A stretch of 64,000 nt of DNA from Antrihabitans stalagmiti (GTDB lineage Bacteria; Actinomycetota; Actinomycetes; Mycobacteriales; Mycobacteriaceae), in assembly GCF_016482825.1 (NCBI RefSeq), contig NZ_JAEMNV010000004.1:1-64000 (forward strand). Reading direction: 5' to 3'. Every line of letters begins with the position of its first letter. Position 1 is the stretch's first letter. The notes beneath the pieces are model-generated. The model was not told the DNA's origin, searched no databases, and worked only from the letters and a program-made list of their open reading frames with translations. This document shows positions 1 through 64,000 of the stretch, one piece after another. Position numbers and translations under genes: made by a program.

Positions 1-78
1 CGGCATCCGATCTGGGCATGGATCGATCCAAGCCCGGTCTCAGGTGCCATCACCTATCTATCCAACAACCTGTCCCAC

Positions 79-116
79 ATGTATGTAGACATCAGGTGTC
101 TCATATGTATGTGGAC
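79..116. promoter_or_regulatory. Possible operator repeats downstream of lysX
   Basis: Two direct copies of ATGTATGTRGAC (79-90 and 105-116, one mismatch) flank a short dyad AGACA-TCAGG-TGTCT (87-101). The rest of bases 1-128 shows no gene. The repeats may belong to the control region of a gene to the left of the window. This is a pattern seen by eye only, with no family assignment. Confidence 0.25.
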
Positions 117-128
117 TCAACAGAGGGC

Positions 129-167
129 CGCACCTCCAAAAAGACTCACGAGCGGCGAAGCCGCCTA
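129..167. repeat. Stop-codon palindromic element, copy 1 (half copy)
   Basis: The sequence carries the right half of the dispersed element: CCTCC, AAAAAGACTCACGAG, GCGGCGAAGCCGC, then CTA. The CTA at 165-167 is the TAG stop codon of lysX read on the minus strand. The matching left arm is degenerate, so this looks like a decayed or partial copy. Full copies are at 3793, 9255, 18003, 18688, 32921 and 49972. Confidence 0.75.
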
Positions 168-3100
168 TCGCGGTTTTGCGAGCGGGAAGGCCAGGGTTTC
201 CCTGATGCTGCCGCCGGTGATCAGCATGACCACACGATCGACGCCCATGCCCAACCCACCGGTAGGTGGCATCGCATGTTCGAGCGCCTGCAGGAAGTCC
301 TCGTCGAGTTCCATCGCTTCTTCGTCACCACCGGCAGCGAGCATCGACTGCTCGGTGAGCCGTTGGCGCTGATCGACCGGATCGGTCAATTCGCTGTAGG
401 CCGTGCCGAGTTCGATGCCCCACGCCACCAGGTCCCACTTGGCCGCGACATTGGGAATCGTCGGATGTGGCCTGGTCAGCGGCGACATCGAGGTGGGGAA
501 GTTGGTGTAGAAGGTCGGGAACTCGGTGTGGTCCTCGACCAGATGCTCGTACATCTCCTGCGCGACGGCACCTGCGTCCCACCCCGTCTGGTACGGAATT
601 TCGTTCTCGTCGCAGAGCCTACGAAGCTCGTCGAGCGGCGTTTCGGGTGTGACCTCGACGCCGAGCTTTTCGGCGACAGCGCCGTGCATCGTCTTGACCG
701 GCCACTCACCCGAGATGTCGACTTCGACGACCCCTCCGTCCGGAGCCGGCCGCAAGATGATCTGTCGACCGTGCGCTGCGACTGCCGCAGCCTGGATCAG
801 CTCGCGGCACAGCACCATCATCCGTTCGTAATCGCTGTGCGCCTCGTAGGCCTCGAGGATCGTGAACTCCGGATTGTGTTTGAAGTCGACGCCTTCGTTG
901 CGGAACACGCGCCCGATCTCGAACACCTTCTCCATCCCCGCGACGCACAGGCGCTTGAGGTACAGCTCCGGCGCGATTCGCAGGTACAGGTCGAGGTTGT
1001 AGGCGTTGATGTGCGTTTGGAACGGCGCGGCATTCGCACCACCGTGGACCTGCTGCAGGATGGGCGTCTCGACCTCCATGTAGCCGAGAGCGGCGAACGA
1101 ATCGCGCAACGACTTGACGACGGCACTACGAGCCACGATCAGTTTGCGGGCATCACGATTGATCGCCATGTCCACATACCGCTGGCGGACCCGAGCTTCG
1201 GGGTCGGACAAGCCCTTCCATTTGTCGGGCAGCGGATGCAGGCACTTGCCGGTCATCCGCCACTCGGTTGCAAGCAGCGACAGCTCACCCTTGCGGCTCG
1301 TCCCGATCGTTCCGCTCACTTCGATCAGGTCACCGAGGTCGAAGAACGACGCGAACTCCTCGAGCTTCTCGGCGCCGACGGTGTTTCGATCGATGAGCAG
1401 CTGTATGTCGTCGGTCCAGTCGCGCAGCACCGCGAAGGTAACGCCGCCGTAGTCGCGGATCCGCAGCAACCGCCCGGCGAGGCGGACCTTCGTCCCTGGC
1501 GGTGACGTGCGTGCTTTGGCGACCGTATGGGTCGGCGGGTAAGCGACGGGATAGGCATCGACGCCCGCATCGCTGAGCTTGGCGAGTTTGGCCATCCGGA
1601 CGCGGACCTGATCGGGTCGGCGGGGTCCGGTCTCGGCGGCAAGCTCGGGGATGTCGGGTGCACTGCCGTCGGAGTGCAGCAGTCCGCTGGTCGCGAGCGC
1701 CTGCGGAACCGCTTCGTGAGTTCCGGTGTGTTTCGTTGCCGAGTCCCGACCGAACCGCGGGATGAAGCCTTCGGCGATGGCCGACGCGATGCCGACGCGG
1801 GGGAGTTCTCTGTTGTCTTCGAAGCAGAGATAGCGGGGTTCCCACTCGGGCTGGTATTTCACGTTCGAGCGGTACAGGGCTTCCAGCTGCCACCAGCGTG
1901 AGAAGAACAGCAGGATGCCGCGCCACAGCCGCAGAATCGGCCCGGCACCGATGCGCCCGCCCTCCTCGAACACCGACCTGAACACGGCGAAGTTCAGCGA
2001 CACCCTGGTGATGCCGATCTTGTCGGAGTTCAGTGCAAGCTCGGCGACCAGCAACTCCATGACGCCGTTGGGCCCCTGCGGGTCTCGGCGCATCAGGTCG
2101 AGCGACACTCCGGACCGACCCCACGGCACCAGCGAAAGCATCGCCCACACGCGGTCGTCGGGGTCGACGCATTCGACGAGCAGGCAGTCACCGTCGAGGC
2201 TGTCACCGAGGCGGTCGAGGGCCATCGAGAAGCCGCGCTCGGTTTCGGTGCCGCGCCACGAATCGGCACGCCGAATCACCTCGGCCATCTCGGCCTGCGG
2301 AATGTCGCGATGACGTCGCATCCGGACCGACAGGTTCTGCTTCCGCAGTCGGTTGACGGCTTGGCGGACCGGCTTCATCTCGCTGCCGTTGAGGTTGAAC
2401 TGCCGGGTGTAGAGGATGGCCTCGTCGCCGAGTTGCAGTACCGACAGACCCGCGCGTTTGTAGGCCGTCGCTCCGAGTTCGCTCGCGCCCATCACGGCAG
2501 GTGCCCAGCCGTAGTGTTCGGCGAGTTCGAGCCAGGCGTCGATCGCGTGCGGCCAGGCTTCCTTCGGTCCGATCGGGTCGCCGCTGGCGAGGCAGACACC
2601 GAGTTCGACGCGGTAGGTGACCGCTGCCTTGCCGCTCGGGGCAAAAATGACCGCCTTGTCGCGGCGGGTGGCGAAGTAGCCGAGTGAATCCTCCACGTCG
2701 GACCGGTCCAGCAGGCCGCGGATCGCGGATTCGTCGTTGCCGGTGAGCGCGTTGGTGGAGCGTTGTGAACGGAACAGCGTGATGACCGCAGCAAGCAGCG
2801 CAAGGGCGCCGAGAAATCCGAGCAGGACGTTGACGAGGCCGTGTGTGTGTCCGTCGAACTGCTCGTTGTCGACGACGACGAGTGCGGTGACGCGATTCAG
2901 CGCCCAGAGCGGCTTCTCCGAGCCCTCGAGTGTTCCGGGGAACAGTTCGACCAGACCCCACCCGAGCAGAGTGCCAACCGTCAGCCCCGCGACGAGAACG
3001 CCGAGCGCCTTCCAGGCGGCACCGCGTCGCACCCGGGTGTAGAACTCGGACCTGCCTGCTATCAACAGACCGATCACCGCGACGTGAACGACGATCGCGA

Positions 3101-3488
3101 CCATCGCGTTGACGTCGCGGTCCTGCACGATCTCGTACACGTTGCCGATGGTGAACAACGTGAGGTATCCGACCAGCAGCCACCACGCGATCCGCTTGCG
3201 ACTGGCGAGCGCACCGGCTAGCAACGCGACGACGAACGCCCACGCGAGGCTGGTGTCGGGTGCGTCGAAGTAATAGGAGTCCACGTATTCGCGTGGTGTC
3301 TGCGTCACATGACGTAGGACCGGCGAGATGCTCCAGAAGAAGCACAGCACGGCGAAGATTCCGACGATCAACCCGGCGATGTGCGGAAGTTCGGATAGCT
3401 TGCCGTGCTTGCGGATCCGATGAGGAACCGCGGGTGTCGATGCGGGTTGCTCGGCCCCGATCGCGGGATCTTCCACCTTGCTCGTCAC
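165..3488 (-). CDS. lysX: LysX: lysylphosphatidylglycerol synthetase fused to lysyl-tRNA synthetase
   Basis: Two-domain enzyme that charges tRNA with lysine and transfers the lysine to phosphatidylglycerol, giving a membrane lipid linked to resistance to cationic peptides. The N-terminal third has about six to seven membrane segments (roughly residues 30-260). A DUF2156/MprF-type transferase domain follows (about 270-600), then an OB-fold (about 660-760) and a class II synthetase core. Class II motif 2 is seen at [15 protein letters not shown] and motif 3 at [12 protein letters not shown] near the C-terminus. At about 1107 residues it is close to the mycobacterial LysX length. I chose GTG at 3488 because GAAGGG lies nine bases upstream; a TTG at 3512 would add eight residues. 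The TAG stop lies in a dispersed palindromic element. Confidence 0.95.
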
Positions 3489-3556
3489 TTGCTTCGACCC
3501 TTCACGTGTCAATGTTGATCACACGTTAGTCCCGTTGAGCGTTCAAGATAGGTGTC

Positions 3557-3799
3557 ATGCCGAGCCGAGATTTTCAGATAGACGACGTCCCCATCCGCGA
3601 CGAGGTGATCAGGCTCGGCCAGTTCCTGAAACTGGCCAATCTGATCGACAGCGGTGCCGAGGCGAAGGGTGTGATCGCCGACGGTCTGGTCAGTGTGAAC
3701 GGCGAGATCGAGGTCCGCCGCGGACGGCAGTTGCACACGGGCGACGTGGTCTCGATCGGTGCTGCGTCGGCGCGAGTCATGGGCCCCCGGCCCTCGTGA
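3557..3799 (+). CDS. Small S4-domain RNA-binding protein
   Basis: An 80-residue protein made almost entirely of an S4 RNA-binding fold of the YbcJ/YaaA type. The pattern IRLGQFLKLANLIDSG, then VNGEIEVRRGRQL and GDVV, is typical of the family. Such proteins bind structured RNA, often ribosomal; the target here is unknown. It is divergent from lysX, with 68 bp between the starts. The final residues RPS and the TGA stop are encoded by the left arm of palindromic element copy 2 (TCGTGA), so the gene end and the repeat are fused. Confidence 0.85.
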   Translation: MPSRDFQIDDVPIRDEVIRLGQFLKLANLIDSGAEAKGVIADGLVSVNGEIEVRRGRQLHTGDVVSIGAASARVMGPRPS

Positions 3800-3853
3800 G
3801 CACTTTCGGAGGGCGGAACCTCCGAAAGGACTCACGAGCGGCGTAGCCGCCTA
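3793..3853. repeat. Stop-codon palindromic element, copy 2 (between convergent genes)
   Basis: Left arm 3793-3812 and right arm 3819-3838 pair over 20 bp with two mismatches (CTCGTGAG.., CTTTCGGAGG loop). A small GC hairpin GCGGCGTAGCCGC follows and the element ends in CTA. It sits exactly between two convergent genes and supplies the stop codon of both: TGA (3797-3799) for the S4 protein and TAG (3851-3853, minus strand) for the RraA gene. It would also work as a bidirectional terminator hairpin. Confidence 0.85.
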
Positions 3854-4324
3854 CGCCCGGACAACGACTCCGTCGTCGTCGCTGTAGACGGTCTCGCCAG
3901 GGACGAAGGTGACTCCGCCGAACTCGAGCGCTACATCCTTGTGGCCTGCGCCGGTCTGCGTGCTCTTACGCGGATTGGTCCCGAGGGCCTTGATTCCGAT
4001 GTCGAGGGTGCGAAGGATCGCCGAGTCGCGGACAGCACCGTTGACGATCACTCCGGCCCACCCGTTGTCGACCCCGCGGCCGGCGATGATGTCGCCGACC
4101 AGCGCCGTGTGGACGCTCGCGTCGCCGTCGACGACGAGCACTCCGCCGTTGCCCGGTTCGCTGAGGGTCTGCTTGACGAGCAGGTTGTCCTGGAAGCATT
4201 TGATCGTGGTGATCGGACCGGAAAACACTGCGCGGGCGCCGAATTGGATGAACTGCGTGTCGCAACTGCGAATGTCGGGACCGATTTCGTCGGCTAGGTC
4301 AGCTGTGGCTACTGGCTCGCTCAT
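3851..4324 (-). CDS. rraA: RraA/MenG-family protein (RNase E regulator or HMG/CHA aldolase-like)
   Basis: The protein is 157 residues, which I recall as the length of the M. tuberculosis homologue. The RraA fold is recognisable from [16 protein letters not shown], the [13 protein letters not shown] segment and the LGTNPRKS loop. Members either bind RNase E and reduce its activity or act as metal-dependent 4-hydroxy-4-methyl-2-oxoglutarate/oxaloacetate lyases. The [14 protein letters not shown] region carries the Arg-Asp pair of the lyase site, so an enzymatic role cannot be excluded. The start is ATG 4324 ([10 protein letters not shown]); longer frames upstream read into non-coding sequence. 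The TAG stop lies in palindromic element copy 2. Confidence 0.88.
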
Positions 4325-4352
4325 GGAACCAACCCTAGAACAGCGGTAGCGC

Positions 4353-4961
4353 TCACACCGTGGTGAAGGCCAATCGAGCCGCGAGGCCGAGGAAGGACAC
4401 CGCGAAAAGACGCTGTAACGACAGCAGGACATGCGGACGGGACGTGACGTGTTGCCGCAGCGCTGCTGCCGTCAACCCGTAGCCGACGAATATCGCGAGA
4501 GTGACAACCATGAATACCGCACCGAACGTAAGCGTTTCGACGAATGCTCCCGAACTCCCCTCGTCGAGGAACTGCGGAAGGAGCGCAAGAAAGAACAACG
4601 TGAGTTTCGGGTTGAGAAGGTTGATCAGGATGGCGGTACCGATCGTTCGCAGCGCGGACGTGGGCGGAGCGTCGCCCGCGGCCAATGCGCCGGAGTTTCG
4701 CAGCATGGACACGGCCATATAGAGCAGATAGCCGACGCCGGCCCATCGGAGCACCTCGAACGCGACGGCACTCGTCGACACCACCAGCGCTGCTCCGGAA
4801 GCGGCAAGCACAAGGTGCGGGACGATGCCGAGGGTGCATCCCACGGCTGCCACGACACTGGCTCGCGCACCACGAGCAACGCCCGCAGCGACGGTGAACA
4901 GCGATCCTGTGCCTGGCGTCGCCGTCACCACAATGGCGGTAATCCAGAATTCCATGGTCAT
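4353..4961 (-). CDS. LysE/RhtB-family amino-acid exporter
   Basis: The 202-residue protein has about six hydrophobic segments and the LysE-family signature near the N-terminus ([15 protein letters not shown], compared with the usual ATPGP motif). A second conserved block is [19 protein letters not shown]. Members export amino acids or related small metabolites across the cytoplasmic membrane. It is divergent from a MocR-type regulator with only 28 bp between the starts, a common regulator/exporter arrangement, so the regulator probably controls it. ATG 4961 is chosen; ATG 4955 is an alternative two codons later. The substrate is unknown. Confidence 0.88.
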
Positions 4962-4989
4962 GTTTCGAGTTTCGTAGAACCATGGACCA

Positions 4990-6468
4990 GTGGACAGGGC
5001 CAAAGATGCGCGCAACGACAGGTCCATAAAGGGTGGGAGCAGCTTCCTGTCGCTCGATGCAGCCACCCTCGCTGAGCAAGCCGGAGACAAGGCGGGCTGG
5101 CTCGCCGAGCGGATCCGCGAAGCGGTGAACACCGGACACCTCGTCGCCGGGGAGCGACTGCCACCGAGTCGGGTACTTGCCACCGAGCTCGGGGTATCCC
5201 GCGGGGTCGTCACCGAGTCCTACACCCGCCTTGCCGACGCGGGTCTTGTTGCCGCGCTGGGGCGTGGCGGGACAGTCGTGTGTGGCGGGCCGAGTGCAGC
5301 GCGGCCGAATCCGAACAACGCTGCTCGGATTCCGACAGCGACCGTCGATCCCTTCGGATCGACAGCCGACTTCGAAACGCTCAGGGCCGCATCATGTCGC
5401 ATCGATCTGAGCCCCGGCGTACCGGATGTACGCAGCTTTCCCCGCGCGGCATGGCTGCGTGCCGAACGCACAGTGTTGTCGACGGCGCAGTTGACCGATC
5501 TCGCCTACGGGCAGGCGCAGGGAGCGCTACCGCTCCGCACCGCGATCAGTCGCTGGGTGGCACGGACCCGAGGAATCACGTGTCTGCCCGACGACGTGAT
5601 CGTCGTTGCCGGCGTGGCGCAAGCGTTGAGCCTGCTTGCGCATCAGCGCAAGGCCAACGGTGCCGCCACGGTAGCCGTGGAAGATCCAGGATCGCTCGGC
5701 GCGCGCCAACAACTCAACGCGTGGGGAATCCGCACCCCGGCGATCCCCGTCGACGACGACGGACTCGATGTCGATGCACTGCGACAGCACACCGCGAGCA
5801 CGGTAATGGTCACTCCCGCACACCAATTCCCGACCGGAGTGGTGCTGACCGGACAGCGGCGCGTCGAACTGCTCGAATGGGCCCGCAACGGCAACCTCGT
5901 GATCGAAGACGACTACGACGCCGAACATCGCTACGACCGCCGCCCGGTACCCGCCCTCGCTGCCGACGAACCGGAGTCGGTCTACTACATGGGCAGCGTG
6001 TCCAAAATCCTCGCTCCCGCGTTGCGAATCGGGTGGGTCATCGCGCCGAGATCGATGACAGCAGCGATTGTCGACCTGAAAAGGGACACCGATCTCGGAA
6101 ATGCAACCGTGCCGCAACTGAGCCTGGCCCACCTGATGAACTCGGGTGATCTCGAACGGCACCTGAGAACGATGCGGTCGCGACACCGTCGTCGGCGCGA
6201 CGTCATGATCGGCGCCTTGCGCACGCGAATCCCGCACGCCGTCATCGTCGGTGCGGCGGCTGGGCTGCATCTGACGATCCTGCTACCCGACGACCTCGAC
6301 GACACCGCGGTGGCGGCACGGTGCCTGCAGGCCGGTGTCAAGATGCACCCACTGTCCTGGCACAGGCAGAGCCCCGGTCCTCCTGGATTGGTACTCGGAT
6401 ATGCAGCATCGACCGAGGCCGACATCGCCGAGGGGATCGACGCTGTCGCGCAATCGATTGCGGAGTAG
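4990..6468 (+). CDS. MocR/PdxR-type GntR regulator with aminotransferase domain
   Basis: The 492-residue regulator has a winged-helix GntR DNA-binding domain at about residues 30-100 (ERLPPSRVLATELGVSRG). A class I aminotransferase-like domain follows from about 120 to the end. The PLP lysine is expected in YMGSVSKILAPALRIGW, and the partner Asp/Tyr region is IEDDYDAEHRYDR. MocR proteins use PLP or an aldimine as a signal to control vitamin B6, GABA or amino-acid genes. GTG 4990 is the only reasonable start before the HTH. The position suggests control of the divergent LysE exporter, and possibly of the downstream gabD2 in the same direction, 42 bp away. Confidence 0.92.
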   Translation: MDRAKDARNDRSIKGGSSFLSLDAATLAEQAGDKAGWLAERIREAVNTGHLVAGERLPPSRVLATELGVSRGVVTESYTRLADAGLVAALGRGGTVVCGGPSAARPNPNNAARIPTATVDPFGSTADFETLRAASCRIDLSPGVPDVRSFPRAAWLRAERTVLSTAQLTDLAYGQAQGALPLRTAISRWVARTRGITCLPDDVIVVAGVAQALSLLAHQRKANGAATVAVEDPGSLGARQQLNAWGIRTPAIPVDDDGLDVDALRQHTASTVMVTPAHQFPTGVVLTGQRRVELLEWARNGNLVIEDDYDAEHRYDRRPVPALAADEPESVYYMGSVSKILAPALRIGWVIAPRSMTAAIVDLKRDTDLGNATVPQLSLAHLMNSGDLERHLRTMRSRHRRRRDVMIGALRTRIPHAVIVGAAAGLHLTILLPDDLDDTAVAARCLQAGVKMHPLSWHRQSPGPPGLVLGYAASTEADIAEGIDAVAQSIAE

Positions 6469-6510
6469 CTTTGGTGTGAATCGCACAACCACTCACTTTC
6501 GAGGTGCCCC

Positions 6511-8067
6511 ATGCCTGCTCCGTCATCGGCGACGTTCGAGCGTCTTCGCAAACTTGCTGCCATCGACGACATGGAGTCGCGGGAAGTCCTTGCGGTCGAA
6601 GAAGTGTTCACGGGTAAACCGATCGCGACGATTCCGGTCGGTACCGCGGCCGACGTGACCGCCGCCTTCGCGAAAGCTCGCGCCGCACAGGTCGAATGGG
6701 CTCAGGTGCCCGTGAAGGAACGCGCCGCGATCATCGAACGCTTCCGCGACCTCGTGAAGGCCCATCGCGACGAGCTGATGGACATCGCGCAGGCCGAGAC
6801 CGGCAAGGCGCGGTCGGCCGCGCAAGAAGAAATCGTCGACATGATGCTCAATGCGCGCTACTACGCGCGCAACGCGGCAAAACTGCTGGCGCCCAAGCGG
6901 GTTCAGGGGCTGCTGCCCGGTCTCACCAAGACGGTCGTGCACCACCAGCCGAAAGGCGTCGTCGGAGTCATCTCGCCATGGAACTATCCGATGGCGCTGT
7001 CGATCTCGGACTCGATTCCTGCTCTGCTCGCAGGCAATGCCGTCGTGGTCAAGCCCGACAGCCAGACGCCGTACTGCACCCTCGTCAACGCCGAACTGCT
7101 GTACGAGGCGGGTGTGCCACGTGACGTGTTCGCCGTGGTGCCGGGTCCGGGGTCGGTCGTCGGGACTGCAATCGTCGAGAACTGCGACTACCTGATGTTC
7201 ACGGGTTCGACCGCGACGGGCAGATTGCTTGCCGAACAGGCAGGCCGTCGGCTGATCGGGTTCTCCGCCGAACTCGGCGGCAAGAATCCGATGATCGTGA
7301 CCAAGGACGCCAAGCTCGACGAGGTCGCCAAGGCGGCGACGCGCGCGTGCTTCTCCAACGCGGGCCAACTCTGTATCTCCGTCGAGCGGATCTACGTCGA
7401 TCAGTCGGTCGCCGCCGAGTTCACCACCAAGTTCGGCGCGCAGGTTTCGGCGATGAAGCTTGCAACCGACTACGACTTCTCCGCAGACATGGGCAGTCTG
7501 ATCTCCGAAGGTCAGGTCAAGGCCGTCTCCGGTCACGTCGACGATGCCCTCGTGAAGGGAGCGAAGGTCGTCGCGGGTGGCAACAAGCGTCCCGACATCG
7601 GACCGTTGTTCTACGAGCCGACGGTCCTCGCCGATGTCACGGACGAAATGCTGTGCGCGCGCACGGAGACCTTCGGCCCGTTGGTGTCGATCTACCCTGT
7701 CGCAGACGTCGAGGAAGCTATCGCGAAGGCCAACGACACCGAGTACGGATTGAACGCGAGCGTCTGGGCAGGTACCAAAGCCGAAGGCGAAGCGATCGCG
7801 GCGCGTCTGCGCAGCGGCACCGTGAACGTCGACGAGGGGTATGCGCCCGCATTCGGGAGCACGGCAGCGCCGATGGGCGGTATGCGTGCCTCCGGCGTCG
7901 GTCGGCGCCACGGACCCGAAGGAATTCTCAAGTACTGCGAATCGCAGACGATTGCTACTACGCGTGTGCTCAACCTCGGCACACCGCGTGGCTTCTCGAA
8001 CAGCTTCTGGCAGAAGGCGTTGACTCCGCTTATCTCGCTCGTACAGCAATTGCCGGGGCGTCGCTGA
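6511..8067 (+). CDS. gabD2: Succinate-semialdehyde dehydrogenase (NADP+)
   Basis: The 518-residue aldehyde dehydrogenase has the same length I recall for mycobacterial GabD2. It oxidises succinic semialdehyde to succinate in the GABA shunt, in the cytoplasm. The catalytic Cys is in NAGQLCISVERIYV and the general-base Glu in FSAELGGKNP. The cofactor-binding stretch GVISPWNYPMALS and the C-terminal EYGLNASVWAG block are intact. A good ribosome site, GAGGTG, lies seven bases before ATG 6511. It follows the MocR gene by 42 bp. MocR proteins often regulate GABA metabolism, so the two may be functionally linked (inference). Confidence 0.92.
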   Translation: MPAPSSATFERLRKLAAIDDMESREVLAVEEVFTGKPIATIPVGTAADVTAAFAKARAAQVEWAQVPVKERAAIIERFRDLVKAHRDELMDIAQAETGKARSAAQEEIVDMMLNARYYARNAAKLLAPKRVQGLLPGLTKTVVHHQPKGVVGVISPWNYPMALSISDSIPALLAGNAVVVKPDSQTPYCTLVNAELLYEAGVPRDVFAVVPGPGSVVGTAIVENCDYLMFTGSTATGRLLAEQAGRRLIGFSAELGGKNPMIVTKDAKLDEVAKAATRACFSNAGQLCISVERIYVDQSVAAEFTTKFGAQVSAMKLATDYDFSADMGSLISEGQVKAVSGHVDDALVKGAKVVAGGNKRPDIGPLFYEPTVLADVTDEMLCARTETFGPLVSIYPVADVEEAIAKANDTEYGLNASVWAGTKAEGEAIAARLRSGTVNVDEGYAPAFGSTAAPMGGMRASGVGRRHGPEGILKYCESQTIATTRVLNLGTPRGFSNSFWQKALTPLISLVQQLPGRR

Positions 8068-8181
8068 CCAACCGCTTCCCCGGTAAGGCTGCGCTTACCT
8101 GAATTGGGTCGGCAACTGCCACGAATTACCTGATCCCGGCCATGAGATCTGCGACACAGCAGACGGCTGGGTTAACACTCC

Positions 8182-8235
8182 ATGTCCGAACATAACTGCA
8201 GGTCTGGGGCTTTGTTGCAGTTACATATCGGACAT
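8182..8235. promoter_or_regulatory. Long interrupted palindrome upstream of a secreted-protein gene
   Basis: Arms 8182-8200 (ATGTCCGAACATAACTGCA) and 8216-8235 (TGCAGTTACATATCGGACAT) are complementary apart from about two positions, around a 15-base G/T-rich loop. The 360-bp gap 8068-8427 holds no gene. The dyad ends about 190 bp before the ATG of the secreted-protein gene and about 115 bp after the gabD2 stop. No T-run follows it, so a plain intrinsic terminator is not obvious. An operator, an RNA hairpin or a terminator are all possible. Confidence 0.55.
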
Positions 8236-8427
8236 ATCTCACTGCGGTCACGCTGCGGCTGTCAGGAAACGTACACATTGCGGCTACCGAATCGTCGCCG
8301 AACCGTCGTCAATCGTCCGTTAGATGCATCTGTCGAAGGCCTCAAAACTGATCTGCAGCAATGCCTTTCGTCTTCGGGCGGTCATGCCCGGGGTGCAGGT
8401 CACAAAACGATAAGGAACCGCGAGAAG

Positions 8428-9123
8428 ATGAAGATCAGGAAACTTGCCGCTGTGTCGGCTCTGACGATTGCCGCACTCGGCGTCGCCGGCGGTACCTCGT
8501 ACGCCGCACCTGCCCCGGCCGCACCTGCACCGGCCATCAACTACACCGCGCACGCCGACGGACAGTCGTCGTTCATCACCACCGACGCTGGTTCGCTGGT
8601 CACCGAAGACGGCGCGTTCAAGATCAAGGCCGCCGACGGCACCACCGTCGCCGCCATGCCGCTTTCGTTCAGCATCGACGACGTTGCATTCCCGATCGAC
8701 GCGAGCATCGAGGGCAACACCGCGAAGCTGACGCCGGCGCTCGACATCAACCGCGCCTGGTACCACCCGGTCGCCGGTCTGAACGACGCACCGTGGAAGA
8801 CCCCGTACGAGCGTGAGCAGGCAGCGTTCAACCGGATGAAGGACCAGATCTCCATCGGTGCCACCATCGGCTCCGCAGGCGGTCTCCTCACCGGCGCGGC
8901 AATCGGTTGCGTCCTCGGTGCCGGTGTTGCCGGTGTCGCAACGGCACCGCTTCTCGCACTCCTCGGCGCAGGCCCGCTCGCGGGCTGTGTCGCAGGTGCG
9001 GCCCTGCTCGGTGTCGTCGGCGGCGTCGTCGGCGCACTCTTCATCACCCTGCCGGTTGCGATCGCTTCGGCGATCGAGTACTTCACCATCGTGAACTCCC
9101 CGTTCACGCCGCCGGCGAAGTAA
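8428..9123 (+). CDS. Secreted protein with glycine/alanine-rich hydrophobic segment
   Basis: The 231-residue protein has a clear signal peptide (MKIRKLAAVSALTIAALGV, cleavage near TSYA-AP). A short Ala/Pro linker follows, then a beta-rich middle region (about 40-130). A long hydrophobic Gly/Ala segment (about 150-220) resembles one or two membrane-inserting helices, with two cysteines (IGCVLGAG and LAGCVAG). I do not recognise a characterised family; similar exported proteins occur in rhodococci and nocardiae. ATG 8428 is chosen because the signal peptide begins there and AAGGAA precedes it; the in-frame extension upstream would run through the palindrome at 8182. A 17-bp terminator hairpin follows the gene. 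Confidence 0.8.
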   Translation: MKIRKLAAVSALTIAALGVAGGTSYAAPAPAAPAPAINYTAHADGQSSFITTDAGSLVTEDGAFKIKAADGTTVAAMPLSFSIDDVAFPIDASIEGNTAKLTPALDINRAWYHPVAGLNDAPWKTPYEREQAAFNRMKDQISIGATIGSAGGLLTGAAIGCVLGAGVAGVATAPLLALLGAGPLAGCVAGAALLGVVGGVVGALFITLPVAIASAIEYFTIVNSPFTPPAK

Positions 9124-9206
9124 AACCCGCGCTACCAGCGGAATCAGGGCTCCCCTGACCACGCTCACCGGCGTGAGGGGCACCCTCGCTCCACGCGGTC
9201 GCTGAC

Positions 9207-9245
9207 CGAAACGGCCCGTCTCCCTCGCGGAGGCGGGCCGTTTCG
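9207..9245 (+). terminator. Intrinsic-type terminator after the secreted-protein gene
   Basis: A 17-bp stem (CGAAACGGCCCGTCTCC paired with GGAGGCGGGCCGTTTCG, one mismatch) closes a 5-base loop, 84 bp after the stop at 9123. The 3' side ends in TTTCGG rather than a long T-run, as is usual in high-GC actinobacteria. Palindromic element copy 3 follows immediately. Confidence 0.8.
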
Positions 9246-9254
9246 GCGCCGCGG

Positions 9255-9314
9255 TCGTGAGTCTTTTCGGAGGGTGGGCGCGCCGAAAAGACTCACGAGG
9301 CGCGGAGCGCCCTA
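9255..9314. repeat. Stop-codon palindromic element, copy 3
   Basis: A perfect 16-bp stem, TCGTGAGTCTTTTCGG (9255-9270) with CCGAAAAGACTCACGA (9283-9298), is followed by the small hairpin GGCGCGGAGCGCC and CTA. The CTA (9312-9314) is the TAG stop of the copD-like gene on the minus strand. It separates that gene from the convergent secreted-protein gene. Confidence 0.85.
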
Positions 9315-10265
9315 CGCCGTTGTCGCGAGCGCTGCAGCGAGTCCGAAGACCACCGCCATCGCGACCACCTCGATGATCGCCCGACGCAGCGACTCGTCCG
9401 CCTCCATACGGTGCGCCGCCGCCTGTCGGACCCAGGTTCGACGCCACCACCAACCGAGGCCGACGAGCAGTACGAGCACAACAGTCTTCGCCAGCACCAC
9501 ACGGCCGTACGCGGTATCGAACAGCGGACCGAAGGCCCCGATCCGCACCGCCGCATTGACGACTCCGCTCACGGTGAGCACCACCACGAACCGCCACGCC
9601 CACTCCGAATACCGCGGCAGCAATTCCGCCCAGCCACCCCGGGTTCGGACCAGCAACGCCAGCGCCGCGAGCAGTCCGAACCACAGCCCAGCAGCCAGCG
9701 CGTGGGTCGCTCCGAGCAAGGCACCGAACGGTTGCAACGACATGTGGCCCGTGATCGGCCGGATCACCAGCGCGAGGGCGCTCAGCACCAACGCCGGATC
9801 GGCCGACCAGTTCGCGTTCTGCCGAAATGCGACCGCTGCGTACGCGACCAACCCTGCGGTACACGCGACCGCAGCAATGCCGACCTGACCCGAACTGATG
9901 TGCGTCAGGAACGAAAGAAATTGGCTCGCGCCGAGATCGGAGACCCTACTGGATTCGACGTCGGACGCTTCGAAGGCAAGCAGCACGATCTCCGCGACGG
10001 TCCATACCCCGGCCGCGATCGCCATCGGCCGCCAAAGATCTTGCTGGGAAACAACTTTGCGCCGACCGCTCGTCTGCAATCGGCCGATCGCGGCCAAACC
10101 AAGCACGAGTGCGCCCATACAGTCGGCGATCACCCGAACCATGCTGGACGGCTGTGGCTGGGCAGGCGCGGCCAATTGCCACGCCAGGCTGACCCCGAGC
10201 GCGGCGGTGGGTACGGCAAGCAGCAGAGCCCATCTGCTCACACTGCCGGCCGTACCCGCTGCCAT
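9312..10265 (-). CDS. copD: CopD-family membrane protein (copper transport or resistance)
   Basis: The 317-residue integral membrane protein has about eight hydrophobic segments and a C-terminal CopD domain. CopD/YcnJ-type proteins are thought to move copper across the cytoplasmic membrane together with periplasmic CopC. Conserved His residues occur in ITGHMSLQ and GATHALAAGLW. The gene is last in a leftward set after ycnI- and copC-like genes, only 2 bp after the copC stop. Its own TAG stop is the edge of palindromic element copy 3. The direction of transport is not shown by the sequence. Confidence 0.88.
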   Translation of the reverse strand: MAAGTAGSVSRWALLLAVPTAALGVSLAWQLAAPAQPQPSSMVRVIADCMGALVLGLAAIGRLQTSGRRKVVSQQDLWRPMAIAAGVWTVAEIVLLAFEASDVESSRVSDLGASQFLSFLTHISSGQVGIAAVACTAGLVAYAAVAFRQNANWSADPALVLSALALVIRPITGHMSLQPFGALLGATHALAAGLWFGLLAALALLVRTRGGWAELLPRYSEWAWRFVVVLTVSGVVNAAVRIGAFGPLFDTAYGRVVLAKTVVLVLLVGLGWWWRRTWVRQAAAHRMEADESLRRAIIEVVAMAVVFGLAAALATTA

Positions 10266-10267
10266 CG

Positions 10268-10792
10268 TCAGCTCTTCGAGCGGGGATTGCGCAGCGCGAA
10301 TCCCAAACCGAGACCGAACAATACGACGGCAGCACCGAGTAGCAGCCAGAACCAGTTGAAGGTGCCCTCGGTGTCCGGGCTTGCATCCGCCTTCACCCCC
10401 GGCGAACCGGTGCCCTCCTTCGTGAGGGTGAAGGTCCGCGTTCCGCTCACCGCGTGGCCGTCGGCGGACGTCACGCGATAGGCGATCGTGTACTCACCGA
10501 CAGGACCGAGTTCGCCGACGGGAACGCTGACGGTGGGTCCTTCGACGGTCGGTGTGCCCTTCGACCAGAGGTTGCCGTCGGGGCCGACGACCGTCAAAGC
10601 GGCGAAGGTGTCCTGCAGCGCTTCGTTGAACGTCACGCTCACCCGTTCGGGTCCGGCGTCGATGGCGGATCTGTCGTCCGGATTGCTTGCCGTGACCACC
10701 GAATGTGCGCTTGCAACACCGCTGCCGAGCACCGTCGCACCGAGCAACACGACGATTGCCGTACCGATGAGCGCGAGGAGACGCGTCATCAC
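10268..10792 (-). CDS. copC: CopC-domain copper-binding protein, membrane anchored
   Basis: The 174-residue protein has a signal peptide ending ASA-HSVV, so the mature protein starts with His as in copper-binding CopC proteins. The CopC beta-sandwich follows, with a second conserved His in SADGHAVSGTRTF. One C-terminal membrane helix (about 143-163) ends in a basic tail. It would hold copper on the outer face of the cytoplasmic membrane. The start overlaps the upstream ycnI stop by ATGA, and copD follows after 2 bp, which points to translational coupling in one operon. Confidence 0.92.
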   Translation of the reverse strand: MMTRLLALIGTAIVVLLGATVLGSGVASAHSVVTASNPDDRSAIDAGPERVSVTFNEALQDTFAALTVVGPDGNLWSKGTPTVEGPTVSVPVGELGPVGEYTIAYRVTSADGHAVSGTRTFTLTKEGTGSPGVKADASPDTEGTFNWFWLLLGAAVVLFGLGLGFALRNPRSKS

Positions 10793-11439
10793 GACTGCTT
10801 GCTCCTGATGACCGCTCCGAGTCCGAGTGCTAGACCGAGAATGCCGACGAGCAGTCCGGCCCCGCCGAGCCAGCGAGCGGTCGTGTCGGATGCCTTATCC
10901 GAGGTTGCCGAGGTCTCGGTCGTCGCCGAGCCGTGTTCGTCGGAGCCTTCAGCGGCCAGCATGATCGACGGGGCCGGGTACTCGGGCTCGGTGCCGTCCG
11001 CGGGCGTCGGCTGGTTCCAGTTCACGACCTTGCCGTCGCTGTAGGTCTGGACCGCGTCGAAGGACACTTGCTCTTCCTTCGGCAGCGGGCCGACCGACAG
11101 GACGAACCGCTGGAACTGGCCGGGTGCGACGCCGACGCCGGGATCGGCGGTCCAGGTGACCGACGTGGCCTGCAGTTCGCTGTCCTTGTCGATGGTCGAC
11201 GTCCATCCTGGCAGCGGTTCGGTCCGCGCGGACTTGAAGCCGGGGAGGGTGACGCTGACCTTCGTCGTGCTTGCGGTATCGGATTCGGTCGGCACCTTGA
11301 ACGTGAGGACGGTATAACCGCCCGCAGCGGCACCAGGGGCGTCGACGGTGACGTGCGCGGACGCGATGCCCGCCGTGAGCAGGACTGCGCTACCGGTCGC
11401 GGCGAGGGTGACGCAGGCGCGCGTGATCAAGCTTTTCAT
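10789..11439 (-). CDS. ycnI: YcnI-family (DUF1775) exported copper-associated protein
   Basis: The 216-residue protein has a signal peptide ending IASA-HVTVDAPG, which exposes the N-terminal His used for copper in YcnI. The DUF1775 fold follows (VLTFKVPTE, LPGWT, PGQFQRFVLSVGPLP). After an acidic/Ser-Thr linker, a C-terminal membrane helix (about 190-208) ends in RSKQS. YcnI proteins accompany CopC and CopD and may act as a copper metallochaperone outside the membrane. It overlaps copC by 4 bp. Confidence 0.92.
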   Translation of the reverse strand: MKSLITRACVTLAATGSAVLLTAGIASAHVTVDAPGAAAGGYTVLTFKVPTESDTASTTKVSVTLPGFKSARTEPLPGWTSTIDKDSELQATSVTWTADPGVGVAPGQFQRFVLSVGPLPKEEQVSFDAVQTYSDGKVVNWNQPTPADGTEPEYPAPSIMLAAEGSDEHGSATTETSATSDKASDTTARWLGGAGLLVGILGLALGLGAVIRSKQS

Positions 11440-11485
11440 GGATGAGTACTTTCGCGAGATGTAGAAGAACGGGTCGTCGGGGTGG

Positions 11486-12010
11486 CTAGAAACTGCACAC
11501 CGCTGGTGGACCGCGCCGCGAAATCGAATCTCGTAAAAGGTCGTTGAACTGGGGGTATGCCCGCTCTAACCGAATCGGCAGCGGGCCTTGCGTGATGGGC
11601 GGCCTGCTCGGTTCGCGCCGCAGCGCAGCGCGCAGCGCATTGGTGACAACGGCAAGCAGACGTTCGGCGACGACGATCAGGAACGCGGACGCGACCGTCG
11701 CGACGCAGTGCGCGAGCGCCATCGCGCCGAGCCCGAAGCCGCCGGCATGCGAGTGGTCCGCGGTGACGGAGAGCGCGTAGTGGCCGAGGAGTTGACCACC
11801 GGCTAGCAACGCGGCGATCCCCAGCGGTCCTGGTCGGGTGATGGTTGCAGCCGTTGCGCCGAGCGCTCCGCAGGCAATGACGAGCAGAGTCAGCGCGGTG
11901 CCGGACGGATATTCGCCACCGGCGCTACCGTGTGCGGCTACCGCAAGGGCGCCGACGAAAGCCCCGACCACACAGCCGCGGACGCGGGCGATGGTGGGGC
12001 TGGCAGGCAC
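11486..12010 (-). CDS. Small polytopic membrane protein of the copper operon
   Basis: The 174-residue hydrophobic protein has about four membrane segments and the His-rich loop VTADHSHAGG between the last two. It ends in a basic tail with a terminal PPAVCSF, a possible Cys ligand. I know no characterised family. It lies 46 bp upstream of ycnI in the same direction and 6 bp downstream of the DUF6474-type gene, so it is probably part of the copper operon. The His/Cys positions would suit metal handling (inference). Confidence 0.75.
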   Translation of the reverse strand: MPASPTIARVRGCVVGAFVGALAVAAHGSAGGEYPSGTALTLLVIACGALGATAATITRPGPLGIAALLAGGQLLGHYALSVTADHSHAGGFGLGAMALAHCVATVASAFLIVVAERLLAVVTNALRAALRREPSRPPITQGPLPIRLERAYPQFNDLLRDSISRRGPPAVCSF

Positions 12011-12016
12011 GAACGA

Positions 12017-12658
12017 TCAGCGTACTCCGAGGCGTGCAAGCAGGTCGGCCTCGATGCCGGACAGCTCGTTCGAGATCGCGAGGTGAGCGGCGCGCCGGCG
12101 CGGCGCCGGCATCAGCTCCGCGGCGTGGATCGCCGGTGCGAGGTCGGTCAGGCGCTCGCGTGTTGCCTCGATGAACTTGCCGGTCTCGGCATCTTTTGCG
12201 TGCAGCGCGGAAATTTCGGTGAGCGAGGTCTCGGCACTTGCGATGCGGGCGCTCAACTTGGCGCCGTGACCGGTGAACTGGCCGAGTTGCTCGACGCCGA
12301 CACCGAGTTGCTGTGCACGACGCGCTTCGAGTTGGCCGCGAGCAAACGTCGCCCCGCGGTAGGCAAGCGGTGCGAGGACGGGGGCGAGCACCCGCGCGAC
12401 ACCGAGATACTTCTTGACCGACGCGACGCTGAACGGATCCTTCTCCAGCTTCGCTGCCTGCTTCTCGGCGACCTTCTCCTGCGCCTTGAACGCCGAGACC
12501 TGCGCCTTCTCTATCTTCTTCTGCGAACGTTTGTCGGCGCGCAGCCGCTTACGGTCGGTCCTGGCGCCGAGCTTCGCCTCGATCTTGGCTTTGTGCTTGA
12601 GCGCTTTGGCTTCTGCCTTTCGGGTGGAACGTCGCTTTCGCTTGGTGAACAACCCCAT
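12017..12658 (-). CDS. Lys-rich DUF6474-like conserved protein
   Basis: The 213-residue cytoplasmic protein has a strongly basic, probably coiled N-terminal third (many KAEAKALKHKAK-type stretches). A helical region follows, with a short hydrophobic segment near YLGVARVLAPVLAPLAY, then a predicted helical C-terminus. It resembles the actinobacterial DUF6474 family from memory; the function is unknown. It is the first gene of the leftward run that continues into the copper genes with a 6-bp gap, so co-transcription is likely. The basic N-terminus could bind nucleic acid or anionic membrane. Confidence 0.75.
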   Translation of the reverse strand: MGLFTKRKRRSTRKAEAKALKHKAKIEAKLGARTDRKRLRADKRSQKKIEKAQVSAFKAQEKVAEKQAAKLEKDPFSVASVKKYLGVARVLAPVLAPLAYRGATFARGQLEARRAQQLGVGVEQLGQFTGHGAKLSARIASAETSLTEISALHAKDAETGKFIEATRERLTDLAPAIHAAELMPAPRRRAAHLAISNELSGIEADLLARLGVR

Positions 12659-12803
12659 CGAAAAGGCCTCTCCCTAAGTGGTCGAGCAGTGTGCGACTCA
12701 CCCTATCGGGTGGGTGTCGGAGCCCGCGAGCACATGGTGCGGTTCCGGCCTGTCGTGCGCCACGTCGACGAAACGAGTCGGTGGGCGCAATTAGGCTGCA
12801 CAT

Positions 12804-14438
12804 GTGAACAACGGCCGAGACGATCGCACGCGTCCCGTGCTGATCGATGCCCGGACGCTGACCTCATGTCGCCACCACCTGCATTTGGACACCTCACTGC
12901 CATTACTGGTCGAGGGGGTACCCGAAGATTCAGCTATCAAGCAGCGACGTGAGGCAGCCGCGCAGCATCGCGAAAACGTCCGCGACACGCTGACGGCGCT
13001 CGGCTCGCAATGGTCGGTGATCGGTCCGGATGCGCCGACCGCCGAGCGCGCAAAAGCGACGATGGCAGCGTGCGAGGCGGGTGTCGAGCGGATCTGGGGC
13101 GCTGTATTGCCGTCGGAGTTCGACACCGGTCGACGCGGCAAGTCCGAAATTCTGCTTCGCGACGCCGATCGTGGTGGCTATATCCCGGTGATCGTCGTGA
13201 ACCACAAAGTCACCGACCCCCGCAACGGTGACAGCGAGGGCGGTGCGACGACGACGCCGTTCGACGTCTGGGCTCCACGCGAGGACCCGACCCGAAAGGT
13301 CCGTCCGCAACCTCGCGATCTGATGCGACTGGCGCATCTGTATCGGATGCTGCAGCGGCAGGGGCAGGCGAGTCCGGCTGTCGTCGGCGGTGCGATCGGG
13401 TTCGGGTTCGACACGATCGTCGTGCACGATCTTGCGCCCGTCCTCGGTGAATACGACCTTCGCTTCGCCGACCGGATCGCCGTTGCCCGCGGCGAATTGC
13501 CAACCGTCCCATCGCAGGTACCTGAATGTCGCTCCTGCCCGTGGTGGCAGTCCTGCCACAAATGGCTGACCGAGGCGCGCGATGTCAGCTTGGTGGCGTC
13601 GGGCTCGCGAGCCGAGGTGCTGCGCGCAGAAGGTGTACACACGATCGATCAACTAGCGCAGTGGGACGGTCCGCAACCCCAGGATTGGCAGCACGGCACC
13701 TTCGCCGACGCCGTCGTCACCGCGCAGGCCTGGCTGGCCGATGTGCCGCTGGTGCGACGCTTCGACGAGGTCGAGGTGCAACGCGCCGACGTCGAGGTCG
13801 ACATCGACATGGAGAGCTACCAGGAGCATGGCGCCTATCTGTGGGGGACGTTGCTCGACGGCACGTACCGGTCGTTCGTGACGTGGGACCCGCTGCCGAC
13901 CTCCGACGAAGGGCGCTCGTTCGGCGAGTTCTGGGTCTGGCTCATGGGAGTTCGCGAACAAGCGGCTGCCGACGGCAAAACTTTTGCGGCGTACTGCTAC
14001 TCGCGCCAAGCGGAGGACAAGTGGCTGCTGGAGTCCGCACGCAGATTCCTCGGCCAGCCCGGGGTTCCGAGTGTGGACGAGGTCCGCGCGTTTATCGACG
14101 GTCCACAGTGGGTGGACATCTACCAGGTTGTCAGCGAGCAGTTCATCTGCCCGAACGGCAAGGGGCTCAAGAAGATTGCGCCGGTCGCAGGCTTCAACTG
14201 GCGTGATGCCGAAGCAGGTGGTGAGGCCTCGATGGCGTGGTACCGCGAAGCTGTCGGCTACGACGCCGAACCAGATCTGACGCAGCGGCAGCGGCTGCTC
14301 GAATACAACGAGGACGATGTCATCGCGACCAAAGTGCTGCGGGAATGGATGTCGGACCGCGCCGTGACCGAGGTCCCGCAGGTTGCGCAGTTGCGGACTC
14401 ACCTCCAGCCTGAGCGCGAAGTGCTGCCTACTCCGTAA
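12804..14438 (+). CDS. TM0106-family RecB-like putative nuclease
   Basis: The 544-residue protein has an N-terminal RecB/Cas4-like part and a C-terminal RNase H-like exonuclease domain. Seen are CRHHLHLD near residue 22 and the cysteine cluster ECRSCPWWQSCHKW, which together resemble a Cas4/AddB-type Fe-S cluster. The DEDD-type acidic residues are VDIDMES and EYNEDDVIATKVL. Family members are predicted DNA nucleases of unknown pathway. GTG 12804 is used, since the nearby ATG at 12802 is out of frame. It stands alone between a leftward operon and small membrane-protein genes, with no helicase partner nearby. Confidence 0.85.
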   Translation: MNNGRDDRTRPVLIDARTLTSCRHHLHLDTSLPLLVEGVPEDSAIKQRREAAAQHRENVRDTLTALGSQWSVIGPDAPTAERAKATMAACEAGVERIWGAVLPSEFDTGRRGKSEILLRDADRGGYIPVIVVNHKVTDPRNGDSEGGATTTPFDVWAPREDPTRKVRPQPRDLMRLAHLYRMLQRQGQASPAVVGGAIGFGFDTIVVHDLAPVLGEYDLRFADRIAVARGELPTVPSQVPECRSCPWWQSCHKWLTEARDVSLVASGSRAEVLRAEGVHTIDQLAQWDGPQPQDWQHGTFADAVVTAQAWLADVPLVRRFDEVEVQRADVEVDIDMESYQEHGAYLWGTLLDGTYRSFVTWDPLPTSDEGRSFGEFWVWLMGVREQAAADGKTFAAYCYSRQAEDKWLLESARRFLGQPGVPSVDEVRAFIDGPQWVDIYQVVSEQFICPNGKGLKKIAPVAGFNWRDAEAGGEASMAWYREAVGYDAEPDLTQRQRLLEYNEDDVIATKVLREWMSDRAVTEVPQVAQLRTHLQPEREVLPTP

Positions 14439-14490
14439 ACGGTTCTCGAACCCCCGCCATCACAGCGGGTCTGCGGCTTATCGTTGTGCC

Positions 14491-14859
14491 GTGCGAATCG
14501 CGATTGTGCTCTTCCTCGTCGTCGACCTTGCTGTGCTCGTCGTCGTCGCGATGCAGATCAAACGGCTGCGGCAACACAACGCCGACCTTGCGGCGGCCGT
14601 GGCTGCCACGACTGCAAAAGCGGCGCGACCGCTGGCGACCGAGCCTGTGTTTGCGGAGATGAAAGAGCGGCGGATCACCATCGAGATCCTCAATCCGATC
14701 GAACTCGCAGCGACGCAAAGTCGCTTCTCCGGCATTGCCGGGGCCGTCGCGCCCGACCTCCTGCGCAAGGTGGTCTACGACCGCGCGGCCGCGATCATGC
14801 GAGAGCAATTCGTCGAGCAGGGAGTGAAAGCGGACGTGAAGGTCCAGGTCGGTGCTTGA
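14491..14859 (+). CDS. Small membrane-anchored protein of unknown function
   Basis: The 122-residue protein has one N-terminal membrane helix (MRIAIVLFLVVDLAVLVVV) and a soluble helical part facing the cytoplasm (about 25-122). No family is recognised. GTG 14491 is chosen because it begins the membrane helix; the longer frame upstream overlaps the preceding gene. Its last codons overlap the GTG of the next gene by 8 bp, so the two are translated together and may act as a pair. Confidence 0.7.
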   Translation: MRIAIVLFLVVDLAVLVVVAMQIKRLRQHNADLAAAVAATTAKAARPLATEPVFAEMKERRITIEILNPIELAATQSRFSGIAGAVAPDLLRKVVYDRAAAIMREQFVEQGVKADVKVQVGA

Positions 14860-15322
14860 CGTCGCGTTCGTGTTGGCCACCTGCGCCGTGATCGCAGGGA
14901 CGGCAGCTGTAGTCGTGCAGTGGCAGCGCGCAGAACGCGACGTCGTGACTGTGGCTGCCGCTAATCTCCGTCTCGACGGCGTCGTCGAGGAGAACAAGCG
15001 GATGGCCGAGGCAGCTGCAGACGTAGCCGATGCAGTGGAAACAACAACCGCCGCAGTACAACTCGGCACAGGGATAGTGCAGGCGAGTCATCAGGCGATT
15101 GCGTCCATACCGTTCGAAATTTTGAATGCAATTCCCGCCACTCGTGACACGAGCAGAATCGTCAGAAGCATTCACGACGAAACCGCAGGCGGGATCTACA
15201 AGGCGATCTTCGGAGCCAACCGGGCACTCGGCAATGCTTTCCGCGATTCGGTAACCCCGAAACAGACTCCCGAACACCCGCCGAAACAACTTCCCGGACC
15301 AGACGAAGAAACCACACGATGA
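14852..15322 (+). CDS. Small membrane-anchored protein, partner of the preceding gene
   Basis: The 156-residue protein has an N-terminal membrane helix (AFVLATCAVIAGTAAVVV), then a helical region (about 25-75, probably coiled coil). A segment rich in Ile and Ala follows, then a Pro/Glu tail. No family is recognised. It overlaps the upstream gene by 8 bp and the downstream DUF1275 gene by 4 bp (ATGA), so all three belong to one transcription unit. Its layout (helix plus coiled coil) mirrors its neighbour. Confidence 0.7.
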   Translation: MLDVAFVLATCAVIAGTAAVVVQWQRAERDVVTVAAANLRLDGVVEENKRMAEAAADVADAVETTTAAVQLGTGIVQASHQAIASIPFEILNAIPATRDTSRIVRSIHDETAGGIYKAIFGANRALGNAFRDSVTPKQTPEHPPKQLPGPDEETTR

Positions 15323-16002
15323 GCGAACCGACTGAGCGGCCACCGAAGACCTCGACCTCACTGCGCTTCGCGTTGCTTCTGACCGCAGCGAGCGGGTTTC
15401 TCGATGCCTATACCTACATCTCCCGTGGCGGTGTGTTCGCGAATGCTCAAACCGGCAACGTCATTCTGCTCGGTGTCGATCTGTCCGAACAGCGATGGCA
15501 CAGCGCGCTAGCCCATCTGTGGCCGATCCTCGCGTTCATCGTCGGCGTCGCGATCGCAAACTGGCTCAAGAGCGAACGTGCCCTCGACCGCATCGATCAT
15601 CCGATTCGCTGGGCGATGCTCGGTCAGGTAATCGTGCTGGCAGCGGTCGGTTTCGTGCCCAGCCATGTGCCGAACGCCGTCGTGACCATTCCGATCGCCT
15701 TCGTCGCAGCCATCCAGATCGGGCTGTTCCGCATCGTCGGCGATCTAGCGTTCATCGCGATCGCGACGACGGGCAATCTGATGCGTTTCACGGAGTCGGG
15801 GTACGCCGTCTTCGTCGAGAAGAAGCGTGAATCACGACGTGCGATGGGCATTTACGCGGCAATCATCACCGCGTTCGCCGGCGGCGCAGCGGTGGGAGCT
15901 GTCGCGACGGAACAGCTCGGCGTCACCGCCGCATGGATACCGGCCGCGCTGCTCGCAGCGACACTGGCATTGTTCTATGTGGACGACCGACAGGCCCGCT
16001 GA
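15319..16002 (+). CDS. DUF1275 (YoaK-type) integral membrane protein
   Basis: The 227-residue protein has about six membrane segments and the conserved DUF1275 core: SGFLDAYTYISRGGVFANAQTG near the N-terminus and FIAIATTGNLMRF in the second half. The family is widespread, has no proven function, and may be a transporter. The start overlaps the previous gene (ATGA). It is the last gene before htpG, 80 bp away. Confidence 0.85.
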   Translation: MSEPTERPPKTSTSLRFALLLTAASGFLDAYTYISRGGVFANAQTGNVILLGVDLSEQRWHSALAHLWPILAFIVGVAIANWLKSERALDRIDHPIRWAMLGQVIVLAAVGFVPSHVPNAVVTIPIAFVAAIQIGLFRIVGDLAFIAIATTGNLMRFTESGYAVFVEKKRESRRAMGIYAAIITAFAGGAAVGAVATEQLGVTAAWIPAALLAATLALFYVDDRQAR

Positions 16003-16082
16003 GCGCTGACCTATCATGTCGTCGGAAATTTGGACCCGGTCCGCTACGGCCCGGATCGGTATGAGCTTCGAAGGGAATTCAA

Positions 16083-18005
16083 GTGACATCGCAAGTCGAG
16101 CAATTGGAGTTCCAGGCGGAAACGCGTCAGCTGTTGGATCTGATGATCCATTCCGTCTACTCGGAGAAGGACATCTTCCTGCGGGAACTTGTCTCCAACG
16201 CGTCCGATGCCTTGGACAAGTTGCGGCTGGAAGCGTTCCAGAACAAAGAGCTCGATGTCGATACGTCCGACCTGCACATCGACATCGACATCGACAAAGA
16301 GGCCCGCACGCTGACAGTGCGCGACAACGGCATCGGGATGTCGCGTGACGAGGTCGTCGATCTGATCGGCACGCTCGCGAAGTCCGGCACCGCGGACCTG
16401 CGCCGCAAGCTCGCCGAGGCGAAGGACTCGGCTGCGCCCGAAGAACTTATCGGGCAGTTCGGCATCGGCTTCTACTCGAGCTTCATCGCCGCCGACAAGG
16501 TCACGCTGGTGACCCGACGCGCAGGCGAGACCGAGGCGACCCGGTGGGAGTCGGAAGGTGAAGGCACCTACACGATCGAAACTCTGGCCGAGGCTCCGCA
16601 GGGAACGTCGGTCACGCTGCATCTGAAGCCGGCCGACACCGAAGATCACCTGTACGACTACACGGCGCCGACCAAGATCAAGCAGATCATCAAGCGCTAC
16701 TCCGACTTCATCGCGTTCCCGATTCGCATGGAGGTCGAGACGACGGCGCCGGCCGACGACGAATCCGAAGAGGTAACTCGGCAGATCGAGACCGAGACGA
16801 TCAACTCGATGAAGGCGCTATGGACGCGATCCAAGAGCGACGTGAGCGACGAGGAATACAAGGAGTTCTACAAGCACGTCAGCCATGCCTGGGACGAGCC
16901 GCTCGAGATCATCCCGCTCAAGGCCGAGGGCACGTTCGAGTACCAGGCGCTGCTGTTCATCCCGTCGCAGGCGCCGTACGACATGTTCATGCGCGAGGCG
17001 AAGCGTGGCGTGCAGCTCTACGTCAAGCGCGTCTTCATCATGGACGACTGCGAAGAACTGATGCCCGAGTACTTGCGCTTCGTGAAGGGTGTCGTCGACG
17101 CGCAGGACCTGTCGCTCAACGTTTCTCGCGAAATCCTGCAGCAGGACCGCCAGCTGAAGCTGATCCAGCGACGCCTCGTGAAGAAGATCCTGTCGACGGT
17201 CAAGGACATGCAGGCCAACAACGCCGAGAAGTACACGACGTTCTGGTCGCAGTTCGGTCGTGTGCTCAAGGAAGGTCTGCTCTCGGACTTCGACAACCGC
17301 GACGCCATCCTCGGCGTCTCGTCGTTCGCGTCGACGAACTCGACCGAGGACCAGACGTCACTCGCCGAATATGTTGCCCGGATGCCCGAAACGCAGGAGC
17401 AGATCTACTACGTCACCGGTGAGTCCCGGCAGCTGATCGAAAGCTCGCCGCACATGGAAGCGTTCCGTGCCCGCGGACTCGAGGTGCTGCTGCTGACCGA
17501 TCCGGTCGACGAGATGTGGGTCGGGTCGGTGCCGGAATTCGACGGCAAGCCGTTCCAGTCGATCGCGAAGGGTGAGGTCGACCTCGACAGCGAGGAAGAG
17601 AAGAAGGCCGCCGAGGCCGAGCGGGAAGAGCAGAGCAAGGAGTTCGCCGAGCTCCTGACCTGGATGACCGCGACGCTGTCGGAGACGGTCAAGGAGGTCC
17701 GGCTTTCGTCGCGACTCGTCGATTCGCCTGCCTGCATCGTGAGCGACGAGTTCGGGTTCTCGCCGACGCTGGAGAAGATGTATCGCGCGTCGGGTCAGTT
17801 CGTGCCGCCGACCAAGCGGATCCTGGAACTCAACCCGACGCACGGCCTGGTCGAGGGTCTGCGGAAGGCGCACGCAGAGCGTCCCGACGACGAGGCACTC
17901 GCCGACACCGCCGAGATCGTCTACGGCATGGCGTTGCTCGCCGAGGGTGGCGAACTGACCGATCCGGCGCACTTCACCAAGCTGCTGGCGAAGCGCCTGA
18001 TTTAG
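16083..18005 (+). CDS. htpG: Chaperone HtpG (bacterial Hsp90)
   Basis: The 640-residue ATP-dependent chaperone is cytoplasmic and normal in length for actinobacteria. The GHKL ATPase domain is complete: [23 protein letters not shown] and [17 protein letters not shown]. The middle domain has [14 protein letters not shown] with the catalytic-loop Arg, and the C-terminal dimerisation domain is present. GTG 16083 is supported by GAAGGGA eight bases upstream. No CIRCE or HAIR operator was seen. The TAG stop (18003-18005) is the first three bases of palindromic element copy 4. Confidence 0.97.
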
Positions 18006-18076
18006 GGCGCTGCGCGCCTCGTGAGTCTTTTTGGAGGGTGGGAGCGCCGAAAAGACTCACGAGCCGGTGCGGCCCA
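18003..18076. repeat. Stop-codon palindromic element, copy 4 (between convergent genes)
   Basis: The element begins TAG-GGCGCTGCGCGCC. The long arm CTCGTGAGTCTTTTTGG is followed by a G-rich loop and CCGAAAAGACTCACGAG, then GCCGGTGCGGCCC. It gives htpG its TAG stop on the plus strand and the convergent methyltransferase gene its TGA stop (18057-18059) on the minus strand. Only 51 bp separate the two reading frames. Confidence 0.85.
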
Positions 18077-18677
18077 CGCCGACCGTCGCGGCGCCGTATG
18101 GCTTCGGCGTTCCGTGTTGGTAGAACGAGTCGACCTCGATCAGTTCGAATCCGGCGTCGGTGACCAGTTGTGCGGTATCGCGGGTCAGATGGCAACCCCC
18201 GGCCACCCGCTTCTGGATCGGCTCGAGTCGCCGTTGCCAGCGCTGGACCGACGGGTCGGGGGCGATGCCGTGTTCGACGAAATGCAGGGTCCCCCCGGGT
18301 TTGAGCACCCGGCGGACCTCGCTCAACGCGGCCATGACGTCGGGGATCGTGCACAGGGTGAACGTCGACAACGCGCTGTCGAACGTGTCGTCGTCGAACG
18401 GCAGGGACTGACCGTCCAGCCCGGACCGTTCGATCGGCACCGCTGACGCGGCGACGCGTTTGCCCGCCAACCGCCAACCGATGTCCGCGGGTTCGACGGC
18501 GCTGATCTTCTCGACCGCAGCCGGATAAAACGGAACGTTGAGCCCGGACCCGAATCCGATCTCGACGACGTCGCCACGCAAACCGGCGGTGACTCGTTTA
18601 CGGAGCGGATCGAGCAGGCTCGCCCCGCAGGTCACGTCGATCAATCGAGGCAGGATGCGGTCGTCGTAAATGCCCAT
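18057..18677 (-). CDS. Class I SAM-dependent methyltransferase
   Basis: The 206-residue enzyme has motif I in VVEIGFGSGLNVPFY, an acidic motif II (ISAVEPAD) and the later FVEHGIAPD block, as in small UbiE/COQ5-like methyltransferases of actinobacteria. The substrate is unknown. The start is ATG 18677 (MGIYDDRILP). The open frame continues 18 codons upstream, but that stretch is palindromic element copy 5 and should not be counted. The stop codon lies inside element copy 4, so this gene has an element at each end. Confidence 0.85.
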   Translation of the reverse strand: MGIYDDRILPRLIDVTCGASLLDPLRKRVTAGLRGDVVEIGFGSGLNVPFYPAAVEKISAVEPADIGWRLAGKRVAASAVPIERSGLDGQSLPFDDDTFDSALSTFTLCTIPDVMAALSEVRRVLKPGGTLHFVEHGIAPDPSVQRWQRRLEPIQKRVAGGCHLTRDTAQLVTDAGFELIEVDSFYQHGTPKPYGAATVGVGRTGS

Positions 18678-18687
18678 GGAAAGAGGA

Positions 18688-18762
18688 TAGGCGGCACGCC
18701 GCTCGTGCGTCTTTTGCGACGTCAGGACCACCGAAAAGACTCACGAGCCGCGTAGCGGCCTA
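18688..18762. repeat. Stop-codon palindromic element, copy 5
   Basis: The element runs from TAG-GCGGCACGCCG, through CTCGTGCGTCTTTT with a diverged loop, to CCGAAAAGACTCACGAG, GCCGCGTAGCGGC and CTA. The CTA (18760-18762) is the TAG stop of the cholesterol-oxidase-like gene. It lies between two genes in the same direction, directly upstream of the methyltransferase start. Its central loop is the most diverged of the full copies. Confidence 0.8.
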
Positions 18763-20376
18763 CCCTCCCGAACGAAGAATCGCCTCGATGTTGCGTTCGG
18801 CGAGAGCGGCGATCGTGAGCGACGGATTGGCTGTGGCTGTACTGCCTGGGATCGCGGCACCGTCGAGGACGTAAAGACCCGGCTGACCGTGCACCCGACC
18901 CACGTTGTCGGTCGCCTTGCCGAGCACCGCTCCGCCGAGGGGGTGCGCTGTGAAGTTCGCGTTCGCTGCGTAGCCGATCGCGTCGTATTCGACGAGGGAC
19001 CCACCACGTTCGGCGATCCGATGATTGACCGCCTCCGCCGACGCCCGTGCTGCGTCGTTGCCGTTGGTCGGCCAGTCGACGGTGACCGATCCGTCGGTCG
19101 CGTTGTAGCCGAACCTGCCGCGCGTCGGGTCGAGCACGATACCGAGCGAGGCCAGTGCGCCGACATCGATGGGAATGCCTGGTATAAACCAGTTTTCGAG
19201 CGTTGTGGGCAGTTGGGAATCGTCGTAGACGCGGCTCGCGCAGGGCGCGCCCTGGCCGTTGCCCGCGATCGAACTCGCACCGCGGGCCAGGACGACGTCA
19301 CCGTTGGTGCCCCACCCCTCACCGATATGTTCGTTGAGGTTCGGCAGGGTTCCGGTCGCGCGTGCCCGCACAAGCAGTTCGGTGGTGCCGATCGAACCCG
19401 CACCGAGGTAGACGCGGTCGGCGGTCAACGTTCGCCGACCGAGTACATCTCCGGTCGGTGCCAGCTTGGTGATCTCGATCGTGAATCGATCGCCGTCCCT
19501 GCCGATCGAGTCGACCCGATGGCCCGGGAAAACCGCGGCCTTGCCGGTGTCGCGCGCCTGCTGCAGGTAGTTGCGGTCGAGGTCGAACTTGGCGCCGTTG
19601 GAATTGCCGAGGTTGCTGCGGGCCGCGGTTGCCGAGGGTCGGCTCCTGCCCGCGAGTTCGCCGCGGACGATGTCCCAGTCGAAGATCGAATCGACGGGCA
19701 CCGGTGTGTAGCCGGCCTTCCTCGCTTGCTCGTCCCAAGCCCGCGAATGTGCGAACGGTGCCGACCCGTACAGGTCGGCGGGGATCGGGGAGAGGCGAAG
19801 CATGTCGCGGACCCGCGGGAAGTAGCGGCTGGTCAGCTCGTTGTAGTCGACCGAGCCACCGAAAACGGAGTCGAACAAGGCTTTGGGAGGAGCGACCATC
19901 GCGCCGGTGAAGATCACCGAACCGCCGCCCACGGCTGCGGCTCGCCAGACGTCGATGCCTGGGTAGGAGGTGCAGTCGAGGACGCCGCCGAAACTGTCGA
20001 AGAATACTGGGACCTTGGTGACGCCGGTGAAGCTGGTGCGATGCCAGAATCCGCGGCCATCCGGCAGATCGTCACCGGTGAAGATCTCGCGCCACGGATC
20101 ATTTGGCCAGCGTGAACCGCGTTCGAGGACGGTCGTCTGCGTGCCTGCCTGAGCGAGTCGCAGTGCGCCGACCGCACCGCCGAACCCGGACCCGATGACG
20201 AGGGCCTCACTGTGCTCGGGAGGGTCGGGTAGCGGTGCGAATATCTCCGGGACCCACGACCGAAAAAGTGGGGTCCACGGACCTTCTGCCTGCGCGTGCG
20301 CTGCGAACGCAACCCCCGAGCCGACCGCCGCGGTCGACGCGGCTGCGGCCATCAGAAATTGGCGTCTGTTCAGCAA
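18760..20376 (-). CDS. Tat-exported GMC oxidoreductase, cholesterol-oxidase-like (class I)
   Basis: The 538-residue FAD enzyme has a twin-arginine signal (NRRQFLMAAAAS). The FAD-binding motif is VIGSGFGGAVGALRLAQAG, and the body matches Streptomyces ChoA closely (LGAGSIGTTELLVRARATG, HPLGGAVLGKATD). The catalytic His (AHPLGG) and Asn (ANPSLTIAALAERN) of ChoA are kept. By eye, the ChoA active-site Glu aligns with Asp (VYDDSQLP), which may alter the isomerisation step. The start is TTG 20376, supported by GGAGG seven bases upstream. It follows alkB by 68 bp in the same direction, so an oxidase for sterols or other alcohols is possible. Confidence 0.85.
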   Translation of the reverse strand: MLNRRQFLMAAAASTAAVGSGVAFAAHAQAEGPWTPLFRSWVPEIFAPLPDPPEHSEALVIGSGFGGAVGALRLAQAGTQTTVLERGSRWPNDPWREIFTGDDLPDGRGFWHRTSFTGVTKVPVFFDSFGGVLDCTSYPGIDVWRAAAVGGGSVIFTGAMVAPPKALFDSVFGGSVDYNELTSRYFPRVRDMLRLSPIPADLYGSAPFAHSRAWDEQARKAGYTPVPVDSIFDWDIVRGELAGRSRPSATAARSNLGNSNGAKFDLDRNYLQQARDTGKAAVFPGHRVDSIGRDGDRFTIEITKLAPTGDVLGRRTLTADRVYLGAGSIGTTELLVRARATGTLPNLNEHIGEGWGTNGDVVLARGASSIAGNGQGAPCASRVYDDSQLPTTLENWFIPGIPIDVGALASLGIVLDPTRGRFGYNATDGSVTVDWPTNGNDAARASAEAVNHRIAERGGSLVEYDAIGYAANANFTAHPLGGAVLGKATDNVGRVHGQPGLYVLDGAAIPGSTATANPSLTIAALAERNIEAILRSGG

Positions 20377-20444
20377 GCTGGTGCCTCCGCGTCCGATCCG
20401 TCAACCGGATTCCCACGGGCGGCAATCAGGTTCCACCAGGGAGG

Positions 20445-21653
20445 TTATACGGGCACGGCCGCGCGAGGGTGCTCGACCGCCGCGTCGACACGATCGTCGT
20501 CGCTGTAACCGTGTGCGGTCAGGATGCGCTTGCGCGCCGACGGCAGGATGTTGGTCCGTCGAACGTCGCCGTCGTAGTGCGCGAGAACCAGCGGGTCCAT
20601 AACCCGTCGCCAGAGCGGAGGAAACAGTGCGAGTACGACCATGGTTGCGTAGCCGGCGGGCAACTGAGGTGCTTCGTCGCTGGTCCGCAGGGTTTGGTAG
20701 CGCCGCGTCGGATTGGCGTGATGGTCGCTGTGGCGCTGCAGGTGGAAGAGCAGCACGTTGGTGACGATGCGGTCGCTGTTCCAGCTGTGCTTGGGTGCGC
20801 AGTGCTCGTAGCGTCCGTTGCTCTTGCGTTCGCGTAGCAGACCGTAGTGCTCGACGTAGTTGACGGCCTCGAGGAGGCCGAACGCGATCACGGCGTTGAT
20901 CAGTAGGTACGGCGCAATCTGCCAACCGAAGGCGACGAGGAGCAACGTGAACAGCGCTGCGGTCATCGCCCACGCTTGGATGATGTTGTTTCCAGTGCTG
21001 AACCATCGGCGACCCTGGCGACGCAGCCGCTGACCTTCGAGACGGACGGCCGAGCGCATGCCACCGGCGATGGTCCGCGGTAGGAAGTGCCAGAGCGATT
21101 CGCCGAAGCGCGAGCTTGCCGGGTCGTGGGGAGTGGCGACGCGGACGTGATGGCCGCGGTTGTGCTCGACGAAGAAGTGTCCGTACGCACTCGGCGCGAG
21201 GGCGATCTTGGCAAGCCAACGTTCGTGCTTCTCGACGCGGTGGCCGAGTTCGTGGGCGGCATTGATGCCGATGCCGCTGCCGAGGCCGATGGTGACTGCG
21301 AGACCGATCTTGTCGACGACGCCGAGAGCGCTGTCGGACCAGAGGTACCCGGCGATTGCCAGGCTGATGAACTGCACGGGCAGGAAGAGGTAGGTGCACC
21401 AGCGATAGAAGCGGTCGCCGGAGAGTTCTTCGAAGGCTTCTTCGGGCGGGTTGACGCCGTCGTCGCCTGCGAAGAAATCGAGGATCGGGATGGCGACGAA
21501 GAAAACGATGGGTCCGATCCACCAGAAGATGGGCAGACCGGTGTGCAGGACAAGCTGCGACGGCAGCAGACTGCACGCAGGCGCCAGCGGACCCATGACC
21601 CACAGATAGCGCTTGCGGTCACGCCACTGCCGGGCGACCTTGGCCTTGCCCAT
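20445..21653 (-). CDS. alkB: Alkane 1-monooxygenase AlkB
   Basis: The 402-residue membrane di-iron hydroxylase inserts oxygen at the terminal carbon of n-alkanes. All histidine motifs are intact: HELGHR (134-139), EHNRGHH (163-169), NYVEHYG (265-271) and LQRHSDHH (305-312). Several membrane helices precede the first motif. ATG 21653 follows a good GGAAGG site with seven-base spacing. No rubredoxin or rubredoxin-reductase gene is adjacent and none is fused at the C-terminus, so electrons must come from elsewhere. An AT-rich upstream region with overlapping dyads suggests regulated expression. Confidence 0.96.
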   Translation of the reverse strand: MGKAKVARQWRDRKRYLWVMGPLAPACSLLPSQLVLHTGLPIFWWIGPIVFFVAIPILDFFAGDDGVNPPEEAFEELSGDRFYRWCTYLFLPVQFISLAIAGYLWSDSALGVVDKIGLAVTIGLGSGIGINAAHELGHRVEKHERWLAKIALAPSAYGHFFVEHNRGHHVRVATPHDPASSRFGESLWHFLPRTIAGGMRSAVRLEGQRLRRQGRRWFSTGNNIIQAWAMTAALFTLLLVAFGWQIAPYLLINAVIAFGLLEAVNYVEHYGLLRERKSNGRYEHCAPKHSWNSDRIVTNVLLFHLQRHSDHHANPTRRYQTLRTSDEAPQLPAGYATMVVLALFPPLWRRVMDPLVLAHYDGDVRRTNILPSARKRILTAHGYSDDDRVDAAVEHPRAAVPV

Positions 21654-21677
21654 CGAATTTCCTTCCAAAAACAAACC

Positions 21678-21701
21678 GAAAGATTGCTTTCAAATATGAA
21701 A
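21678..21701 (-). promoter_or_regulatory. Overlapping dyads in the alkB promoter region
   Basis: GAAAG-ATTG-CTTTC (21678-21691) and TTTCA-AATA-TGAAA (21688-21701) overlap, about 25 bp before the alkB start, in a stretch much richer in A/T than its surroundings. They look like a repressor or activator operator. No regulator gene is adjacent. The rest of the gap 21654-21898 shows only the terminator of the SDR gene. Confidence 0.45.
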
Positions 21702-21851
21702 CCAATAGTTAGTTCGTTTTGGGGCGAAAACTGTTAACTGGACAGGTGATCTGTGCTAGATCCCACCTCGGCGTCTGACGGTGGCCAATATCACACCACG
21801 ATGTTTTCTCCACCGCAGGTCACAGCGCTGGCCGGAGTCGTGAAACACAAA

Positions 21852-21879
21852 AGGTGCGGGCGACGAATCGCCCGCACCT
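21852..21879 (-). terminator. Intrinsic terminator of the SDR gene
   Basis: A perfect 12-bp stem, AGGTGCGGGCGA with TCGCCCGCACCT, closes a 4-base loop and is followed on the minus strand by TTTTGTGTTTC. It starts 20 bp after the SDR stop codon. It separates the SDR from the alkB transcription unit. Confidence 0.9.
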
Positions 21880-21898
21880 GTTGTCTGTCGCTGAATCG

Positions 21899-22666
21899 TT
21901 ACCTCGGCGCCATCCGAAGAGCGCCGTCCATACGGATCGTCTCGCCGTTGAGGTAGTCGTGCTCGACGATCATCTGCGCAAGCTGCGCGTACTCCGTCGG
22001 CTGTGCGAGACGCGACGGGAACGGCACGCCGGCCTCGAGCCCCTTGCGGTATTCGGGAGTGACGCCCGCGAGCATCGGGGTGTCGACGATGCCGGGAGCG
22101 ATCGTGTTGACGCGGATGCCGAACTGCGCGAGATCGCGCGCGGCAGGGATGGTCATGCCGTGCACGCCACCCTTGGATGCGGAGTACGCGATCTGACCGA
22201 CCTGGCCCTCGAATGCTGCAACCGATGCGGTGTTGATGACGACACCACGCTGACCCGACTCGTCGACCACGTCGGTCTTCGAGATGGCGTCGGCCGCGAG
22301 TCGCATGACGTTGAAGGTTCCGAGCAGGTTGATCGTGATGACCTTGCGGAACAGTTCGAGATCGTGCGGGCCGTGCTTGGAAAGGATGCGACCGGCCCAA
22401 CCGACACCTGCGCAGTTGACGACGATGCGCAGCGGCACACCGGAGGCAACGATCTGGTCGACAGCGGCCTTGACCTCGTCGCCGTTGCTCACGTCGGCTG
22501 CGATGAGGGTGACACCCGCAGGAACGCTGTCGCCTGCACGCTCGATCGAATCCGCAAGGTCGAGGCCGAACACTGTCGCACCGGCGTCGGCAAGGCGCTT
22601 GGCAGTTGCCGCGCCGAGACCCGAGGCACCGCCGGTTACCAGCGCTGCGCTTCCCGAAATTTCCAC
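21899..22666 (-). CDS. SDR-family dehydrogenase (3-hydroxyacyl-CoA dehydrogenase type II-like)
   Basis: The 255-residue short-chain dehydrogenase has the NAD-binding motif TGGASGLGAATAKRL, the NCAGVG motif and the catalytic Ser-Tyr-Lys in NTASVAAFEGQVGQIAYSASK. The sequence resembles the HSD17B10-type 3-hydroxyacyl-CoA dehydrogenases (long insert near SKTDVVDESGQRG, end MDGALRM). These act on 3-hydroxyacyl-CoA in beta-oxidation or on hydroxysteroids. GTG 22666 is the start. Its closeness to alkB and a sterol-oxidase-like gene fits lipid or hydrocarbon breakdown, but its own terminator shows it is a separate unit. Confidence 0.88.
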   Translation of the reverse strand: MEISGSAALVTGGASGLGAATAKRLADAGATVFGLDLADSIERAGDSVPAGVTLIAADVSNGDEVKAAVDQIVASGVPLRIVVNCAGVGWAGRILSKHGPHDLELFRKVITINLLGTFNVMRLAADAISKTDVVDESGQRGVVINTASVAAFEGQVGQIAYSASKGGVHGMTIPAARDLAQFGIRVNTIAPGIVDTPMLAGVTPEYRKGLEAGVPFPSRLAQPTEYAQLAQMIVEHDYLNGETIRMDGALRMAPR

Positions 22667-22771
22667 TAGTTCAACCTCTCTTCCGGCGACCGTCCTTGGC
22701 CACCACGATTGACAGCACCATAACCTGCACGAGCAGATGCCGATTTGGCGCGGGGCGTTACCGACCGGTAG

Positions 22772-23143
22772 CTATTCGGGGCGGTGACATACCGCTTCGA
22801 CGTTGTTGCCGTCGGGATCGCGGACGAAGGCACCGTAGTAGTTCGAGTGGTATTCCGGCCAGACCCGAGGCTCGTGCAGCACTTCGGCGCCCGCCTCGAC
22901 CGCAGCATCGAAAAATGCAACGACCGTGTCGCGATCCTGCGCCTGGAAAGCGATGTGGGCTTCGCGGAAACCCTCACCGCTGGTCTGCGGACCCAGCCAG
23001 AAGTCTGGCATCGGTGGGACGCCGTAGCCGATCACCTCGCCGAAATCCATCAGTCTCACACCGCCGAGCGGGGCGAGCACGCTGTCGTAGAACTCGGCAC
23101 TCGCGGCGACGTCGCCACATTGAATCGCCAGGTGATCCAGCAT
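22772..23143 (-). CDS. VOC-family protein (glyoxalase/dioxygenase-like)
   Basis: The 123-residue vicinal-oxygen-chelate protein shows the first metal ligand in LDHLAIQCGDV, HIAFQAQDRDTV in the middle and the C-terminal DPDGNNVEAVCH with the usual Glu. The reaction is unknown; members include glyoxalases, extradiol dioxygenases and antibiotic-binding proteins. ATG 23143 (MLDHLAI) is preferred to the TTG two codons earlier. It ends 105 bp before the SDR gene and starts 9 bp after the adenylate cyclase stop, in the same direction. Confidence 0.85.
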   Translation of the reverse strand: MLDHLAIQCGDVAASAEFYDSVLAPLGGVRLMDFGEVIGYGVPPMPDFWLGPQTSGEGFREAHIAFQAQDRDTVVAFFDAAVEAGAEVLHEPRVWPEYHSNYYGAFVRDPDGNNVEAVCHRPE

Positions 23144-23152
23144 GTGCAAACT

Positions 23153-24661
23153 CTAATCCGGCTCGGCGCTCGGTTCGGCGTAAACGGTTCGCGACGTGCG
23201 GCCCCGCAATTTCGTAGACCCTCGGGACGCCCAGTGCGCAGCTTCCTCGGGCGCCGCGGACCAGACGGCCTGACGCGCAGCAAGGATCCGGCTCTTGCGG
23301 TCCTTCGCAAGTTCGGTGAGGCGCGCCGCCTCGTTCACCGGGTCGCCGATCACCGTGTACTCGTAGCGGTGCTCCGCACCGATGTTGCCTGCGAACACCG
23401 AGCCGTGCGAGACGCCGATCCCGAAGTCGACTGCCGTCAACGCTCGCAGCGCGGTCCGCAGCGCACGTGCCGTCGCGAGTGCGGCACCTGCGGGATCGTC
23501 GATCTCCTGGGGTGCGCCGAAGATCGCAAGCGCGGCGTCACCGGTGAACTTGTTGATCAGGCCTTCGTGCTCGTCGACAGCCGTGACGACGATGTGGAAG
23601 AAGTCGTTGAGCACGTCCGCGACCTCGGTCGGCGGATGCGTCGCAGCCAACGTCGTCGATCCCGCAAGGTCGATGAACAGGACGGCAACGACCCGAACGT
23701 CACCACCGAGCGTCGGTTCCTCTTCCATCGCGCGGCTCGCAACGTGTTGCCCGACGTGTTTGCCGAACAGGTCCTGCAGGCGCTCCCGTTCCGCGACGCT
23801 CGCGACCATCTGGTTGAAGCCCATCTGCAGCCGACCGATCTCGGAGGAGTCGTAGACGCTGACGGTGACGTCGGTGTTGCCCTGCTCGACCTCACGCATG
23901 GCACGGCCGACCTCGCGGACCGGATCGGAGACGGTCTGTGCCACGAGCTGCAATCCTCGAAGGCCTGCTCCCAGCGACGTCGCGGCGAGTATGAGGATCG
24001 GTGCTTCTATCGGCGTATCCGGCGCAATGACCCACTGCGTGTACCTGTCGACGATGATCGCGCAGATCGCGGTCGTCGGAATCGCGGTACACAGCGCCCA
24101 GGTTGCGATCAGTCGTTGCATAACCCCCGGGGAGGGTCGCTGCGGCGGCGTCGCCGACATGGCGACAGCGATGATCGGACGCAGGGTCTGCTGGGTGACC
24201 AGATAACCGAGGCAGGCGATCGCGGCACCACCGAACACGACGCCGAGTGCGATCAGAGCAAGCGTGCGGAGTCCGGAGTGCAGGTTCAGGAAGAAGATTG
24301 CGGCGCCGCCGATGAACCACATGCCGACGTGGACGAGGGTCTGGCGCAGCGGTATGTCGAGTGCGGCATACGCCTGACCCTCGGTCGGCGTCTCGCCCTT
24401 CGAATACCAGACGAGGGCAGGAACGACGAAGGTCGTCGTACATACCGCGGCGACGATCAGGCTGCCGGTCAGTACCAACGTTCCGGTGGCGATGTTGCGA
24501 ACCGTGAACAGGTCCTGCGTGACGGACTCCTTGCCCCGTGACAGCAGCGCGATGATCGCGAGGACTTCGATCGCACCGATGACGTAGGCGCTGAGAATGC
24601 CGACCGAATACCGCACACGCAGCAGGAATGCTCTGCGTTTCCAGTCGGCGGGCGGATTCAT
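23153..24661 (-). CDS. Membrane class III adenylate cyclase with HAMP domain
   Basis: The 502-residue enzyme is built like the Rv1318c/Rv3645 group of mycobacterial cyclases. It has six membrane helices (about 15-245), a HAMP linker (about 245-300) and a catalytic domain (about 330-485). The metal Asp residues are in FIDLAGST and FTGDAALAIFG. The adenine-selecting Lys and Asp are in INKFTGD and YTVIGDPVNEAARL, which also holds the transition-state Asn and Arg. All catalytic residues appear intact, so it should make cAMP from ATP as a homodimer. The membrane part probably senses lipid or membrane state (inference). Confidence 0.94.
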   Translation of the reverse strand: MNPPADWKRRAFLLRVRYSVGILSAYVIGAIEVLAIIALLSRGKESVTQDLFTVRNIATGTLVLTGSLIVAAVCTTTFVVPALVWYSKGETPTEGQAYAALDIPLRQTLVHVGMWFIGGAAIFFLNLHSGLRTLALIALGVVFGGAAIACLGYLVTQQTLRPIIAVAMSATPPQRPSPGVMQRLIATWALCTAIPTTAICAIIVDRYTQWVIAPDTPIEAPILILAATSLGAGLRGLQLVAQTVSDPVREVGRAMREVEQGNTDVTVSVYDSSEIGRLQMGFNQMVASVAERERLQDLFGKHVGQHVASRAMEEEPTLGGDVRVVAVLFIDLAGSTTLAATHPPTEVADVLNDFFHIVVTAVDEHEGLINKFTGDAALAIFGAPQEIDDPAGAALATARALRTALRALTAVDFGIGVSHGSVFAGNIGAEHRYEYTVIGDPVNEAARLTELAKDRKSRILAARQAVWSAAPEEAAHWASRGSTKLRGRTSRTVYAEPSAEPD

Positions 24662-24808
24662 GTCCTCTGTCTATCACCGACCGACGTCACAACACTGCCC
24701 GTCCGAAGAACCGCTCGAAACGGATCTCGGACGCCCACGCTGGGCAAATCCGGGTCAGAGCGAATCAGGCGGGGTGTGCGACGTGTCCGACGTCACGGAA
24801 GTAGACCC

Positions 24809-26536
24809 CTACCTGCGTCGCAGTTTGCGCAAACGGTCGAGTCGGCGTGGTGCGGGAGGTTGTGGAGGACCCGTCAGCGGCAGCGTTGCGGTGCGGCGCA
24901 GCAGCTGTTGCCCGTTGTCGACGTAGGCGTGGTCGACCTCGAGCGTGGCCTCCCGGCCGGAGATGACGACGGTCATCACGCCGTTCTCGAACCACGGTCC
25001 GTTGTCGATCTCCCAGTCGATGTCGACGTCGGCTACGCCCGCGGATTTGGCCATACGATGGGTCAGCCACCGGACTGCCCTCGTCTTCATTGCGCGGTTG
25101 GCGACGCGAATGGACTTCTCCAGCGGATTCCGGAACGGCGACATCGTGAGCTGATGGATGGCAGGTTCCTGCGGATCGACGCCCGGCAGCGTTGCACGCG
25201 CTGTGTAGGAGCAGTGAACGTCGCCCGCCAACATGAGGATCGTCGCCGGGGTGTGCTCGGAACGGGAGATCTTGGCCAGCATGTCGACGACGATTCCGAA
25301 CGATGACCGGAATGCCGCCCAGTGCTCCAGGTCGACGTCACGTCTGATCTTCTCGCCGACTCGTTGGAATCGGCGTCCCCATGCCCCGCCCGCAACAGCT
25401 TCGTTCCACCCTTCCAGATGATGAATGCCCTGGGCCATGAGGAAGGGCAGTGTCGTCGCAACAAGTAGATGGTCGAAATTTTGGCCGGGTGCTGGTGTGC
25501 TCGCCTTCTCCTCCAGCCAGGCGCGTTCGGCATGGTCGACGATGCCGCGATCCTGCGGATCGAGTCGACGCGAACAGCGCGCATCGACGGCAAGCATCCG
25601 AATCCCCAGATGCTCGTTGCCGAAGTCGCGATGAAAACTCCAGCGCGCGCTGTCCGGTTCGGAATCCGATCGCCACGCGAACGCGTCGAGTTCGGCGGAT
25701 CGCTCGGCGTCGGAGATATCGGATCGGACCATCGCCCACGTGCTGTCGTTTTCGAGTTCGGCGGGCGACAGATTGCCGAGGTGCTGATAGATCCAGTACG
25801 ACCCGAAAGCGCCCCGCACGCGGTCGGGCCACCACGGCTCGTTGGTGATCCAATCTCGCCACTGCTGCGAGGTGTTCCAGTCGTCACGCAGATCGTGATC
25901 GTCGAGCAGCATGCAGGTCGGGACCGTCGAGAACAGCCACCGGATCGGTTCGGGGGTCCAGCTGTCGGCGTAGAGCCAGGTGTATTCCTCGAAGTTGCCG
26001 ATCTCTTTGCGTACCTCGTCCCAACTCGCCGGCAGATTCTCGTGCGCGACCGTCAGCCTGGCGGCGAGCGCGTCCGACGGCGTGTCCGCGTAGACCTGGT
26101 CCCCGCCGAGGAACATTGCGTCCGGCCACTCCTCGTAGGGCGCCGTTGCCATTCGCTCGGCCAACGCCGCCAGAGCGTCGGCGCCGAAGCGCTTCAGGCC
26201 ATCGTCGTCGAAAGGTGCGCTGCGGCGGCACGATCCGAACGCGAGGCGAAACGTCTCGTCATCACGGAAGGTCCGCATGACGCTCGGCGGAAAGCGTGAA
26301 TCGGGTTCGGGCCACACCTGATCGGCGTCCAGCCGAACGGTGTAGGGCGTCTGCGAACCGGGTTGCAACCCCTCGATGATCACGAGTGCGAAGTGGTGGC
26401 CGTGCACGGTCCACGTGCGGGCTGTGCAACCGAGTACTTCGACCTCGCAGGGTTGGTCGGTTTCGACCCAGACCGTCGCACGAGTGGTGTCCACATAACG
26501 AAGGAGTGGCCCGACGACCAGTGCAGCGTTCGACAT
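24809..26536 (-). CDS. PhoD-like metallophosphatase (alkaline phosphatase D family)
   Basis: The 575-residue protein has an N-terminal fibronectin-like region (about 1-100) and a PhoD-type metallophosphatase core. Metal motifs are FGSCRRS, LGGDQVYAD, LLDDHDLRDDW and LAGDVHCSY. There is no signal peptide, unlike secreted PhoD, so it probably works in the cytoplasm. The substrate is not known. A 147-bp gap to the cyclase gene (24662-24808) shows no gene. It is divergent from the Spo0M-TerD fusion, with 57 bp between the starts. Confidence 0.88.
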   Translation of the reverse strand: MSNAALVVGPLLRYVDTTRATVWVETDQPCEVEVLGCTARTWTVHGHHFALVIIEGLQPGSQTPYTVRLDADQVWPEPDSRFPPSVMRTFRDDETFRLAFGSCRRSAPFDDDGLKRFGADALAALAERMATAPYEEWPDAMFLGGDQVYADTPSDALAARLTVAHENLPASWDEVRKEIGNFEEYTWLYADSWTPEPIRWLFSTVPTCMLLDDHDLRDDWNTSQQWRDWITNEPWWPDRVRGAFGSYWIYQHLGNLSPAELENDSTWAMVRSDISDAERSAELDAFAWRSDSEPDSARWSFHRDFGNEHLGIRMLAVDARCSRRLDPQDRGIVDHAERAWLEEKASTPAPGQNFDHLLVATTLPFLMAQGIHHLEGWNEAVAGGAWGRRFQRVGEKIRRDVDLEHWAAFRSSFGIVVDMLAKISRSEHTPATILMLAGDVHCSYTARATLPGVDPQEPAIHQLTMSPFRNPLEKSIRVANRAMKTRAVRWLTHRMAKSAGVADVDIDWEIDNGPWFENGVMTVVISGREATLEVDHAYVDNGQQLLRRTATLPLTGPPQPPAPRRLDRLRKLRRR

Positions 26537-26593
26537 AGCCAGAGGCTAGTCGAATTGTCCCTTCCGGGTAGGCCGGCCTGGGTAGGGTGGCCT

Positions 26594-28291
26594 ATGGCAT
26601 TCAGAGGGCTGATGGGTGGCGGCGCCAGCGTCGACACAGTGCTGCACGATCCGCGGGTGTACCCGGGTGGCGTCCTGCAGGGGACGGTGAACGTCGTTGG
26701 CGGACATACCGATCGCGACGTCAACTTCATCGAACTCGCATTGACGGCAAGGGTCGAAGTCGAGACCGACGACTCGGAGTACAACGCCAACGTCGAGTTC
26801 AACAAACGTCGAATCAGCGGGCCGTTCAGATTGGCGGCAGGCGCACGATTCCCGGTGCCGTTCACACTCGATATTCCGTGGGAAGCGCCGTTCAACGTCG
26901 TAGCGGGCACGACGTTCCACGGGGTCCGCGTCGGGGTGCGAACCGAACTCGATATTGCGCGGTCCGTCGACAAGGGCGACGTCGATCAGATTCAAATCCT
27001 CGCGTTGCCCGCGCAGGAACGGATCGTGACTGCGTTCGCCGAGATCGGCTTCCGACTCAAAGGATCCGACCTCGAGCGTGGCCGACTGAGTGGCTCGCCG
27101 CTGCCGTTCTATCAGGAAGTCGAATTCCACCCGGCGCCGCAGTTTCGAGGTCAGGTCAACGAGCTCGAGGTGAAGTTCGTGACGCGATCCAACAGCATGG
27201 ACGTCGTCCTCGAAATCGATCGGCGCAGCCTCTTCGGCAGTAGCGACAAGACCAACCGTTTCACTGTCGATTTCGCGACGGTCGATCATCAGGACTGGCC
27301 GTCGGTACTCAACGATCACCTCGCTCGGATCATGGGCGGCGGCTCGTTCGGTGGCAGCGTTTCCCGGCACGCGGCTCCGGTCATGAACACCCCGCCTCCC
27401 CAGTTCGGCGGTCCGCCGCCTGCGCCTGCCTACGGTGCTCCGCCTGCTCCGCCTTACGGGGCGCCTCCTGCTTATGGCGCACCTCCCGCTCCGGCTTATG
27501 GCGCGCCGCCGCCTGCCCCGGCTTACGGTGCTCCGCCCGCCTACGGCACACCGCCACCTGCGCCTGCCTACGGCACCCCGCCACCTGCGCCTGCCTACGG
27601 CACCCCGCCACCTGCGCCTGCCTACGGCACCCCGCCGCCTGCCCCGGCGTACAACGCGCCGCCACCACCTGCGCCCGAGTACAACCCGGCCCCGCCCGCT
27701 GCACCTGCACGGTCCGGGCAGGGTGGCGGCATCAACCTCAGCAAAGGCGGCAACGTCAACCTCAGCCAGCAGGCCAATGGGTTGACTGCGGTGGCGATCG
27801 GCCTGGGCTGGGATGTGAGCTCGTTCGGCGGCGGCATCGACATCGACGCGTCGGCGATCGTGGCAGGCCCCGACGGCAGGGCACTGTCTGACCAGCACTT
27901 CGTGTTCTTCAACAACCTGAACAGCCCCGACGGCGCCGTCGTCCATGCAGGAGACAACAGCACCGGAGCCGGGTCGGGCGACGACGAGCAGATTCTCGTC
28001 GATCTGGTCAGGTTGGCGGCCAACGCGGACAAGATAGCCTTCGCTGTCTCGATTCACGACGGCCAGGAGAAGGGCCAGAACTTCGGGCAGGTGCGTAACG
28101 CGTACATCCGCGTCGTGAATCGGGCAGACAATCGGGAGATCGCACGCTACGACCTGTCAGCGCAGGCCTACAGCGAGACAGCGATGATTTTCGGCGAGCT
28201 GTACCGGCACGGTGCGGATTGGAAGTTCCGCGCGGTCGGCCAAGGCTTCGCGGACGGTCTTGCGGGGATCATCCGGAGCTTCGGTCTCTGA
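26594..28291 (+). CDS. Spo0M-TerD fusion protein with proline-rich linker
   Basis: The 565-residue cytoplasmic protein has three parts. Residues about 1-250 form a Spo0M (arrestin-like sporulation-control) domain: HDPRVYPGGVLQGTVNVVGG, PFTLDIPWEAPFN. Residues about 258-370 are a Pro/Ala/Tyr/Gly linker containing TPPPAPAYG repeats. Residues about 375-565 form a TerD domain: GLGWDVSSFG, DQHFVFFNNL, GDDEQILVDL and the Ca-binding-type acidic loops. Spo0M proteins work in stress and morphology control; TerD proteins bind calcium and belong to tellurite/stress systems. No other ter genes are adjacent. ATG 26594 follows TAGGGTGG. The fusion suggests a scaffold protein (inference). Confidence 0.9.
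   Translation: MAFRGLMGGGASVDTVLHDPRVYPGGVLQGTVNVVGGHTDRDVNFIELALTARVEVETDDSEYNANVEFNKRRISGPFRLAAGARFPVPFTLDIPWEAPFNVVAGTTFHGVRVGVRTELDIARSVDKGDVDQIQILALPAQERIVTAFAEIGFRLKGSDLERGRLSGSPLPFYQEVEFHPAPQFRGQVNELEVKFVTRSNSMDVVLEIDRRSLFGSSDKTNRFTVDFATVDHQDWPSVLNDHLARIMGGGSFGGSVSRHAAPVMNTPPPQFGGPPPAPAYGAPPAPPYGAPPAYGAPPAPAYGAPPPAPAYGAPPAYGTPPPAPAYGTPPPAPAYGTPPPAPAYGTPPPAPAYNAPPPPAPEYNPAPPAAPARSGQGGGINLSKGGNVNLSQQANGLTAVAIGLGWDVSSFGGGIDIDASAIVAGPDGRALSDQHFVFFNNLNSPDGAVVHAGDNSTGAGSGDDEQILVDLVRLAANADKIAFAVSIHDGQEKGQNFGQVRNAYIRVVNRADNREIARYDLSAQAYSETAMIFGELYRHGADWKFRAVGQGFADGLAGIIRSFGL
27547..27654 (+). repeat. In-frame 27-bp tandem repeats (TPPPAPAYG)
   Basis: About four units of 27 bp run head to tail and encode TPPPAPAYG in the linker of the Spo0M-TerD protein; two of them are identical in DNA sequence. 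Looser PPAPAYGAP units extend from about 27415. Such identical units are prone to length change by slippage. Confidence 0.85.
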
Positions 28292-28307
28292 GCTGGAGCG
28301 TGTCAGG

Positions 28308-28625
28308 TCAGGATGAAAAGAGCATCTTCCCGAAGCTCTTGTGTTTGTGGTGGCCGTGACTGCTGTAGTGGCCACCGTGTGAGGCGCCCCAGGCCGGTGC
28401 CGCGTAAACCGGTTGCGGCGCACCGTATGCGGGCTGCTGTGGGTAGGCGGGCGGTGGCGGTGGTGCCGGGGTGTTCCACTGTTGCTCGGCCCGGTTGAGG
28501 CTTTCGAGTTCGCCGTAGTCGAGAAAGACTCCGCGGCACTGGTCGCACTGTTCGATCTGGAGTCCGCTTCGCGTGTAGGTCCGCATGAAGCCGGGACACT
28601 TCGGACACTTGAACTGCTGGCTCAC
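28308..28625 (-). CDS. Zinc-ribbon (zf-TFIIB) protein with His-rich tail
   Basis: The 105-residue protein has an N-terminal TFIIB-type zinc ribbon with two CxxC pairs (KCPKCPG and EQCDQCRGVFLD). A Pro/Tyr/Gln linker and a His-rich tail (SHGGHYSSHGHHKHKS) follow. The zf-TFIIB family is common and uncharacterised. GTG 28625 is preferred because GGAGG lies five bases before it; ATG 28640 would place that site inside the gene. It is convergent with the Spo0M-TerD gene (16-bp gap), and both carry a PAYG-type Pro/Tyr linker, a curious resemblance. Confidence 0.82.
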   Translation of the reverse strand: MSQQFKCPKCPGFMRTYTRSGLQIEQCDQCRGVFLDYGELESLNRAEQQWNTPAPPPPPAYPQQPAYGAPQPVYAAPAWGASHGGHYSSHGHHKHKSFGKMLFSS

Positions 28626-28660
28626 GTGTGCCTCCACCATTTATCCGCCCCAGCGGGTGC

Positions 28661-29617
28661 TCAGGGCACTTCGGAAATCGTACCCATCCGCACGATTCCG
28701 CGACATGATTCGATCAGCAGTTCCTCGACCTCGTCGAGCTCCCGATCCTGCGCAGCAGCAGCGAGTACACCGCGCGCTGCTGCCTGCACCGTGATCGCGC
28801 GGGCGGGCAGGTCCAGTACCGACCACGGGTCGACGCCGGCGGGAATTGCGGGACCGCCCGCGTGCCGATATGCGTCGAGAAACTCCTGCCAGGTCTCGGG
28901 CGCCAGCATCCCGACCGCCGTCCACGCTGCTGGATGCGCGAGATCCCATGCGGCGGGCCCGATTCCAAGGTCATCGACGTCGATCAGCCGCCACGTCTCG
29001 TCGACTCGGACGAGTTGGCCGAGGTGCCAATCCCCGTGCACGAGGCAATGCTGCAGTTGGGCGGGCGCGGGTCCGCCGCGTGCGGTCCAGGCGGGGAGGG
29101 TCTCGTAGGCGTCGAGAACTGCTCGTGCCTGCGACATCGACACAGCTCGAGAACCGCGCAACCGAGTGACGGCGTCGGCAACGCGGGCGGGTCCGCCCAT
29201 CGGGGGTACAGGACCGGTCGGCAGCGGCGCGAGGTGCAGGCGGGCGAGGAGTTCGGCACCGTGTTGCCAGGGTGCGCTGTCGGGGTCGTCGGGATCGACG
29301 GGTGTGCCGAGCGGCCAGACGGTGACCGGACGGTCGGCGATCGTTGTTGTGAAACCATTGGTACGCAATGGAATCGGTGCCAGTAGGACATCGGCTAGCG
29401 CGGGATCGGCTGCAATCGCAAGCTGTACGGTCAGGTCGGCCAGGGAGGTAGTGGCCGAGTGCAGCTTCACCGCACAGCCGCCGACCCCGCCGACCCCGAC
29501 GACCGTGACGTCTCGGCGGTCCGCAAGGACGACCTGCGGACCCGGCGCAGCCGCCACCGATCGCCCGACCTCGACCAAGGCCGCGACGATGCGTTGGTGG
29601 GAAAAGCCTGCGCTCAC
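28661..29617 (-). CDS. APH-family phosphotransferase (aminoglycoside/choline-kinase-like)
   Basis: The 318-residue protein has a protein-kinase-like fold. The catalytic motif is CLVHGDWHLGQLV (Brenner's HGDxxxxN with Gln in the Asn place) and the metal Asp is in LIDVDDLGIGPAAWDLA. An N-terminal lobe with a Gly-rich loop (VGVGGVGG) and a Lys (CAVKLH) is present. The substrate is unknown; relatives phosphorylate sugars, choline or antibiotics. GTG 29617 is chosen, since the frame continues upstream into the divergent patatin gene. It lies 36 bp upstream of the zinc-ribbon gene in the same direction. Confidence 0.82.
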   Translation of the reverse strand: MSAGFSHQRIVAALVEVGRSVAAAPGPQVVLADRRDVTVVGVGGVGGCAVKLHSATTSLADLTVQLAIAADPALADVLLAPIPLRTNGFTTTIADRPVTVWPLGTPVDPDDPDSAPWQHGAELLARLHLAPLPTGPVPPMGGPARVADAVTRLRGSRAVSMSQARAVLDAYETLPAWTARGGPAPAQLQHCLVHGDWHLGQLVRVDETWRLIDVDDLGIGPAAWDLAHPAAWTAVGMLAPETWQEFLDAYRHAGGPAIPAGVDPWSVLDLPARAITVQAAARGVLAAAAQDRELDEVEELLIESCRGIVRMGTISEVP

Positions 29618-29705
29618 GTGCCGAGTGTTGCAGAGCGCGGCGCCGACGCGGATTCGGAAATCCGCTTTCGGCCCGCGGCGGGGCCGTGTGGTCGAAACTG
29701 AACGT

Positions 29706-31388
29706 ATGGCGCAGGACGGCAGAGCAGCCGGAGTCGACGGCGATGCAGTGACCGGTTCGGGACCCCTACCCGACATCGCGGAGGCACCCGAGGACGTCGG
29801 TTTACCGAAGCGGGATCCGGTGCTGGCGTTGCAGCACATGGAGGCTGCGCTCACGCGGGCCGATCTTGTCCATCCGGATGTGTTGACACGCACTGAATTT
29901 CGGAGATTGAGGTATCTGATCAGCTTTGCGCGGCTGACGGTGTTCGAGCCGGGCGCAGCCGGTCCCGGTGGCACGCGCGGTCGCGGTGACGTGTCCGTCG
30001 CCGACGAGTTGGCCGACTTCCGGACCCGAGTCGTCGACGCACTGCACGACCCACTGCGGACCGAACAGAACCTCGAGGCGCGCCTCGTCGCGGCCAAAGC
30101 AGCACTAGTCGATTTTGTGGAGCCGTTGGAGGAACAGCGCAGGCTGCTCGCCGAACGGCATGCGAACGACTTCTCGCTCGACGAACTCGATGCCGAGGTC
30201 GGCTACAAGGCGCTGGTGTGCGTACTCGGCGGCGGCGGCGGTGCCGGGTATGTCTATGTGGGCGGGCTGCAGCGGCTCGTCGAGGAGAACGTCGTCCCGA
30301 GCTACTTCCTGACTTCCTCGATCGGGTCGGTGGTCGGCAGCGTCGTTGCTCGAACCAACCCGATTCCGATCGACGACTACATCGAATGGGTGAAGACGGT
30401 GACGTTGCGCGGCATTCTCGGCCGCGAGATGTTGCAACGACGGCATGGTCTCACCGGTGTCTTCTCGCTGCGCTTCGACGCTTTCGCCGCGGACATGTTC
30501 CGCCGCGAGGACGGCGAGCAGATGCGGCTGTCGGACCTCGCGATTCCGTACGAGACGGTTGTCGCGGGCGTGCGCAAACAATCCTTCGACCAGCTGCCGT
30601 CGCGGTTCCGGCGCTCGGAGCTCACGGCCATCGGCATGCGGGTGCTGCCCAACATCAAACTCGGCACGGGTACCGCGCTGATCTCACGGCTCTGGCAGGT
30701 CAGTGCGTTCATCGACACCCGCGTGGTGAAACCGATCGTGTTCGGCGCCGACGAATTGACCGTCGACGCCAACGTCGTCGACGCAGCGAGTTTCTCGTCG
30801 GCGATACCGGGAGTGCTGCACCACGAGAGCGCAGATCCGCGAATGCATCCACTGCTCGACGAACTGATGGACCAGAAGGGGGTCGCTGCGCTGGTCGACG
30901 GGGGAGCGGTCAGCAATGTGCCTGCGGAGTTGGCGTGGCTGCGGGTGAAGGACGGCAAGCTCGGCACCAGAAACGCCTGCTACTACGCGTGGGACTGCTT
31001 CCATCCGCAGTGGAATCCGAAGCACCTCTGGCTGCAGCCGATCACGCAGGCAGTTCAGGTACAGATGGTCGGCAATGCGCCGTTCGCCGACCGGATCGTC
31101 AGGTTCAGTCCGACACTGGCCGCGACGAACCTCGCGCCGGCGGGTCCGGCGATCGATCGTGCGGTCCAGTGGGGTCGGGCAGCGGTGGAGGAATCGCTGC
31201 CGATGATCAAGCATCTGCTCGAGCCCGTGTGGTGGGAGGGGGACGGTCCGCCGCGGGTTGGCGTTGCGTCGCCGATCGCGAAGCTGGTGCCGGAGTCGAT
31301 GAGCTCGATCATCGAGGCTGCGCGCCACGCTGCGGAGTACGTTCCGGCGTGGAAGCAGGTGACTCGGCGAGTGTCGAGTCGTCGCTAG
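29706..31388 (+). CDS. Patatin-like phospholipase with divergent nucleophile elbow
   Basis: The 560-residue protein has a helical N-terminal region (about 20-170) and a patatin domain (about 175-420). The oxyanion loop is VLGGGGGAGYVYVGG and the dyad Asp is in ALVDGGAVSNVP. The nucleophile segment reads FLTSSIGSVVGSV, where family members usually have GxSxG, so the first Gly is replaced by Thr. It would hydrolyse phospholipid acyl chains if active. ATG 29706 is the start. The last 80 bp overlap the convergent GDT1 gene. Confidence 0.85.
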   Translation: MAQDGRAAGVDGDAVTGSGPLPDIAEAPEDVGLPKRDPVLALQHMEAALTRADLVHPDVLTRTEFRRLRYLISFARLTVFEPGAAGPGGTRGRGDVSVADELADFRTRVVDALHDPLRTEQNLEARLVAAKAALVDFVEPLEEQRRLLAERHANDFSLDELDAEVGYKALVCVLGGGGGAGYVYVGGLQRLVEENVVPSYFLTSSIGSVVGSVVARTNPIPIDDYIEWVKTVTLRGILGREMLQRRHGLTGVFSLRFDAFAADMFRREDGEQMRLSDLAIPYETVVAGVRKQSFDQLPSRFRRSELTAIGMRVLPNIKLGTGTALISRLWQVSAFIDTRVVKPIVFGADELTVDANVVDAASFSSAIPGVLHHESADPRMHPLLDELMDQKGVAALVDGGAVSNVPAELAWLRVKDGKLGTRNACYYAWDCFHPQWNPKHLWLQPITQAVQVQMVGNAPFADRIVRFSPTLAATNLAPAGPAIDRAVQWGRAAVEESLPMIKHLLEPVWWEGDGPPRVGVASPIAKLVPESMSSIIEAARHAAEYVPAWKQVTRRVSSRR

Positions 31389-32043
31389 AACTGCCCGACC
31401 AGCGGGAACGGTTTGCGAACACGACGACCGCAGCCATACCCGCCAGTGCGCCGGCAGCGGTGAGCGCGGTGTTCGCGCCGAGTACGTCCAGCAGCATCCA
31501 GACGCCGAAGAGGACGAACAGCCCGGCTGCTGTGATCCGAATGAAGTTGTCCGGCAGGTGTTTGCCTGCGACCGCACCTACGACGATGGCGAGGGCGTCG
31601 GCGGCGACCATGCCGATCGTCGATCCGATCCAGACACCGACCCAGTCGTTGTCCGCGGCGAGTGTCACGGTCGCGAGCATGGTCTTGTCACCGAGTTCGG
31701 CGAGCAGAAAGGCCGACATGACGGCGAAGAATGCGGGTGCGGTCGTCGTCTTTGCACGGTCGGCCTCGTCGTCGGTGAGTGAGTCACCGCGCAGCGTCCA
31801 TGCTCCGAAACCGATGAAGGCGACGCCTGCGATGGCGGCCATCAGGTGAGCCGGAAGTGCTGCGCCGAGGTAATGGCCGACGCCGACCGAAATCAGGTGG
31901 ACCGCGGTGGTCGCGGCGGTGATGCCGGCAAGGACGACCCACCACTTGTGCCGCAGCGCGAACGTCATCGCCATCAGCTGAGATTTGTCGCCCAACTCGG
32001 CAACGAAGATCACGCCGAAGCTCAGGACTATCGCGGAAAACAT
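31309..32043 (-). CDS. GDT1/UPF0016-family cation (Mn2+) exporter
   Basis: The 244-residue membrane protein has two repeated halves, each with the family signature ExGDK[ST]: VAELGDKSQL near the N-terminus and LAELGDKTML in the middle. About seven helices are seen. Bacterial members (MneA, Mnx) export manganese. The start is set by the ribosome site: GGAGGT lies six bases before ATG 32043, whereas the ATG at 32049 directly abuts it. A yybP-ykoY manganese riboswitch precedes the gene. The Ser/Asp-rich C-terminal tail (about 220-244) overlaps the convergent patatin gene. Confidence 0.92.
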   Translation of the reverse strand: MFSAIVLSFGVIFVAELGDKSQLMAMTFALRHKWWVVLAGITAATTAVHLISVGVGHYLGAALPAHLMAAIAGVAFIGFGAWTLRGDSLTDDEADRAKTTTAPAFFAVMSAFLLAELGDKTMLATVTLAADNDWVGVWIGSTIGMVAADALAIVVGAVAGKHLPDNFIRITAAGLFVLFGVWMLLDVLGANTALTAAGALAGMAAVVVFANRSRWSGSSSDDSTLAESPASTPERTPQRGAQPR

Positions 32044-32057
32044 GGACATACCTCCGG

Positions 32058-32173
32058 TCACGGTTGCTGACCGAAGGTCTCGCCCACCGGGTGAACCGGT
32101 TCACGGAGCCGGGCGCCTCGTCTCGAGTTCGCCAGTATGTCGACTTCGCAATTGGGGGCTACTCCCCTTCGCT
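32058..32173 (-). promoter_or_regulatory. yybP-ykoY manganese riboswitch
   Basis: On the minus strand the leader of the GDT1 gene contains AAGGGGAGTAGCCCC at its 5' end and GGTGGGCGAGACCTTCGG near its 3' end. These are the two conserved halves of the yybP-ykoY (Mn2+) aptamer, with paired arms between them (GGCGCCCGG, GTGAACCGGTTCAC). The aptamer ends just before the GGAGGT ribosome site. Binding of Mn2+ would turn on translation or transcription of the exporter. Boundaries are approximate. Confidence 0.9.
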
Positions 32174-32277
32174 GCAGCCAACGATACCCGTACGGGCGTT
32201 ATCCGGCAACTCGTGTCTCTCGAAAACCCAATGCGCACAATAAGTTTGGGGATCCGACCACGATATTTCGGGTGCCC

Positions 32278-32805
32278 TTATGCGGCGAGGAGCATGGCCA
32301 AAACCGCGGTATCGGGATCGCTGATCGGATCGAGGCCGACCCGGCTGATCATCGAGGTCACGGTGCCGTCGCGCTCGGTCTCCACCCAGGCTGCGCGATG
32401 CTCCAACCCGAGGTGCGGCAGACCTGGCAGCAGCAGGCAACCCGAGGCTGCTCCGACGCATTCGGGCAGCGTAGGCCGTGTTTCCGACGGGGGATGCAGC
32501 ATCAACAACGCGGGCGGTTGGTGCTGAGCGAAGCGGCCGGGGGCAACGGCGAATTCGCCGATCACCGGACCTTCTGCAAGTACGAGGCCGACCGTTCCCG
32601 GTTCGGGATCGTCGGGCAGTTCTTCACGTGCGCCGAAGACGGTCGATGTGGAAAGTAGGCCGGGAAGGGTCGCGACACGAACCGCGAGGACCAGAATTTG
32701 GGCCCATTCCTTGGTCGTATTGGGCCAGCGGCCCGAGATCACGAAGCCGCGCAGCGTGCCGTCGGCGTGGAAGGGCGCTATCCCGATGTAGTCGTTCCCG
32801 TTCAT
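32278..32805 (-). CDS. Conserved hypothetical protein (175 aa)
   Basis: The 175-residue soluble protein has no signal peptide, and I do not recognise a family. It reads as a mixed alpha/beta domain (IGIAPFHADGTLRGFVISGR at the N-terminus) with two Cys residues in CVGAASGCLLLPG. ATG 32805 is supported by GGAGGT four to five bases upstream. The gap 32174-32277 to the riboswitch holds nothing obvious. Upstream, palindromic element copy 6 separates it from sodA, so it probably has its own promoter between 32806 and 32920. Confidence 0.7.
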   Translation of the reverse strand: MNGNDYIGIAPFHADGTLRGFVISGRWPNTTKEWAQILVLAVRVATLPGLLSTSTVFGAREELPDDPEPGTVGLVLAEGPVIGEFAVAPGRFAQHQPPALLMLHPPSETRPTLPECVGAASGCLLLPGLPHLGLEHRAAWVETERDGTVTSMISRVGLDPISDPDTAVLAMLLAA

Positions 32806-32920
32806 TTCTACCTCCGCGGTGGATCCCGACCTGGGGTCGAACGTTCCGGGGCCACCTTGCCCAGCTACTACGGAGGATGCGGCATAAGCCCGCTGGCACA
32901 CAAGATAGGCAGAGTGCCAA

Positions 32921-32996
32921 TAGGCGGCTACGCCGCTCGTGAGTCCTTTCGGAGGGCGGACCCTCCGAAAGGACTCACGAGGCGCGAAGCGCCCTA
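32921..32996. repeat. Stop-codon palindromic element, copy 6 (most complete)
   Basis: This is the best copy: TAG, small hairpin GCGGCTACGCCG, then a perfect 21-bp stem CTCGTGAGTCCTTTCGGAGGG / CCCTCCGAAAGGACTCACGAG around a 4-base loop. A second small hairpin GGCGCGAAGCGCC and CTA end it. The whole unit is therefore itself a TAG...CTA inverted repeat. CTA (32994-32996) is the TAG stop of sodA. Confidence 0.9.
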
Positions 32997-33617
32997 CGGG
33001 AAAATCAAGCCACCGGTCTGGCTCGTTGCCGCGGCGAAGCGGGCCTGCACATCGGCCCAGTTCACGACGTTCCAGAAAGCCTTGACGTAATCGGCCTTGA
33101 CGTTCTTGTACTGCAGGTAGAAAGCGTGCTCCCACATGTCGACCTGCAGCAGCGGGATGATGCCGAGCGGGACGTTGGCCTGCTGGTCGTACAGCTGGAA
33201 GGTCAGCAACTTCTTGCCGAGCGAGTCGTAGCCGAGCACTGCCCAGCCCGAGCCCTGCAGACCGTTTGCCGCAGCGGTGAACTGTGCGCGGAACTTGTCG
33301 AACGAACCGAACTGGTCGTCGATGGCCGCTGCCAGCTCGCCTTCGGGCTTGTCGCCACCGTTGGGGGAGAGGTTCTTCCACCAGATGGAGTGGTTCACGT
33401 GGCCGCCGAGGTGGAACGCGAGGTTCTTCTCGTTCAGGAAGATGGCGCCGTGGTCTTCCTTGTCACGCGCATCGGCCAGCTTTTCGAGCGCGGTGTTCAC
33501 GCCGGCAACGTAGGCCGCGTGGTGCTTCGAGTGATGCAGCTCGTTGATCTGGCCCGAGATATGCGGCTCCAGCGCCGCGTAATCGTAATCGAGGTCCGGC
33601 AGTGTGTATTCAGACAC
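32994..33617 (-). CDS. sodA: Superoxide dismutase (Mn-type)
   Basis: The 207-residue enzyme has the same length as M. tuberculosis SodA. It turns superoxide into oxygen and peroxide. The metal ligands are His28, His76, Asp160 and His164 ([30 protein letters not shown]). Residue 145 is Gln (LYDQQANVP), which in mycobacterial enzymes goes with manganese, while the iron enzyme has His. There is no signal peptide. GTG 33617 follows AGGAGGAAGGG. The TAG stop is part of palindromic element copy 6. It lies about 1 kb from a manganese-riboswitch-controlled exporter, so manganese handling links the two (inference). Confidence 0.97.
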
Positions 33618-33723
33618 GAGTGTCCCTTCCTCCTGGGCGCGCAGCCCATGTTCTGTTCTTCGTTTCTCAGGTATTGCCACCTTTTATCATTCGTACACCC
33701 CCGGCAATAGTCGTGATCATCGA

Positions 33724-33739
33724 GGTGCGAACTCGCACC
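33724..33739. promoter_or_regulatory. Small perfect dyad between sodA and the acyltransferase gene
   Basis: GGTGCGA-AC-TCGCACC is a perfect 7-2-7 palindrome in the 189-bp divergent intergenic region. It lies about 107 bp from the sodA start and 68 bp from the acyltransferase start. It could be an operator. No known consensus is matched, and AT-rich sequence at 33650-33700 is the likelier sodA promoter. Confidence 0.35.
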
Positions 33740-33806
33740 CGGTCTCACCTGCGGTGGATCGTTTCGATTCGACCCCGGGGTGAACAGGGCCTTAACATAA
33801 GGCGTC

Positions 33807-35045
33807 GTGAACACCGACGGGCGGGACTCAACGGCGCAAGCCGGTGCAGTTGCGGTCCCGCGAGTCCGATTACCGGGCGTCGACGCGCTTCGTGCGATCG
33901 CCGTCGCAGCGGTCATTTATTCACACGTCTCCTACTACGTCATCGACGATCTCGGCACCGGCTGGTGGTTGATCGACGGTGTCTACGGGATCTTCATCGG
34001 GGGCTTCGGCCTCAATCAGCATTTGTCGTTCGTCGGCGTCGCCTTCTTCATGATGCTCACCGGCCTGCTCATCACGGGCTCGGCGATGCGGCACAGTCCC
34101 GGACGGTTTCTGGCGCTGCGGATCGGTCGACTGCTGCCGCTGTTGTGGATTGCGGTCGCGGCCGCGATCGTCCTCGTGCGTCTCGACATCAACACGATGT
34201 TCAGCAGGCAGGACGGCATCTCCAACGCCGAAGCCGCGCTGAGTTTCGTCCTCGGCGGGTTCTTCCTCGATCCTGAGGTCGTCGTGCTCGGGGTGACGTG
34301 GACCCTGGTCGTCCAGATCGTGTTCTACGTCTACTGCGTCGCTGCGCGTCGCTTGTTGCGGGCTGTGCCGATTGCTGCGTCCATGCTCGGTGCCGCGCTG
34401 TGTATCGCGTTGCTGGCCTACAACAAGATCGTCCCGGAAGCGTGGACGGTGCCGATGCTGTCGAAGGTCGCGGCCACGCTGCCTGCCGTCTTCGTCGGCC
34501 AGATCATCTATCTGGCATGGACCCGCCAGGCCGGCTGGATGGCCGTCGCCGCGGCCGGGCTCGCGCAGGTCGCCGTCGTGCGGGTCGCAACGGACACCCA
34601 TTCGTACTGGGGTGGCGATCACTATCTGTGGACGATGTTCGTCATTACGGGCTGCGTGCTGTTTATGGCTCGGCGCGACAGTCGATTCGCGCGTTCGCCG
34701 ATCGTGCACTGGCTGGGTACACGCAGCTATCCGATCTATCTCGTGCACACGCTCATCCTGTATCGCGTGTTCGACCACGTCGCCGTTCAATTCGGCCCGA
34801 CCGCTGCGGTTGTCGTGTTCCTCATCATCACCGCGGCCGTTTCCGAAGCGCTCTACCGTTGGGTCGAGGTCCCTACGAACCGATGGTTGACTGCGAAATT
34901 GCGCGAGCGTCGCCCCGAAAAGCCGGGCGTAGCATCGGATCATGTCGTGGTTTCAAGAGTTGCTCGGCCGAGTGGGCGCGAAGTCGACCCTGGTGACGGC
35001 GGGGGAAGCGTTGCCGGGGCGCTCCGAACCGATCCGGCCACCTGA
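33807..35045 (+). CDS. Acyltransferase 3 family membrane protein
   Basis: The 412-residue integral membrane protein has about ten helices. It opens with the acyltransferase 3 signature [19 protein letters not shown], with the catalytic-type His in VIYSHV, and has [16 protein letters not shown] further on. Members (OafB/OatA-like) transfer acetyl or other acyl groups to cell-surface sugars. The last helix is followed by a polar tail. The final 35 residues overlap msrA by 104 bp in another frame, so the tail may be dispensable. It is divergent from sodA. The acceptor is unknown. Confidence 0.88.
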
Positions 35046-35610
35046 CACCCATTTCGTCAACGGTCGATCGGTGCGCCCGCCGTTCGACGACGGCTTGCAG
35101 ACCGCGGTCGTTGCCATGGGGTGTTTCTGGGGAGCAGAGAAGGTCTTCTGGCAACTCGACGGTGTCAGCGCGACAGCGGTCGGTTACACGGGCGGCTTCA
35201 CACCGAATCCGTCCTACGAGGAGGTCTGCTCCGGGCGGACCGGCCACACCGAAGCGGTCCTCGTCGTGTTCGATCCGAAGATTATCGGCTATACGTCCGT
35301 CCTTCGGCACTTCTGGGAGAATCACGACCCCACGCAGGGCATGCGGCAGGGGAACGACCATGGCACGCAATACCGTTCGGCGATCTTCACGACGACCCCC
35401 GACCAGATCGACGTAGCCAGAGCCACCGCGAAGACATATGCGGAGCGGCTCGGCGCGGCGGGCTATGGCGAGATCACCACCGAAATCGCACCGGCGTCGG
35501 AGTTCTACTACGCCGAGCGGTACCACCAGCAGTACCTTGCAAAAAATCCCGGCGGGTACTGCCCTGTGCACGCGACGGGCGTCAGTTGCCCGGTCGGTTC
35601 CAACACTTAG
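34942..35610 (+). CDS. msrA: Peptide methionine-S-sulfoxide reductase MsrA
   Basis: The 222-residue MsrA is of the long E. coli type: an N-terminal extension with ALPGRSEPI, then the active-site [13 protein letters not shown], the GTQYRSAIF block and a C-terminal [15 protein letters not shown] with two recycling Cys. It repairs oxidised methionine in the cytoplasm using thioredoxin. ATG 34942 lies inside the acyltransferase frame, and the match of the N-terminal extension to the E. coli protein supports this start. The TAG stop is made of TA plus the first G of a MITE. Confidence 0.95.
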
Positions 35611-35770
35611 GGCGTGCCTCCCAAACCCTATCGGCGCCCCCGGCGCCAGATTGCCGCCCAGCTGCGTTGTCGTCGTCGCCGATCCAACAACGGGATCGGA
35701 CTCCTTCTCCGCCTTGCTGGATCGACAATCCGATCACCGTGAGCATCCGAGGGGTTTGGGAGACACGCCC
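35610..35770. mobile_element. 161-bp MITE-like element with TA target duplication
   Basis: Terminal inverted repeats GGGCGTGCCTCCCAAACCC (left, 35610-35628) and GGGTTTGGGAGACACGCCC (right, 35752-35770) match at 18 of 19 positions. TA flanks both ends (35608-35609, 35771-35772), as expected of a TA-duplicating transposase. The inside has no open frame of useful length, but has a short hairpin CCGATCCAACAACGGGATCGG. It lies exactly between two convergent genes and completes the TAG stop of each. No transposase gene or second copy is present in the window. Confidence 0.88.
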
Positions 35771-36372
35771 TAGAGCGGCGGCGCAACATCGGCCGAGTCG
35801 GAACTGGTACGTGGGTCGTTGGCGTCGTGCGCTGCCCACCAGCGCAGACCGCCGTCGATGAATTCCTGCGTATCGACCGTATTGCCGTCTCGGTCTGTGA
35901 TTTGCAGCGACGTGAACCACACCCGGAGATCGAGTTCGCGTGGCGCCATGCCCTCTTCTTGTGACAGCTCGAGCACGTGCGGCGCGGCATCTTCGGCGAG
36001 AGCGGTGTCGAAGCTGAGCAGGTCGCCCCACTGAGTCCAACTGCTCTCGGGCAGGTCGATGAATTCCCAGCCGTGCAGATGGCAGCCGCCGAAGCTGTGC
36101 AGCGCCTCGGGAAGCTCGTCGAGCGTGAGCGGCAGCACGAGGGGTTCGGACTGATTCAGGGCTTGAGTTCGCAGTGACGCCGCGATCCGGCTGACACCTG
36201 AGCAGGTGACGATCACGGTTCGGTCCTGCGGTGCTGGGCCCGATTCGGGCAGCGTAAGTACGTCGAGAGTCACCTGGAACACGAGGTTCGTCCGGTCGAC
36301 ATCGATTTCTAGGCAGGTTGCTTCGGACAGGGCGGTGTTGAGGCCCTTGCGTTGCACATCGCTCAGATCCAC
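35770..36372 (-). CDS. Conserved hypothetical protein (200 aa)
   Basis: The 200-residue soluble acidic protein has no membrane segment or signal peptide. It reads as alternating strands and helices, with LHGWEFIDLPESSWTQWGD and FIDGGLRWWAAHDA as distinctive Trp-rich stretches. No family is recognised. ATG 36372 is used. Its TAG stop (35770-35772) takes its last base from the MITE, so the natural C-terminus may once have been different. Confidence 0.75.
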   Translation of the reverse strand: MDLSDVQRKGLNTALSEATCLEIDVDRTNLVFQVTLDVLTLPESGPAPQDRTVIVTCSGVSRIAASLRTQALNQSEPLVLPLTLDELPEALHSFGGCHLHGWEFIDLPESSWTQWGDLLSFDTALAEDAAPHVLELSQEEGMAPRELDLRVWFTSLQITDRDGNTVDTQEFIDGGLRWWAAHDANDPRTSSDSADVAPPL

Positions 36373-36481
36373 CCGTTCAGGCTATCGGATTGTGTTCTCG
36401 AAGGAACCGATCGCCGCCAGCCGGCGTCAAAGGTGATGTAGGGAGAAGCCGAAAAATACATGCGCTCTACGCCCAGTCGCT

Positions 36482-36524
36482 GCGCCGAGTCGGGTCCTTG
36501 GAGGGGGAGGACCCGACTCGGCGC
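36482..36524. other. Perfect 17-bp hairpin in a non-coding region
   Basis: GCGCCGAGTCGGGTCCT (36482-36498) and AGGACCCGACTCGGCGC (36508-36524) pair perfectly around a 9-base G-rich loop. It lies about 110 bp upstream of the hypothetical gene starting at 36372 and about 330 bp before the rhodanese gene. No T-run follows on either strand. It could be a terminator, an RNA structure or a protein-binding site. Confidence 0.7.
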
Positions 36525-36600
36525 ATCGTCGTTTATACGTACGGTCGTATTCGAGATTCGAGGTCGGTCGACTGGGTGTTTGCTGCGAGCAAGCACGAAC

Positions 36601-36713
36601 TGTGGATATCGGACCGCGCATTTGTTCACTTCTGTGGATCAGCCTGTGGAAACTGTGGATAACCCACCTTTGTGCGGTGACCCACATCACAGAACAGAGC
36701 AGAATGTGGGGAA
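36601..36713 (+). promoter_or_regulatory. Cluster of DnaA-box-like sites
   Basis: Within 62 bp lie TGTGGATAT (36601), TGTGGATCA (36633), TGTGGAAAC (36645) and TGTGGATAA (36654), all in one orientation. The last is a perfect DnaA box (TTATCCACA on the other strand). Weaker matches are TGACCCACA (36678) and TGTGGGGAA (36705). The region 36373-36851 has no convincing gene. Known DnaA-box clusters outside oriC include titration and reactivation sites (datA, DARS). No dnaA or dnaN gene is nearby, so a primary oriC is unlikely. Confidence 0.6.
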
Positions 36714-36851
36714 GAGCGCGCAAAACAAACCGCTCGTTCGAGTTCGCTGAAAGTTTTCCGTATCAGAGATTAGGGAAGGTTTGCCGAGTGGGGGCAGTAC
36801 TACCGTCCCTTTGCATGCCCGGGTCGGGCGAGGCGTGACAGTATCGGTGGT

Positions 36852-37196
36852 GTGACATTCCCTCACGTCGACTCAGTTTCCGTTGCCGACCTGCCCGCGG
36901 ATTTCTCGGACTCCGTCGTCCTGCTCGACGTCCGCGAGGCCGACGAGTGGGAGCTCGGCCATGCCCCGAGCGCCGTACACATTCCGATGGGTGACGTGCC
37001 TGCGCGGTTCGGCGAAATCGATCCCGACGCGCAGCTTTACGTCATTTGCCGACAAGGCGGGCGCTCCGCGCGGGTTGTCGAATATCTTCAACAGGTGGGA
37101 TACGAATCGGTCAACGTGCGCGGTGGCATGGTCGCATGGCAGAAGGCGGGTCTGCCGCTGGTGAGCGACGGCAGCGCCGAGGCGAAGATCTACTGA
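36852..37196 (+). CDS. Single-domain rhodanese-like protein
   Basis: The 114-residue rhodanese has the active-site loop CRQGGRSARV, containing the persulfide-forming Cys, and the family start LLDVREADEWELGHAPSAVHIP. It would transfer sulfane sulfur in the cytoplasm; the partner is unknown. GTG 36852 is used. It lies 34 bp before the DUF4328 gene in the same direction, so rhodanese, DUF4328 and the phosphodiesterase genes form a likely operon. Confidence 0.9.
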   Translation: MTFPHVDSVSVADLPADFSDSVVLLDVREADEWELGHAPSAVHIPMGDVPARFGEIDPDAQLYVICRQGGRSARVVEYLQQVGYESVNVRGGMVAWQKAGLPLVSDGSAEAKIY

Positions 37197-37230
37197 TGAT
37201 CCGAACCTGTCGAACGGATGTCCGTCGCCG

Positions 37231-38259
37231 ATGAGTGCTCCGATTCCAGGCAAGGTCATCCAAGTCTGCGCACGCTGCGGTACGCGGTGGCAGGTCCAGC
37301 AATCGCCTGCGCAGTGGTGTCCGAGGTGCCGTGGTGTCCTGTCGGCGCCGATGGCTGCGGCCAGTGCGCCCGCGCAGCAGCGTCGCGCCTATCGCTGGGT
37401 GGCGCGCCGCCCCGATGCTGGTCGCCCGTCGGCTCCTGCGGCAACTACGATCCCGCGCAACCGTCGCTACGGCTCGACCCCGCAGTGGGGACTGGTGGAC
37501 CCACCGCCACCACCGCCGAAGATGGACGACGCCGATCTCGCCGGGCTCGGTCGGCACGTGGTCAACATCTTCACGCTCACCGCGATCTTGTTCTTCCTCG
37601 CTGCCGTAGCCGAAGTCGGACGCTATGCGATCCTGTTGCGCAATCGCACTCGCCTGATCGACCCGCTGCTGCTCGCCGCATCCGACACGGCTGTGCTCGC
37701 GACGTCGATCCTCGCGCTGATGGTCACGACACTCGCGGTGTTCGCCGCGGCGGGGTGGCTGATCGGCGCCCGACGGCGGGCCTTCGAGCGCGACGGTCGG
37801 CGTGATCCAAGGCCCGTCGAACAGATCGTGATGGGCTGCATCATCCCTGGCGCGAATCTGATCTTCCCCGGCGTCTTCCTCACCGAAATCACCCGCGACG
37901 CACTGCCCCGCACACGACGGCTCGTTGTCGTCTGGTGGTGTGCATGGGCGTTCGGCGCGGTTGTCGCACTCGTTGCGCTCGTGTGGCGGTTCCGCACGTC
38001 CCTGCAGGCGGAGGCAGATGGCGTGCTGCTCAACGCTTTCGCCGATCTGGTCGCCGTCGGCGTCGCGATCGTGACGATTCTGGTCATCCGCGAGTTGGAC
38101 GGTCAGGATGTCCTCGGACGGCGTCGCGCAGTCAAACGCTGGCTCGTTGCAACCGGGCCTGCCACACACGTGATCGCCCCCGTTCGTCCAGCGGTACGCC
38201 CCGAACCAATTGGCGGTGCGGGGTCAGACGATGCGCAGCAGGAGGTCATGGCGAAATGA
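37231..38259 (+). CDS. DUF4328 membrane protein with N-terminal zinc ribbon
   Basis: The 342-residue protein has an N-terminal zinc ribbon (VCARCGTRWQ and WCPRCRGVL), a Pro-rich linker (about 40-95) and a DUF4328 membrane domain with about six helices. The ending is polar. Family function is unknown. From memory it corresponds to Rv3843c, which sits beside glpQ1 in M. tuberculosis as here. Its stop overlaps the start of the phosphodiesterase gene (ATGA). Confidence 0.85.
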   Translation: MSAPIPGKVIQVCARCGTRWQVQQSPAQWCPRCRGVLSAPMAAASAPAQQRRAYRWVARRPDAGRPSAPAATTIPRNRRYGSTPQWGLVDPPPPPPKMDDADLAGLGRHVVNIFTLTAILFFLAAVAEVGRYAILLRNRTRLIDPLLLAASDTAVLATSILALMVTTLAVFAAAGWLIGARRRAFERDGRRDPRPVEQIVMGCIIPGANLIFPGVFLTEITRDALPRTRRLVVVWWCAWAFGAVVALVALVWRFRTSLQAEADGVLLNAFADLVAVGVAIVTILVIRELDGQDVLGRRRAVKRWLVATGPATHVIAPVRPAVRPEPIGGAGSDDAQQEVMAK

Positions 38260-39026
38260 GCCCGGACAATCGTGCGCCGTTCGTCGTCGCACACCGCGGA
38301 GCGTCGGCCGCCAAGCAGGAGCACACACTCGCCGCGTACGAACTTGCCCTGCAGGAAGGCGCTGACGGGCTCGAGTGCGACGTTCGGCTGACTCGGGACG
38401 GTCATCTCGTGTGTGTGCACGACCGCACGGTCGACAGGACGTCGTCCGGCACCGGCCTGGTCAGTGAGATGACGCTGGAGGAACTGCAGCAACTGGATTT
38501 CGGTGGTGACGACGACGCAGCAGCGGTGCTGACGCTCTCCGAATTGATCACCCTGGTGCTGGATTGGCGCAGCAGACCGATCAAGCTTTTCGTCGAGACC
38601 AAACACCCCGTGCGCTACGGCGGCCTCGTCGAGAACAAGTTGCTCGCCGAGCTGCAGAGGTTCGGTATCGCGTCGCCGCCGTCGGCTGCCCATTCTCGAG
38701 CGGTTGTCATGTCTTTCGCCGCCACAGCGGTATGGCGGATTCGGCGATCAGCGCCGCTGTTGCCGACCGTCCTGCTCGGCGATTCGTCGGTCTACCTCGG
38801 TGGTGGCGCAGCGACAACAGTCGGGGCCACCGCGGTCGGTCCGTCGGTGAAGACGTTGCGTGACCACCCCGACCTCGTCGATCGCGCCGCAGCAGCCGGC
38901 CGCGCGACCTACTGCTGGACCGTCGACGACGCCGACGACGTGAAACTGTGCCGCGAACTCGGCGTCAGCTGGATAGCGACAAACCATCCAGGACGCACCA
39001 AGGCGATGCTCGCCGAACTAGCCTGA
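38256..39026 (+). CDS. glpQ1: Glycerophosphodiester phosphodiesterase
   Basis: The 256-residue enzyme cuts deacylated phospholipids to glycerol 3-phosphate and an alcohol. The GDPD motifs are complete: VAHRGASAAKQEHT, ADGLECDVRLTRDGHLV, HDRTVDRTSSGTG and the Lys in FVETKHP. There is no signal peptide, so it acts in the cytoplasm. Its start overlaps the DUF4328 stop by 4 bp. It ends 12 bp before a convergent DUF5685 gene, where conserved order with mycobacteria breaks. Confidence 0.93.
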   Translation: MSPDNRAPFVVAHRGASAAKQEHTLAAYELALQEGADGLECDVRLTRDGHLVCVHDRTVDRTSSGTGLVSEMTLEELQQLDFGGDDDAAAVLTLSELITLVLDWRSRPIKLFVETKHPVRYGGLVENKLLAELQRFGIASPPSAAHSRAVVMSFAATAVWRIRRSAPLLPTVLLGDSSVYLGGGAATTVGATAVGPSVKTLRDHPDLVDRAAAAGRATYCWTVDDADDVKLCRELGVSWIATNHPGRTKAMLAELA

Positions 39027-39038
39027 CCCGCCCTCGAC

Positions 39039-40130
39039 TCAGCAGCAGTCGCAACAATCGCAGCAGTCGCTGCAGTCGGATCGCTTGTTGTTGTTGTTTC
39101 CCCGGCACCAGCCGCGTTTGGGGCGGCGGTCCCATGGATCTTCGTAGGGGTCCTTGCAGCAGAGTTGGCCCGTGCAGCACAACCCTGTCCACACGGCGCA
39201 GCCCGAGAATGCGCCACGTCGCGGCGGTGGCGGCGGCTGATAGGGCGGTTGGTAGGACGGGCCGTACGGGTCGTAGCTGCCGAAGACGCGATTGACCGAC
39301 TCGGCTAGTTCGTGGGCGAGAAGTTGGTGCGCCAACCTCGAATCATGGCTGTAATCAACGTCTTTCAAGGCAAGTCGGATGCCGATGACGGCGTCGTCGC
39401 AGAGGTTCCGTGCTTGTGTGCGGTCGGTATCGGTGACGGCCAGAGGATTGAAGGCGCCGGTAGCCGTGTCTGTCTGGTGGTCTTCGACGGCGTCGAGGAG
39501 GTGGGCGAGGCGGCCGAAGAGTTTGCCTGCTTCGGCGAGTGGTGTGGCGTTGTGGGGTTTGTCGGCGAGGTGTGCGGTGTGGGCGAAGGCGGCGGCGGTG
39601 GCTGTTTCGGTGGGTTCGGTGAGGGTGAGCAGTGCGGTGGTGGGTCCGGCGGTGTGTTCGAGGGTGGTTTGGCGGTCGACGGCGTCGAGGAGGATGGTGG
39701 GGTCGAAGCCGAGGGTGGTGGTGGTTCCGGTGCCGGCGCGGTCCCAGGTGGTGGCGATGCGTTTGGCGGCTGCGGCGATCGGTTTTCGGGCCATGACGCC
39801 GTCTTTGTCGGCGATGTGGTCGCGGACTTTGGCGGAGGCGAGGATGAGGGAGACGCCGGCGGCGAGGTGGGCTCCTTCGCCGGTGGCGACGGTGGCGGTG
39901 CGCATGCCGCGGAGTGGGCAGGGTCCGGCGGTGCGGCGGTCGGGTGTGGGGTGGTCGGTTTGGGCTTCGGTGAGGACGGAGATGACGAGTCCGTCGTAGT
40001 TGGTTGCGATGCGGGCGAATTGGCCGTGGTCTTTGCGGAGGGCGAGGCAGAGGCCGCAGAGGTGGGCCAGCCATTGGGTTTGCATGTCCTCGCTGAGCCG
40101 GTGTCGACACGGCCGCACAATCCCGAACAT
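39039..40130 (-). CDS. DUF5685-family protein with cysteine-rich tail (copy A)
   Basis: The 363-residue protein has a helical N-terminal domain with conserved Cys/His (VRPCRHRLS, AHLCGLCLALRKDHG) and NYDGLV. Its C-terminal tail carries 13 Cys in about 58 residues (GLCCTGQLCCKDPY, ending DCSDCCDCCDCC), which looks metal-binding or metallothionein-like. The two parts are joined by a Pro/Tyr linker. The first 653 bp match copy B (44812-45464) except for one silent base, while the linker and tail differ. The block has a C/A-rich coding strand unlike its neighbours. Function is unknown; metal storage or a scaffold is a guess. Confidence 0.85.
   Translation of the reverse strand: MFGIVRPCRHRLSEDMQTQWLAHLCGLCLALRKDHGQFARIATNYDGLVISVLTEAQTDHPTPDRRTAGPCPLRGMRTATVATGEGAHLAAGVSLILASAKVRDHIADKDGVMARKPIAAAAKRIATTWDRAGTGTTTTLGFDPTILLDAVDRQTTLEHTAGPTTALLTLTEPTETATAAAFAHTAHLADKPHNATPLAEAGKLFGRLAHLLDAVEDHQTDTATGAFNPLAVTDTDRTQARNLCDDAVIGIRLALKDVDYSHDSRLAHQLLAHELAESVNRVFGSYDPYGPSYQPPYQPPPPPRRGAFSGCAVWTGLCCTGQLCCKDPYEDPWDRRPKRGWCRGNNNNKRSDCSDCCDCCDCC
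39478..40130 (-). repeat. Near-identical 653-bp block shared by the two DUF5685 genes (copy A)
   Basis: The block begins exactly at the start codon (40130) and ends inside codon 218. It equals 44812-45464 with a single difference (GTTGCGATG compared with GTGGCGATG, silent). Both copies are in the same direction, 5.3 kb apart. Upstream and downstream sequences diverge at once, which suggests gene conversion or a recent partial duplication. Confidence 0.95.
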
Positions 40131-40241
40131 TGCTTCCCCTAACGAGTAGGCGCCGACCTGATGGGCTGGCTAGGAGAATAATTCAACCGACGTGATTCGG
40201 CGCTGCAAACGACCGGTGCCGACGCAAGCTCACCGGAGACG

Positions 40242-41702
40242 TCAGTCCGACCACTCCCAGGAATCCATGATCGCTTCGTATTCGGCGACGCCGAGATTGA
40301 ACGCCTCGGGGAGTCCGGTGTAGGTGACGATGTACTCGGTGCTCTTGTGCCGCACGTAAAGTTGGCGTCCCCGAACGTCTTTCGGGACTTGCCCGTCTTT
40401 CGCGTAGAGGCTGTAGGTGAAGCGCCGTGCGGGTTCCCCACCGACCGTCGTTGCCTCGACGCCACCGGAATCGATGACGCCCTTGACGTCGTCCTCGATT
40501 CCTTTGGCATTGATTTCTGCGGACTCGTCGACAGTTTTGCCACGACTCGACGACGGATTCTTGCTGACGAGGATGTTCGCCTGCCCGTCGGAGGTGAGAA
40601 GTTTGAGCAAATCCTCGGGATCCTCGGCACTCCAGCCGTCGGGCAGGCTCACGACGAAACTGCCGTCCGAGGCTTCGGCAGTCGGTCCGGCGGCGGCTTG
40701 GCTGGTTGTGGTCGAGCCCCCGGATCCGCTGTCGCCAGACCCGACCTGCACTGCGACGACAACGCCGATCGCGACGACCGCAGCAGCGACCGCAGCTCCG
40801 ACGCCGATCAACAGACCCCGATTGCTTCCGGACTTCTGGGCGGGTGCGGTGTTGATCGCCAGCGCGCGTGCTGCGTCTTCGGCAAGTTCGTGACAGCTGT
40901 TGTAGCGATGCTCAGGTGCCTTCGCAAGCGCACGTGCAATCACCCGGTCGATGGCCGGTGGCAACCCGGGACGGACCTGCGACGGTTGCGGTGGCGGGGC
41001 GGTGAGGTGGGCGTGCATTGTCGCCGCCATCGAATTGCGCGGGTACGGATAGCTTCCCGTCAGCATTTGATACAGCGTGCAGCCGAGCGCATAGATGTCG
41101 ACCCGATGATCGACGTGGCTGCCTTCGAGTTGCTCGGGCGCGGCATAGGCGATCGTCGCGAGGACGTCCCCCGGCATGGTCAGACCTTCGTTCGCGGACG
41201 CGATGGCTCGCGCGATCCCGAAGTCGGTGAGCAGCGCGGACTCTCGGCTGTACCGATCGATCGGTGGTGTGACGAGGATGTTGGCTGGCTTCACGTCACG
41301 GTGCAGCAGTCCGTGGCTGTGCGCGTAGTCGAGCGCTTTCGCGGCGTCGCTGATGATGTCGACCGTGCGCTGAACGGTAAGTACGTTGGGTCCGGCCTCG
41401 ATCAGTTCCGCGGCGTCGCGACCTTCGATGTATTGCATCGAGATCCACAGCTGATCGCCTTCGGCGCCACGGTCGTACACCGAGACGATGTTCGGATGCC
41501 GCATGGCGGCAGCGATATCCGCTTCACGTTCGAACCTCGCGCGAAATTCGGGGTTGCGAGCATTGCCGCCGCTGAGCAGTTTGACGGCGTCGTTTCGGGG
41601 CAGGCGAGGGTGCGCGGCCAGGTACACCGAACCCATTCCGCCCACACCTAGCAGCCGGATGATCCGGTATCCGGCAAAAATCGATCCCGGCGCCAGCGTC
41701 AC
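40242..41702 (-). CDS. Membrane Ser/Thr protein kinase (PASTA-less, PknH-like layout)
   Basis: The 486-residue kinase has a cytoplasmic Hanks-type domain (about 10-270), one membrane helix (about 300-322, GVGAAVAAAVVAIGVVVAV) and an extracellular sensor domain of about 160 residues. Catalytic residues are present: LGVGGMGSVY loop, AVKLL Lys, HRDVKPANIL and TDFGIAR. The outer domain (FVVSLPDGWSAEDPEDLL) resembles LpqN/PknH-type ligand modules. GTG 41702 is preferred to GTG 41726. It is divergent from the permease gene and bracketed by the two DUF5685 genes, so they may form one signalling unit (inference). Confidence 0.92.
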   Translation of the reverse strand: MTLAPGSIFAGYRIIRLLGVGGMGSVYLAAHPRLPRNDAVKLLSGGNARNPEFRARFEREADIAAAMRHPNIVSVYDRGAEGDQLWISMQYIEGRDAAELIEAGPNVLTVQRTVDIISDAAKALDYAHSHGLLHRDVKPANILVTPPIDRYSRESALLTDFGIARAIASANEGLTMPGDVLATIAYAAPEQLEGSHVDHRVDIYALGCTLYQMLTGSYPYPRNSMAATMHAHLTAPPPQPSQVRPGLPPAIDRVIARALAKAPEHRYNSCHELAEDAARALAINTAPAQKSGSNRGLLIGVGAAVAAAVVAIGVVVAVQVGSGDSGSGGSTTTSQAAAGPTAEASDGSFVVSLPDGWSAEDPEDLLKLLTSDGQANILVSKNPSSSRGKTVDESAEINAKGIEDDVKGVIDSGGVEATTVGGEPARRFTYSLYAKDGQVPKDVRGRQLYVRHKSTEYIVTYTGLPEAFNLGVAEYEAIMDSWEWSD

Positions 41703-41775
41703 CGCGCGAGAATAACACCGCCCCACTCGCGAATTCGGCTACGTTGCGAGAGTTACTACTGACTGGGGTTCGTAC

Positions 41776-41841
41776 ATGCCACCCGTACCGTCCATGCCAC
41801 CGCTGCCGATCACGGCCGACGAGACGATCTGCCTGTGCTAG
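41776..41841 (+). CDS. Possible 21-residue leader peptide ending in CLC
   Basis: A 22-codon open frame (MPPVPSMPPLPITADETICL plus a final C) overlaps the GTG of the permease gene by 7 bp. Its length and overlap fit a leader used for translational coupling, or a tiny secreted/modified peptide. A ribosome site is weak (GGGG about eight bases upstream). No modifying enzyme is nearby. Coding status is uncertain. Confidence 0.3.
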   Translation: MPPVPSMPPLPITADETICLC

Positions 41842-44315
41842 CTGCACTGGATCGGCTACGTCTGTTCAACTTTCGTGAATTCGCCGTGCACTGGGGTCGG
41901 TCGATAGCGTCCATCGCGGTCATTGCGGTGTCGTCGGCATTGCTCGTCGGTGTTCTCGGTGTGAGCGGTTCGATCGTCGGGTCGGTCGAACGGCTGAGCA
42001 CCGCTGTCGCAGGCAACGCGGACCTCGAGGTCGCCGGCGTGACCGAGGGTGGCTTCGATCAGAGTGTGCTCGAGCAGGTCGCTGCGGCTCCCGGCGTCGA
42101 AGCGGCTGTTCCGTTGCTGCGCATGCAGTTCGGCAGAGGCGATGATCGGTTCACTCTGATCGGCGCCGATGTGTCCGCGACGAAGTTGGACAGCGACCTA
42201 CGGTCGGCAGTCACGGGGAACGTCGGTTTCGATCCGACCGGCGTCGTCGTCGGTCCGGCTTTCGGTGCCGAGCGCGGCGCAACGGTGACCCTCGGCTCTC
42301 AGGATGTCCGGGTATCGGGGGTCGCGTCCGGTGCCGCCGCCGACCGCATCAACGGTGGCCACTTCGTCGTCGCGCCGCTGGGGCTCGCCCAACGTATCGC
42401 GGACCGCCCACAGAAACTCGACTCGATCGTCGTGATCGCAGCGCCCGGCGCCGATCTGGATGCGGTCCGCGACGCCGTCACCAGCGCGGTTGCCGGCCGC
42501 GCCCTCGTCGCCGACCCGGACTTCCGCTCGGTCCAGGCCGCGAACTCGATTGTGCTGATGAAGTACTCGCTGATCCTGACGGCGTCGATCGCGCTCATCG
42601 TCGCCGCGTTCCTTGTCTTCAACGCCATGAACATGACGGTGGTTCGCCGCCGCCCGATCATCTCGACACAGCGCGCGCTCGGCGGTAAGCGGTCCGGCAT
42701 CGTCGCCGACCTGCTCGTCGAGGCGACGTTGGTCGGGCTGCTCGGCGCGCTGATCGGGGTCCCGCTCGGGTTGCTGATGGGCAAGTTGGCGATCGGTTCG
42801 CTGCCGCCGGTTGTGTTGCAGTCCTTCGATGCTCGGGTCGACTACATACCGCCGACCTACGGGATCGGCGTCGCTGTCGGGGCGTGTGTCCTGGCCAGTG
42901 TCGTCGCGTCGATTGCAGCGGCGCGGCAGGTCTATCGGGTCGAGCCGATCGAGGCGCTCGCCCCGGTTCCAGCATCGACCATGGAACGAACGCGAATGTC
43001 CGTTCAGGTTGTGGTCGCAGCGATCTCGGCTGTGCTGGTCGGCGTCGCACTTGTCGTTGCGCTGCGTGTCGACAGCCGAATCGCGTTGGCAGCAGTTGTG
43101 CTGTTCTTCCTCGGCACGTTCGGATTCTGTTTCGTCGCAACCCGTCCCATCGTCGCTGCGACGTCGAAGGCGGCAGCTCTCTTCGGTGCGCCCGGACGGC
43201 TCAGCGCGGAATCGATCGAGCGGGCACCACGGCGGGTGTGGGCGACGGTGATGACGGGCGCGACCGTCGTCGCGATGGTTGTCTCGGTGACAGGATCGAA
43301 CGACGACCTGATCGAGTCCGGCACACAGTGGTTCGCGACCGTCGCGGACACCGATCTGTTCGTCAGTTCCACACCACCGGAATCGACGCCGACGGGCGTG
43401 ATCCTGCCGATGGACCTCGAAGCCACGGTTGCCGCTGTGCCGGGCGTAGCGAGAGTTGTTCCTGCACAAGCGACTTACGCTGCGGTCGGTGACGATCGGA
43501 TTATCGTGCAAGGCCTCGCTCCCGGTGCGAACGACCTGCTCGACCAGTCGGCGTCACAGGCGACAAAAGAGGCGGTCGTTGCAGGCAAGGGTGTCGTTGT
43601 CTCGCGCGATATCGGGCGGTCGATGAATCTCCACGTCGGCGACATGCTCGAACTACAGACGTCTGCGGGCGTGAAGCAGATCGAAGTGCTCGAACTCGTC
43701 GACTACCTGTCCCTGCTCGGCGGCGCGATCGGCATCGGTCTGCCGCTGTTGCGTGAGTGGTTCGATCGCCCGGGGTCGACGTGGCTCGAAGTGGACTTCC
43801 TGCCGGGCTCCGATGCGGCAGCAGTGCGTGCCGCGGTACGAGCAGCGATTCCCGACGACGTATACGCCTACAGCGGCACCGAGTTTCTCGACGCGGGAAC
43901 GCAATCCCTCACCCAGGGAGCAGCTTTGAGTCAGGCGCTGACCTGGATCATCGCCCTCGTCGGAGCGATCGCTCTGTTGAACACACTGATGCTCTCGGTG
44001 CTCGAGCGGCGTCGTGAGCTCGGTGTGTTGCGAGCGATGGGGTCGAGTCGGCGGTTCACGTCGCTGACGATCCTTGCCGAGGCGGGCGCGATCGGCATCG
44101 TCGGTGGGTTGCTCGGGTTGTTGCTCGGCTCGGTCACCCACTTCGTTGCGTCGACGGCGTTCACGGCGATCGCGACGATCGACGTCGAATACCGTTTCAG
44201 CCCTGCGCAAGTGGTGTTCGCACTCGCCGCGCTAGCCGTGAGCATGCTCGGATCGATCCCACCCGCACTGCACGCCGGACGGTTGAACATCATCGAAGCC
44301 GTTGCGGCAGAATAG
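41835..44315 (+). CDS. FtsX/MacB-type ABC transporter permease without ATPase partner
   Basis: The 826-residue membrane protein has an N-terminal helix, a large outside domain (about 45-240), an FtsX core of three helices (about 245-370), helices around 390-480, a second outside domain (about 490-690) and a second FtsX core (about 695-820). This is the duplicated layout of lipoprotein, peptide or toxin exporters of the MacB/LolE class. GTG 41835 is used. No ATP-binding gene is adjacent, which is unusual for the class. It ends 3 bp before the convergent DUF5685 copy B. Confidence 0.9.
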   Translation: MLAALDRLRLFNFREFAVHWGRSIASIAVIAVSSALLVGVLGVSGSIVGSVERLSTAVAGNADLEVAGVTEGGFDQSVLEQVAAAPGVEAAVPLLRMQFGRGDDRFTLIGADVSATKLDSDLRSAVTGNVGFDPTGVVVGPAFGAERGATVTLGSQDVRVSGVASGAAADRINGGHFVVAPLGLAQRIADRPQKLDSIVVIAAPGADLDAVRDAVTSAVAGRALVADPDFRSVQAANSIVLMKYSLILTASIALIVAAFLVFNAMNMTVVRRRPIISTQRALGGKRSGIVADLLVEATLVGLLGALIGVPLGLLMGKLAIGSLPPVVLQSFDARVDYIPPTYGIGVAVGACVLASVVASIAAARQVYRVEPIEALAPVPASTMERTRMSVQVVVAAISAVLVGVALVVALRVDSRIALAAVVLFFLGTFGFCFVATRPIVAATSKAAALFGAPGRLSAESIERAPRRVWATVMTGATVVAMVVSVTGSNDDLIESGTQWFATVADTDLFVSSTPPESTPTGVILPMDLEATVAAVPGVARVVPAQATYAAVGDDRIIVQGLAPGANDLLDQSASQATKEAVVAGKGVVVSRDIGRSMNLHVGDMLELQTSAGVKQIEVLELVDYLSLLGGAIGIGLPLLREWFDRPGSTWLEVDFLPGSDAAAVRAAVRAAIPDDVYAYSGTEFLDAGTQSLTQGAALSQALTWIIALVGAIALLNTLMLSVLERRRELGVLRAMGSSRRFTSLTILAEAGAIGIVGGLLGLLLGSVTHFVASTAFTAIATIDVEYRFSPAQVVFALAALAVSMLGSIPPALHAGRLNIIEAVAAE

Positions 44316-44318
44316 AAG

Positions 44319-45464
44319 TCAGCAGTCGCAGCTGCAACAATCGCCACAGTCGCAGCAGCAACCGTCGCAATCGCAGCAATCGGCGCACCCGGAGCAGCAG
44401 TCACAGCCGACGCACCAACCCTGTTTCGGTTCGCCCGTCCATGGGCTGTGATACGGATCGGCACAACAGATCTGGCACGTGCAGAACAGTCCGCTCCACA
44501 CCGCGCAACCCTGGATCAGCCCACGCCTCGGACGCTGCGGCGGTGGCGGTTGGTCCCACGGCAGGTTCGGCACCTGGGGGTTGAACTGCAGGTCGGAGTT
44601 GTGGTTGTGGCTGTCGCCGAAGACGCGGTGGACCGATTCGCGGACTTCGTGGGCGAGGAGTTGGTGGGCAAGCTGTGAATCCTGGAGGTCCACGTCCTTC
44701 AGCGCCAGGCGAATTCCGCGGACCGCGTCGTTGCAGAGTCGCCGGGCCTCGTGGCGTGTGGTGCCGGTGACGGTCAACGGGTTGAAGGCGTTGGCCGCTG
44801 CGTCCGATTGCTGGTCTTCGACGGCGTCGAGGAGGTGGGCGAGGCGGCCGAAGAGTTTGCCTGCTTCGGCGAGTGGTGTGGCGTTGTGGGGTTTGTCGGC
44901 GAGGTGTGCGGTGTGGGCGAAGGCGGCGGCGGTGGCTGTTTCGGTGGGTTCGGTGAGGGTGAGCAGTGCGGTGGTGGGTCCGGCGGTGTGTTCGAGGGTG
45001 GTTTGGCGGTCGACGGCGTCGAGGAGGATGGTGGGGTCGAAGCCGAGGGTGGTGGTGGTTCCGGTGCCGGCGCGGTCCCAGGTGGTGGCGATGCGTTTGG
45101 CGGCTGCGGCGATCGGTTTTCGGGCCATGACGCCGTCTTTGTCGGCGATGTGGTCGCGGACTTTGGCGGAGGCGAGGATGAGGGAGACGCCGGCGGCGAG
45201 GTGGGCTCCTTCGCCGGTGGCGACGGTGGCGGTGCGCATGCCGCGGAGTGGGCAGGGTCCGGCGGTGCGGCGGTCGGGTGTGGGGTGGTCGGTTTGGGCT
45301 TCGGTGAGGACGGAGATGACGAGTCCGTCGTAGTTGGTGGCGATGCGGGCGAATTGGCCGTGGTCTTTGCGGAGGGCGAGGCAGAGGCCGCAGAGGTGGG
45401 CCAGCCATTGGGTTTGCATGTCCTCGCTGAGCCGGTGTCGACACGGCCGCACAATCCCGAACAT
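44319..45464 (-). CDS. DUF5685-family protein with cysteine-rich tail (copy B)
   Basis: The 381-residue paralogue of the protein at 39039-40130 is identical over its first 217 residues. The linker is Asn/Pro-rich. The tail is longer and carries 21 Cys, mostly as CC, DC and GC pairs (VGCDCCSGCADCCDCDGC), sharing the frame GCAVW.GL..C..Q.CC.DPY and GWC with copy A. ATG 45464 (MFGIVRPCRH) is the start. Two versions of one sensor-like domain with different metal-type tails point to distinct metal capacity or partners (inference). Confidence 0.85.
   Translation of the reverse strand: MFGIVRPCRHRLSEDMQTQWLAHLCGLCLALRKDHGQFARIATNYDGLVISVLTEAQTDHPTPDRRTAGPCPLRGMRTATVATGEGAHLAAGVSLILASAKVRDHIADKDGVMARKPIAAAAKRIATTWDRAGTGTTTTLGFDPTILLDAVDRQTTLEHTAGPTTALLTLTEPTETATAAAFAHTAHLADKPHNATPLAEAGKLFGRLAHLLDAVEDQQSDAAANAFNPLTVTGTTRHEARRLCNDAVRGIRLALKDVDLQDSQLAHQLLAHEVRESVHRVFGDSHNHNSDLQFNPQVPNLPWDQPPPPQRPRRGLIQGCAVWSGLFCTCQICCADPYHSPWTGEPKQGWCVGCDCCSGCADCCDCDGCCCDCGDCCSCDC
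44812..45464 (-). repeat. Near-identical 653-bp block shared by the two DUF5685 genes (copy B)
   Basis: This block pairs with 39478-40130 at 652 of 653 positions. Recombination between these direct repeats would delete the kinase and permease genes and leave one DUF5685 gene. Confidence 0.95.
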
Positions 45465-45584
45465 TCTTCCACCCTTTGCGCTGAAGAAACAGGTGCTCAC
45501 TACTTAGCAGACGGCATGCAATTCTGCTGTCTGTACGCGCACACTCGGTCCGCGTGCCGGGTGAGCGGTGTAGGTTTTGGCGTC

Positions 45585-46487
45585 GTGGCAAAGAAGAGCA
45601 AGAGGAACAGTCCGAAGCCGGGTAGCAATCGCGCGGAGAAGATCGCCGAGCGCAAGGCCGCGCTCGAGCAGGCGTCGACCGCGATCACGAGACCGTTCGA
45701 AGGTCTGGAGGCCGAATGCGACCTCGTTGCCCTTCGCGAGTTCGTGCCGTCGGCGACGGCGCCGCTACCGGTGACCAGCGGTGAGTCCATCGTTGTTGCG
45801 ACGGTTCTGCCGGGTGCGGTAGCTGCCCTTACCCGCGAGGAGAACGGTGCGCGAATCGGGTACGTCGGCGTACAGGTTCAGGTGCAGTCCGGCGACCCAG
45901 CCGCCGACCTCGGCGCTGCGATCGCATGGGCATCGGCGGCCAATGCGGGCGAATCGCTCGCTGCTGCCGGACCCGACGAGACGTCACCTCGACTCGCAGA
46001 CGTCATCGATGCGACTGCGGCACTGGACATTACGGTCCACAGCGATTTCAACTGGTGGATCCCGGAAGGTGTCGAACCGGCAGCCGACGTCGCTGCAACG
46101 GTCACCCAGGCCAATGCCGCGATCATGCCGTCGGCACGGCTCGATGGAGTTTCTGCCGCGTGGTGGGTCGACGCCGGAGACAAAGCGCATCTGCGGTGGG
46201 TTCGGCCCGAAGACGAGGACGAGTTGATGCTCGCGCTCGCACGCGTTCACGCCGCGGGCAATCTCAATCTCGGCGAAGGCTCACGATTCGCCGGATCGTT
46301 CCGCACCCACGGCCTGCTCGTTCCGGTCTTCGATCTCGACCCCGAACGTCATCCGAGTGAATGGAACAGCGCCACCGCGCAACTGGGTGAACGCCTCGCC
46401 GACGCCCTCGCCGTCGAAGGTCCGCTGACCTCCGACGAGCGACGGGCGCGCGACGGTCTGCGTGGCCGTCAGGTCACGCTGCGGTGA
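45585..46487 (+). CDS. DUF5926-like conserved protein
   Basis: The 300-residue soluble protein has a basic N-terminus (MAKKSKRNSPKPGSNRAEK), then an acidic alpha/beta body with FNWWIPEGVEP, LRWVRPEDEDELMLALARVH and FRTHGLLVPVFDLD. It matches, from memory, the actinobacterial DUF5926 family of unknown function. The basic start resembles SecA C-terminal or ribosome-associated tails, but no zinc motif is present. GTG 45585 is chosen. It is divergent from DUF5685 copy B and convergent with the ferritin gene (10-bp gap). Confidence 0.8.
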   Translation: MAKKSKRNSPKPGSNRAEKIAERKAALEQASTAITRPFEGLEAECDLVALREFVPSATAPLPVTSGESIVVATVLPGAVAALTREENGARIGYVGVQVQVQSGDPAADLGAAIAWASAANAGESLAAAGPDETSPRLADVIDATAALDITVHSDFNWWIPEGVEPAADVAATVTQANAAIMPSARLDGVSAAWWVDAGDKAHLRWVRPEDEDELMLALARVHAAGNLNLGEGSRFAGSFRTHGLLVPVFDLDPERHPSEWNSATAQLGERLADALAVEGPLTSDERRARDGLRGRQVTLR

Positions 46488-46497
46488 GTTACACCAG

Positions 46498-47043
46498 TTA
46501 GATCGCGCCGCCCGCAGCGGTGGGTGCACCGGAGGTTTCGGCGGGTGCGCCCATCTCGCGGGCGACGAACTCCTCGAGATCGAACAGGTTCGCTCCTGCT
46601 CGGTCGGCGATCGTGAGCAGCGTCGTCACGGTGGCAACCTCTTCGATCTGCTCCTTCAGGAACCACTGCATGAACTGCTCGCCGAGGTACTCGCCCTCGT
46701 CGCGGGCGGTGCTCGCCAGCTGGATGATCTGTTCGGTGACCGTCTTTTCCTGCGCGAGGGCCAGTGCAATCGGCTCGCGCGCGTCGGCGAATTCCGACTT
46801 GGCGGCATCGACACCGCTGAGCTCGACACTCATATCGCGGTCGAGGAAATACTGAATGATCATCATCGCGTGGTTACGCTCTTCGACGGCCTGGGCGTAG
46901 AAGTGTTTGGCCAACTGCGGCAGATCCGCATTGTCGAACCAGACAGCCGTTGCGATGTACTGATGTTCGGCGTTGTATTCGTGTCGAATCTGGTCGTGGA
47001 GTAGGGAATGGAACTTGCTTCTCTGAGTCTGCAACGAAGTCAT
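46498..47043 (-). CDS. bfrB: Ferritin BfrB
   Basis: The 181-residue non-haem ferritin stores iron in a 24-subunit shell. The sequence follows mycobacterial BfrB closely: QIRHEYNAEHQYIATAVWFD, the ferroxidase ExxH in VEERNHAMM, and FMQWFLKEQIEE. The C-terminus keeps the GAPTAAGG extension of BfrB. ATG 47043 (MTSLQTQ) is chosen. An iron box lies about 54 bp upstream, so IdeR probably activates it when iron is plentiful, as in M. tuberculosis. A paralogue lies directly upstream. Confidence 0.95.
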   Translation of the reverse strand: MTSLQTQRSKFHSLLHDQIRHEYNAEHQYIATAVWFDNADLPQLAKHFYAQAVEERNHAMMIIQYFLDRDMSVELSGVDAAKSEFADAREPIALALAQEKTVTEQIIQLASTARDEGEYLGEQFMQWFLKEQIEEVATVTTLLTIADRAGANLFDLEEFVAREMGAPAETSGAPTAAGGAI

Positions 47044-47096
47044 GACAACCAACATATCCGCTGGTCAGGGCACCTGTCATGCAAGTCCATCCTTAT

Positions 47097-47115
47097 TTAG
47101 GGCAGTGTTCCCTAA
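47097..47115 (-). promoter_or_regulatory. IdeR-type iron box upstream of bfrB
   Basis: TTAGGGCAGTGTTCCCTAA is a 19-bp dyad with the TTAGG...CCTAA ends of the IdeR/DtxR box. It is the core of a longer 12-7-12 palindrome (47091-47121, one mismatch). Small hairpins just left of the second ferritin gene (47123-47154) probably end that transcript. Confidence 0.8.
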
Positions 47116-47140
47116 TTAAGGCGCGCCTATTACGTAGGCG

Positions 47141-47698
47141 TTATACGCCGCCTCCGGCAACGCGAGGAGCGCTCGGATCCCGCCCCGCAGCACCCCCGAA
47201 ATCGCGAGCAACGAAGTCTTCGACGTCGAACAAATTGCCATCGGCGCGGTCGACTACCGCAAGGAGAGTCGTCATACTCGCGACTTCCTCGACCTGTTCT
47301 TTGAGAAACCACTGAATGAATTGTTCGCCGAGATAGTCACCGGACGAGCGAGCTGTCTGCGCGAGCTGGGTGATCTTCGTCGTCACGTCCCGTTCCTGAT
47401 TCAGCGCGAACTCGACGGCGCCGCGGACCGAGGTGACCGTGGAGGTGATCGGGTCGAGTCCGCCGACGCGAACCGGAACATCGCGGTCGAGCAGGTACTG
47501 CACCATCATCAGCGCGTGCGAGCGCTCTTCGGCGGCCTGCGCGTAGAACCGGCGAGCCAGCTGCGGAAGCTTGTTCGAGTCGAAATACACGGCAATGACG
47601 ATGTATTGCTGCGACGCGGTGAACTCGTGCCGGATCTGCTCGCGGAGGAGTTCGTGGAAAGCGCTGTCGCTGTTGACATTCGAATTCGACATAGGCAT
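47141..47698 (-). CDS. Second ferritin (BfrB paralogue)
   Basis: The 185-residue ferritin is clearly homologous to its neighbour, with ferroxidase residues kept (QIRHEFTASQQYI, AEERSHALMM, QWFLKEQVEEV). It has a longer polar N-terminus (MPMSNSNVNSDS) and a diverged C-terminus. ATG 47698 or ATG 47692 may be used; neither has a strong ribosome site. It is upstream of bfrB in the same direction, but the iron box between them suggests separate control. The shells may be mixed or condition-specific (inference). Confidence 0.9.
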   Translation of the reverse strand: MPMSNSNVNSDSAFHELLREQIRHEFTASQQYIVIAVYFDSNKLPQLARRFYAQAAEERSHALMMVQYLLDRDVPVRVGGLDPITSTVTSVRGAVEFALNQERDVTTKITQLAQTARSSGDYLGEQFIQWFLKEQVEEVASMTTLLAVVDRADGNLFDVEDFVARDFGGAAGRDPSAPRVAGGGV

Positions 47699-47732
47699 TG
47701 AGGTTACAAGGCCGCAGAGCTGGATTGGGACG

Positions 47733-49130
47733 CTACGGTCCCGTCGTGATCAGCTCGGGCGGAATCGGCTCGTCGTTGGCAAGCGCGCCGAAGAACTGAG
47801 CCGCGCGGGCATCGTCCCAGAGCAGCACGTTGCCGGACCCGTCGACGTCTTCGAAGCCTGAGATCGGCACTGTTGTCGTGATCATTTCCCCGCGCAGCGC
47901 CCAGCCGAGCCGCGCGAGGTCGGTCATGCCGTCGCCGCGGTCGACCTTCAGCGATTCGACGGCGCCCTTGGCGAACGGCAGCAGCTTGAACGGGTTGAGC
48001 ACGGTGGTCGGGCTCGTCGACTTCTTCAACAGTGCTGACATAAATTGGCGCTGCCGATTGATCCGGTCGAGGTCGGCGAGTGGGGTCGCGCGACTGCGAA
48101 CAACCCCCAGCGCCTCGGCGCCGTTCAATTTCTGGCACCCACCGGGCAGGTTGATGCCTGCCAAGGGATCGTCGATCGGCTGGTCGAGACACATATCGAC
48201 GCCGCCGAGCGAGTCGACCAAGCCGGCGAAACCGTCGAAGCCGATCTGCGCGTAGTGGTCGATGTGTACGCCCGTCGCACCTTCGATGGTTTGCACAAGC
48301 AGAGCGGGTCCGCCGATCGCGAAGGATGCGTTGACCTTGTCGGTCCCGTTGTCGGGGATCGCGAGATAGGAGTCGCGGGGGATGCTCACCATGACCGCCG
48401 GACCCGACTTGGGCAGGTGGATCAGGATGATCGTGTCGGTCCGCTCGGGCCCGGTGTCACCGCCGGTTGCGAGCGCTTGCTCCTCCTCGGGCGTCAGTCC
48501 GGTTCGGCTGTCGGAGCCGACGAGCAACCAGTTGGTGCCGGGTGTGTCGGCGACGCGGCCCGGATAGTCGACGAGCGCGTCGACCTTCTCCAGCGGCAGC
48601 GTGACGATGTAGACCGCGATGCCGATCAGAACCAGCAACAGAATCAACGGCAGCAGCAGGATCCGTCGGACCCAACGCCATGGACTGCGTCGTGTGCGAG
48701 CCCTCGGCGGGCGCGGCGGTGGACCGGTCGGGCCGGTACTGCGTCGAGATGGCGGTGGGGGTGGCGGCGACGCGGCATAGCGGGGTGGGCGTTCGGTGAA
48801 GCGCTCGGGCTGCTGCGTCGGGGCGTAGCGGACGCCGTCGTTGCGTTCGGGCGGTCGGTAGCCGGGTGGTGGACCGGCCGGGGGGCGCGGGGGCTGGGCC
48901 TGGCGTGGCGGCGGCTGCTGCGGAGGCCGGTAGTTCGGCTGCTGCGGCGCTTGCGACCAAGCCTGTGGCGTCGGTGGACGCACACTCGGGCGGCGCACGA
49001 ACTCCGTCTCCTCGGGTTCCGGGCGTCGGGGTGGTGGTGGCTGCCGTGGCGGCGGACCCTGCCGTGGGGGCGGCGATCTACGCGGCGGCGGTTGCCTGCC
49101 GGGTTCGTCGGAGAAGAAATCGCCGTTCAC
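47733..49130 (-). CDS. LytR-CpsA-Psr family glycopolymer transferase
   Basis: The 465-residue protein attaches cell-wall glycopolymers (arabinogalactan in mycolic-acid bacteria) to peptidoglycan. It has a long Pro/Arg-rich cytoplasmic N-terminus (about 1-150), one membrane helix (about 155-175) and the LCP domain outside. Catalytic Arg/Asp clusters are seen in LVGSDSRTG, ERTDTIILIHL, SIPRDSYLAI and DRINRQRQFM. GTG 49130 is the start. It follows the CPBP gene by 18 bp in the same direction and is probably co-transcribed with it. Confidence 0.92.
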   Translation of the reverse strand: MNGDFFSDEPGRQPPPRRSPPPRQGPPPRQPPPPRRPEPEETEFVRRPSVRPPTPQAWSQAPQQPNYRPPQQPPPRQAQPPRPPAGPPPGYRPPERNDGVRYAPTQQPERFTERPPRYAASPPPPPPSRRSTGPTGPPPRPPRARTRRSPWRWVRRILLLPLILLLVLIGIAVYIVTLPLEKVDALVDYPGRVADTPGTNWLLVGSDSRTGLTPEEEQALATGGDTGPERTDTIILIHLPKSGPAVMVSIPRDSYLAIPDNGTDKVNASFAIGGPALLVQTIEGATGVHIDHYAQIGFDGFAGLVDSLGGVDMCLDQPIDDPLAGINLPGGCQKLNGAEALGVVRSRATPLADLDRINRQRQFMSALLKKSTSPTTVLNPFKLLPFAKGAVESLKVDRGDGMTDLARLGWALRGEMITTTVPISGFEDVDGSGNVLLWDDARAAQFFGALANDEPIPPELITTGP

Positions 49131-49148
49131 GAGGGACGACTTTACGCA

Positions 49149-49955
49149 TCAAGGAAGCCAAGAGAGATGTCCGTGCAGCAGCGTGTAGCCGATGTAGGCC
49201 ACGACGTCGATGGTTGCGTGCGCTATCAGCAGTGGCCACAGCCGATTCGTCCTTTGCCAGAAGCGGCCGAAGACCAGGCCCATCACGACGTTTCCGATGC
49301 CGCCGCCGAGGCCTTGATACAGGTGATAGCTCCCGCGCAACAACGACGATGCGGCCAGACTCGCATTCTCCGACCAGCCGAGGCGTCGGAGGCGGGTGAT
49401 CAGATAGCCGACCACGAGCACTTCCTCGGCGACAGCGTTGGCGATGGCCGCGAGGACGAGCACAGGTAGCCGCCACCAATGGTCCTGCAGTCCGCTCGCA
49501 ACGATGGCGACGTTCAGGCCGAGCGCGTGCGCGACGAGATACAGCGCGAGGCCGGGCAGGCCGATCAGCGCTGCGAGTCCAAGACCTGGGACGACGTCGC
49601 CGCGCAATACGGGTTTGGCCAACCCGACCAGCCGAGGACCTACGCCGCTCCGCCACAGCAGATACAACCCGAGCGCCGCCCAACCACACAGCCGGAGCAC
49701 CCGCAGCAGTTGGTAGAGCAGGTCGATGAACGAGATCGACGACGCCGTCTGGTTGAGAGCGACGGATTGGTCCCCGATACCGCCCGCCGCGAGTGCGGAT
49801 TCGAGCAGCGAGATCGCCGCGCTGAGCCCGCTGAGACCGAACGTGACGACCAGAACGACCACGATCTCGATGCGGATGCCGATGCGTTCGTGCGAATCGG
49901 GCCCGGGTCGGTCGGATTCGGGTGGCTGCGAGCGCAGCCAGTCGGTGATCGGCAC
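49149..49955 (-). CDS. CPBP-family intramembrane metalloprotease
   Basis: The 268-residue protein has about seven helices. The CPBP motifs are present: AVAEEVLVVGYLITRL with the Glu-Glu pair and Arg, SYHLYQG with the His, and HATIDVVAYI at the end. Such proteins cut membrane substrates or anchor other factors. GTG 49955 is used. A palindromic element (copy 7) lies just upstream, so transcription probably starts in the few bases between or passes through it. Confidence 0.88.
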   Translation of the reverse strand: MPITDWLRSQPPESDRPGPDSHERIGIRIEIVVVLVVTFGLSGLSAAISLLESALAAGGIGDQSVALNQTASSISFIDLLYQLLRVLRLCGWAALGLYLLWRSGVGPRLVGLAKPVLRGDVVPGLGLAALIGLPGLALYLVAHALGLNVAIVASGLQDHWWRLPVLVLAAIANAVAEEVLVVGYLITRLRRLGWSENASLAASSLLRGSYHLYQGLGGGIGNVVMGLVFGRFWQRTNRLWPLLIAHATIDVVAYIGYTLLHGHLSWLP

Positions 49956-49971
49956 TCCGCGATTGTGCCTC

Positions 49972-50046
49972 AGGGCGCTCCGCGCCTCGTGCGTCTTTTC
50001 GGCGCGCCCGCCCTCCGAAAAGACTCACGAGCGGCGTAGCCGCCTA
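49972..50046. repeat. Stop-codon palindromic element, copy 7
   Basis: CAGGGCGCTCCGCGCC, CTCGTGCGTCTTTTCGG, a diverged loop CGCGCCCGCCC, then TCCGAAAAGACTCACGAG, GCGGCGTAGCCGC and CTA. The CTA (50044-50046) is the TAG stop of the DUF2470 gene. The left end reads CAG rather than TAG. It lies between two genes in the same direction. Confidence 0.85.
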
Positions 50047-50811
50047 CCGGGTTCGCAGACCGTTCAGAAAGGGGCAGCCGACGAGGACCCGGACCGCTTT
50101 GCTCAGTCCGGCCATGTCCTCGACCGGCTCGGCGAAGGGCAGTCGCACGTCGCGATCGCCGTCGAAAGCTTCGACGCGAAGGCTGATGCCGTAGCGATCG
50201 ATGGCGAGCGGGCGCACTCTGCCTCGCCGCAGCGAAGGCGGCAGCCGGCGAGCGAGCTGGGAGATCAGGTCGGCGTGGTCTTCGTCTAGATGCTGAAGCC
50301 ATGCGGTCTCCAGTTCCCAGAAGGGGTCTGGCTCGGCGAGACGCAGTTCGTCTACGTCGACCGGTTCGGCCCCCGTTGCATCGGCGACAACGGCGGAATC
50401 GAGGCGCAGCCAGAGCAGCGACGTGCCGTGACCGACATCGAGCAGGGCTTCGTGTGGATGCTCAGCGGCGACCTCGGCAGCGAGAACACGCTCCACGTGC
50501 GGGGGCACCGGGCGCACTGTGCCGCGCAGCCAGACCAAGGACCGGACCGGCTCACGCAACGGAAGCGGCGCGTGATCTGCGAGTTCGAGTACCGCGGGCA
50601 GCCCACCCTGTCCGGCCTGCCAGGCGAGGGCGGTCGTTCGGGAGTCGGTCGCGATGGCGACGATCACATCGCCGCACGAGCGCAGATGGTGCAACGTCGT
50701 CGGGATCGGATCGCTGGCAGGGATCGCAAGCATCGAATCCTGCGAGCGGGCAACGGCGCTGCGGATGCGCTCCGCGGTCGTGGGTCCCTGCTGGGTTGTC
50801 GCTCGCGTCAT
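50044..50811 (-). CDS. DUF2470-domain protein (haem-utilisation type), Rv3839-like
   Basis: The 255-residue protein has a flavin-reductase/HugZ-like N-terminal part (about 1-165) and a C-terminal DUF2470 domain (DEDHADLISQLARRL, VEAFDGDRDVRLPF). Related proteins bind or break down haem. From memory the M. tuberculosis counterpart sits between bfrB and pheA, as here. ATG 50811 is chosen (MTRATTQQG). Tandem iron boxes lie 44-77 bp upstream, so iron shortage probably induces it. The TAG stop is part of palindromic element copy 7. Confidence 0.82.
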   Translation of the reverse strand: MTRATTQQGPTTAERIRSAVARSQDSMLAIPASDPIPTTLHHLRSCGDVIVAIATDSRTTALAWQAGQGGLPAVLELADHAPLPLREPVRSLVWLRGTVRPVPPHVERVLAAEVAAEHPHEALLDVGHGTSLLWLRLDSAVVADATGAEPVDVDELRLAEPDPFWELETAWLQHLDEDHADLISQLARRLPPSLRRGRVRPLAIDRYGISLRVEAFDGDRDVRLPFAEPVEDMAGLSKAVRVLVGCPFLNGLRTR

Positions 50812-50854
50812 GGATCGCCTCTCCGCGTCGTGTGTCGACCTTTTGTCTACCAAG

Positions 50855-50888
50855 TAAGGTTTGGCTAAGTCAGGTAAACCTAAGCTAA
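50855..50888. promoter_or_regulatory. Tandem IdeR-type iron boxes between divergent genes
   Basis: TAAGGTTTGGCTAAGTCAG (50855-50873) and TCAGGTAAACCTAAGCTAA (50870-50888) overlap by 4 bp and match the IdeR consensus TTAGGTTAGGCTAACCTAA at 13 and 14 of 19 positions. They lie between the divergent DUF2470 gene and the 50937 gene, so IdeR could repress both in iron-rich cells. Confidence 0.8.
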
Positions 50889-50936
50889 GTGACGGCGGCA
50901 GGATTCGCAAGTGGAACGCTCGAATACGGTGGACGG

Positions 50937-51635
50937 GTGCCGGTACCGCTGACCTTGGGAATTCCGAAGCCGCGCGACAACCGCGCGCTCACCGCGGGAC
51001 TGTTGCAGCAGCGCTGCGACGACGCCGACGTGTTTCGTGACCGGGTGGTCGGTGGGCTCGTCGGACTCCCCGTTCTGACCGCAGCCGTGTACGACGTGGT
51101 GCGGTCCGACGTCGACGGTGTTGCGGTGATTCTCGACCCGGAGCGCCCCGCGCCCGATCCGAATACGTTCGCGCACGATTTCCCAGGCGTCACCCACGTT
51201 GAGGTCGACTGCCGCGCGGAACAGGTGGCGGATGCGTTGCAGGTGCGCCTACCGACTCGGATCGTCGTGTTCGTCGAGGACGTCACCGCCGAGATCGTTC
51301 GCGAGATAGTCGCCGCCGGGCACAGCGCCGGCATCGATCTGGCTGCCGCGCCCGACCGAATCGCCGACTTCCTCGCCGTCGTTGCTCACGCCGATGTGGG
51401 GTTCTTCGTGCGCGCCGCAGGAGGTCGCGATGCACTGTCGATCCTCGCCGCAACGGTTGCCGCGTTGAGTGGCGCGGACGTGCGGTCGGCGCTGGCTGAG
51501 CCGAACGTCGACGGATTGCTCGCCCTGCATCCCGACGCCGCAGCAGCGGTCCGCGACATCTTGCTCGGCATCGAAGTCGACGACATTCGAGAGGCGTTGG
51601 CGTACTTCGATGTTCGTGGTCTGCGTGCGCCGTGA
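50937..51635 (+). CDS. Unknown protein, probably iron-regulated
   Basis: The 232-residue soluble alpha/beta protein has repeats of VVF-, DIA- and AAL-type helices and strands. No family is recognised. The layout (VPLTLGIPKPRDNRALTAGLL, GVAVILDPERPAPDPNT, RIVVFVEDVTAEIV) would suit a Rossmann-like fold. Two starts are possible: GTG 50937, preceded by GGTGGA, or GTG 50889, directly after the iron boxes, which would give a leaderless mRNA. It shares the iron-box region with the divergent DUF2470 gene, so a role in iron or haem use is inferred. Confidence 0.65.
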   Translation: MPVPLTLGIPKPRDNRALTAGLLQQRCDDADVFRDRVVGGLVGLPVLTAAVYDVVRSDVDGVAVILDPERPAPDPNTFAHDFPGVTHVEVDCRAEQVADALQVRLPTRIVVFVEDVTAEIVREIVAAGHSAGIDLAAAPDRIADFLAVVAHADVGFFVRAAGGRDALSILAATVAALSGADVRSALAEPNVDGLLALHPDAAAAVRDILLGIEVDDIREALAYFDVRGLRAP

Positions 51636-51730
51636 CCTCCTGTCGCATGTAACAGCGGGTGGCATCGAGTCGACGTAGGTGTCAGTGCACGGGCGGTCGC
51701 GCTCACGTGTGCACCTAGGGGAGGGTTGTC

Positions 51731-52393
51731 ATGCGTTCACGAATCGTCGCCGTCGCGGCATGTGCTGCGGCAATTGCAGGATCGGTCGGAACCGCGCACG
51801 CGGAACCGGTTTCGCCCGACGTTAGTGCGGTACACGCCGCGCTCAACTCGGCAGCGATGCCGATCAGTACCAAGACCGCGCAGTCGATCGTGCTCGCGCT
51901 CGCGCGGACGACCAGCGGCACACCGCGTTACAACTATTTCCCGCGGTCGGTCCACCTCGTCGAGGGTGTCGCGCAGCCGTTTTTGTATGACACGGTCGCC
52001 GCAGATTGCCTGCCGAGCGGATTCGGCGACCAGAACGACTCGGTCGGGATCGCCCAAGCCATCGCCGGACCCGCGGTCGACGACAACCTCCCGGTCCCGG
52101 TGATTCCGGCAGGCACGGTCAACGTGTTCTTCAACGCGATGAACACGGCGATGTCGTCACCGTTGCAGGGCGACAACCTCGAAGTCGCGTGGCTCAATCT
52201 GTCGACCGGCGCATCGGGTCGGGCTCCGATGTTCCAGGAACGCCCGAACGACTACGTGGTCACCCTGTCGAACACCATCGCAACCGGAAGGGGCACAGTC
52301 GTTTTCGCGGTATTCGGCAGCGTGCTGGACAGCACCAGCAACGGTCTGCCGCCGTGTGACTACGCGCCGGTCGTTGGAGTCGTGCGCGCCTGA
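51731..52393 (+). CDS. Secreted hypothetical protein
   Basis: The 220-residue protein has a signal peptide (MRSRIVAVAACAAAIAGSVG, cleavage near AHA-EP) and a single exported domain with two Cys (AADCLPSG, LPPCDYAP) that could form a disulfide. The middle is beta-rich (GTVNVFFNAMNTAM, LEVAWLNLSTG). No family is recognised; similar exported proteins occur in mycobacteria and rhodococci. GGAGG-type sequence precedes ATG 51731. It is convergent with the TetR gene; the 83-bp gap holds only short dyads (GCGGGATCCCGC, ATGGGCCT...AGGCCCAT). Confidence 0.78.
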   Translation: MRSRIVAVAACAAAIAGSVGTAHAEPVSPDVSAVHAALNSAAMPISTKTAQSIVLALARTTSGTPRYNYFPRSVHLVEGVAQPFLYDTVAADCLPSGFGDQNDSVGIAQAIAGPAVDDNLPVPVIPAGTVNVFFNAMNTAMSSPLQGDNLEVAWLNLSTGASGRAPMFQERPNDYVVTLSNTIATGRGTVVFAVFGSVLDSTSNGLPPCDYAPVVGVVRA

Positions 52394-52476
52394 GCAATGG
52401 GCCTACGCCCACATTATTCGGCCCAAAACGCGGGATCCCGCCGATTTGGACGAATCTTGGGTGCTCAGGCCCATCG

Positions 52477-53070
52477 CTACCGCGCGCCGGTTGCGGCGTG
52501 CAGCGCTGGCAGGATCCAGCGCCGCGCGATATCGCGAATCTCGTCGGCGTCGTCGAGGTTGTGGACCGACGGCTCGCTCAGGATCAACGACTGCGCCAGG
52601 CGAACGCTCAACTCGGCGACCGATTGGAGCGCCAAGCCGGGCTCGCTTGCGGGATCGGCCAACTGTCGAGCGATCCACTGCCGAGCGATGTCGAGCAGCG
52701 GGCTGCCGAACATCATGTGCGGCAAAATTGCGGCGGGTTCGGTCCGCAACATTCGCTGCAATAGACCGTGCTGCCGCATGGCACGAACACCGACTGCGAA
52801 CGTCTCGACCAGGCGGTCGTCGAGGTCGGCGTATTGGCTGCCGACCGCTTCGAGATGCGCGAGAAATCGTTGCTGCTCCCGACTCACCACGGCGGCGACC
52901 AGCGCGTCCTTGCTGCGGTAGTGCGAATACAAGGTGATTCGGGCGAGACCGGCAGCACCGGCGATGTCGTCCATCGTCAACTTCCGGACGCCGTGATTTT
53001 CCGCCGCCCGGAGAGCACCGTCGAGGATGCGCGAAGCAGTGCTTTCGTGCGTCTCGTCGGCAATCGTCAC
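52477..53070 (-). CDS. TetR-family repressor
   Basis: The 197-residue regulator has an N-terminal HTH (TMDDIAGAAGLARITLYSH) and a helical ligand domain. It is divergent from a Baeyer-Villiger monooxygenase, like EthR and EthA. GTG 53070 is preferred because a perfect dyad at 53102-53128 would overlap the ATG at 53103; that ATG would add 11 residues. It probably binds the dyad and represses both genes until a ligand, perhaps a ketone substrate of the enzyme, releases it (inference). Confidence 0.85.
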   Translation of the reverse strand: MTIADETHESTASRILDGALRAAENHGVRKLTMDDIAGAAGLARITLYSHYRSKDALVAAVVSREQQRFLAHLEAVGSQYADLDDRLVETFAVGVRAMRQHGLLQRMLRTEPAAILPHMMFGSPLLDIARQWIARQLADPASEPGLALQSVAELSVRLAQSLILSEPSVHNLDDADEIRDIARRWILPALHAATGAR

Positions 53071-53101
53071 GTCCTGCAGCGTAGTCGGATCGCCGGCCCG
53101 C

Positions 53102-53128
53102 ATATACAGAAGTATCAAATCTGTATAT
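53102..53128. promoter_or_regulatory. Perfect 9-9-9 dyad, probable TetR operator
   Basis: ATATACAGA (53102-53110) and TCTGTATAT (53120-53128) are exact inverted repeats nine bases apart, in the divergent promoter between the TetR gene and the monooxygenase gene. The AT-rich sequence would also hold the promoter. A natural target of the adjacent TetR protein. Confidence 0.75.
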
Positions 53129-53173
53129 CGTGTCGGATAGCTGTAACTCCGATTCACCGACGAAAGGCCCGCA

Positions 53174-54682
53174 ATGCCGCGGAACAGTTCGCAAGCGCCC
53201 GTGCTCGACCACGAAGTAGCGATCGTCGGAGGCGGGTTCTCCGGAATCGGTGTGGCGATTGCATTGGATCGCGCCGGGATCGACGACTTCCTGATCATCG
53301 AAGACGGCGACGGCGTCGGCGGGGCTTGGCACTGGAACACCTACCCGGGTGTCGCCGTGGACATTCCGTCGTTCAGCTACCAGTTCTCCTACCGCCAGCG
53401 CAGCGACTGGTCCCGCGTCTACGCGCCTGGCTCGGAGCTGAAGAACTACGCGGAGGAATGCGTCGACGACTTCGATCTACGTGGACGGCTACGTCTGAAC
53501 ACGCGGGTGACCGAGGCGCATTTCGACGAGACGAACAACTTTTGGCGCCTCGTCCTCGCTGACGGTTCCGAGCTTCGCGTCCGGCACATCGTCGGTGCGA
53601 CCGGAGTGCTGACCCAGCCCAAACCGCCGCAGATCGAGGGCGTCGAAAGCTTCGCGGGCACAACGGTTCACACCGCGCGCTGGGATCACGACGTCGACCT
53701 GAAGGGCAAGCGGGTGGCCGTGATCGGCACGGGTGCGTCGGCCGTGCAGTTGATCCCGTCGATCGCGGAAGAGGTCGAACATCTGACGGTCTTCCAGCGC
53801 ACACCGATCTGGTGCATGCCGAAGCTCGATGCGCCGATCATCGCGCCGTTGCGTGCTGGCCTGCGCTGGCTGCCAGGTGCCAAGGCGGGACTGCGCGCCT
53901 TGAGTCAGACCTACGTCGAAGCAACCTTCCCGCTCGCCGCACATTTCGCCTCGGTGCTTCCAGTCGCTGCCGTCGGCGCGCGCTTGGCCCGTGGGTTCCT
54001 GAAACAGCAGGTCGACGATCCGGTAGTGCGCGAAAAGCTCACTCCGAAATACGGTCTCGGCTGCAAACGCCCGAGCTTCTCGAACGAATACCTCGCAACG
54101 TTCAACCGCTCGGACGTCTATCTGGAGACGACGCCCATCGCCGAGATCACGCCTACCGGCATCACGACCTCCGACGGCGTCGAGCATCCCATCGACGTTC
54201 TCGTGCTCGCGACGGGCTTCAAGGTCTTCGAGAGCGGAAACATGCCGCCCTTCATCGTGCGTGGCCGCGACGGCCTCGACCTCAGTGAGTGGTGGGAGAA
54301 GAACCGTTACCAGGCGTACGAAGGTGCGAGCGTGCCCGGCTTCCCGAACTTCTTCACGGTCCTCGGACCCTACGGCTACAACGGTTCGTCGTACTTCACG
54401 CTGATCGAGAACCAGGCCCGGCACATCGTGCGGTGCCTGACCCGGGCCCGCAAGGAGCAGGCGACCCGTGTCGAGGTCACCCCGGCAGCTCACGACAAGT
54501 ACTTCGCGGAGATGCTGGGCCGCCGTCCGCGACAGATCTTCTTCCAGGGCACGTGCGACGGTTCGAACAGCTACTACTTCGACGCGCACGGTGACGTTCC
54601 GCTACGACCGTCGCCGACCCTCGAAGTGGCATGGCGCAGTGCTCATTTCGATCTCGACGACTACAGTTTCGCTCGCGTGTAG
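53174..54682 (+). CDS. Baeyer-Villiger flavin monooxygenase (EthA-like)
   Basis: The 502-residue FAD/NADPH enzyme inserts oxygen into ketones or oxidises heteroatoms. The FAD motif is VAIVGGGFSGIGVAIAL and the NADPH motif VIGTGASAVQLIP. The Baeyer-Villiger fingerprint FAGTTVHTARWDHD lies between them. GVGGAWHWNTYPGVAVD is the usual active-site stretch. It is controlled, by layout, by the divergent TetR gene. Substrate unknown; EthA-like enzymes also activate thioamide drugs. ATG 53174 is used. Confidence 0.92.
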   Translation: MPRNSSQAPVLDHEVAIVGGGFSGIGVAIALDRAGIDDFLIIEDGDGVGGAWHWNTYPGVAVDIPSFSYQFSYRQRSDWSRVYAPGSELKNYAEECVDDFDLRGRLRLNTRVTEAHFDETNNFWRLVLADGSELRVRHIVGATGVLTQPKPPQIEGVESFAGTTVHTARWDHDVDLKGKRVAVIGTGASAVQLIPSIAEEVEHLTVFQRTPIWCMPKLDAPIIAPLRAGLRWLPGAKAGLRALSQTYVEATFPLAAHFASVLPVAAVGARLARGFLKQQVDDPVVREKLTPKYGLGCKRPSFSNEYLATFNRSDVYLETTPIAEITPTGITTSDGVEHPIDVLVLATGFKVFESGNMPPFIVRGRDGLDLSEWWEKNRYQAYEGASVPGFPNFFTVLGPYGYNGSSYFTLIENQARHIVRCLTRARKEQATRVEVTPAAHDKYFAEMLGRRPRQIFFQGTCDGSNSYYFDAHGDVPLRPSPTLEVAWRSAHFDLDDYSFARV

Positions 54683-54691
54683 CCGAGTTGC

Positions 54692-55768
54692 TCACGGCGT
54701 CTCGGGCAACTCCGACACGTCGGTGAACACCACCCACAGGTCGTCGGGCACACCTTTGAATGCGTAGCGATAGCGCGGCGCTGTCTGCGGTTCGTTCGTC
54801 ACGTTGCGGATGTAGATGCGTGCGATCCGCCCGGGTGCTTCCCGCGCTATCGAGCCGTACACCTCCGGATCCTTCTCGCCGGAATCACCGACCAGCACGA
54901 GACGCCGACGCGGGTAGACGGCCATCAGAGCGCGGATGAACGGCGGTTTGGTCGCCATCGGGTCGGCCTTCAGCGACGCGAGGGTCTTGCGGACACGCTT
55001 GGGGCGTACGCGTTTGAGGTCGTAGGTTCCGATCGGAAATCCGGCGCTGTCCAGAAATTCGACAAGCGGTGCCGACAGTTGCCACGGCGAACTCGACACG
55101 AAATGCAGGTGACCGCCCGTCTTCGCGAGCCACGAGCTGTAGCGCTCGGCCATGCCGGGCACACCTTCGAACTGCATGGCGAAAGTGCGGCGCAGCATCA
55201 ATTTTCGGTTGTGTACTTCGGTGATCTTGATGGTGTCGTCGATGTCGCTGACGATCGTCAGACCTTCGGGTTCGACCAGGAACAAGCGGGTCTGGAACAT
55301 CCTGCGGTCACCGGGCGGCAGAATCGCAACGACGTCGAGCACCCCGTCTTTCGCGTGCGCTTCGGCGGTCGCCGTAGTGAGGCGAAAACGTCCGCCGAAA
55401 TGGCCGTCCTCGGTAGACCTGCCCAATGTGCAGACGTGTCCGGCGACCATAACCGTCACGGCTTTGCCGCCCTCGTTGTCGACGAGGAACGCCATGATGC
55501 GGGTCCGGGCGATTGCCGCAGCGACCGGATCCTGCAGTTTCAATCGTCGGAACAGCGCGTCGATGCTGAGGCGTCGGAGCCTGCTGTCCTCTTCGGCTTC
55601 GAAGATGCAGCCGCGCAGCTCGAACTCCCACCAGCGATTGTCGGCCGATCTGGCGGCGTAGGTGGGGAACAACGTGACCGTCTCGTTCGGTTTGATCGGC
55701 GACGACGCGCGGGCGCGATCGAGCACGGCGCTGCCGAGGACTGCAGGCGAGATCGGTTGCTCCGGCAC
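54692..55768 (-). CDS. App1-like phosphatase (DUF2183)
   Basis: The 358-residue protein has a HAD-type catalytic domain (DUF2183/App1) with the nucleophile motif VSDIDDTIKITEV, FVSSSPWQL and the Asp in LVGDSGEKDPEVYG. The N-terminal half (about 1-170) is a beta-rich domain. App1 is a phosphatidate phosphatase in yeast; the bacterial substrate is not proven. ATG 55768 is used. It ends 9 bp after the monooxygenase, convergent. The gap to pheA (55769-55901) holds no gene. Confidence 0.88.
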   Translation of the reverse strand: MPEQPISPAVLGSAVLDRARASSPIKPNETVTLFPTYAARSADNRWWEFELRGCIFEAEEDSRLRRLSIDALFRRLKLQDPVAAAIARTRIMAFLVDNEGGKAVTVMVAGHVCTLGRSTEDGHFGGRFRLTTATAEAHAKDGVLDVVAILPPGDRRMFQTRLFLVEPEGLTIVSDIDDTIKITEVHNRKLMLRRTFAMQFEGVPGMAERYSSWLAKTGGHLHFVSSSPWQLSAPLVEFLDSAGFPIGTYDLKRVRPKRVRKTLASLKADPMATKPPFIRALMAVYPRRRLVLVGDSGEKDPEVYGSIAREAPGRIARIYIRNVTNEPQTAPRYRYAFKGVPDDLWVVFTDVSELPETP

Positions 55769-55901
55769 TGGTCCCTCCTCGGTGCGACGACGGTTTCATC
55801 TTCCTCGCCAGTTTGCCGTCGCGATGACAAAAGTTGAACGCCTTCCCAACGCATCCCCTGCATGCGGTTGGTCGTGGGTCCGATTGCGTAACCTCGAAGG
55901 C

Positions 55902-56816
55902 GTGCAGCGAATCGCCTACTTCGGACCGTCCGGGACCTTCACCGAGATGGCGCTCGCCCAAATGGAGGCGACCGGCATCTTCGGAGGTGACGTCGAACGA
56001 ATCGCCGCACCGAGCCAGCCCGCCGCTTTGGAGTTCGTCCGCGAAGGTAAGGCCGACGGCGCCGTCGTACCTATCGAGAGTTCGGTCGAGGGATCGATCT
56101 CGGCGACGATGGACGCCCTCGCTGTCGGTTCGCGATTGCAGATCGTGGCCGAAACCGAGCTGGACGTGAGTTTCTCGATTCTCGCGCGACCCGGAACCAC
56201 ACTCGAGCAGGTCACATCGATTCGTGCGTATCCCGTTGCTACGGCACAGGTTCGGTTGTGGCTGGAACGGAACGTGCCGAACGCAGAGGTGCAGGTCGCC
56301 TCGTCGAATGCCGGTGCGGCCGAAGATGTTTCGAAGGGAATCGGCGATGCCGCCGTGTCGACGGCGTTGGCGGGCAAGCGTTTACAGCTCGCAACGCTCG
56401 CCGACGGTGTTGCCGACCACGACGGCGCCCGCACGCGGTTCGTGTACGTGACACCGCCCCGTCGTGCGCCTGCCGCGACCGGAGCCGACCGCACCGCCGT
56501 CGTTTTTCAACTGTCCAACGAGCCGGGCTCTTTGATGCGTGCCTTCGCGGAATTCGCCACTCGCGGGGTCGATCTCATCCGAATCGAATCGCGCCCGACA
56601 CGCACCGGCATGGGCACCTACCGATTCTTCCTCGACTGCGTCGGGCACGTCGACGACCCCGCTGTCGGGGAGACGCTCAAAGCTCTGCACCGCACAGGAC
56701 CGGTTCGATTCCTCGGATCGTGGGCCGCCGCGGTTCCGAGCGGCACTGCGCCGCCGTCGGACGAGGACGCCGCGGCATGGCTCGCCGATCTTCGCGAAGG
56801 GACGGCCGACCTATGA
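55902..56816 (+). CDS. pheA: Prephenate dehydratase
   Basis: The 304-residue enzyme converts prephenate to phenylpyruvate for phenylalanine synthesis. The catalytic domain opens IAYFGPSGTFTEMAL, the TRF motif is in GARTRFVYV and a C-terminal ACT domain has the regulatory RIESRPTRTG (ESRP) motif, so phenylalanine feedback is expected. GTG 55902 gives a start at the domain edge; the frame runs further upstream without homology. The stop overlaps the next gene (ATGA), the usual pheA-gpm2 order of this group. Confidence 0.95.
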   Translation: MQRIAYFGPSGTFTEMALAQMEATGIFGGDVERIAAPSQPAALEFVREGKADGAVVPIESSVEGSISATMDALAVGSRLQIVAETELDVSFSILARPGTTLEQVTSIRAYPVATAQVRLWLERNVPNAEVQVASSNAGAAEDVSKGIGDAAVSTALAGKRLQLATLADGVADHDGARTRFVYVTPPRRAPAATGADRTAVVFQLSNEPGSLMRAFAEFATRGVDLIRIESRPTRTGMGTYRFFLDCVGHVDDPAVGETLKALHRTGPVRFLGSWAAAVPSGTAPPSDEDAAAWLADLREGTADL

Positions 56817-57493
56817 CAGGCAGGCTCATTCTCGTCCGGCACGGTGAGACCGAGGGCAACGTCGCCAAGCGACTCGACACCCGACTGCCCGGCGCGCCGC
56901 TGACCGAACTCGGCGTGACGCAAGCGGAGGCGGTGGGTCGGCGGTTGGCCGAACGCGCCCCGGCAGCTCTGGTGTCGTCGCGGGCGTTGCGGGCGCAGCA
57001 GACAGCGAGCCGTATCGAGGCCGCATGTATCGAAGCTGGCGCGGCCGTGATGGTCGAGGTGCTGGACGGCTTGCACGAGGTGCAGGCCGGCGATCTGGAG
57101 AACCGGTCCGACACGGCGTCGCACGAGACGTTCAAAGCCGTTTTCCACGCCTGGCATTCGGGTGATTCGACTGCCCGACCACCCGGTGGCGAATCGGCTG
57201 ACGAAGTGCTTGCCCGCTACCTACCGGTCGTCGGTGAGTTGCGCAGCAAGTACCTCGACGACGGACAGTCGGGCGACGTGGTCGTCGTCAGTCACGGCGC
57301 GGCAGTTCGGCTTGTCGGACGCCATCTTTCGAATGTTCCCGGCCTGTTCGCCGCAAACAATCATCTCGACAACACCGAGACCGTCGAGTTGCTACCGACC
57401 GCCGACGGTGGCTGGGAGTGCGTGCGGTGGGGACGGTTCGACCCGCCTTTTGCCGACGACGTCAGTCCGGTTGCCGACGATCCGATGGGCTGA
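56813..57493 (+). CDS. gpm2: Histidine phosphatase family protein (phosphoglycerate-mutase-like)
   Basis: The 226-residue enzyme has the phosphohistidine motif LVRHGETEGN, and the second His in VVVVSHGAAVRLV. It resembles cofactor-dependent mutases, but members with this length act mostly as phosphatases; substrate unknown. Its start overlaps pheA, so the pair is co-translated. It is convergent with the EspG gene, with a 7-bp gap. Confidence 0.9.
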   Translation: MTGRLILVRHGETEGNVAKRLDTRLPGAPLTELGVTQAEAVGRRLAERAPAALVSSRALRAQQTASRIEAACIEAGAAVMVEVLDGLHEVQAGDLENRSDTASHETFKAVFHAWHSGDSTARPPGGESADEVLARYLPVVGELRSKYLDDGQSGDVVVVSHGAAVRLVGRHLSNVPGLFAANNHLDNTETVELLPTADGGWECVRWGRFDPPFADDVSPVADDPMG

Positions 57494-57500
57494 CTTCGAA

Positions 57501-58340
57501 TCAGGCGGGCTGCGGCGCGAATTCCGCACGGTCCGGTAGCGACGCAACAAGGGTGCTGACGGCTTGGCGCAGTCTTGCATTCGTACCCGGACTCAGCGCC
57601 GACCACTTGGTGCCGTCCTGCGCTCGGCTCGCTGTTGCGAGGAAGCGGCCACCGCGGGTGTCGAAGACTGCGAGGTGTCCGTCAGCGGTGTCTCGCGAAC
57701 CGTCGGAGTAGACGACGCCGACGATCTCGGCGTGTGCGAAACAGTGGACCATCGCCGTTGCGATCGTGTTCGAATCGCGAGAAGGTATGCCGATCGCCGA
57801 CAACTTCCGCGTAGTCACGGCGGCGTCGCGGGTGTCGTCGAAGATTTCGCCCAACTGCTGAGTCGGGGCGTTGAGGCCGCCGAAGTCCAAGGCCTGGGCA
57901 GGTCCGAGAGCGGTCGCGATGATCCCTGCGATGTCGTTGCCGACCGCTGACGTACCGACGTCGTCGAGAATCAGCGCGTCCGGTCCGCGTAGGGCGAGCA
58001 CGGACGTCGATTCACCCTTCGCGATGGCGAGCCGAGAGATCGTGTCGCCCACGAACAACCGCAGGGCGAGGACCCAATGTGGGCGGGCCAACGCGCGGAG
58101 CCGGTCGGCGAGACCTTCCTCGACCTCGCCGTCGACGAGTGCGCCTCGCGCCCTCAGTGATTCGTCGGCACGCTCGAAGGCGGCGTCGCGTGCGGGCTTC
58201 GTGTCGAACCGTGGACCCCAGTCGAGCACGACAGGTAGTTCGTCGATTCCGAGCAGGTCGAGCAGCAGGTCCAGCTCGTCGACCGAGAGGGTTGCTCGCC
58301 CCAACGTCGTTGCCGTGGAGGAGGTTCCGAGATCGATCAC
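57501..58340 (-). CDS. EspG-like ESX secretion chaperone
   Basis: The 279-residue cytoplasmic protein matches the EspG family: the start LSVDELDLLLDLLGIDELPVVLD and a split beta-sheet/helix layout. EspG binds the tip of PE-PPE pairs and delivers them to the type VII machine. Its ATG overlaps the PPE stop by 4 bp (ATGA). It is the third gene of the PE-PPE-EspG operon. No ESX core gene (EccA-E, MycP) or EsxA/B pair is in the window. Confidence 0.82.
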   Translation of the reverse strand: MIDLGTSSTATTLGRATLSVDELDLLLDLLGIDELPVVLDWGPRFDTKPARDAAFERADESLRARGALVDGEVEEGLADRLRALARPHWVLALRLFVGDTISRLAIAKGESTSVLALRGPDALILDDVGTSAVGNDIAGIIATALGPAQALDFGGLNAPTQQLGEIFDDTRDAAVTTRKLSAIGIPSRDSNTIATAMVHCFAHAEIVGVVYSDGSRDTADGHLAVFDTRGGRFLATASRAQDGTKWSALSPGTNARLRQAVSTLVASLPDRAEFAPQPA

Positions 58341-59515
58341 CGCGCGTGCTCCGATTCGGCGCCGATGACCGATGGGATCACTGTTCGGCCGTCTGCGAAG
58401 TGCTCGAAGTTCTTGAGGTAGTCGGGCGAGGAGTGCTCGTCGTCGTCATCGGACGCATCGGCACCGCGGTGACCGAGCATCGGGCCCCCGGACGAGGCCG
58501 CGCGGGTCGCGGCGGAGTCGGCCGTGCCGATCGGGCCGAGGCCGGGCTGCGGGGGCGGCGTCGCTCCAGGCGCGGCTGGTGCCGGCGAGCCGTTTGCGAT
58601 CGGGCTCGAGTGCTGACCCCAGCCTTCGGGAAGTGAAATGCCCGTCGCTCCCGGCATTCCGCTCGGATACGACACAGCCCGGACCGACGACCCTGGGTTC
58701 GAATCGCCACGACCGCCGAGCGGTCCGGACATCGGTGAGCCCATAAACGGCGTCGACGTACCCGGCGCGGTCATGGCCGATGCGACGTTGCTGCCGACAT
58801 TGCTTGCGACCGACACTGCAGTCGACGCGGTCGAACCCGCGATCTGTCCGGCCTGGGCGGCAGCACTCTGCACTGCGGGGTTCTGCAGGAACGCGCCCGC
58901 TGCAAGTGCGGCTGCCTGCACGGGGTTGGTCGAACCCTGTTGAGCGGCATCGGCATTGCCTGCCTCGGAAAGACCGTTGGCGATCGGTGGAGGCGGGACG
59001 AATTCGGTCGGCGTGACGACGACGGTCGTCGTTGCGGCTTCGTAGGCTTCCATGACGAGCGCGGCACGCAGATCCATTGCGCGGTCGGCAGCTTCGGCCA
59101 CTTCGGCGGTGCCGTTCAGCACGCCACCTGTCGTGTACGCGACAGCCTTGGCCGTCTGAACTGCAACGATCTCGGGCAGGCTCGGCATGACAACGCGTGC
59201 GGTCGTCGATGCGATCGCGTTTGCTCCGGCCTTGGTCGATGCCACGATTGCAGTCGCAGCGGCTTGGTCGGCCCAGATTTTGAAGCCACCCAGCCGGGCC
59301 AAGGCGCCGACGGACGTGATGCCTTGCCACCCGACGGCCAGCTCGGCAAGCACCCTGGTGACGGTGAACGATGCGTCGCCGTATGCGGCGGCGATCGCCG
59401 ACCATGCGGGCGCGGCCGTCGACAGCGGAATGGGCCCGGCGCCGGCCCACAGCGTGGTCGAGTTGACGGTTGCGGTGCGCGGCAGCCAGAAGACGCCGGT
59501 GATACCAAAAGTCAC
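58337..59515 (-). CDS. PPE-family protein
   Basis: The 392-residue protein has the helical PPE domain (about 1-175) without the literal PPE triplet. The family's LWAGAGPIPLSTAAPAW, WxG motif (VGWQGITS) and helix order are clear. The C-terminal half is a low-complexity Ala/Pro/Gly tail (PPPPIANG, PPPQPGLGP). PPE proteins pair with PE proteins and are exported by ESX systems. GTG 59515 follows GGGGA; the frame upstream runs through the gap to the PE gene. Such proteins are rare in rhodococci compared with mycobacteria. Confidence 0.85.
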   Translation of the reverse strand: MTFGITGVFWLPRTATVNSTTLWAGAGPIPLSTAAPAWSAIAAAYGDASFTVTRVLAELAVGWQGITSVGALARLGGFKIWADQAAATAIVASTKAGANAIASTTARVVMPSLPEIVAVQTAKAVAYTTGGVLNGTAEVAEAADRAMDLRAALVMEAYEAATTTVVVTPTEFVPPPPIANGLSEAGNADAAQQGSTNPVQAAALAAGAFLQNPAVQSAAAQAGQIAGSTASTAVSVASNVGSNVASAMTAPGTSTPFMGSPMSGPLGGRGDSNPGSSVRAVSYPSGMPGATGISLPEGWGQHSSPIANGSPAPAAPGATPPPQPGLGPIGTADSAATRAASSGGPMLGHRGADASDDDDEHSSPDYLKNFEHFADGRTVIPSVIGAESEHAR

Positions 59516-59549
59516 GATCGATTCCCCATCTCGATAACTACGTGAATTC

Positions 59550-59864
59550 TCAAACGACTGTGGCGGCGATGGTCGCCGCGTTGGCCAGATCCTCGGCGAT
59601 GTACGACGCGACCTGCGTACGCAGCGTGTTGGCCGCGAAATGAAGCTCGGCAATCGCGGCGGCAAGTGCGGTGTCGTGTGTTGCGGCAGCCCGATTGAAA
59701 TACGTCGATGCGAGCACCGACACCTCTTCGCTACCGGCAGGCACTACGTGGGTCAGTGGTGCCGCCGTCGCCGCGGTGACTTCGAGCCGACCTGCGAGTG
59801 CGTCGAGTTCGGCTGCTGCTGCCAGCACGATCTCGGGGATGACGACTACTTCCGGACCGGTCAT
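59550..59864 (-). CDS. PE-family protein
   Basis: The 104-residue helical-hairpin protein has the PE layout (PEIVLAAAAELDALAGRLEV... then a second helix with STYFNRAAATHDTALAAAI). A YxxxD/E-type export signal, YIAED, lies near the C-terminus. It would form a heterodimer with the PPE protein encoded 34 bp downstream. ATG 59864 is used. The 135-bp stretch upstream (59865-59999) shows nothing clear and probably holds the operon promoter. Confidence 0.85.
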   Translation of the reverse strand: MTGPEVVVIPEIVLAAAAELDALAGRLEVTAATAAPLTHVVPAGSEEVSVLASTYFNRAAATHDTALAAAIAELHFAANTLRTQVASYIAEDLANAATIAATVV

Positions 59865-59999
59865 CGTCTCGGACTCCTTCGCTAACGGTCACCGTTGGGC
59901 CGGAGTCCGCCTGTGTGCGAATCACCGAGAAATGCCCCCTCGATGACTAGGACGCGACGCGATCGCGATCGGTTCCATCGGTGTCGAAGAAAATCTGCG

Positions 60000-60371
60000 T
60001 CAGGTCGGAGGTAGCTTCGGCGTGTACTGACCCACGATCCATCGGCAGATCGCCTCCACGACGTAGCTGCGTTCCGCGTCCGCGAGTGCACGACCGGCAG
60101 GGATGTCTTGCCAGCGCGCAAGGCAGGTCCGACAGCATGTCGCGGTCGCGTGCTGGGCGACGAATACGGGATGTCCGCGGTAGGGCGTCTGGCGGCCATC
60201 GTTGCGTGGCTCGGCCGGGGCAAGCCTGGCTGCGATCAAGTCCTCGGCATGTTTGCGGACAGTGGCGATGCCGCGCAGATCGACCACAGCGCGGTCCCGC
60301 CCGCGAAGCCGGAACTTCGCGCGGAAATGATGCTGCCCGATGCGTTGCAGCCTGGCGTCCAACTCGTCCAT
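60000..60371 (-). CDS. DUF4186 family protein
   Basis: The 123-residue protein matches DUF4186 across its length (FRAKFRLRGRDRAVV, NDGRQTPYRGHPVFVAQHAT, CCRTCLARWQDIPAG). The CCRTC cluster with the preceding His residues suggests a zinc site. Function is unknown. ATG 60371 (MDELDARLQ) is preferred; an in-frame ATG at 60437 would overlap the VOC gene by 4 bp. It is in the same direction as the VOC gene. Confidence 0.85.
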   Translation of the reverse strand: MDELDARLQRIGQHHFRAKFRLRGRDRAVVDLRGIATVRKHAEDLIAARLAPAEPRNDGRQTPYRGHPVFVAQHATATCCRTCLARWQDIPAGRALADAERSYVVEAICRWIVGQYTPKLPPT

Positions 60372-60433
60372 TACCGCAGTCTCGCAACTGATCACGACAT
60401 CTTCAGCCGCGTATTGCAACAGCCGACCGTGAT

Positions 60434-60817
60434 TCAAGCGGTTCCGGCAACGCCGATCAGAGTCCCCTCGGGATCGGTGAAGTGTCCGACAACTAGTCCG
60501 CGCGGAGATGTTGCGGGTCCCATCACCCGCTTACCGCCGAGTGCTTCTGCCTGCTGCAGAGCGGCCTCGACGTTTGATACTCCGACGTAGAAGATGGCGT
60601 GGCTCTCGTATTCGGCGCCACCCCCGATACCTCCGCGAATGCCGGAGCCGTCCGGTGTGGTGATCAAGTCGACGAATCCGTAGCTGTCCGGTTCCGAGAC
60701 TTCCTGCGCCACCGGCGATGGCACGTCGAACTCCCAGCCGAAGAGCTCGCCGAAGTACTTGCGAAGCCGCGCTGGGTCTTTACCTACTACCTCGAAATGC
60801 ACGACAGGATGCGACAT
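60434..60817 (-). CDS. VOC-family protein
   Basis: The 127-residue protein has two beta-alpha-beta halves with VVHFEVVGKDPARLRKYF at the start and FTDPEGTLIGVAG at the end, typical of the vicinal-oxygen-chelate fold. SHAIFYVGV begins the second half. Reaction unknown. ATG 60817 is used. It is 72 bp downstream of the zincin gene; the gap shows no gene. Confidence 0.86.
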   Translation of the reverse strand: MSHPVVHFEVVGKDPARLRKYFGELFGWEFDVPSPVAQEVSEPDSYGFVDLITTPDGSGIRGGIGGGAEYESHAIFYVGVSNVEAALQQAEALGGKRVMGPATSPRGLVVGHFTDPEGTLIGVAGTA

Positions 60818-60889
60818 CGGCTACCTCCTGGATCGACCATGTGCGGACCCGATTCACGCTAGCCGCCGATACCGACACAGCTTCGCAGC

Positions 60890-61240
60890 TCAGCCCCAAC
60901 CCAGCTCGTGGAGCCGGTCTTCCTCGATGCCGAAGTAGTGCGCAATTTCGTGGATGACGGTCACAGCGACCTCGTGCACGACCTCGTCTTCGTCGGCGCA
61001 GATTTCCAGGATGCTGTCGCGGTAGATCGTGACCGTGTCCGGCAGCGAGCCGCCGTAGTAGCTGTCTCGTTCGGTGAGGGCGATGCCGTGGTAGAGCCCG
61101 AGCAGGCCGGGCTCGTCCTCGTTGCGTGAGTCGACGAGGATCACGACGTTGTCGATCGCCTTCGCCAACTCCGGCGGGATGAGGTCGAGCGCTTCTCCGA
61201 CCAGCTCCTCGAAGCGGTCGTCGGACATTACAACCGACAT
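60890..61240 (-). CDS. Metallopeptidase-family protein (zincin, Rv3836-like)
   Basis: The 116-residue protein carries the zincin motif TVIHEIAHYFGIEE (HExxH plus a later Glu). The N-terminal part is FEELVGEALDLIPPELAKAI. The family is small, cytoplasmic, and has no proven substrate. ATG 61240 lies 2 bp after the septum-formation stop; ATG 61228 is an alternative. Gene order matches that of mycobacteria next to serS. Confidence 0.9.
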   Translation of the reverse strand: MSVVMSDDRFEELVGEALDLIPPELAKAIDNVVILVDSRNEDEPGLLGLYHGIALTERDSYYGGSLPDTVTIYRDSILEICADEDEVVHEVAVTVIHEIAHYFGIEEDRLHELGWG

Positions 61241-61242
61241 GG

Positions 61243-62526
61243 TCAGCGCGGTGCGGGTGCTGCGCCCGGGATCGGCGCGGGTGCGGCGCCGGGCAACGGC
61301 GTCGGCAGCGCACGTCCCTCGGGGACGGCGGGCGGCGGAACCGGCGGCTGACCGTCGATCAGAATATCGCCCTTCGCCGTTCCGACGATCGGCGCGAAAC
61401 CCTCTGCGCCCGACCCCTTGCCGACCATGCAGTTCACGCGGTGGCTGCCTGCGAGCCAGCTCATCGGCTCGACGCTCGGGAAGAACATCGTCAGGGTCTT
61501 GTTGCGCAGCGTGTCAGGGGAGCCGAGGTATTCGTCGGTGATCTTGGCGCAGGTATCGGTCAGGTACTTGTCCTGATCGTCCGACGACGGCGGACCGCCG
61601 GGGAACTGAGTGGTGAGATCCACGATGCCGGACACCTCGAAGGCATGTGGTTGCGAGCAATCGACGGGATCGGTCGGCAGATTGCGGTCGATTCCGACGC
61701 AGGTGCCGGTTTCCCAGATCTTCGACTGGTCCTGTCCGGTCACAGTCCCGGTGATCGGCATCAGTGCACCGTTCGTCTTCGCGAACTTGATGCCGCAGCG
61801 CAGCGTGCGCTGACCAGCGTTCCAGCCTGCTTCGCTCGGGAAGATCAGTCCGACGTCGAACTTGCCCTGCGGGTCGAACTTGGCGCCGAGATAGGCGTCG
61901 ACGGCGGGTACACAGTGTTCGTCTTGTAGCTCGGTGAACCGCAGAACGCCGGGGAAGGCCGAACCGGGCCCGAATTCGCGACCCGGGTAGAGGCTGAGGT
62001 CGAGTTCCGATGCAACTTCGAATTGGTGCGGTTCGCTGCAGTCGATCTTGCCGATGTCCTCGGTGCTGGTCGTCCACGTGAGGCAGTCGCCCTGCACCGC
62101 AGTTCCGAACGCTTCGCCTTCGACCGCGGAGAGTTTGGGATCTTCGCCCGGTTGGTGCGTCTCGAGTTCAGTCGGCTTCTTGAAACCACCCGCAATCGCT
62201 ATCGTTCCGACAGCCGCAACGACTGCGCCGACGGCGACGGCAGCAAGAACGCGCCGCGTCGTGCTCGCCGACATGTGCCGCTTGGCTGGGCTGGGAGCGG
62301 CCGGATCGGCTCCTTCGACAGCGACAGATTCGGGTGCAGTCCCATCGGGACCGATTCCATCGTCGACTTTCGACAGGTTGACGGTCTCGGCCGTCGAATC
62401 CCCAGCAGCATCGGGAGTGGTTCCCTCGGCAGCCGCGGGTCGATTCGGGATGAGCTTCGAGCGCAGTCTGCTCAGTGCAGCTTTCGCATTCGAAGTCTTG
62501 TCGGCGGGTGCATTTTCTTCGGACAT
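61243..62526 (-). CDS. Septum-formation family membrane protein (Rv3835-like)
   Basis: The 427-residue protein has an acidic cytoplasmic N-terminus (about 1-85), one membrane helix (about 92-113) and two outside domains with paired Cys motifs: GDCLTWT, DCSEPHQFEV, EHCVPAVDAYLG, then GTCVGI and DCSQPHAFEV. The repeats show a duplicated septum-formation domain. A Pro/Ala tail follows. Role in cell division is suggested only by the family name. It overlaps no neighbour but lies 2 bp from the zincin gene, so the pair is co-transcribed. Confidence 0.88.
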   Translation of the reverse strand: MSEENAPADKTSNAKAALSRLRSKLIPNRPAAAEGTTPDAAGDSTAETVNLSKVDDGIGPDGTAPESVAVEGADPAAPSPAKRHMSASTTRRVLAAVAVGAVVAAVGTIAIAGGFKKPTELETHQPGEDPKLSAVEGEAFGTAVQGDCLTWTTSTEDIGKIDCSEPHQFEVASELDLSLYPGREFGPGSAFPGVLRFTELQDEHCVPAVDAYLGAKFDPQGKFDVGLIFPSEAGWNAGQRTLRCGIKFAKTNGALMPITGTVTGQDQSKIWETGTCVGIDRNLPTDPVDCSQPHAFEVSGIVDLTTQFPGGPPSSDDQDKYLTDTCAKITDEYLGSPDTLRNKTLTMFFPSVEPMSWLAGSHRVNCMVGKGSGAEGFAPIVGTAKGDILIDGQPPVPPPAVPEGRALPTPLPGAAPAPIPGAAPAPR

Positions 62527-62580
62527 CAGGCTCCATCATGCCCGGTCGCCGTTGCGGCGCACAGCGTAGTTTGACTTCCT

Positions 62581-62967
62581 ATGAGCGAAGACGTCCATGA
62601 TCTTGCCAATCGGCTGTTCACGATGGCACGCAGCGGCGACGCGGCGACACTGGCCGAGTACTTGGATTCCGGTGTCCCAGTGAACATGTCGAATCAGAGT
62701 GGCGACACGTTGGTGATGTTGGCCAGCTATCACGGCCACCTCGACGTTGTGCGCCTGCTCGTCGATCGTGGCGCCGACGTCAATCAGGCCAATGACAAGG
62801 GGCAGACGCCGTTGGCCGGAGTGGTGTTCAAGATGCACGACGACGTCCTCGACGCCTTGCTCGCAGCCGGCGCGGACCCGACCGGCGGCAGCCCGACCGC
62901 AGTCGAAACCGCGGAGATGTTCGGCCGTGAGGACCTTGTCGACAGGTTCAAGCGCAAACCCGAATGA
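62581..62967 (+). CDS. Short ankyrin-repeat protein
   Basis: The 128-residue soluble protein has about three ankyrin repeats: [20 protein letters not shown] is the best, and [21 protein letters not shown] follows. Probably a protein-binding adaptor; the partner is unknown. ATG 62581. It is divergent from the septum gene and 34 bp before serS. Confidence 0.9.
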
Positions 62968-63001
62968 CCAGCAGTTAGCGGCCAAAGTAGGGTTTGCAGG
63001 C

Positions 63002-64000
63002 GTGATCGACCTGAGATTTCTGCGCGATAACCCAGAGGTAGTCCGTGCGTCGCAGCGAGCACGGGGTGAAGATCCGGCCCTGGTGGACGCCTTGCTCGAA
63101 GCTGACGCCTCCCGACGCGCTGCGGTTGCCGCTGCCGACAATCTGCGCGCCGAGCAGAAGGCACGCGGCAAGCTGGTCGGCAAGGCGAGTCCGGAGGATC
63201 GGCCGGCTCTGCTCGCTGGTGCGCAGGAGCTGTCGGCGAAGGTCAAGGAGGCCGAGGCTGCTCAGCAGCAGGCCGATGCAGCTCTGGACGCCGCGCACCG
63301 TGCGATCTCGAACGTCGTGCAAGAGGGTGCGCCGGCGGGCGGCGAGGCCGACTTCGTCGTTCTCGAGACGGTCGGCGACGTACCGACCTTCGATTTCGAA
63401 CCCAAGGACCACCTCGAGCTCAGCGAGTCGCTCAATCTGATCGACATGGAACGTGGCGCCAAGGTGTCCGGCGCGCGGTTCTACTTCCTGACCGGGTACG
63501 GCGCGATGTTGCAGCTCGGATTGCTGCAGCTCGCCGCGCAGCGAGCGACCGCCAACGGTTTCACGATGATGATTCCGCCGGTGCTGGTGCGACCGGAGAT
63601 CATGGCCGGAACGGGCTTCCTCGGCGCGCACGCTGCCGAGGTCTATCACCTGCAGGACGACGACCTCTACCTCGTCGGAACGTCGGAAGTGCCGCTGGCT
63701 GGTTACCACTCCGGCGAGATCCTCGACCTCGCCGAGAAGCCGAAGCGCTACGCGGGCTGGTCGTCGTGCTTCCGTCGCGAGGCGGGCAGCTACGGCAAGG
63801 ACACCCGCGGCATCATTCGGGTGCATCAGTTCGACAAGGTCGAGATGTTCACCTATTGCAAGCCCGAGGACGCCGACGCGGAACACCAGCGTCTGCTCGG
63901 ATGGGAGCGCGACATGCTCGCGGCGATCGAGGTGCCGTACCGGGTGATCGACGTCGCCGCCGGTGATCTGGGATCGTCGGCGGCTCGCAAGTTCGACTGC
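63002..64000 (+). CDS. serS: Seryl-tRNA synthetase (5' part, runs off the window)
   Basis: The first 333 residues are present. The N-terminal coiled-coil arm for tRNA (about 25-105) is followed by the class II core with motif 2 in [16 protein letters not shown] and [12 protein letters not shown] 63002 ([12 protein letters not shown]) is the family start. The gene is open to the window edge, so the C-terminus and motif 3 are missing here. Order next to the septum and zincin genes agrees with mycobacteria. Confidence 0.96.

Follow-up and report, generated by a model that had tools for sequence, protein, structure and literature searches.

The 64-kb stretch of the Antrihabitans stalagmiti genome analysed here (the window) carries a dispersed palindrome inside which its neighbouring genes stop, and the question it raises is whether the element supplies those stops, terminates transcription, or came to lie at stops that already existed. 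A sequence-only reading had described seven copies holding the ends of nine genes, and a pattern check in the 64-kb window found all seven real and in the places described. The nine products were confirmed by Pfam as lysyltransferase/LysRS (LysX-type), S4, RraA-like, CopD, HSP90, methyltransferase, GMC, Fe/Mn SOD and DUF2470 proteins, and their stops are, as had been proposed, either a TAG at the element's edge or the TGA within TCGTGAG.

Copies in the window

Six of the seven copies have two arms. The exception, on the minus strand at 129-167, is a half copy comprising an AGG edge, a small hairpin, TC and the first core arm, with an unrecognisable second arm; its TAG (165-167) stops the minus-strand LysX-type gene at 165-3512. 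The contig begins some 130 bases away from it, and a copy at this distance from the end is also found on other contigs of this genome (G000) and of a relative, G003; the element accounts for contig breaks in these assemblies. In the copy at 3793-3853 (core 3796-3835), the TGA inside TCGTGAG (3797-3799) stops the plus-strand S4-domain gene (3557-3799) and the TAG at 3851-3853 stops the minus-strand RraA-like gene (3851-4432). The copy at 9255-9314 (core 9257-9296) ends the minus-strand CopD gene (9312-10265) with its edge TAG (9312-9314) and adjoins a separate hairpin at 9206-9246, a candidate native terminator. This hairpin is probably older than the copy beside it, because a similar one follows the same gene in G003, a relative that has no copy there.

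The two genes meeting at 18003-18076 (core 18021-18060) end at different parts of the element, the HSP90 gene at the TAG (18003-18005, plus strand) and the methyltransferase gene at the TGA (18057-18059, minus strand). The copy at 18688-18762 has a degenerate left arm (core 18705-18744), and its TAG at 18760-18762 is the stop of the minus-strand GMC oxidoreductase gene. The most regular copy is that at 32921-32996, in which a 40-bp core (32939-32978) stands between two small hairpins; its TAG (32994-32996) stops the minus-strand SOD gene. The last copy occupies 49972-50046 (core 49989-50028), starts with AGGG, without the T of TAG, and stops the DUF2470 gene at 50044-50046 (TAG, minus strand). 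Rfam returned no match at the gathering score across the 64-kb window, and one copy searched against plasmid and phage records gave no match at E 0.01.

Architecture, copy number and spread

The core comprises 18-bp arms and a 4-nt loop, 40 bp in all, with the foot GTGMGYS; two flanking small hairpins are usual in G000, their stems varying between copies. The 40-bp length was partly preset by the search patterns behind the copy counts in G000 and its relatives, as it was for 22 of the 26 copies from the g23/g27 genera, the other four also being 40 bp. In unselected stretches of four genomes, where 36-44 bp was allowed, 43 of 44 cores measured 40 bp, one match also occurring in the reversed G002 control; a hand count in G002, with 38-46 bp allowed, put about three quarters of places at 40 bp and the remaining palindromes at 38-42 bp. 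The small hairpins pair with themselves more than shuffled sequences do (left 80%, right 73%, versus 60% and 57%), and the outer arms do not pair mutually (52% versus 56%). The core arms of G000 lack covariation (86% paired, shuffled 86%), and in G003 one core position varies in matched pairs. Single-copy folds range from three hairpins to one long hairpin, the latter being unsupported as a general fold across G000 copies. The TAG described at the element edge does occur as a stop codon, but the element does not consistently include its T: among 57 sides where no stop was called only 21% have one, and AGG alone is weakly kept.

There are about 200 copies in G000 and about 202 in G003. With up to one mismatch, the two arm patterns matched 197 and 194 times in 6.39 Mb and the reversed pattern never, and three folded copies gave DNA fold z-scores of -11.1, -4.6 and -4.1, so the matches are not due to chance. 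Relatives of the palindrome are present in other genera and in a second family of the order; in the named-genome scan, matches outside Antrihabitans were single ones among those listed. Core interiors are species-specific. Cores of G003 are on average 92% alike, compared with 68-81% for DNA anchors matched between G000 and G003, which suggests that the element spread recently.

Stop codons and orthologous gene ends

The association with gene ends was measured on 64 G000 and 62 G003 copies, mostly those first listed by exact patterns, with genes called by a simple custom caller that erred at some copies. A gene stop lay at one of a few modal offsets in 50 of the 64 G000 copies, against 2.2% of random non-coding positions, and in 44 of the 62 G003 copies, against 3.3%, which bears out the proposal of a dispersed, copied element linked to gene ends. 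In the g23/g27 genera 22 of 26 copies lay within 25 bp of a stop (3.8% under uniform placement), and the habit is weaker in f14 (15/32, with 0/9 in two genomes). The stop codons at the element are enriched in TAG (42/71, versus 165/534 genes; P = 7e-6). For 14 of the G000 copies the caller placed no stop inside 25 bp; on re-reading four of these do have one, in one case in a weak ORF. It had been claimed that every copy lies at a gene end; this holds within the window and fails genome-wide, because about 10 of the 64 sampled G000 copies are free, six of them between genes called divergent. Copy sides without a gene stop have no base preference, so a DNA target fails to explain the stops.

If the element replaced gene ends, or supplied most of their stops, as the sequence-only reading proposed, orthologues should end elsewhere. 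Our comparison took in 28 of 37 suitable gene tails, with copies of the G000:C1 block compared apart. Most orthologous ends in three relatives (46/52) have no palindrome of the superfamily. An orthologue could be compared for 20 edge-stop genes. By eye, 15 of them share their last residue with at least one orthologue, and in 14 of those 15 cases an orthologue ending in this way is free of a palindrome at that place. Identical orthologue ends, the outcome named beforehand as telling against the proposal, were thus found for most edge-stop genes, and they point to a stop that was mostly present before the element arrived. The core TGA behaves differently: all four compared G000 genes that stop there have changed tails.

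Palindromes are not kept at orthologous sites as a rule, since only 6 of the 52 ends carry one, a number nevertheless above background. Four G000 junctions have their two genes side by side in G003 as well, and three of the four hold another palindrome in G003 (one imperfect); the same comparison in the reverse direction gave 0/2. These observations are consistent with some site re-use. By eye and uncounted, shorter hairpins were seen at the G002 ends of genes p2 and p24, and another hairpin at the G001 end of p1.

We consider it probable that the element belongs with REP-like repeats, as a dispersed palindrome that is non-autonomous and inserted at existing stops; like REP-like repeats in general, it has many species-specific palindromic copies near gene 3' ends. 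Copies would have entered into or just after a stop codon, leaving its T or TG, and the element's AGG would have restored the stop (T|AGG giving TAG, TG|AGG giving TGA). A frame that missed the edge stop would be ended by the TGA in TCGTGAG after a few altered residues, and the inserted copies would remain in the transcript as hairpins, either between cistrons or in its 3' end. Several observations speak against this reading: the searches identified no mobilising enzyme and no target-site duplication of at least 5 bp beyond what shuffles give, sides lacking a gene stop show no base preference, about 10 of the 64 sampled copies do not adjoin a gene end, there is some site re-use, the G000 core arms do not covary, and the stop habit weakens in f14. 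A wider claim, which we regard as possible yet doubtful, is that an order-wide class of mobile palindromes shares the near-constant 40-bp architecture and the foot GTGMGYS around a free interior, and that the window family truly targets stop codons, by way of some enzyme or of a process linked to translation or to transcription, its edges rebuilding the stop and sparing the neighbouring protein.

Strong hairpins directly 3' of stops, scarce between divergent genes (2/62 in G003, 9/64 in G000), could instead be bidirectional transcription terminator modules, selected at gene ends and homogenised in sequence within each species. Other palindromes at some orthologous junctions would fit this, and in G003 a second hairpin beyond the copy is rarer than at other ends (2/69 versus 73/585), as would suit copies replacing terminators. 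We nevertheless think it unlikely. In G000 second hairpins lie beyond 5 of 71 copy ends and 57 of 560 others, the hairpin at 9206-9246 has its match in a relative without the copy, the share of copies between convergent genes is that expected from stop numbers (P = 0.26 and 0.19), and most orthologous ends have no palindrome. The case for the originally proposed terminator role is weak, because no T-tract follows the hairpin (mean 0.72 T in G000 and 2.78 T in G003 in 12 nt) and several copies split tight same-strand, operon-like junctions. Among the junctions interrupted are the putative recF-DUF721 and rph-rdgB junctions. Factor-independent terminators likewise place a hairpin after the stop codon but differ from this dispersed family of similar copies without a T-tract, and the family warns against reading such hairpins as terminators.

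In G000, G003 and g23/g27 the core lies only a short way from the stop, as would also be expected if selection on spacing had placed a post-transcriptional hairpin there, one that shields the 3' end of the mRNA or makes ribosomes slow down as they reach the stop; PMC12306157 reports that E. coli REPs stall ribosomes when they lie no more than 15 nt from a stop. With just some 200 copies in a genome and most tested orthologues having none, we find this quite improbable. Old palindromes at fixed junctions might, finally, have been rewritten in place by recombination between copies, for which speak the stop of gene p0, where G000, G002 and G003 each have a different palindrome of the family, and the outer arms, whose left and right members are identical in just 1 of 64 G000 copies. 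The 46 of 52 orthologous ends without a superfamily palindrome make such turnover highly improbable.

Known repeats and the search for a mobiliser

Mycobacterial interspersed repetitive units (MIRU) occupy stop/start overlaps of operon genes in the same bacterial order, and are directional, often tandem and not known to be palindromic; the element shares their order but differs from them in being a palindrome. A closer likeness is to the GTAG- and CGTC-tagged REP families (Di Nocera et al. 2013, PMC3733652), which according to that paper are also short multicopy palindromes, close to 3' gene ends whether the genes are convergent or on the same strand, occur mainly in Proteobacteria, are tied in the GTAG kind to RAYT transposases and, in the CGTC kind, lack a dedicated transposase, none having been found for the present element either. 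REP termini that give TAG stops are already described in the same source. The sequence-only reading knew of no description; that stop habit has one, and for this particular palindrome family we found none in the open-access literature searched; the element resembles known scattered repeats, in a form for which no description was found there. The main text of PMC3733652 does not contain the words actino, Rhodococcus, Nocardia or Mycobacter. GTAG REPs differ in their conserved tag, absent here, and tagged REPs in general differ from this near-perfect palindrome, nearly always 40 bp long and with the foot GTGMGYS.

A RAYT gene (Y1_Tnp, PF01797) was found in none of four genomes of the genus, another difference from GTAG REPs; 5 of 21 tested genomes were positive, and among 14 known genomes the control search was positive in 5. 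At every length from 5 to 8 bp, direct repeats such as a target-site duplication would leave flanked 1 of 64 G000 copies and 0-1 of 62 G003 copies, counts that fall inside the shuffled range, and 4-bp repeats numbered 9 against 4.4 expected, a count that the shuffle maximum also reaches. The target-site duplication of a MITE of a DDE transposon was not seen, no duplication of 5 bp or more exceeding shuffles. In a look for a full-length parent element with matching ends, no transposase was recognised among the proteins called between listed close pairs of copies.

Rickettsia palindromic elements and YPAL are described in PMC2229807 as dispersed palindromes able to join neighbouring reading frames, and translation of YPAL is reported to take place together with that of genes upstream of it. 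According to PMC2229807 the former differ in measuring 105-146 bp and lying also inside genes, and YPAL in its 168 bp and its target duplications; we found no such duplications here. The gene-end habit of REPs is found in another phylum, in a genus with no RAYT found, and comparison of empty and filled sites makes the old question of why such repeats lie at gene ends testable.

Placement and anatomy of the copies

The seven copies that the sequence-only reading had claimed for the window are all present when read directly in the sequence, and the identities it gave to nine neighbouring genes agree. Six of the seven are two-armed; in the copy at 129-167 a single arm is visible, ~130 bases from the contig start. 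As contigs C2, C3 and C4 of the own genome (G000) and several contigs of G003, a genome of the same genus, also end ~130 bases past a copy, these palindromes seem prone to interrupt the assemblies, and window bases 1-128, outside that copy, may be unreliable. The window also holds two 300-nt stretches (39355-39654 and 44689-44988) that are 87% alike and lie ~5.3 kb apart.

A typical G000 copy reads AGG, a small hairpin, TC, a 40-bp palindromic core (GTGAGTC...GACTCAC), GA, a small hairpin and CCT. The small hairpins have stems of several different sequences and pair within themselves (80% and 73%, versus 60% and 57% when shuffled); there is no pairing between the outer arms (52% versus 56% shuffled), and pairing in the core is not above shuffles (86% versus 86%). 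In G003, variation at one core position is mostly in matched pairs, and C-rich outer arms take the place of the small hairpins. Stretches taken without selection from four genomes of the genus gave 44 cores when 36-44 bp were allowed, of which 43 were exactly 40 bp long; with 38-46 bp allowed, most listed palindromes of a GTGCGCG kind in the same-genus genome G002 were also 40 bp, and some were 38-42 bp.

When genes were called with our own gene caller, a stop codon lay no more than 25 bp from the core edge for 50/64 copies in G000 and 51/62 in G003, compared with 3.3% of uniform random positions in both genomes and 10.6% and 13.3%, respectively, of non-coding ones. Stops at the modal offsets from the core edge were found for 50/64 and 44/62 copies (versus 2.2% and 3.3%). 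The 71 G000 stops include 33 at -15, nearly all of them TAG at the AGG edge. A further 9 are at -16, and for 14 the offset is +4, where the stop is the TGA within TCGTGAG. The claim that no copy is free of a gene end, true of the window, did not hold genome-wide, as about 10 of the 64 sampled G000 copies are free, six of them between genes called as divergent. Stops also lie within 25 bp of 22/26 copies in genomes of genera g23 and g27 (3.8% uniform) and near 15/32 copies in a second family of the order (4.1%). In two genomes of the latter, perfect 40-bp palindromes, GTGAGTG...CACTCAC (loci L294, L295, L299, L300 and L303-L307), were near a called stop in 0/9 cases, which indicates the same architecture with another placement.

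Origin of the stop codons

The element is able to form stops in every frame: at its edge, T+AGG gives TAG and TG+AGG gives TGA, and the third frame (AGG CGG CTN CGC CGC TCG TGA) ends in a stop. It had been proposed that the element supplies the stops of its neighbours; most edge stops instead appear to be old. Orthologues were available for 20 edge-stop genes, and their last residues were compared by eye: 15 genes shared the final residue with one or more orthologues, for 14 of them with an orthologue whose end is free of a palindrome, and the remaining five differed by 1 to 3 residues. The orthologues stop with TGA, TAA or TAG. At element stops TAG is enriched (42/71 versus 165/534, P = 7e-6), which is what an element adding AG to a leftover T would produce. 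Among G000 genes stopping at +4, tails were changed in 4/4 compared. At one gene pair that overlaps in G003, which we take to be rph-rdgB, the G000 copy (L170, ~4047) is in frame with the second gene, as judged by eye, and can be read through; it may lengthen the second protein by ~25 residues close to its start.

Di Nocera et al. 2013 (PMC3733652) describe REPs that mostly lie <20 bp from the 3' ends of genes in convergent pairs, and GTAG REPs whose termini often provide a TAG stop; on that account the principle is already known. The family here differs in that it is without a conserved GTAG tag, has a near-constant 40-bp core and is accompanied by a Y1_Tnp gene in 0/4 genomes of the genus. 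Searches of open-access papers gave no description of this particular palindrome family.

Terminator or REP-like repeat

No T-tract follows the hairpin. A second hairpin lies beyond 5/71 G000 ends with a copy versus 57/560 other ends, and beyond 2/69 versus 73/585 in G003, where this scarcity would be consistent with copies acting in place of terminators. In G003, a counterpart of the hairpin at 9206-9246 follows the same gene although the copy is absent there; several copies split tight same-strand junctions, and the proportions of convergent and same-strand pairs track the number of stops (P = 0.26 and 0.19). On balance, we regard the element as a REP-like repeat in message 3' ends, with a possible influence on mRNA or ribosomes, rather than a standard terminator.

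Distribution and spread

Across 6.39 Mb, the arm gave 197 + 194 matches with at most one mismatch, and the reversed arm pattern none. The palindrome pattern has 201 matches in G000, 202 in G003 and none in G001 and G002 of the same genus. Allowing two mismatches, it was found in 34/301 genomes of the family (own included) and 5/31 genera, its reversal in none of the 301; a degenerate pattern of length fixed at 40 bp was found in 10/298 genomes of the order (own included), covering 7/77 genera and two families, and its reversal in none of the 298.

Palindromes of the superfamily stand at 6/52 orthologous ends (G003 3/17, G002 1/20, G001 2/15), against backgrounds of 26/297, 6/308 and 1/238. Four G000 junctions in a 400-kb block have both genes adjacent in G003, and three of these G003 junctions bear a palindrome from a different family, in one case an imperfect one; conversely, 0/2 such G003 junctions had one in G000. 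At one gene tail (p0), the stop carries three different palindrome families in three species. Taken together, these results suggest that the element spreads mainly by new insertion and that some sites are preferred. Y1_Tnp genes (L157-L160) occur in a few genomes of g22, g23 and g27, with no evident tie to palindrome copy number. Beside the GTGAGTC family, G003 contig C1 carries another palindrome family (for example at L054 and L060), GTGCGCG with internal TCACCCC or TTACCCC, at 76 places with exact feet.
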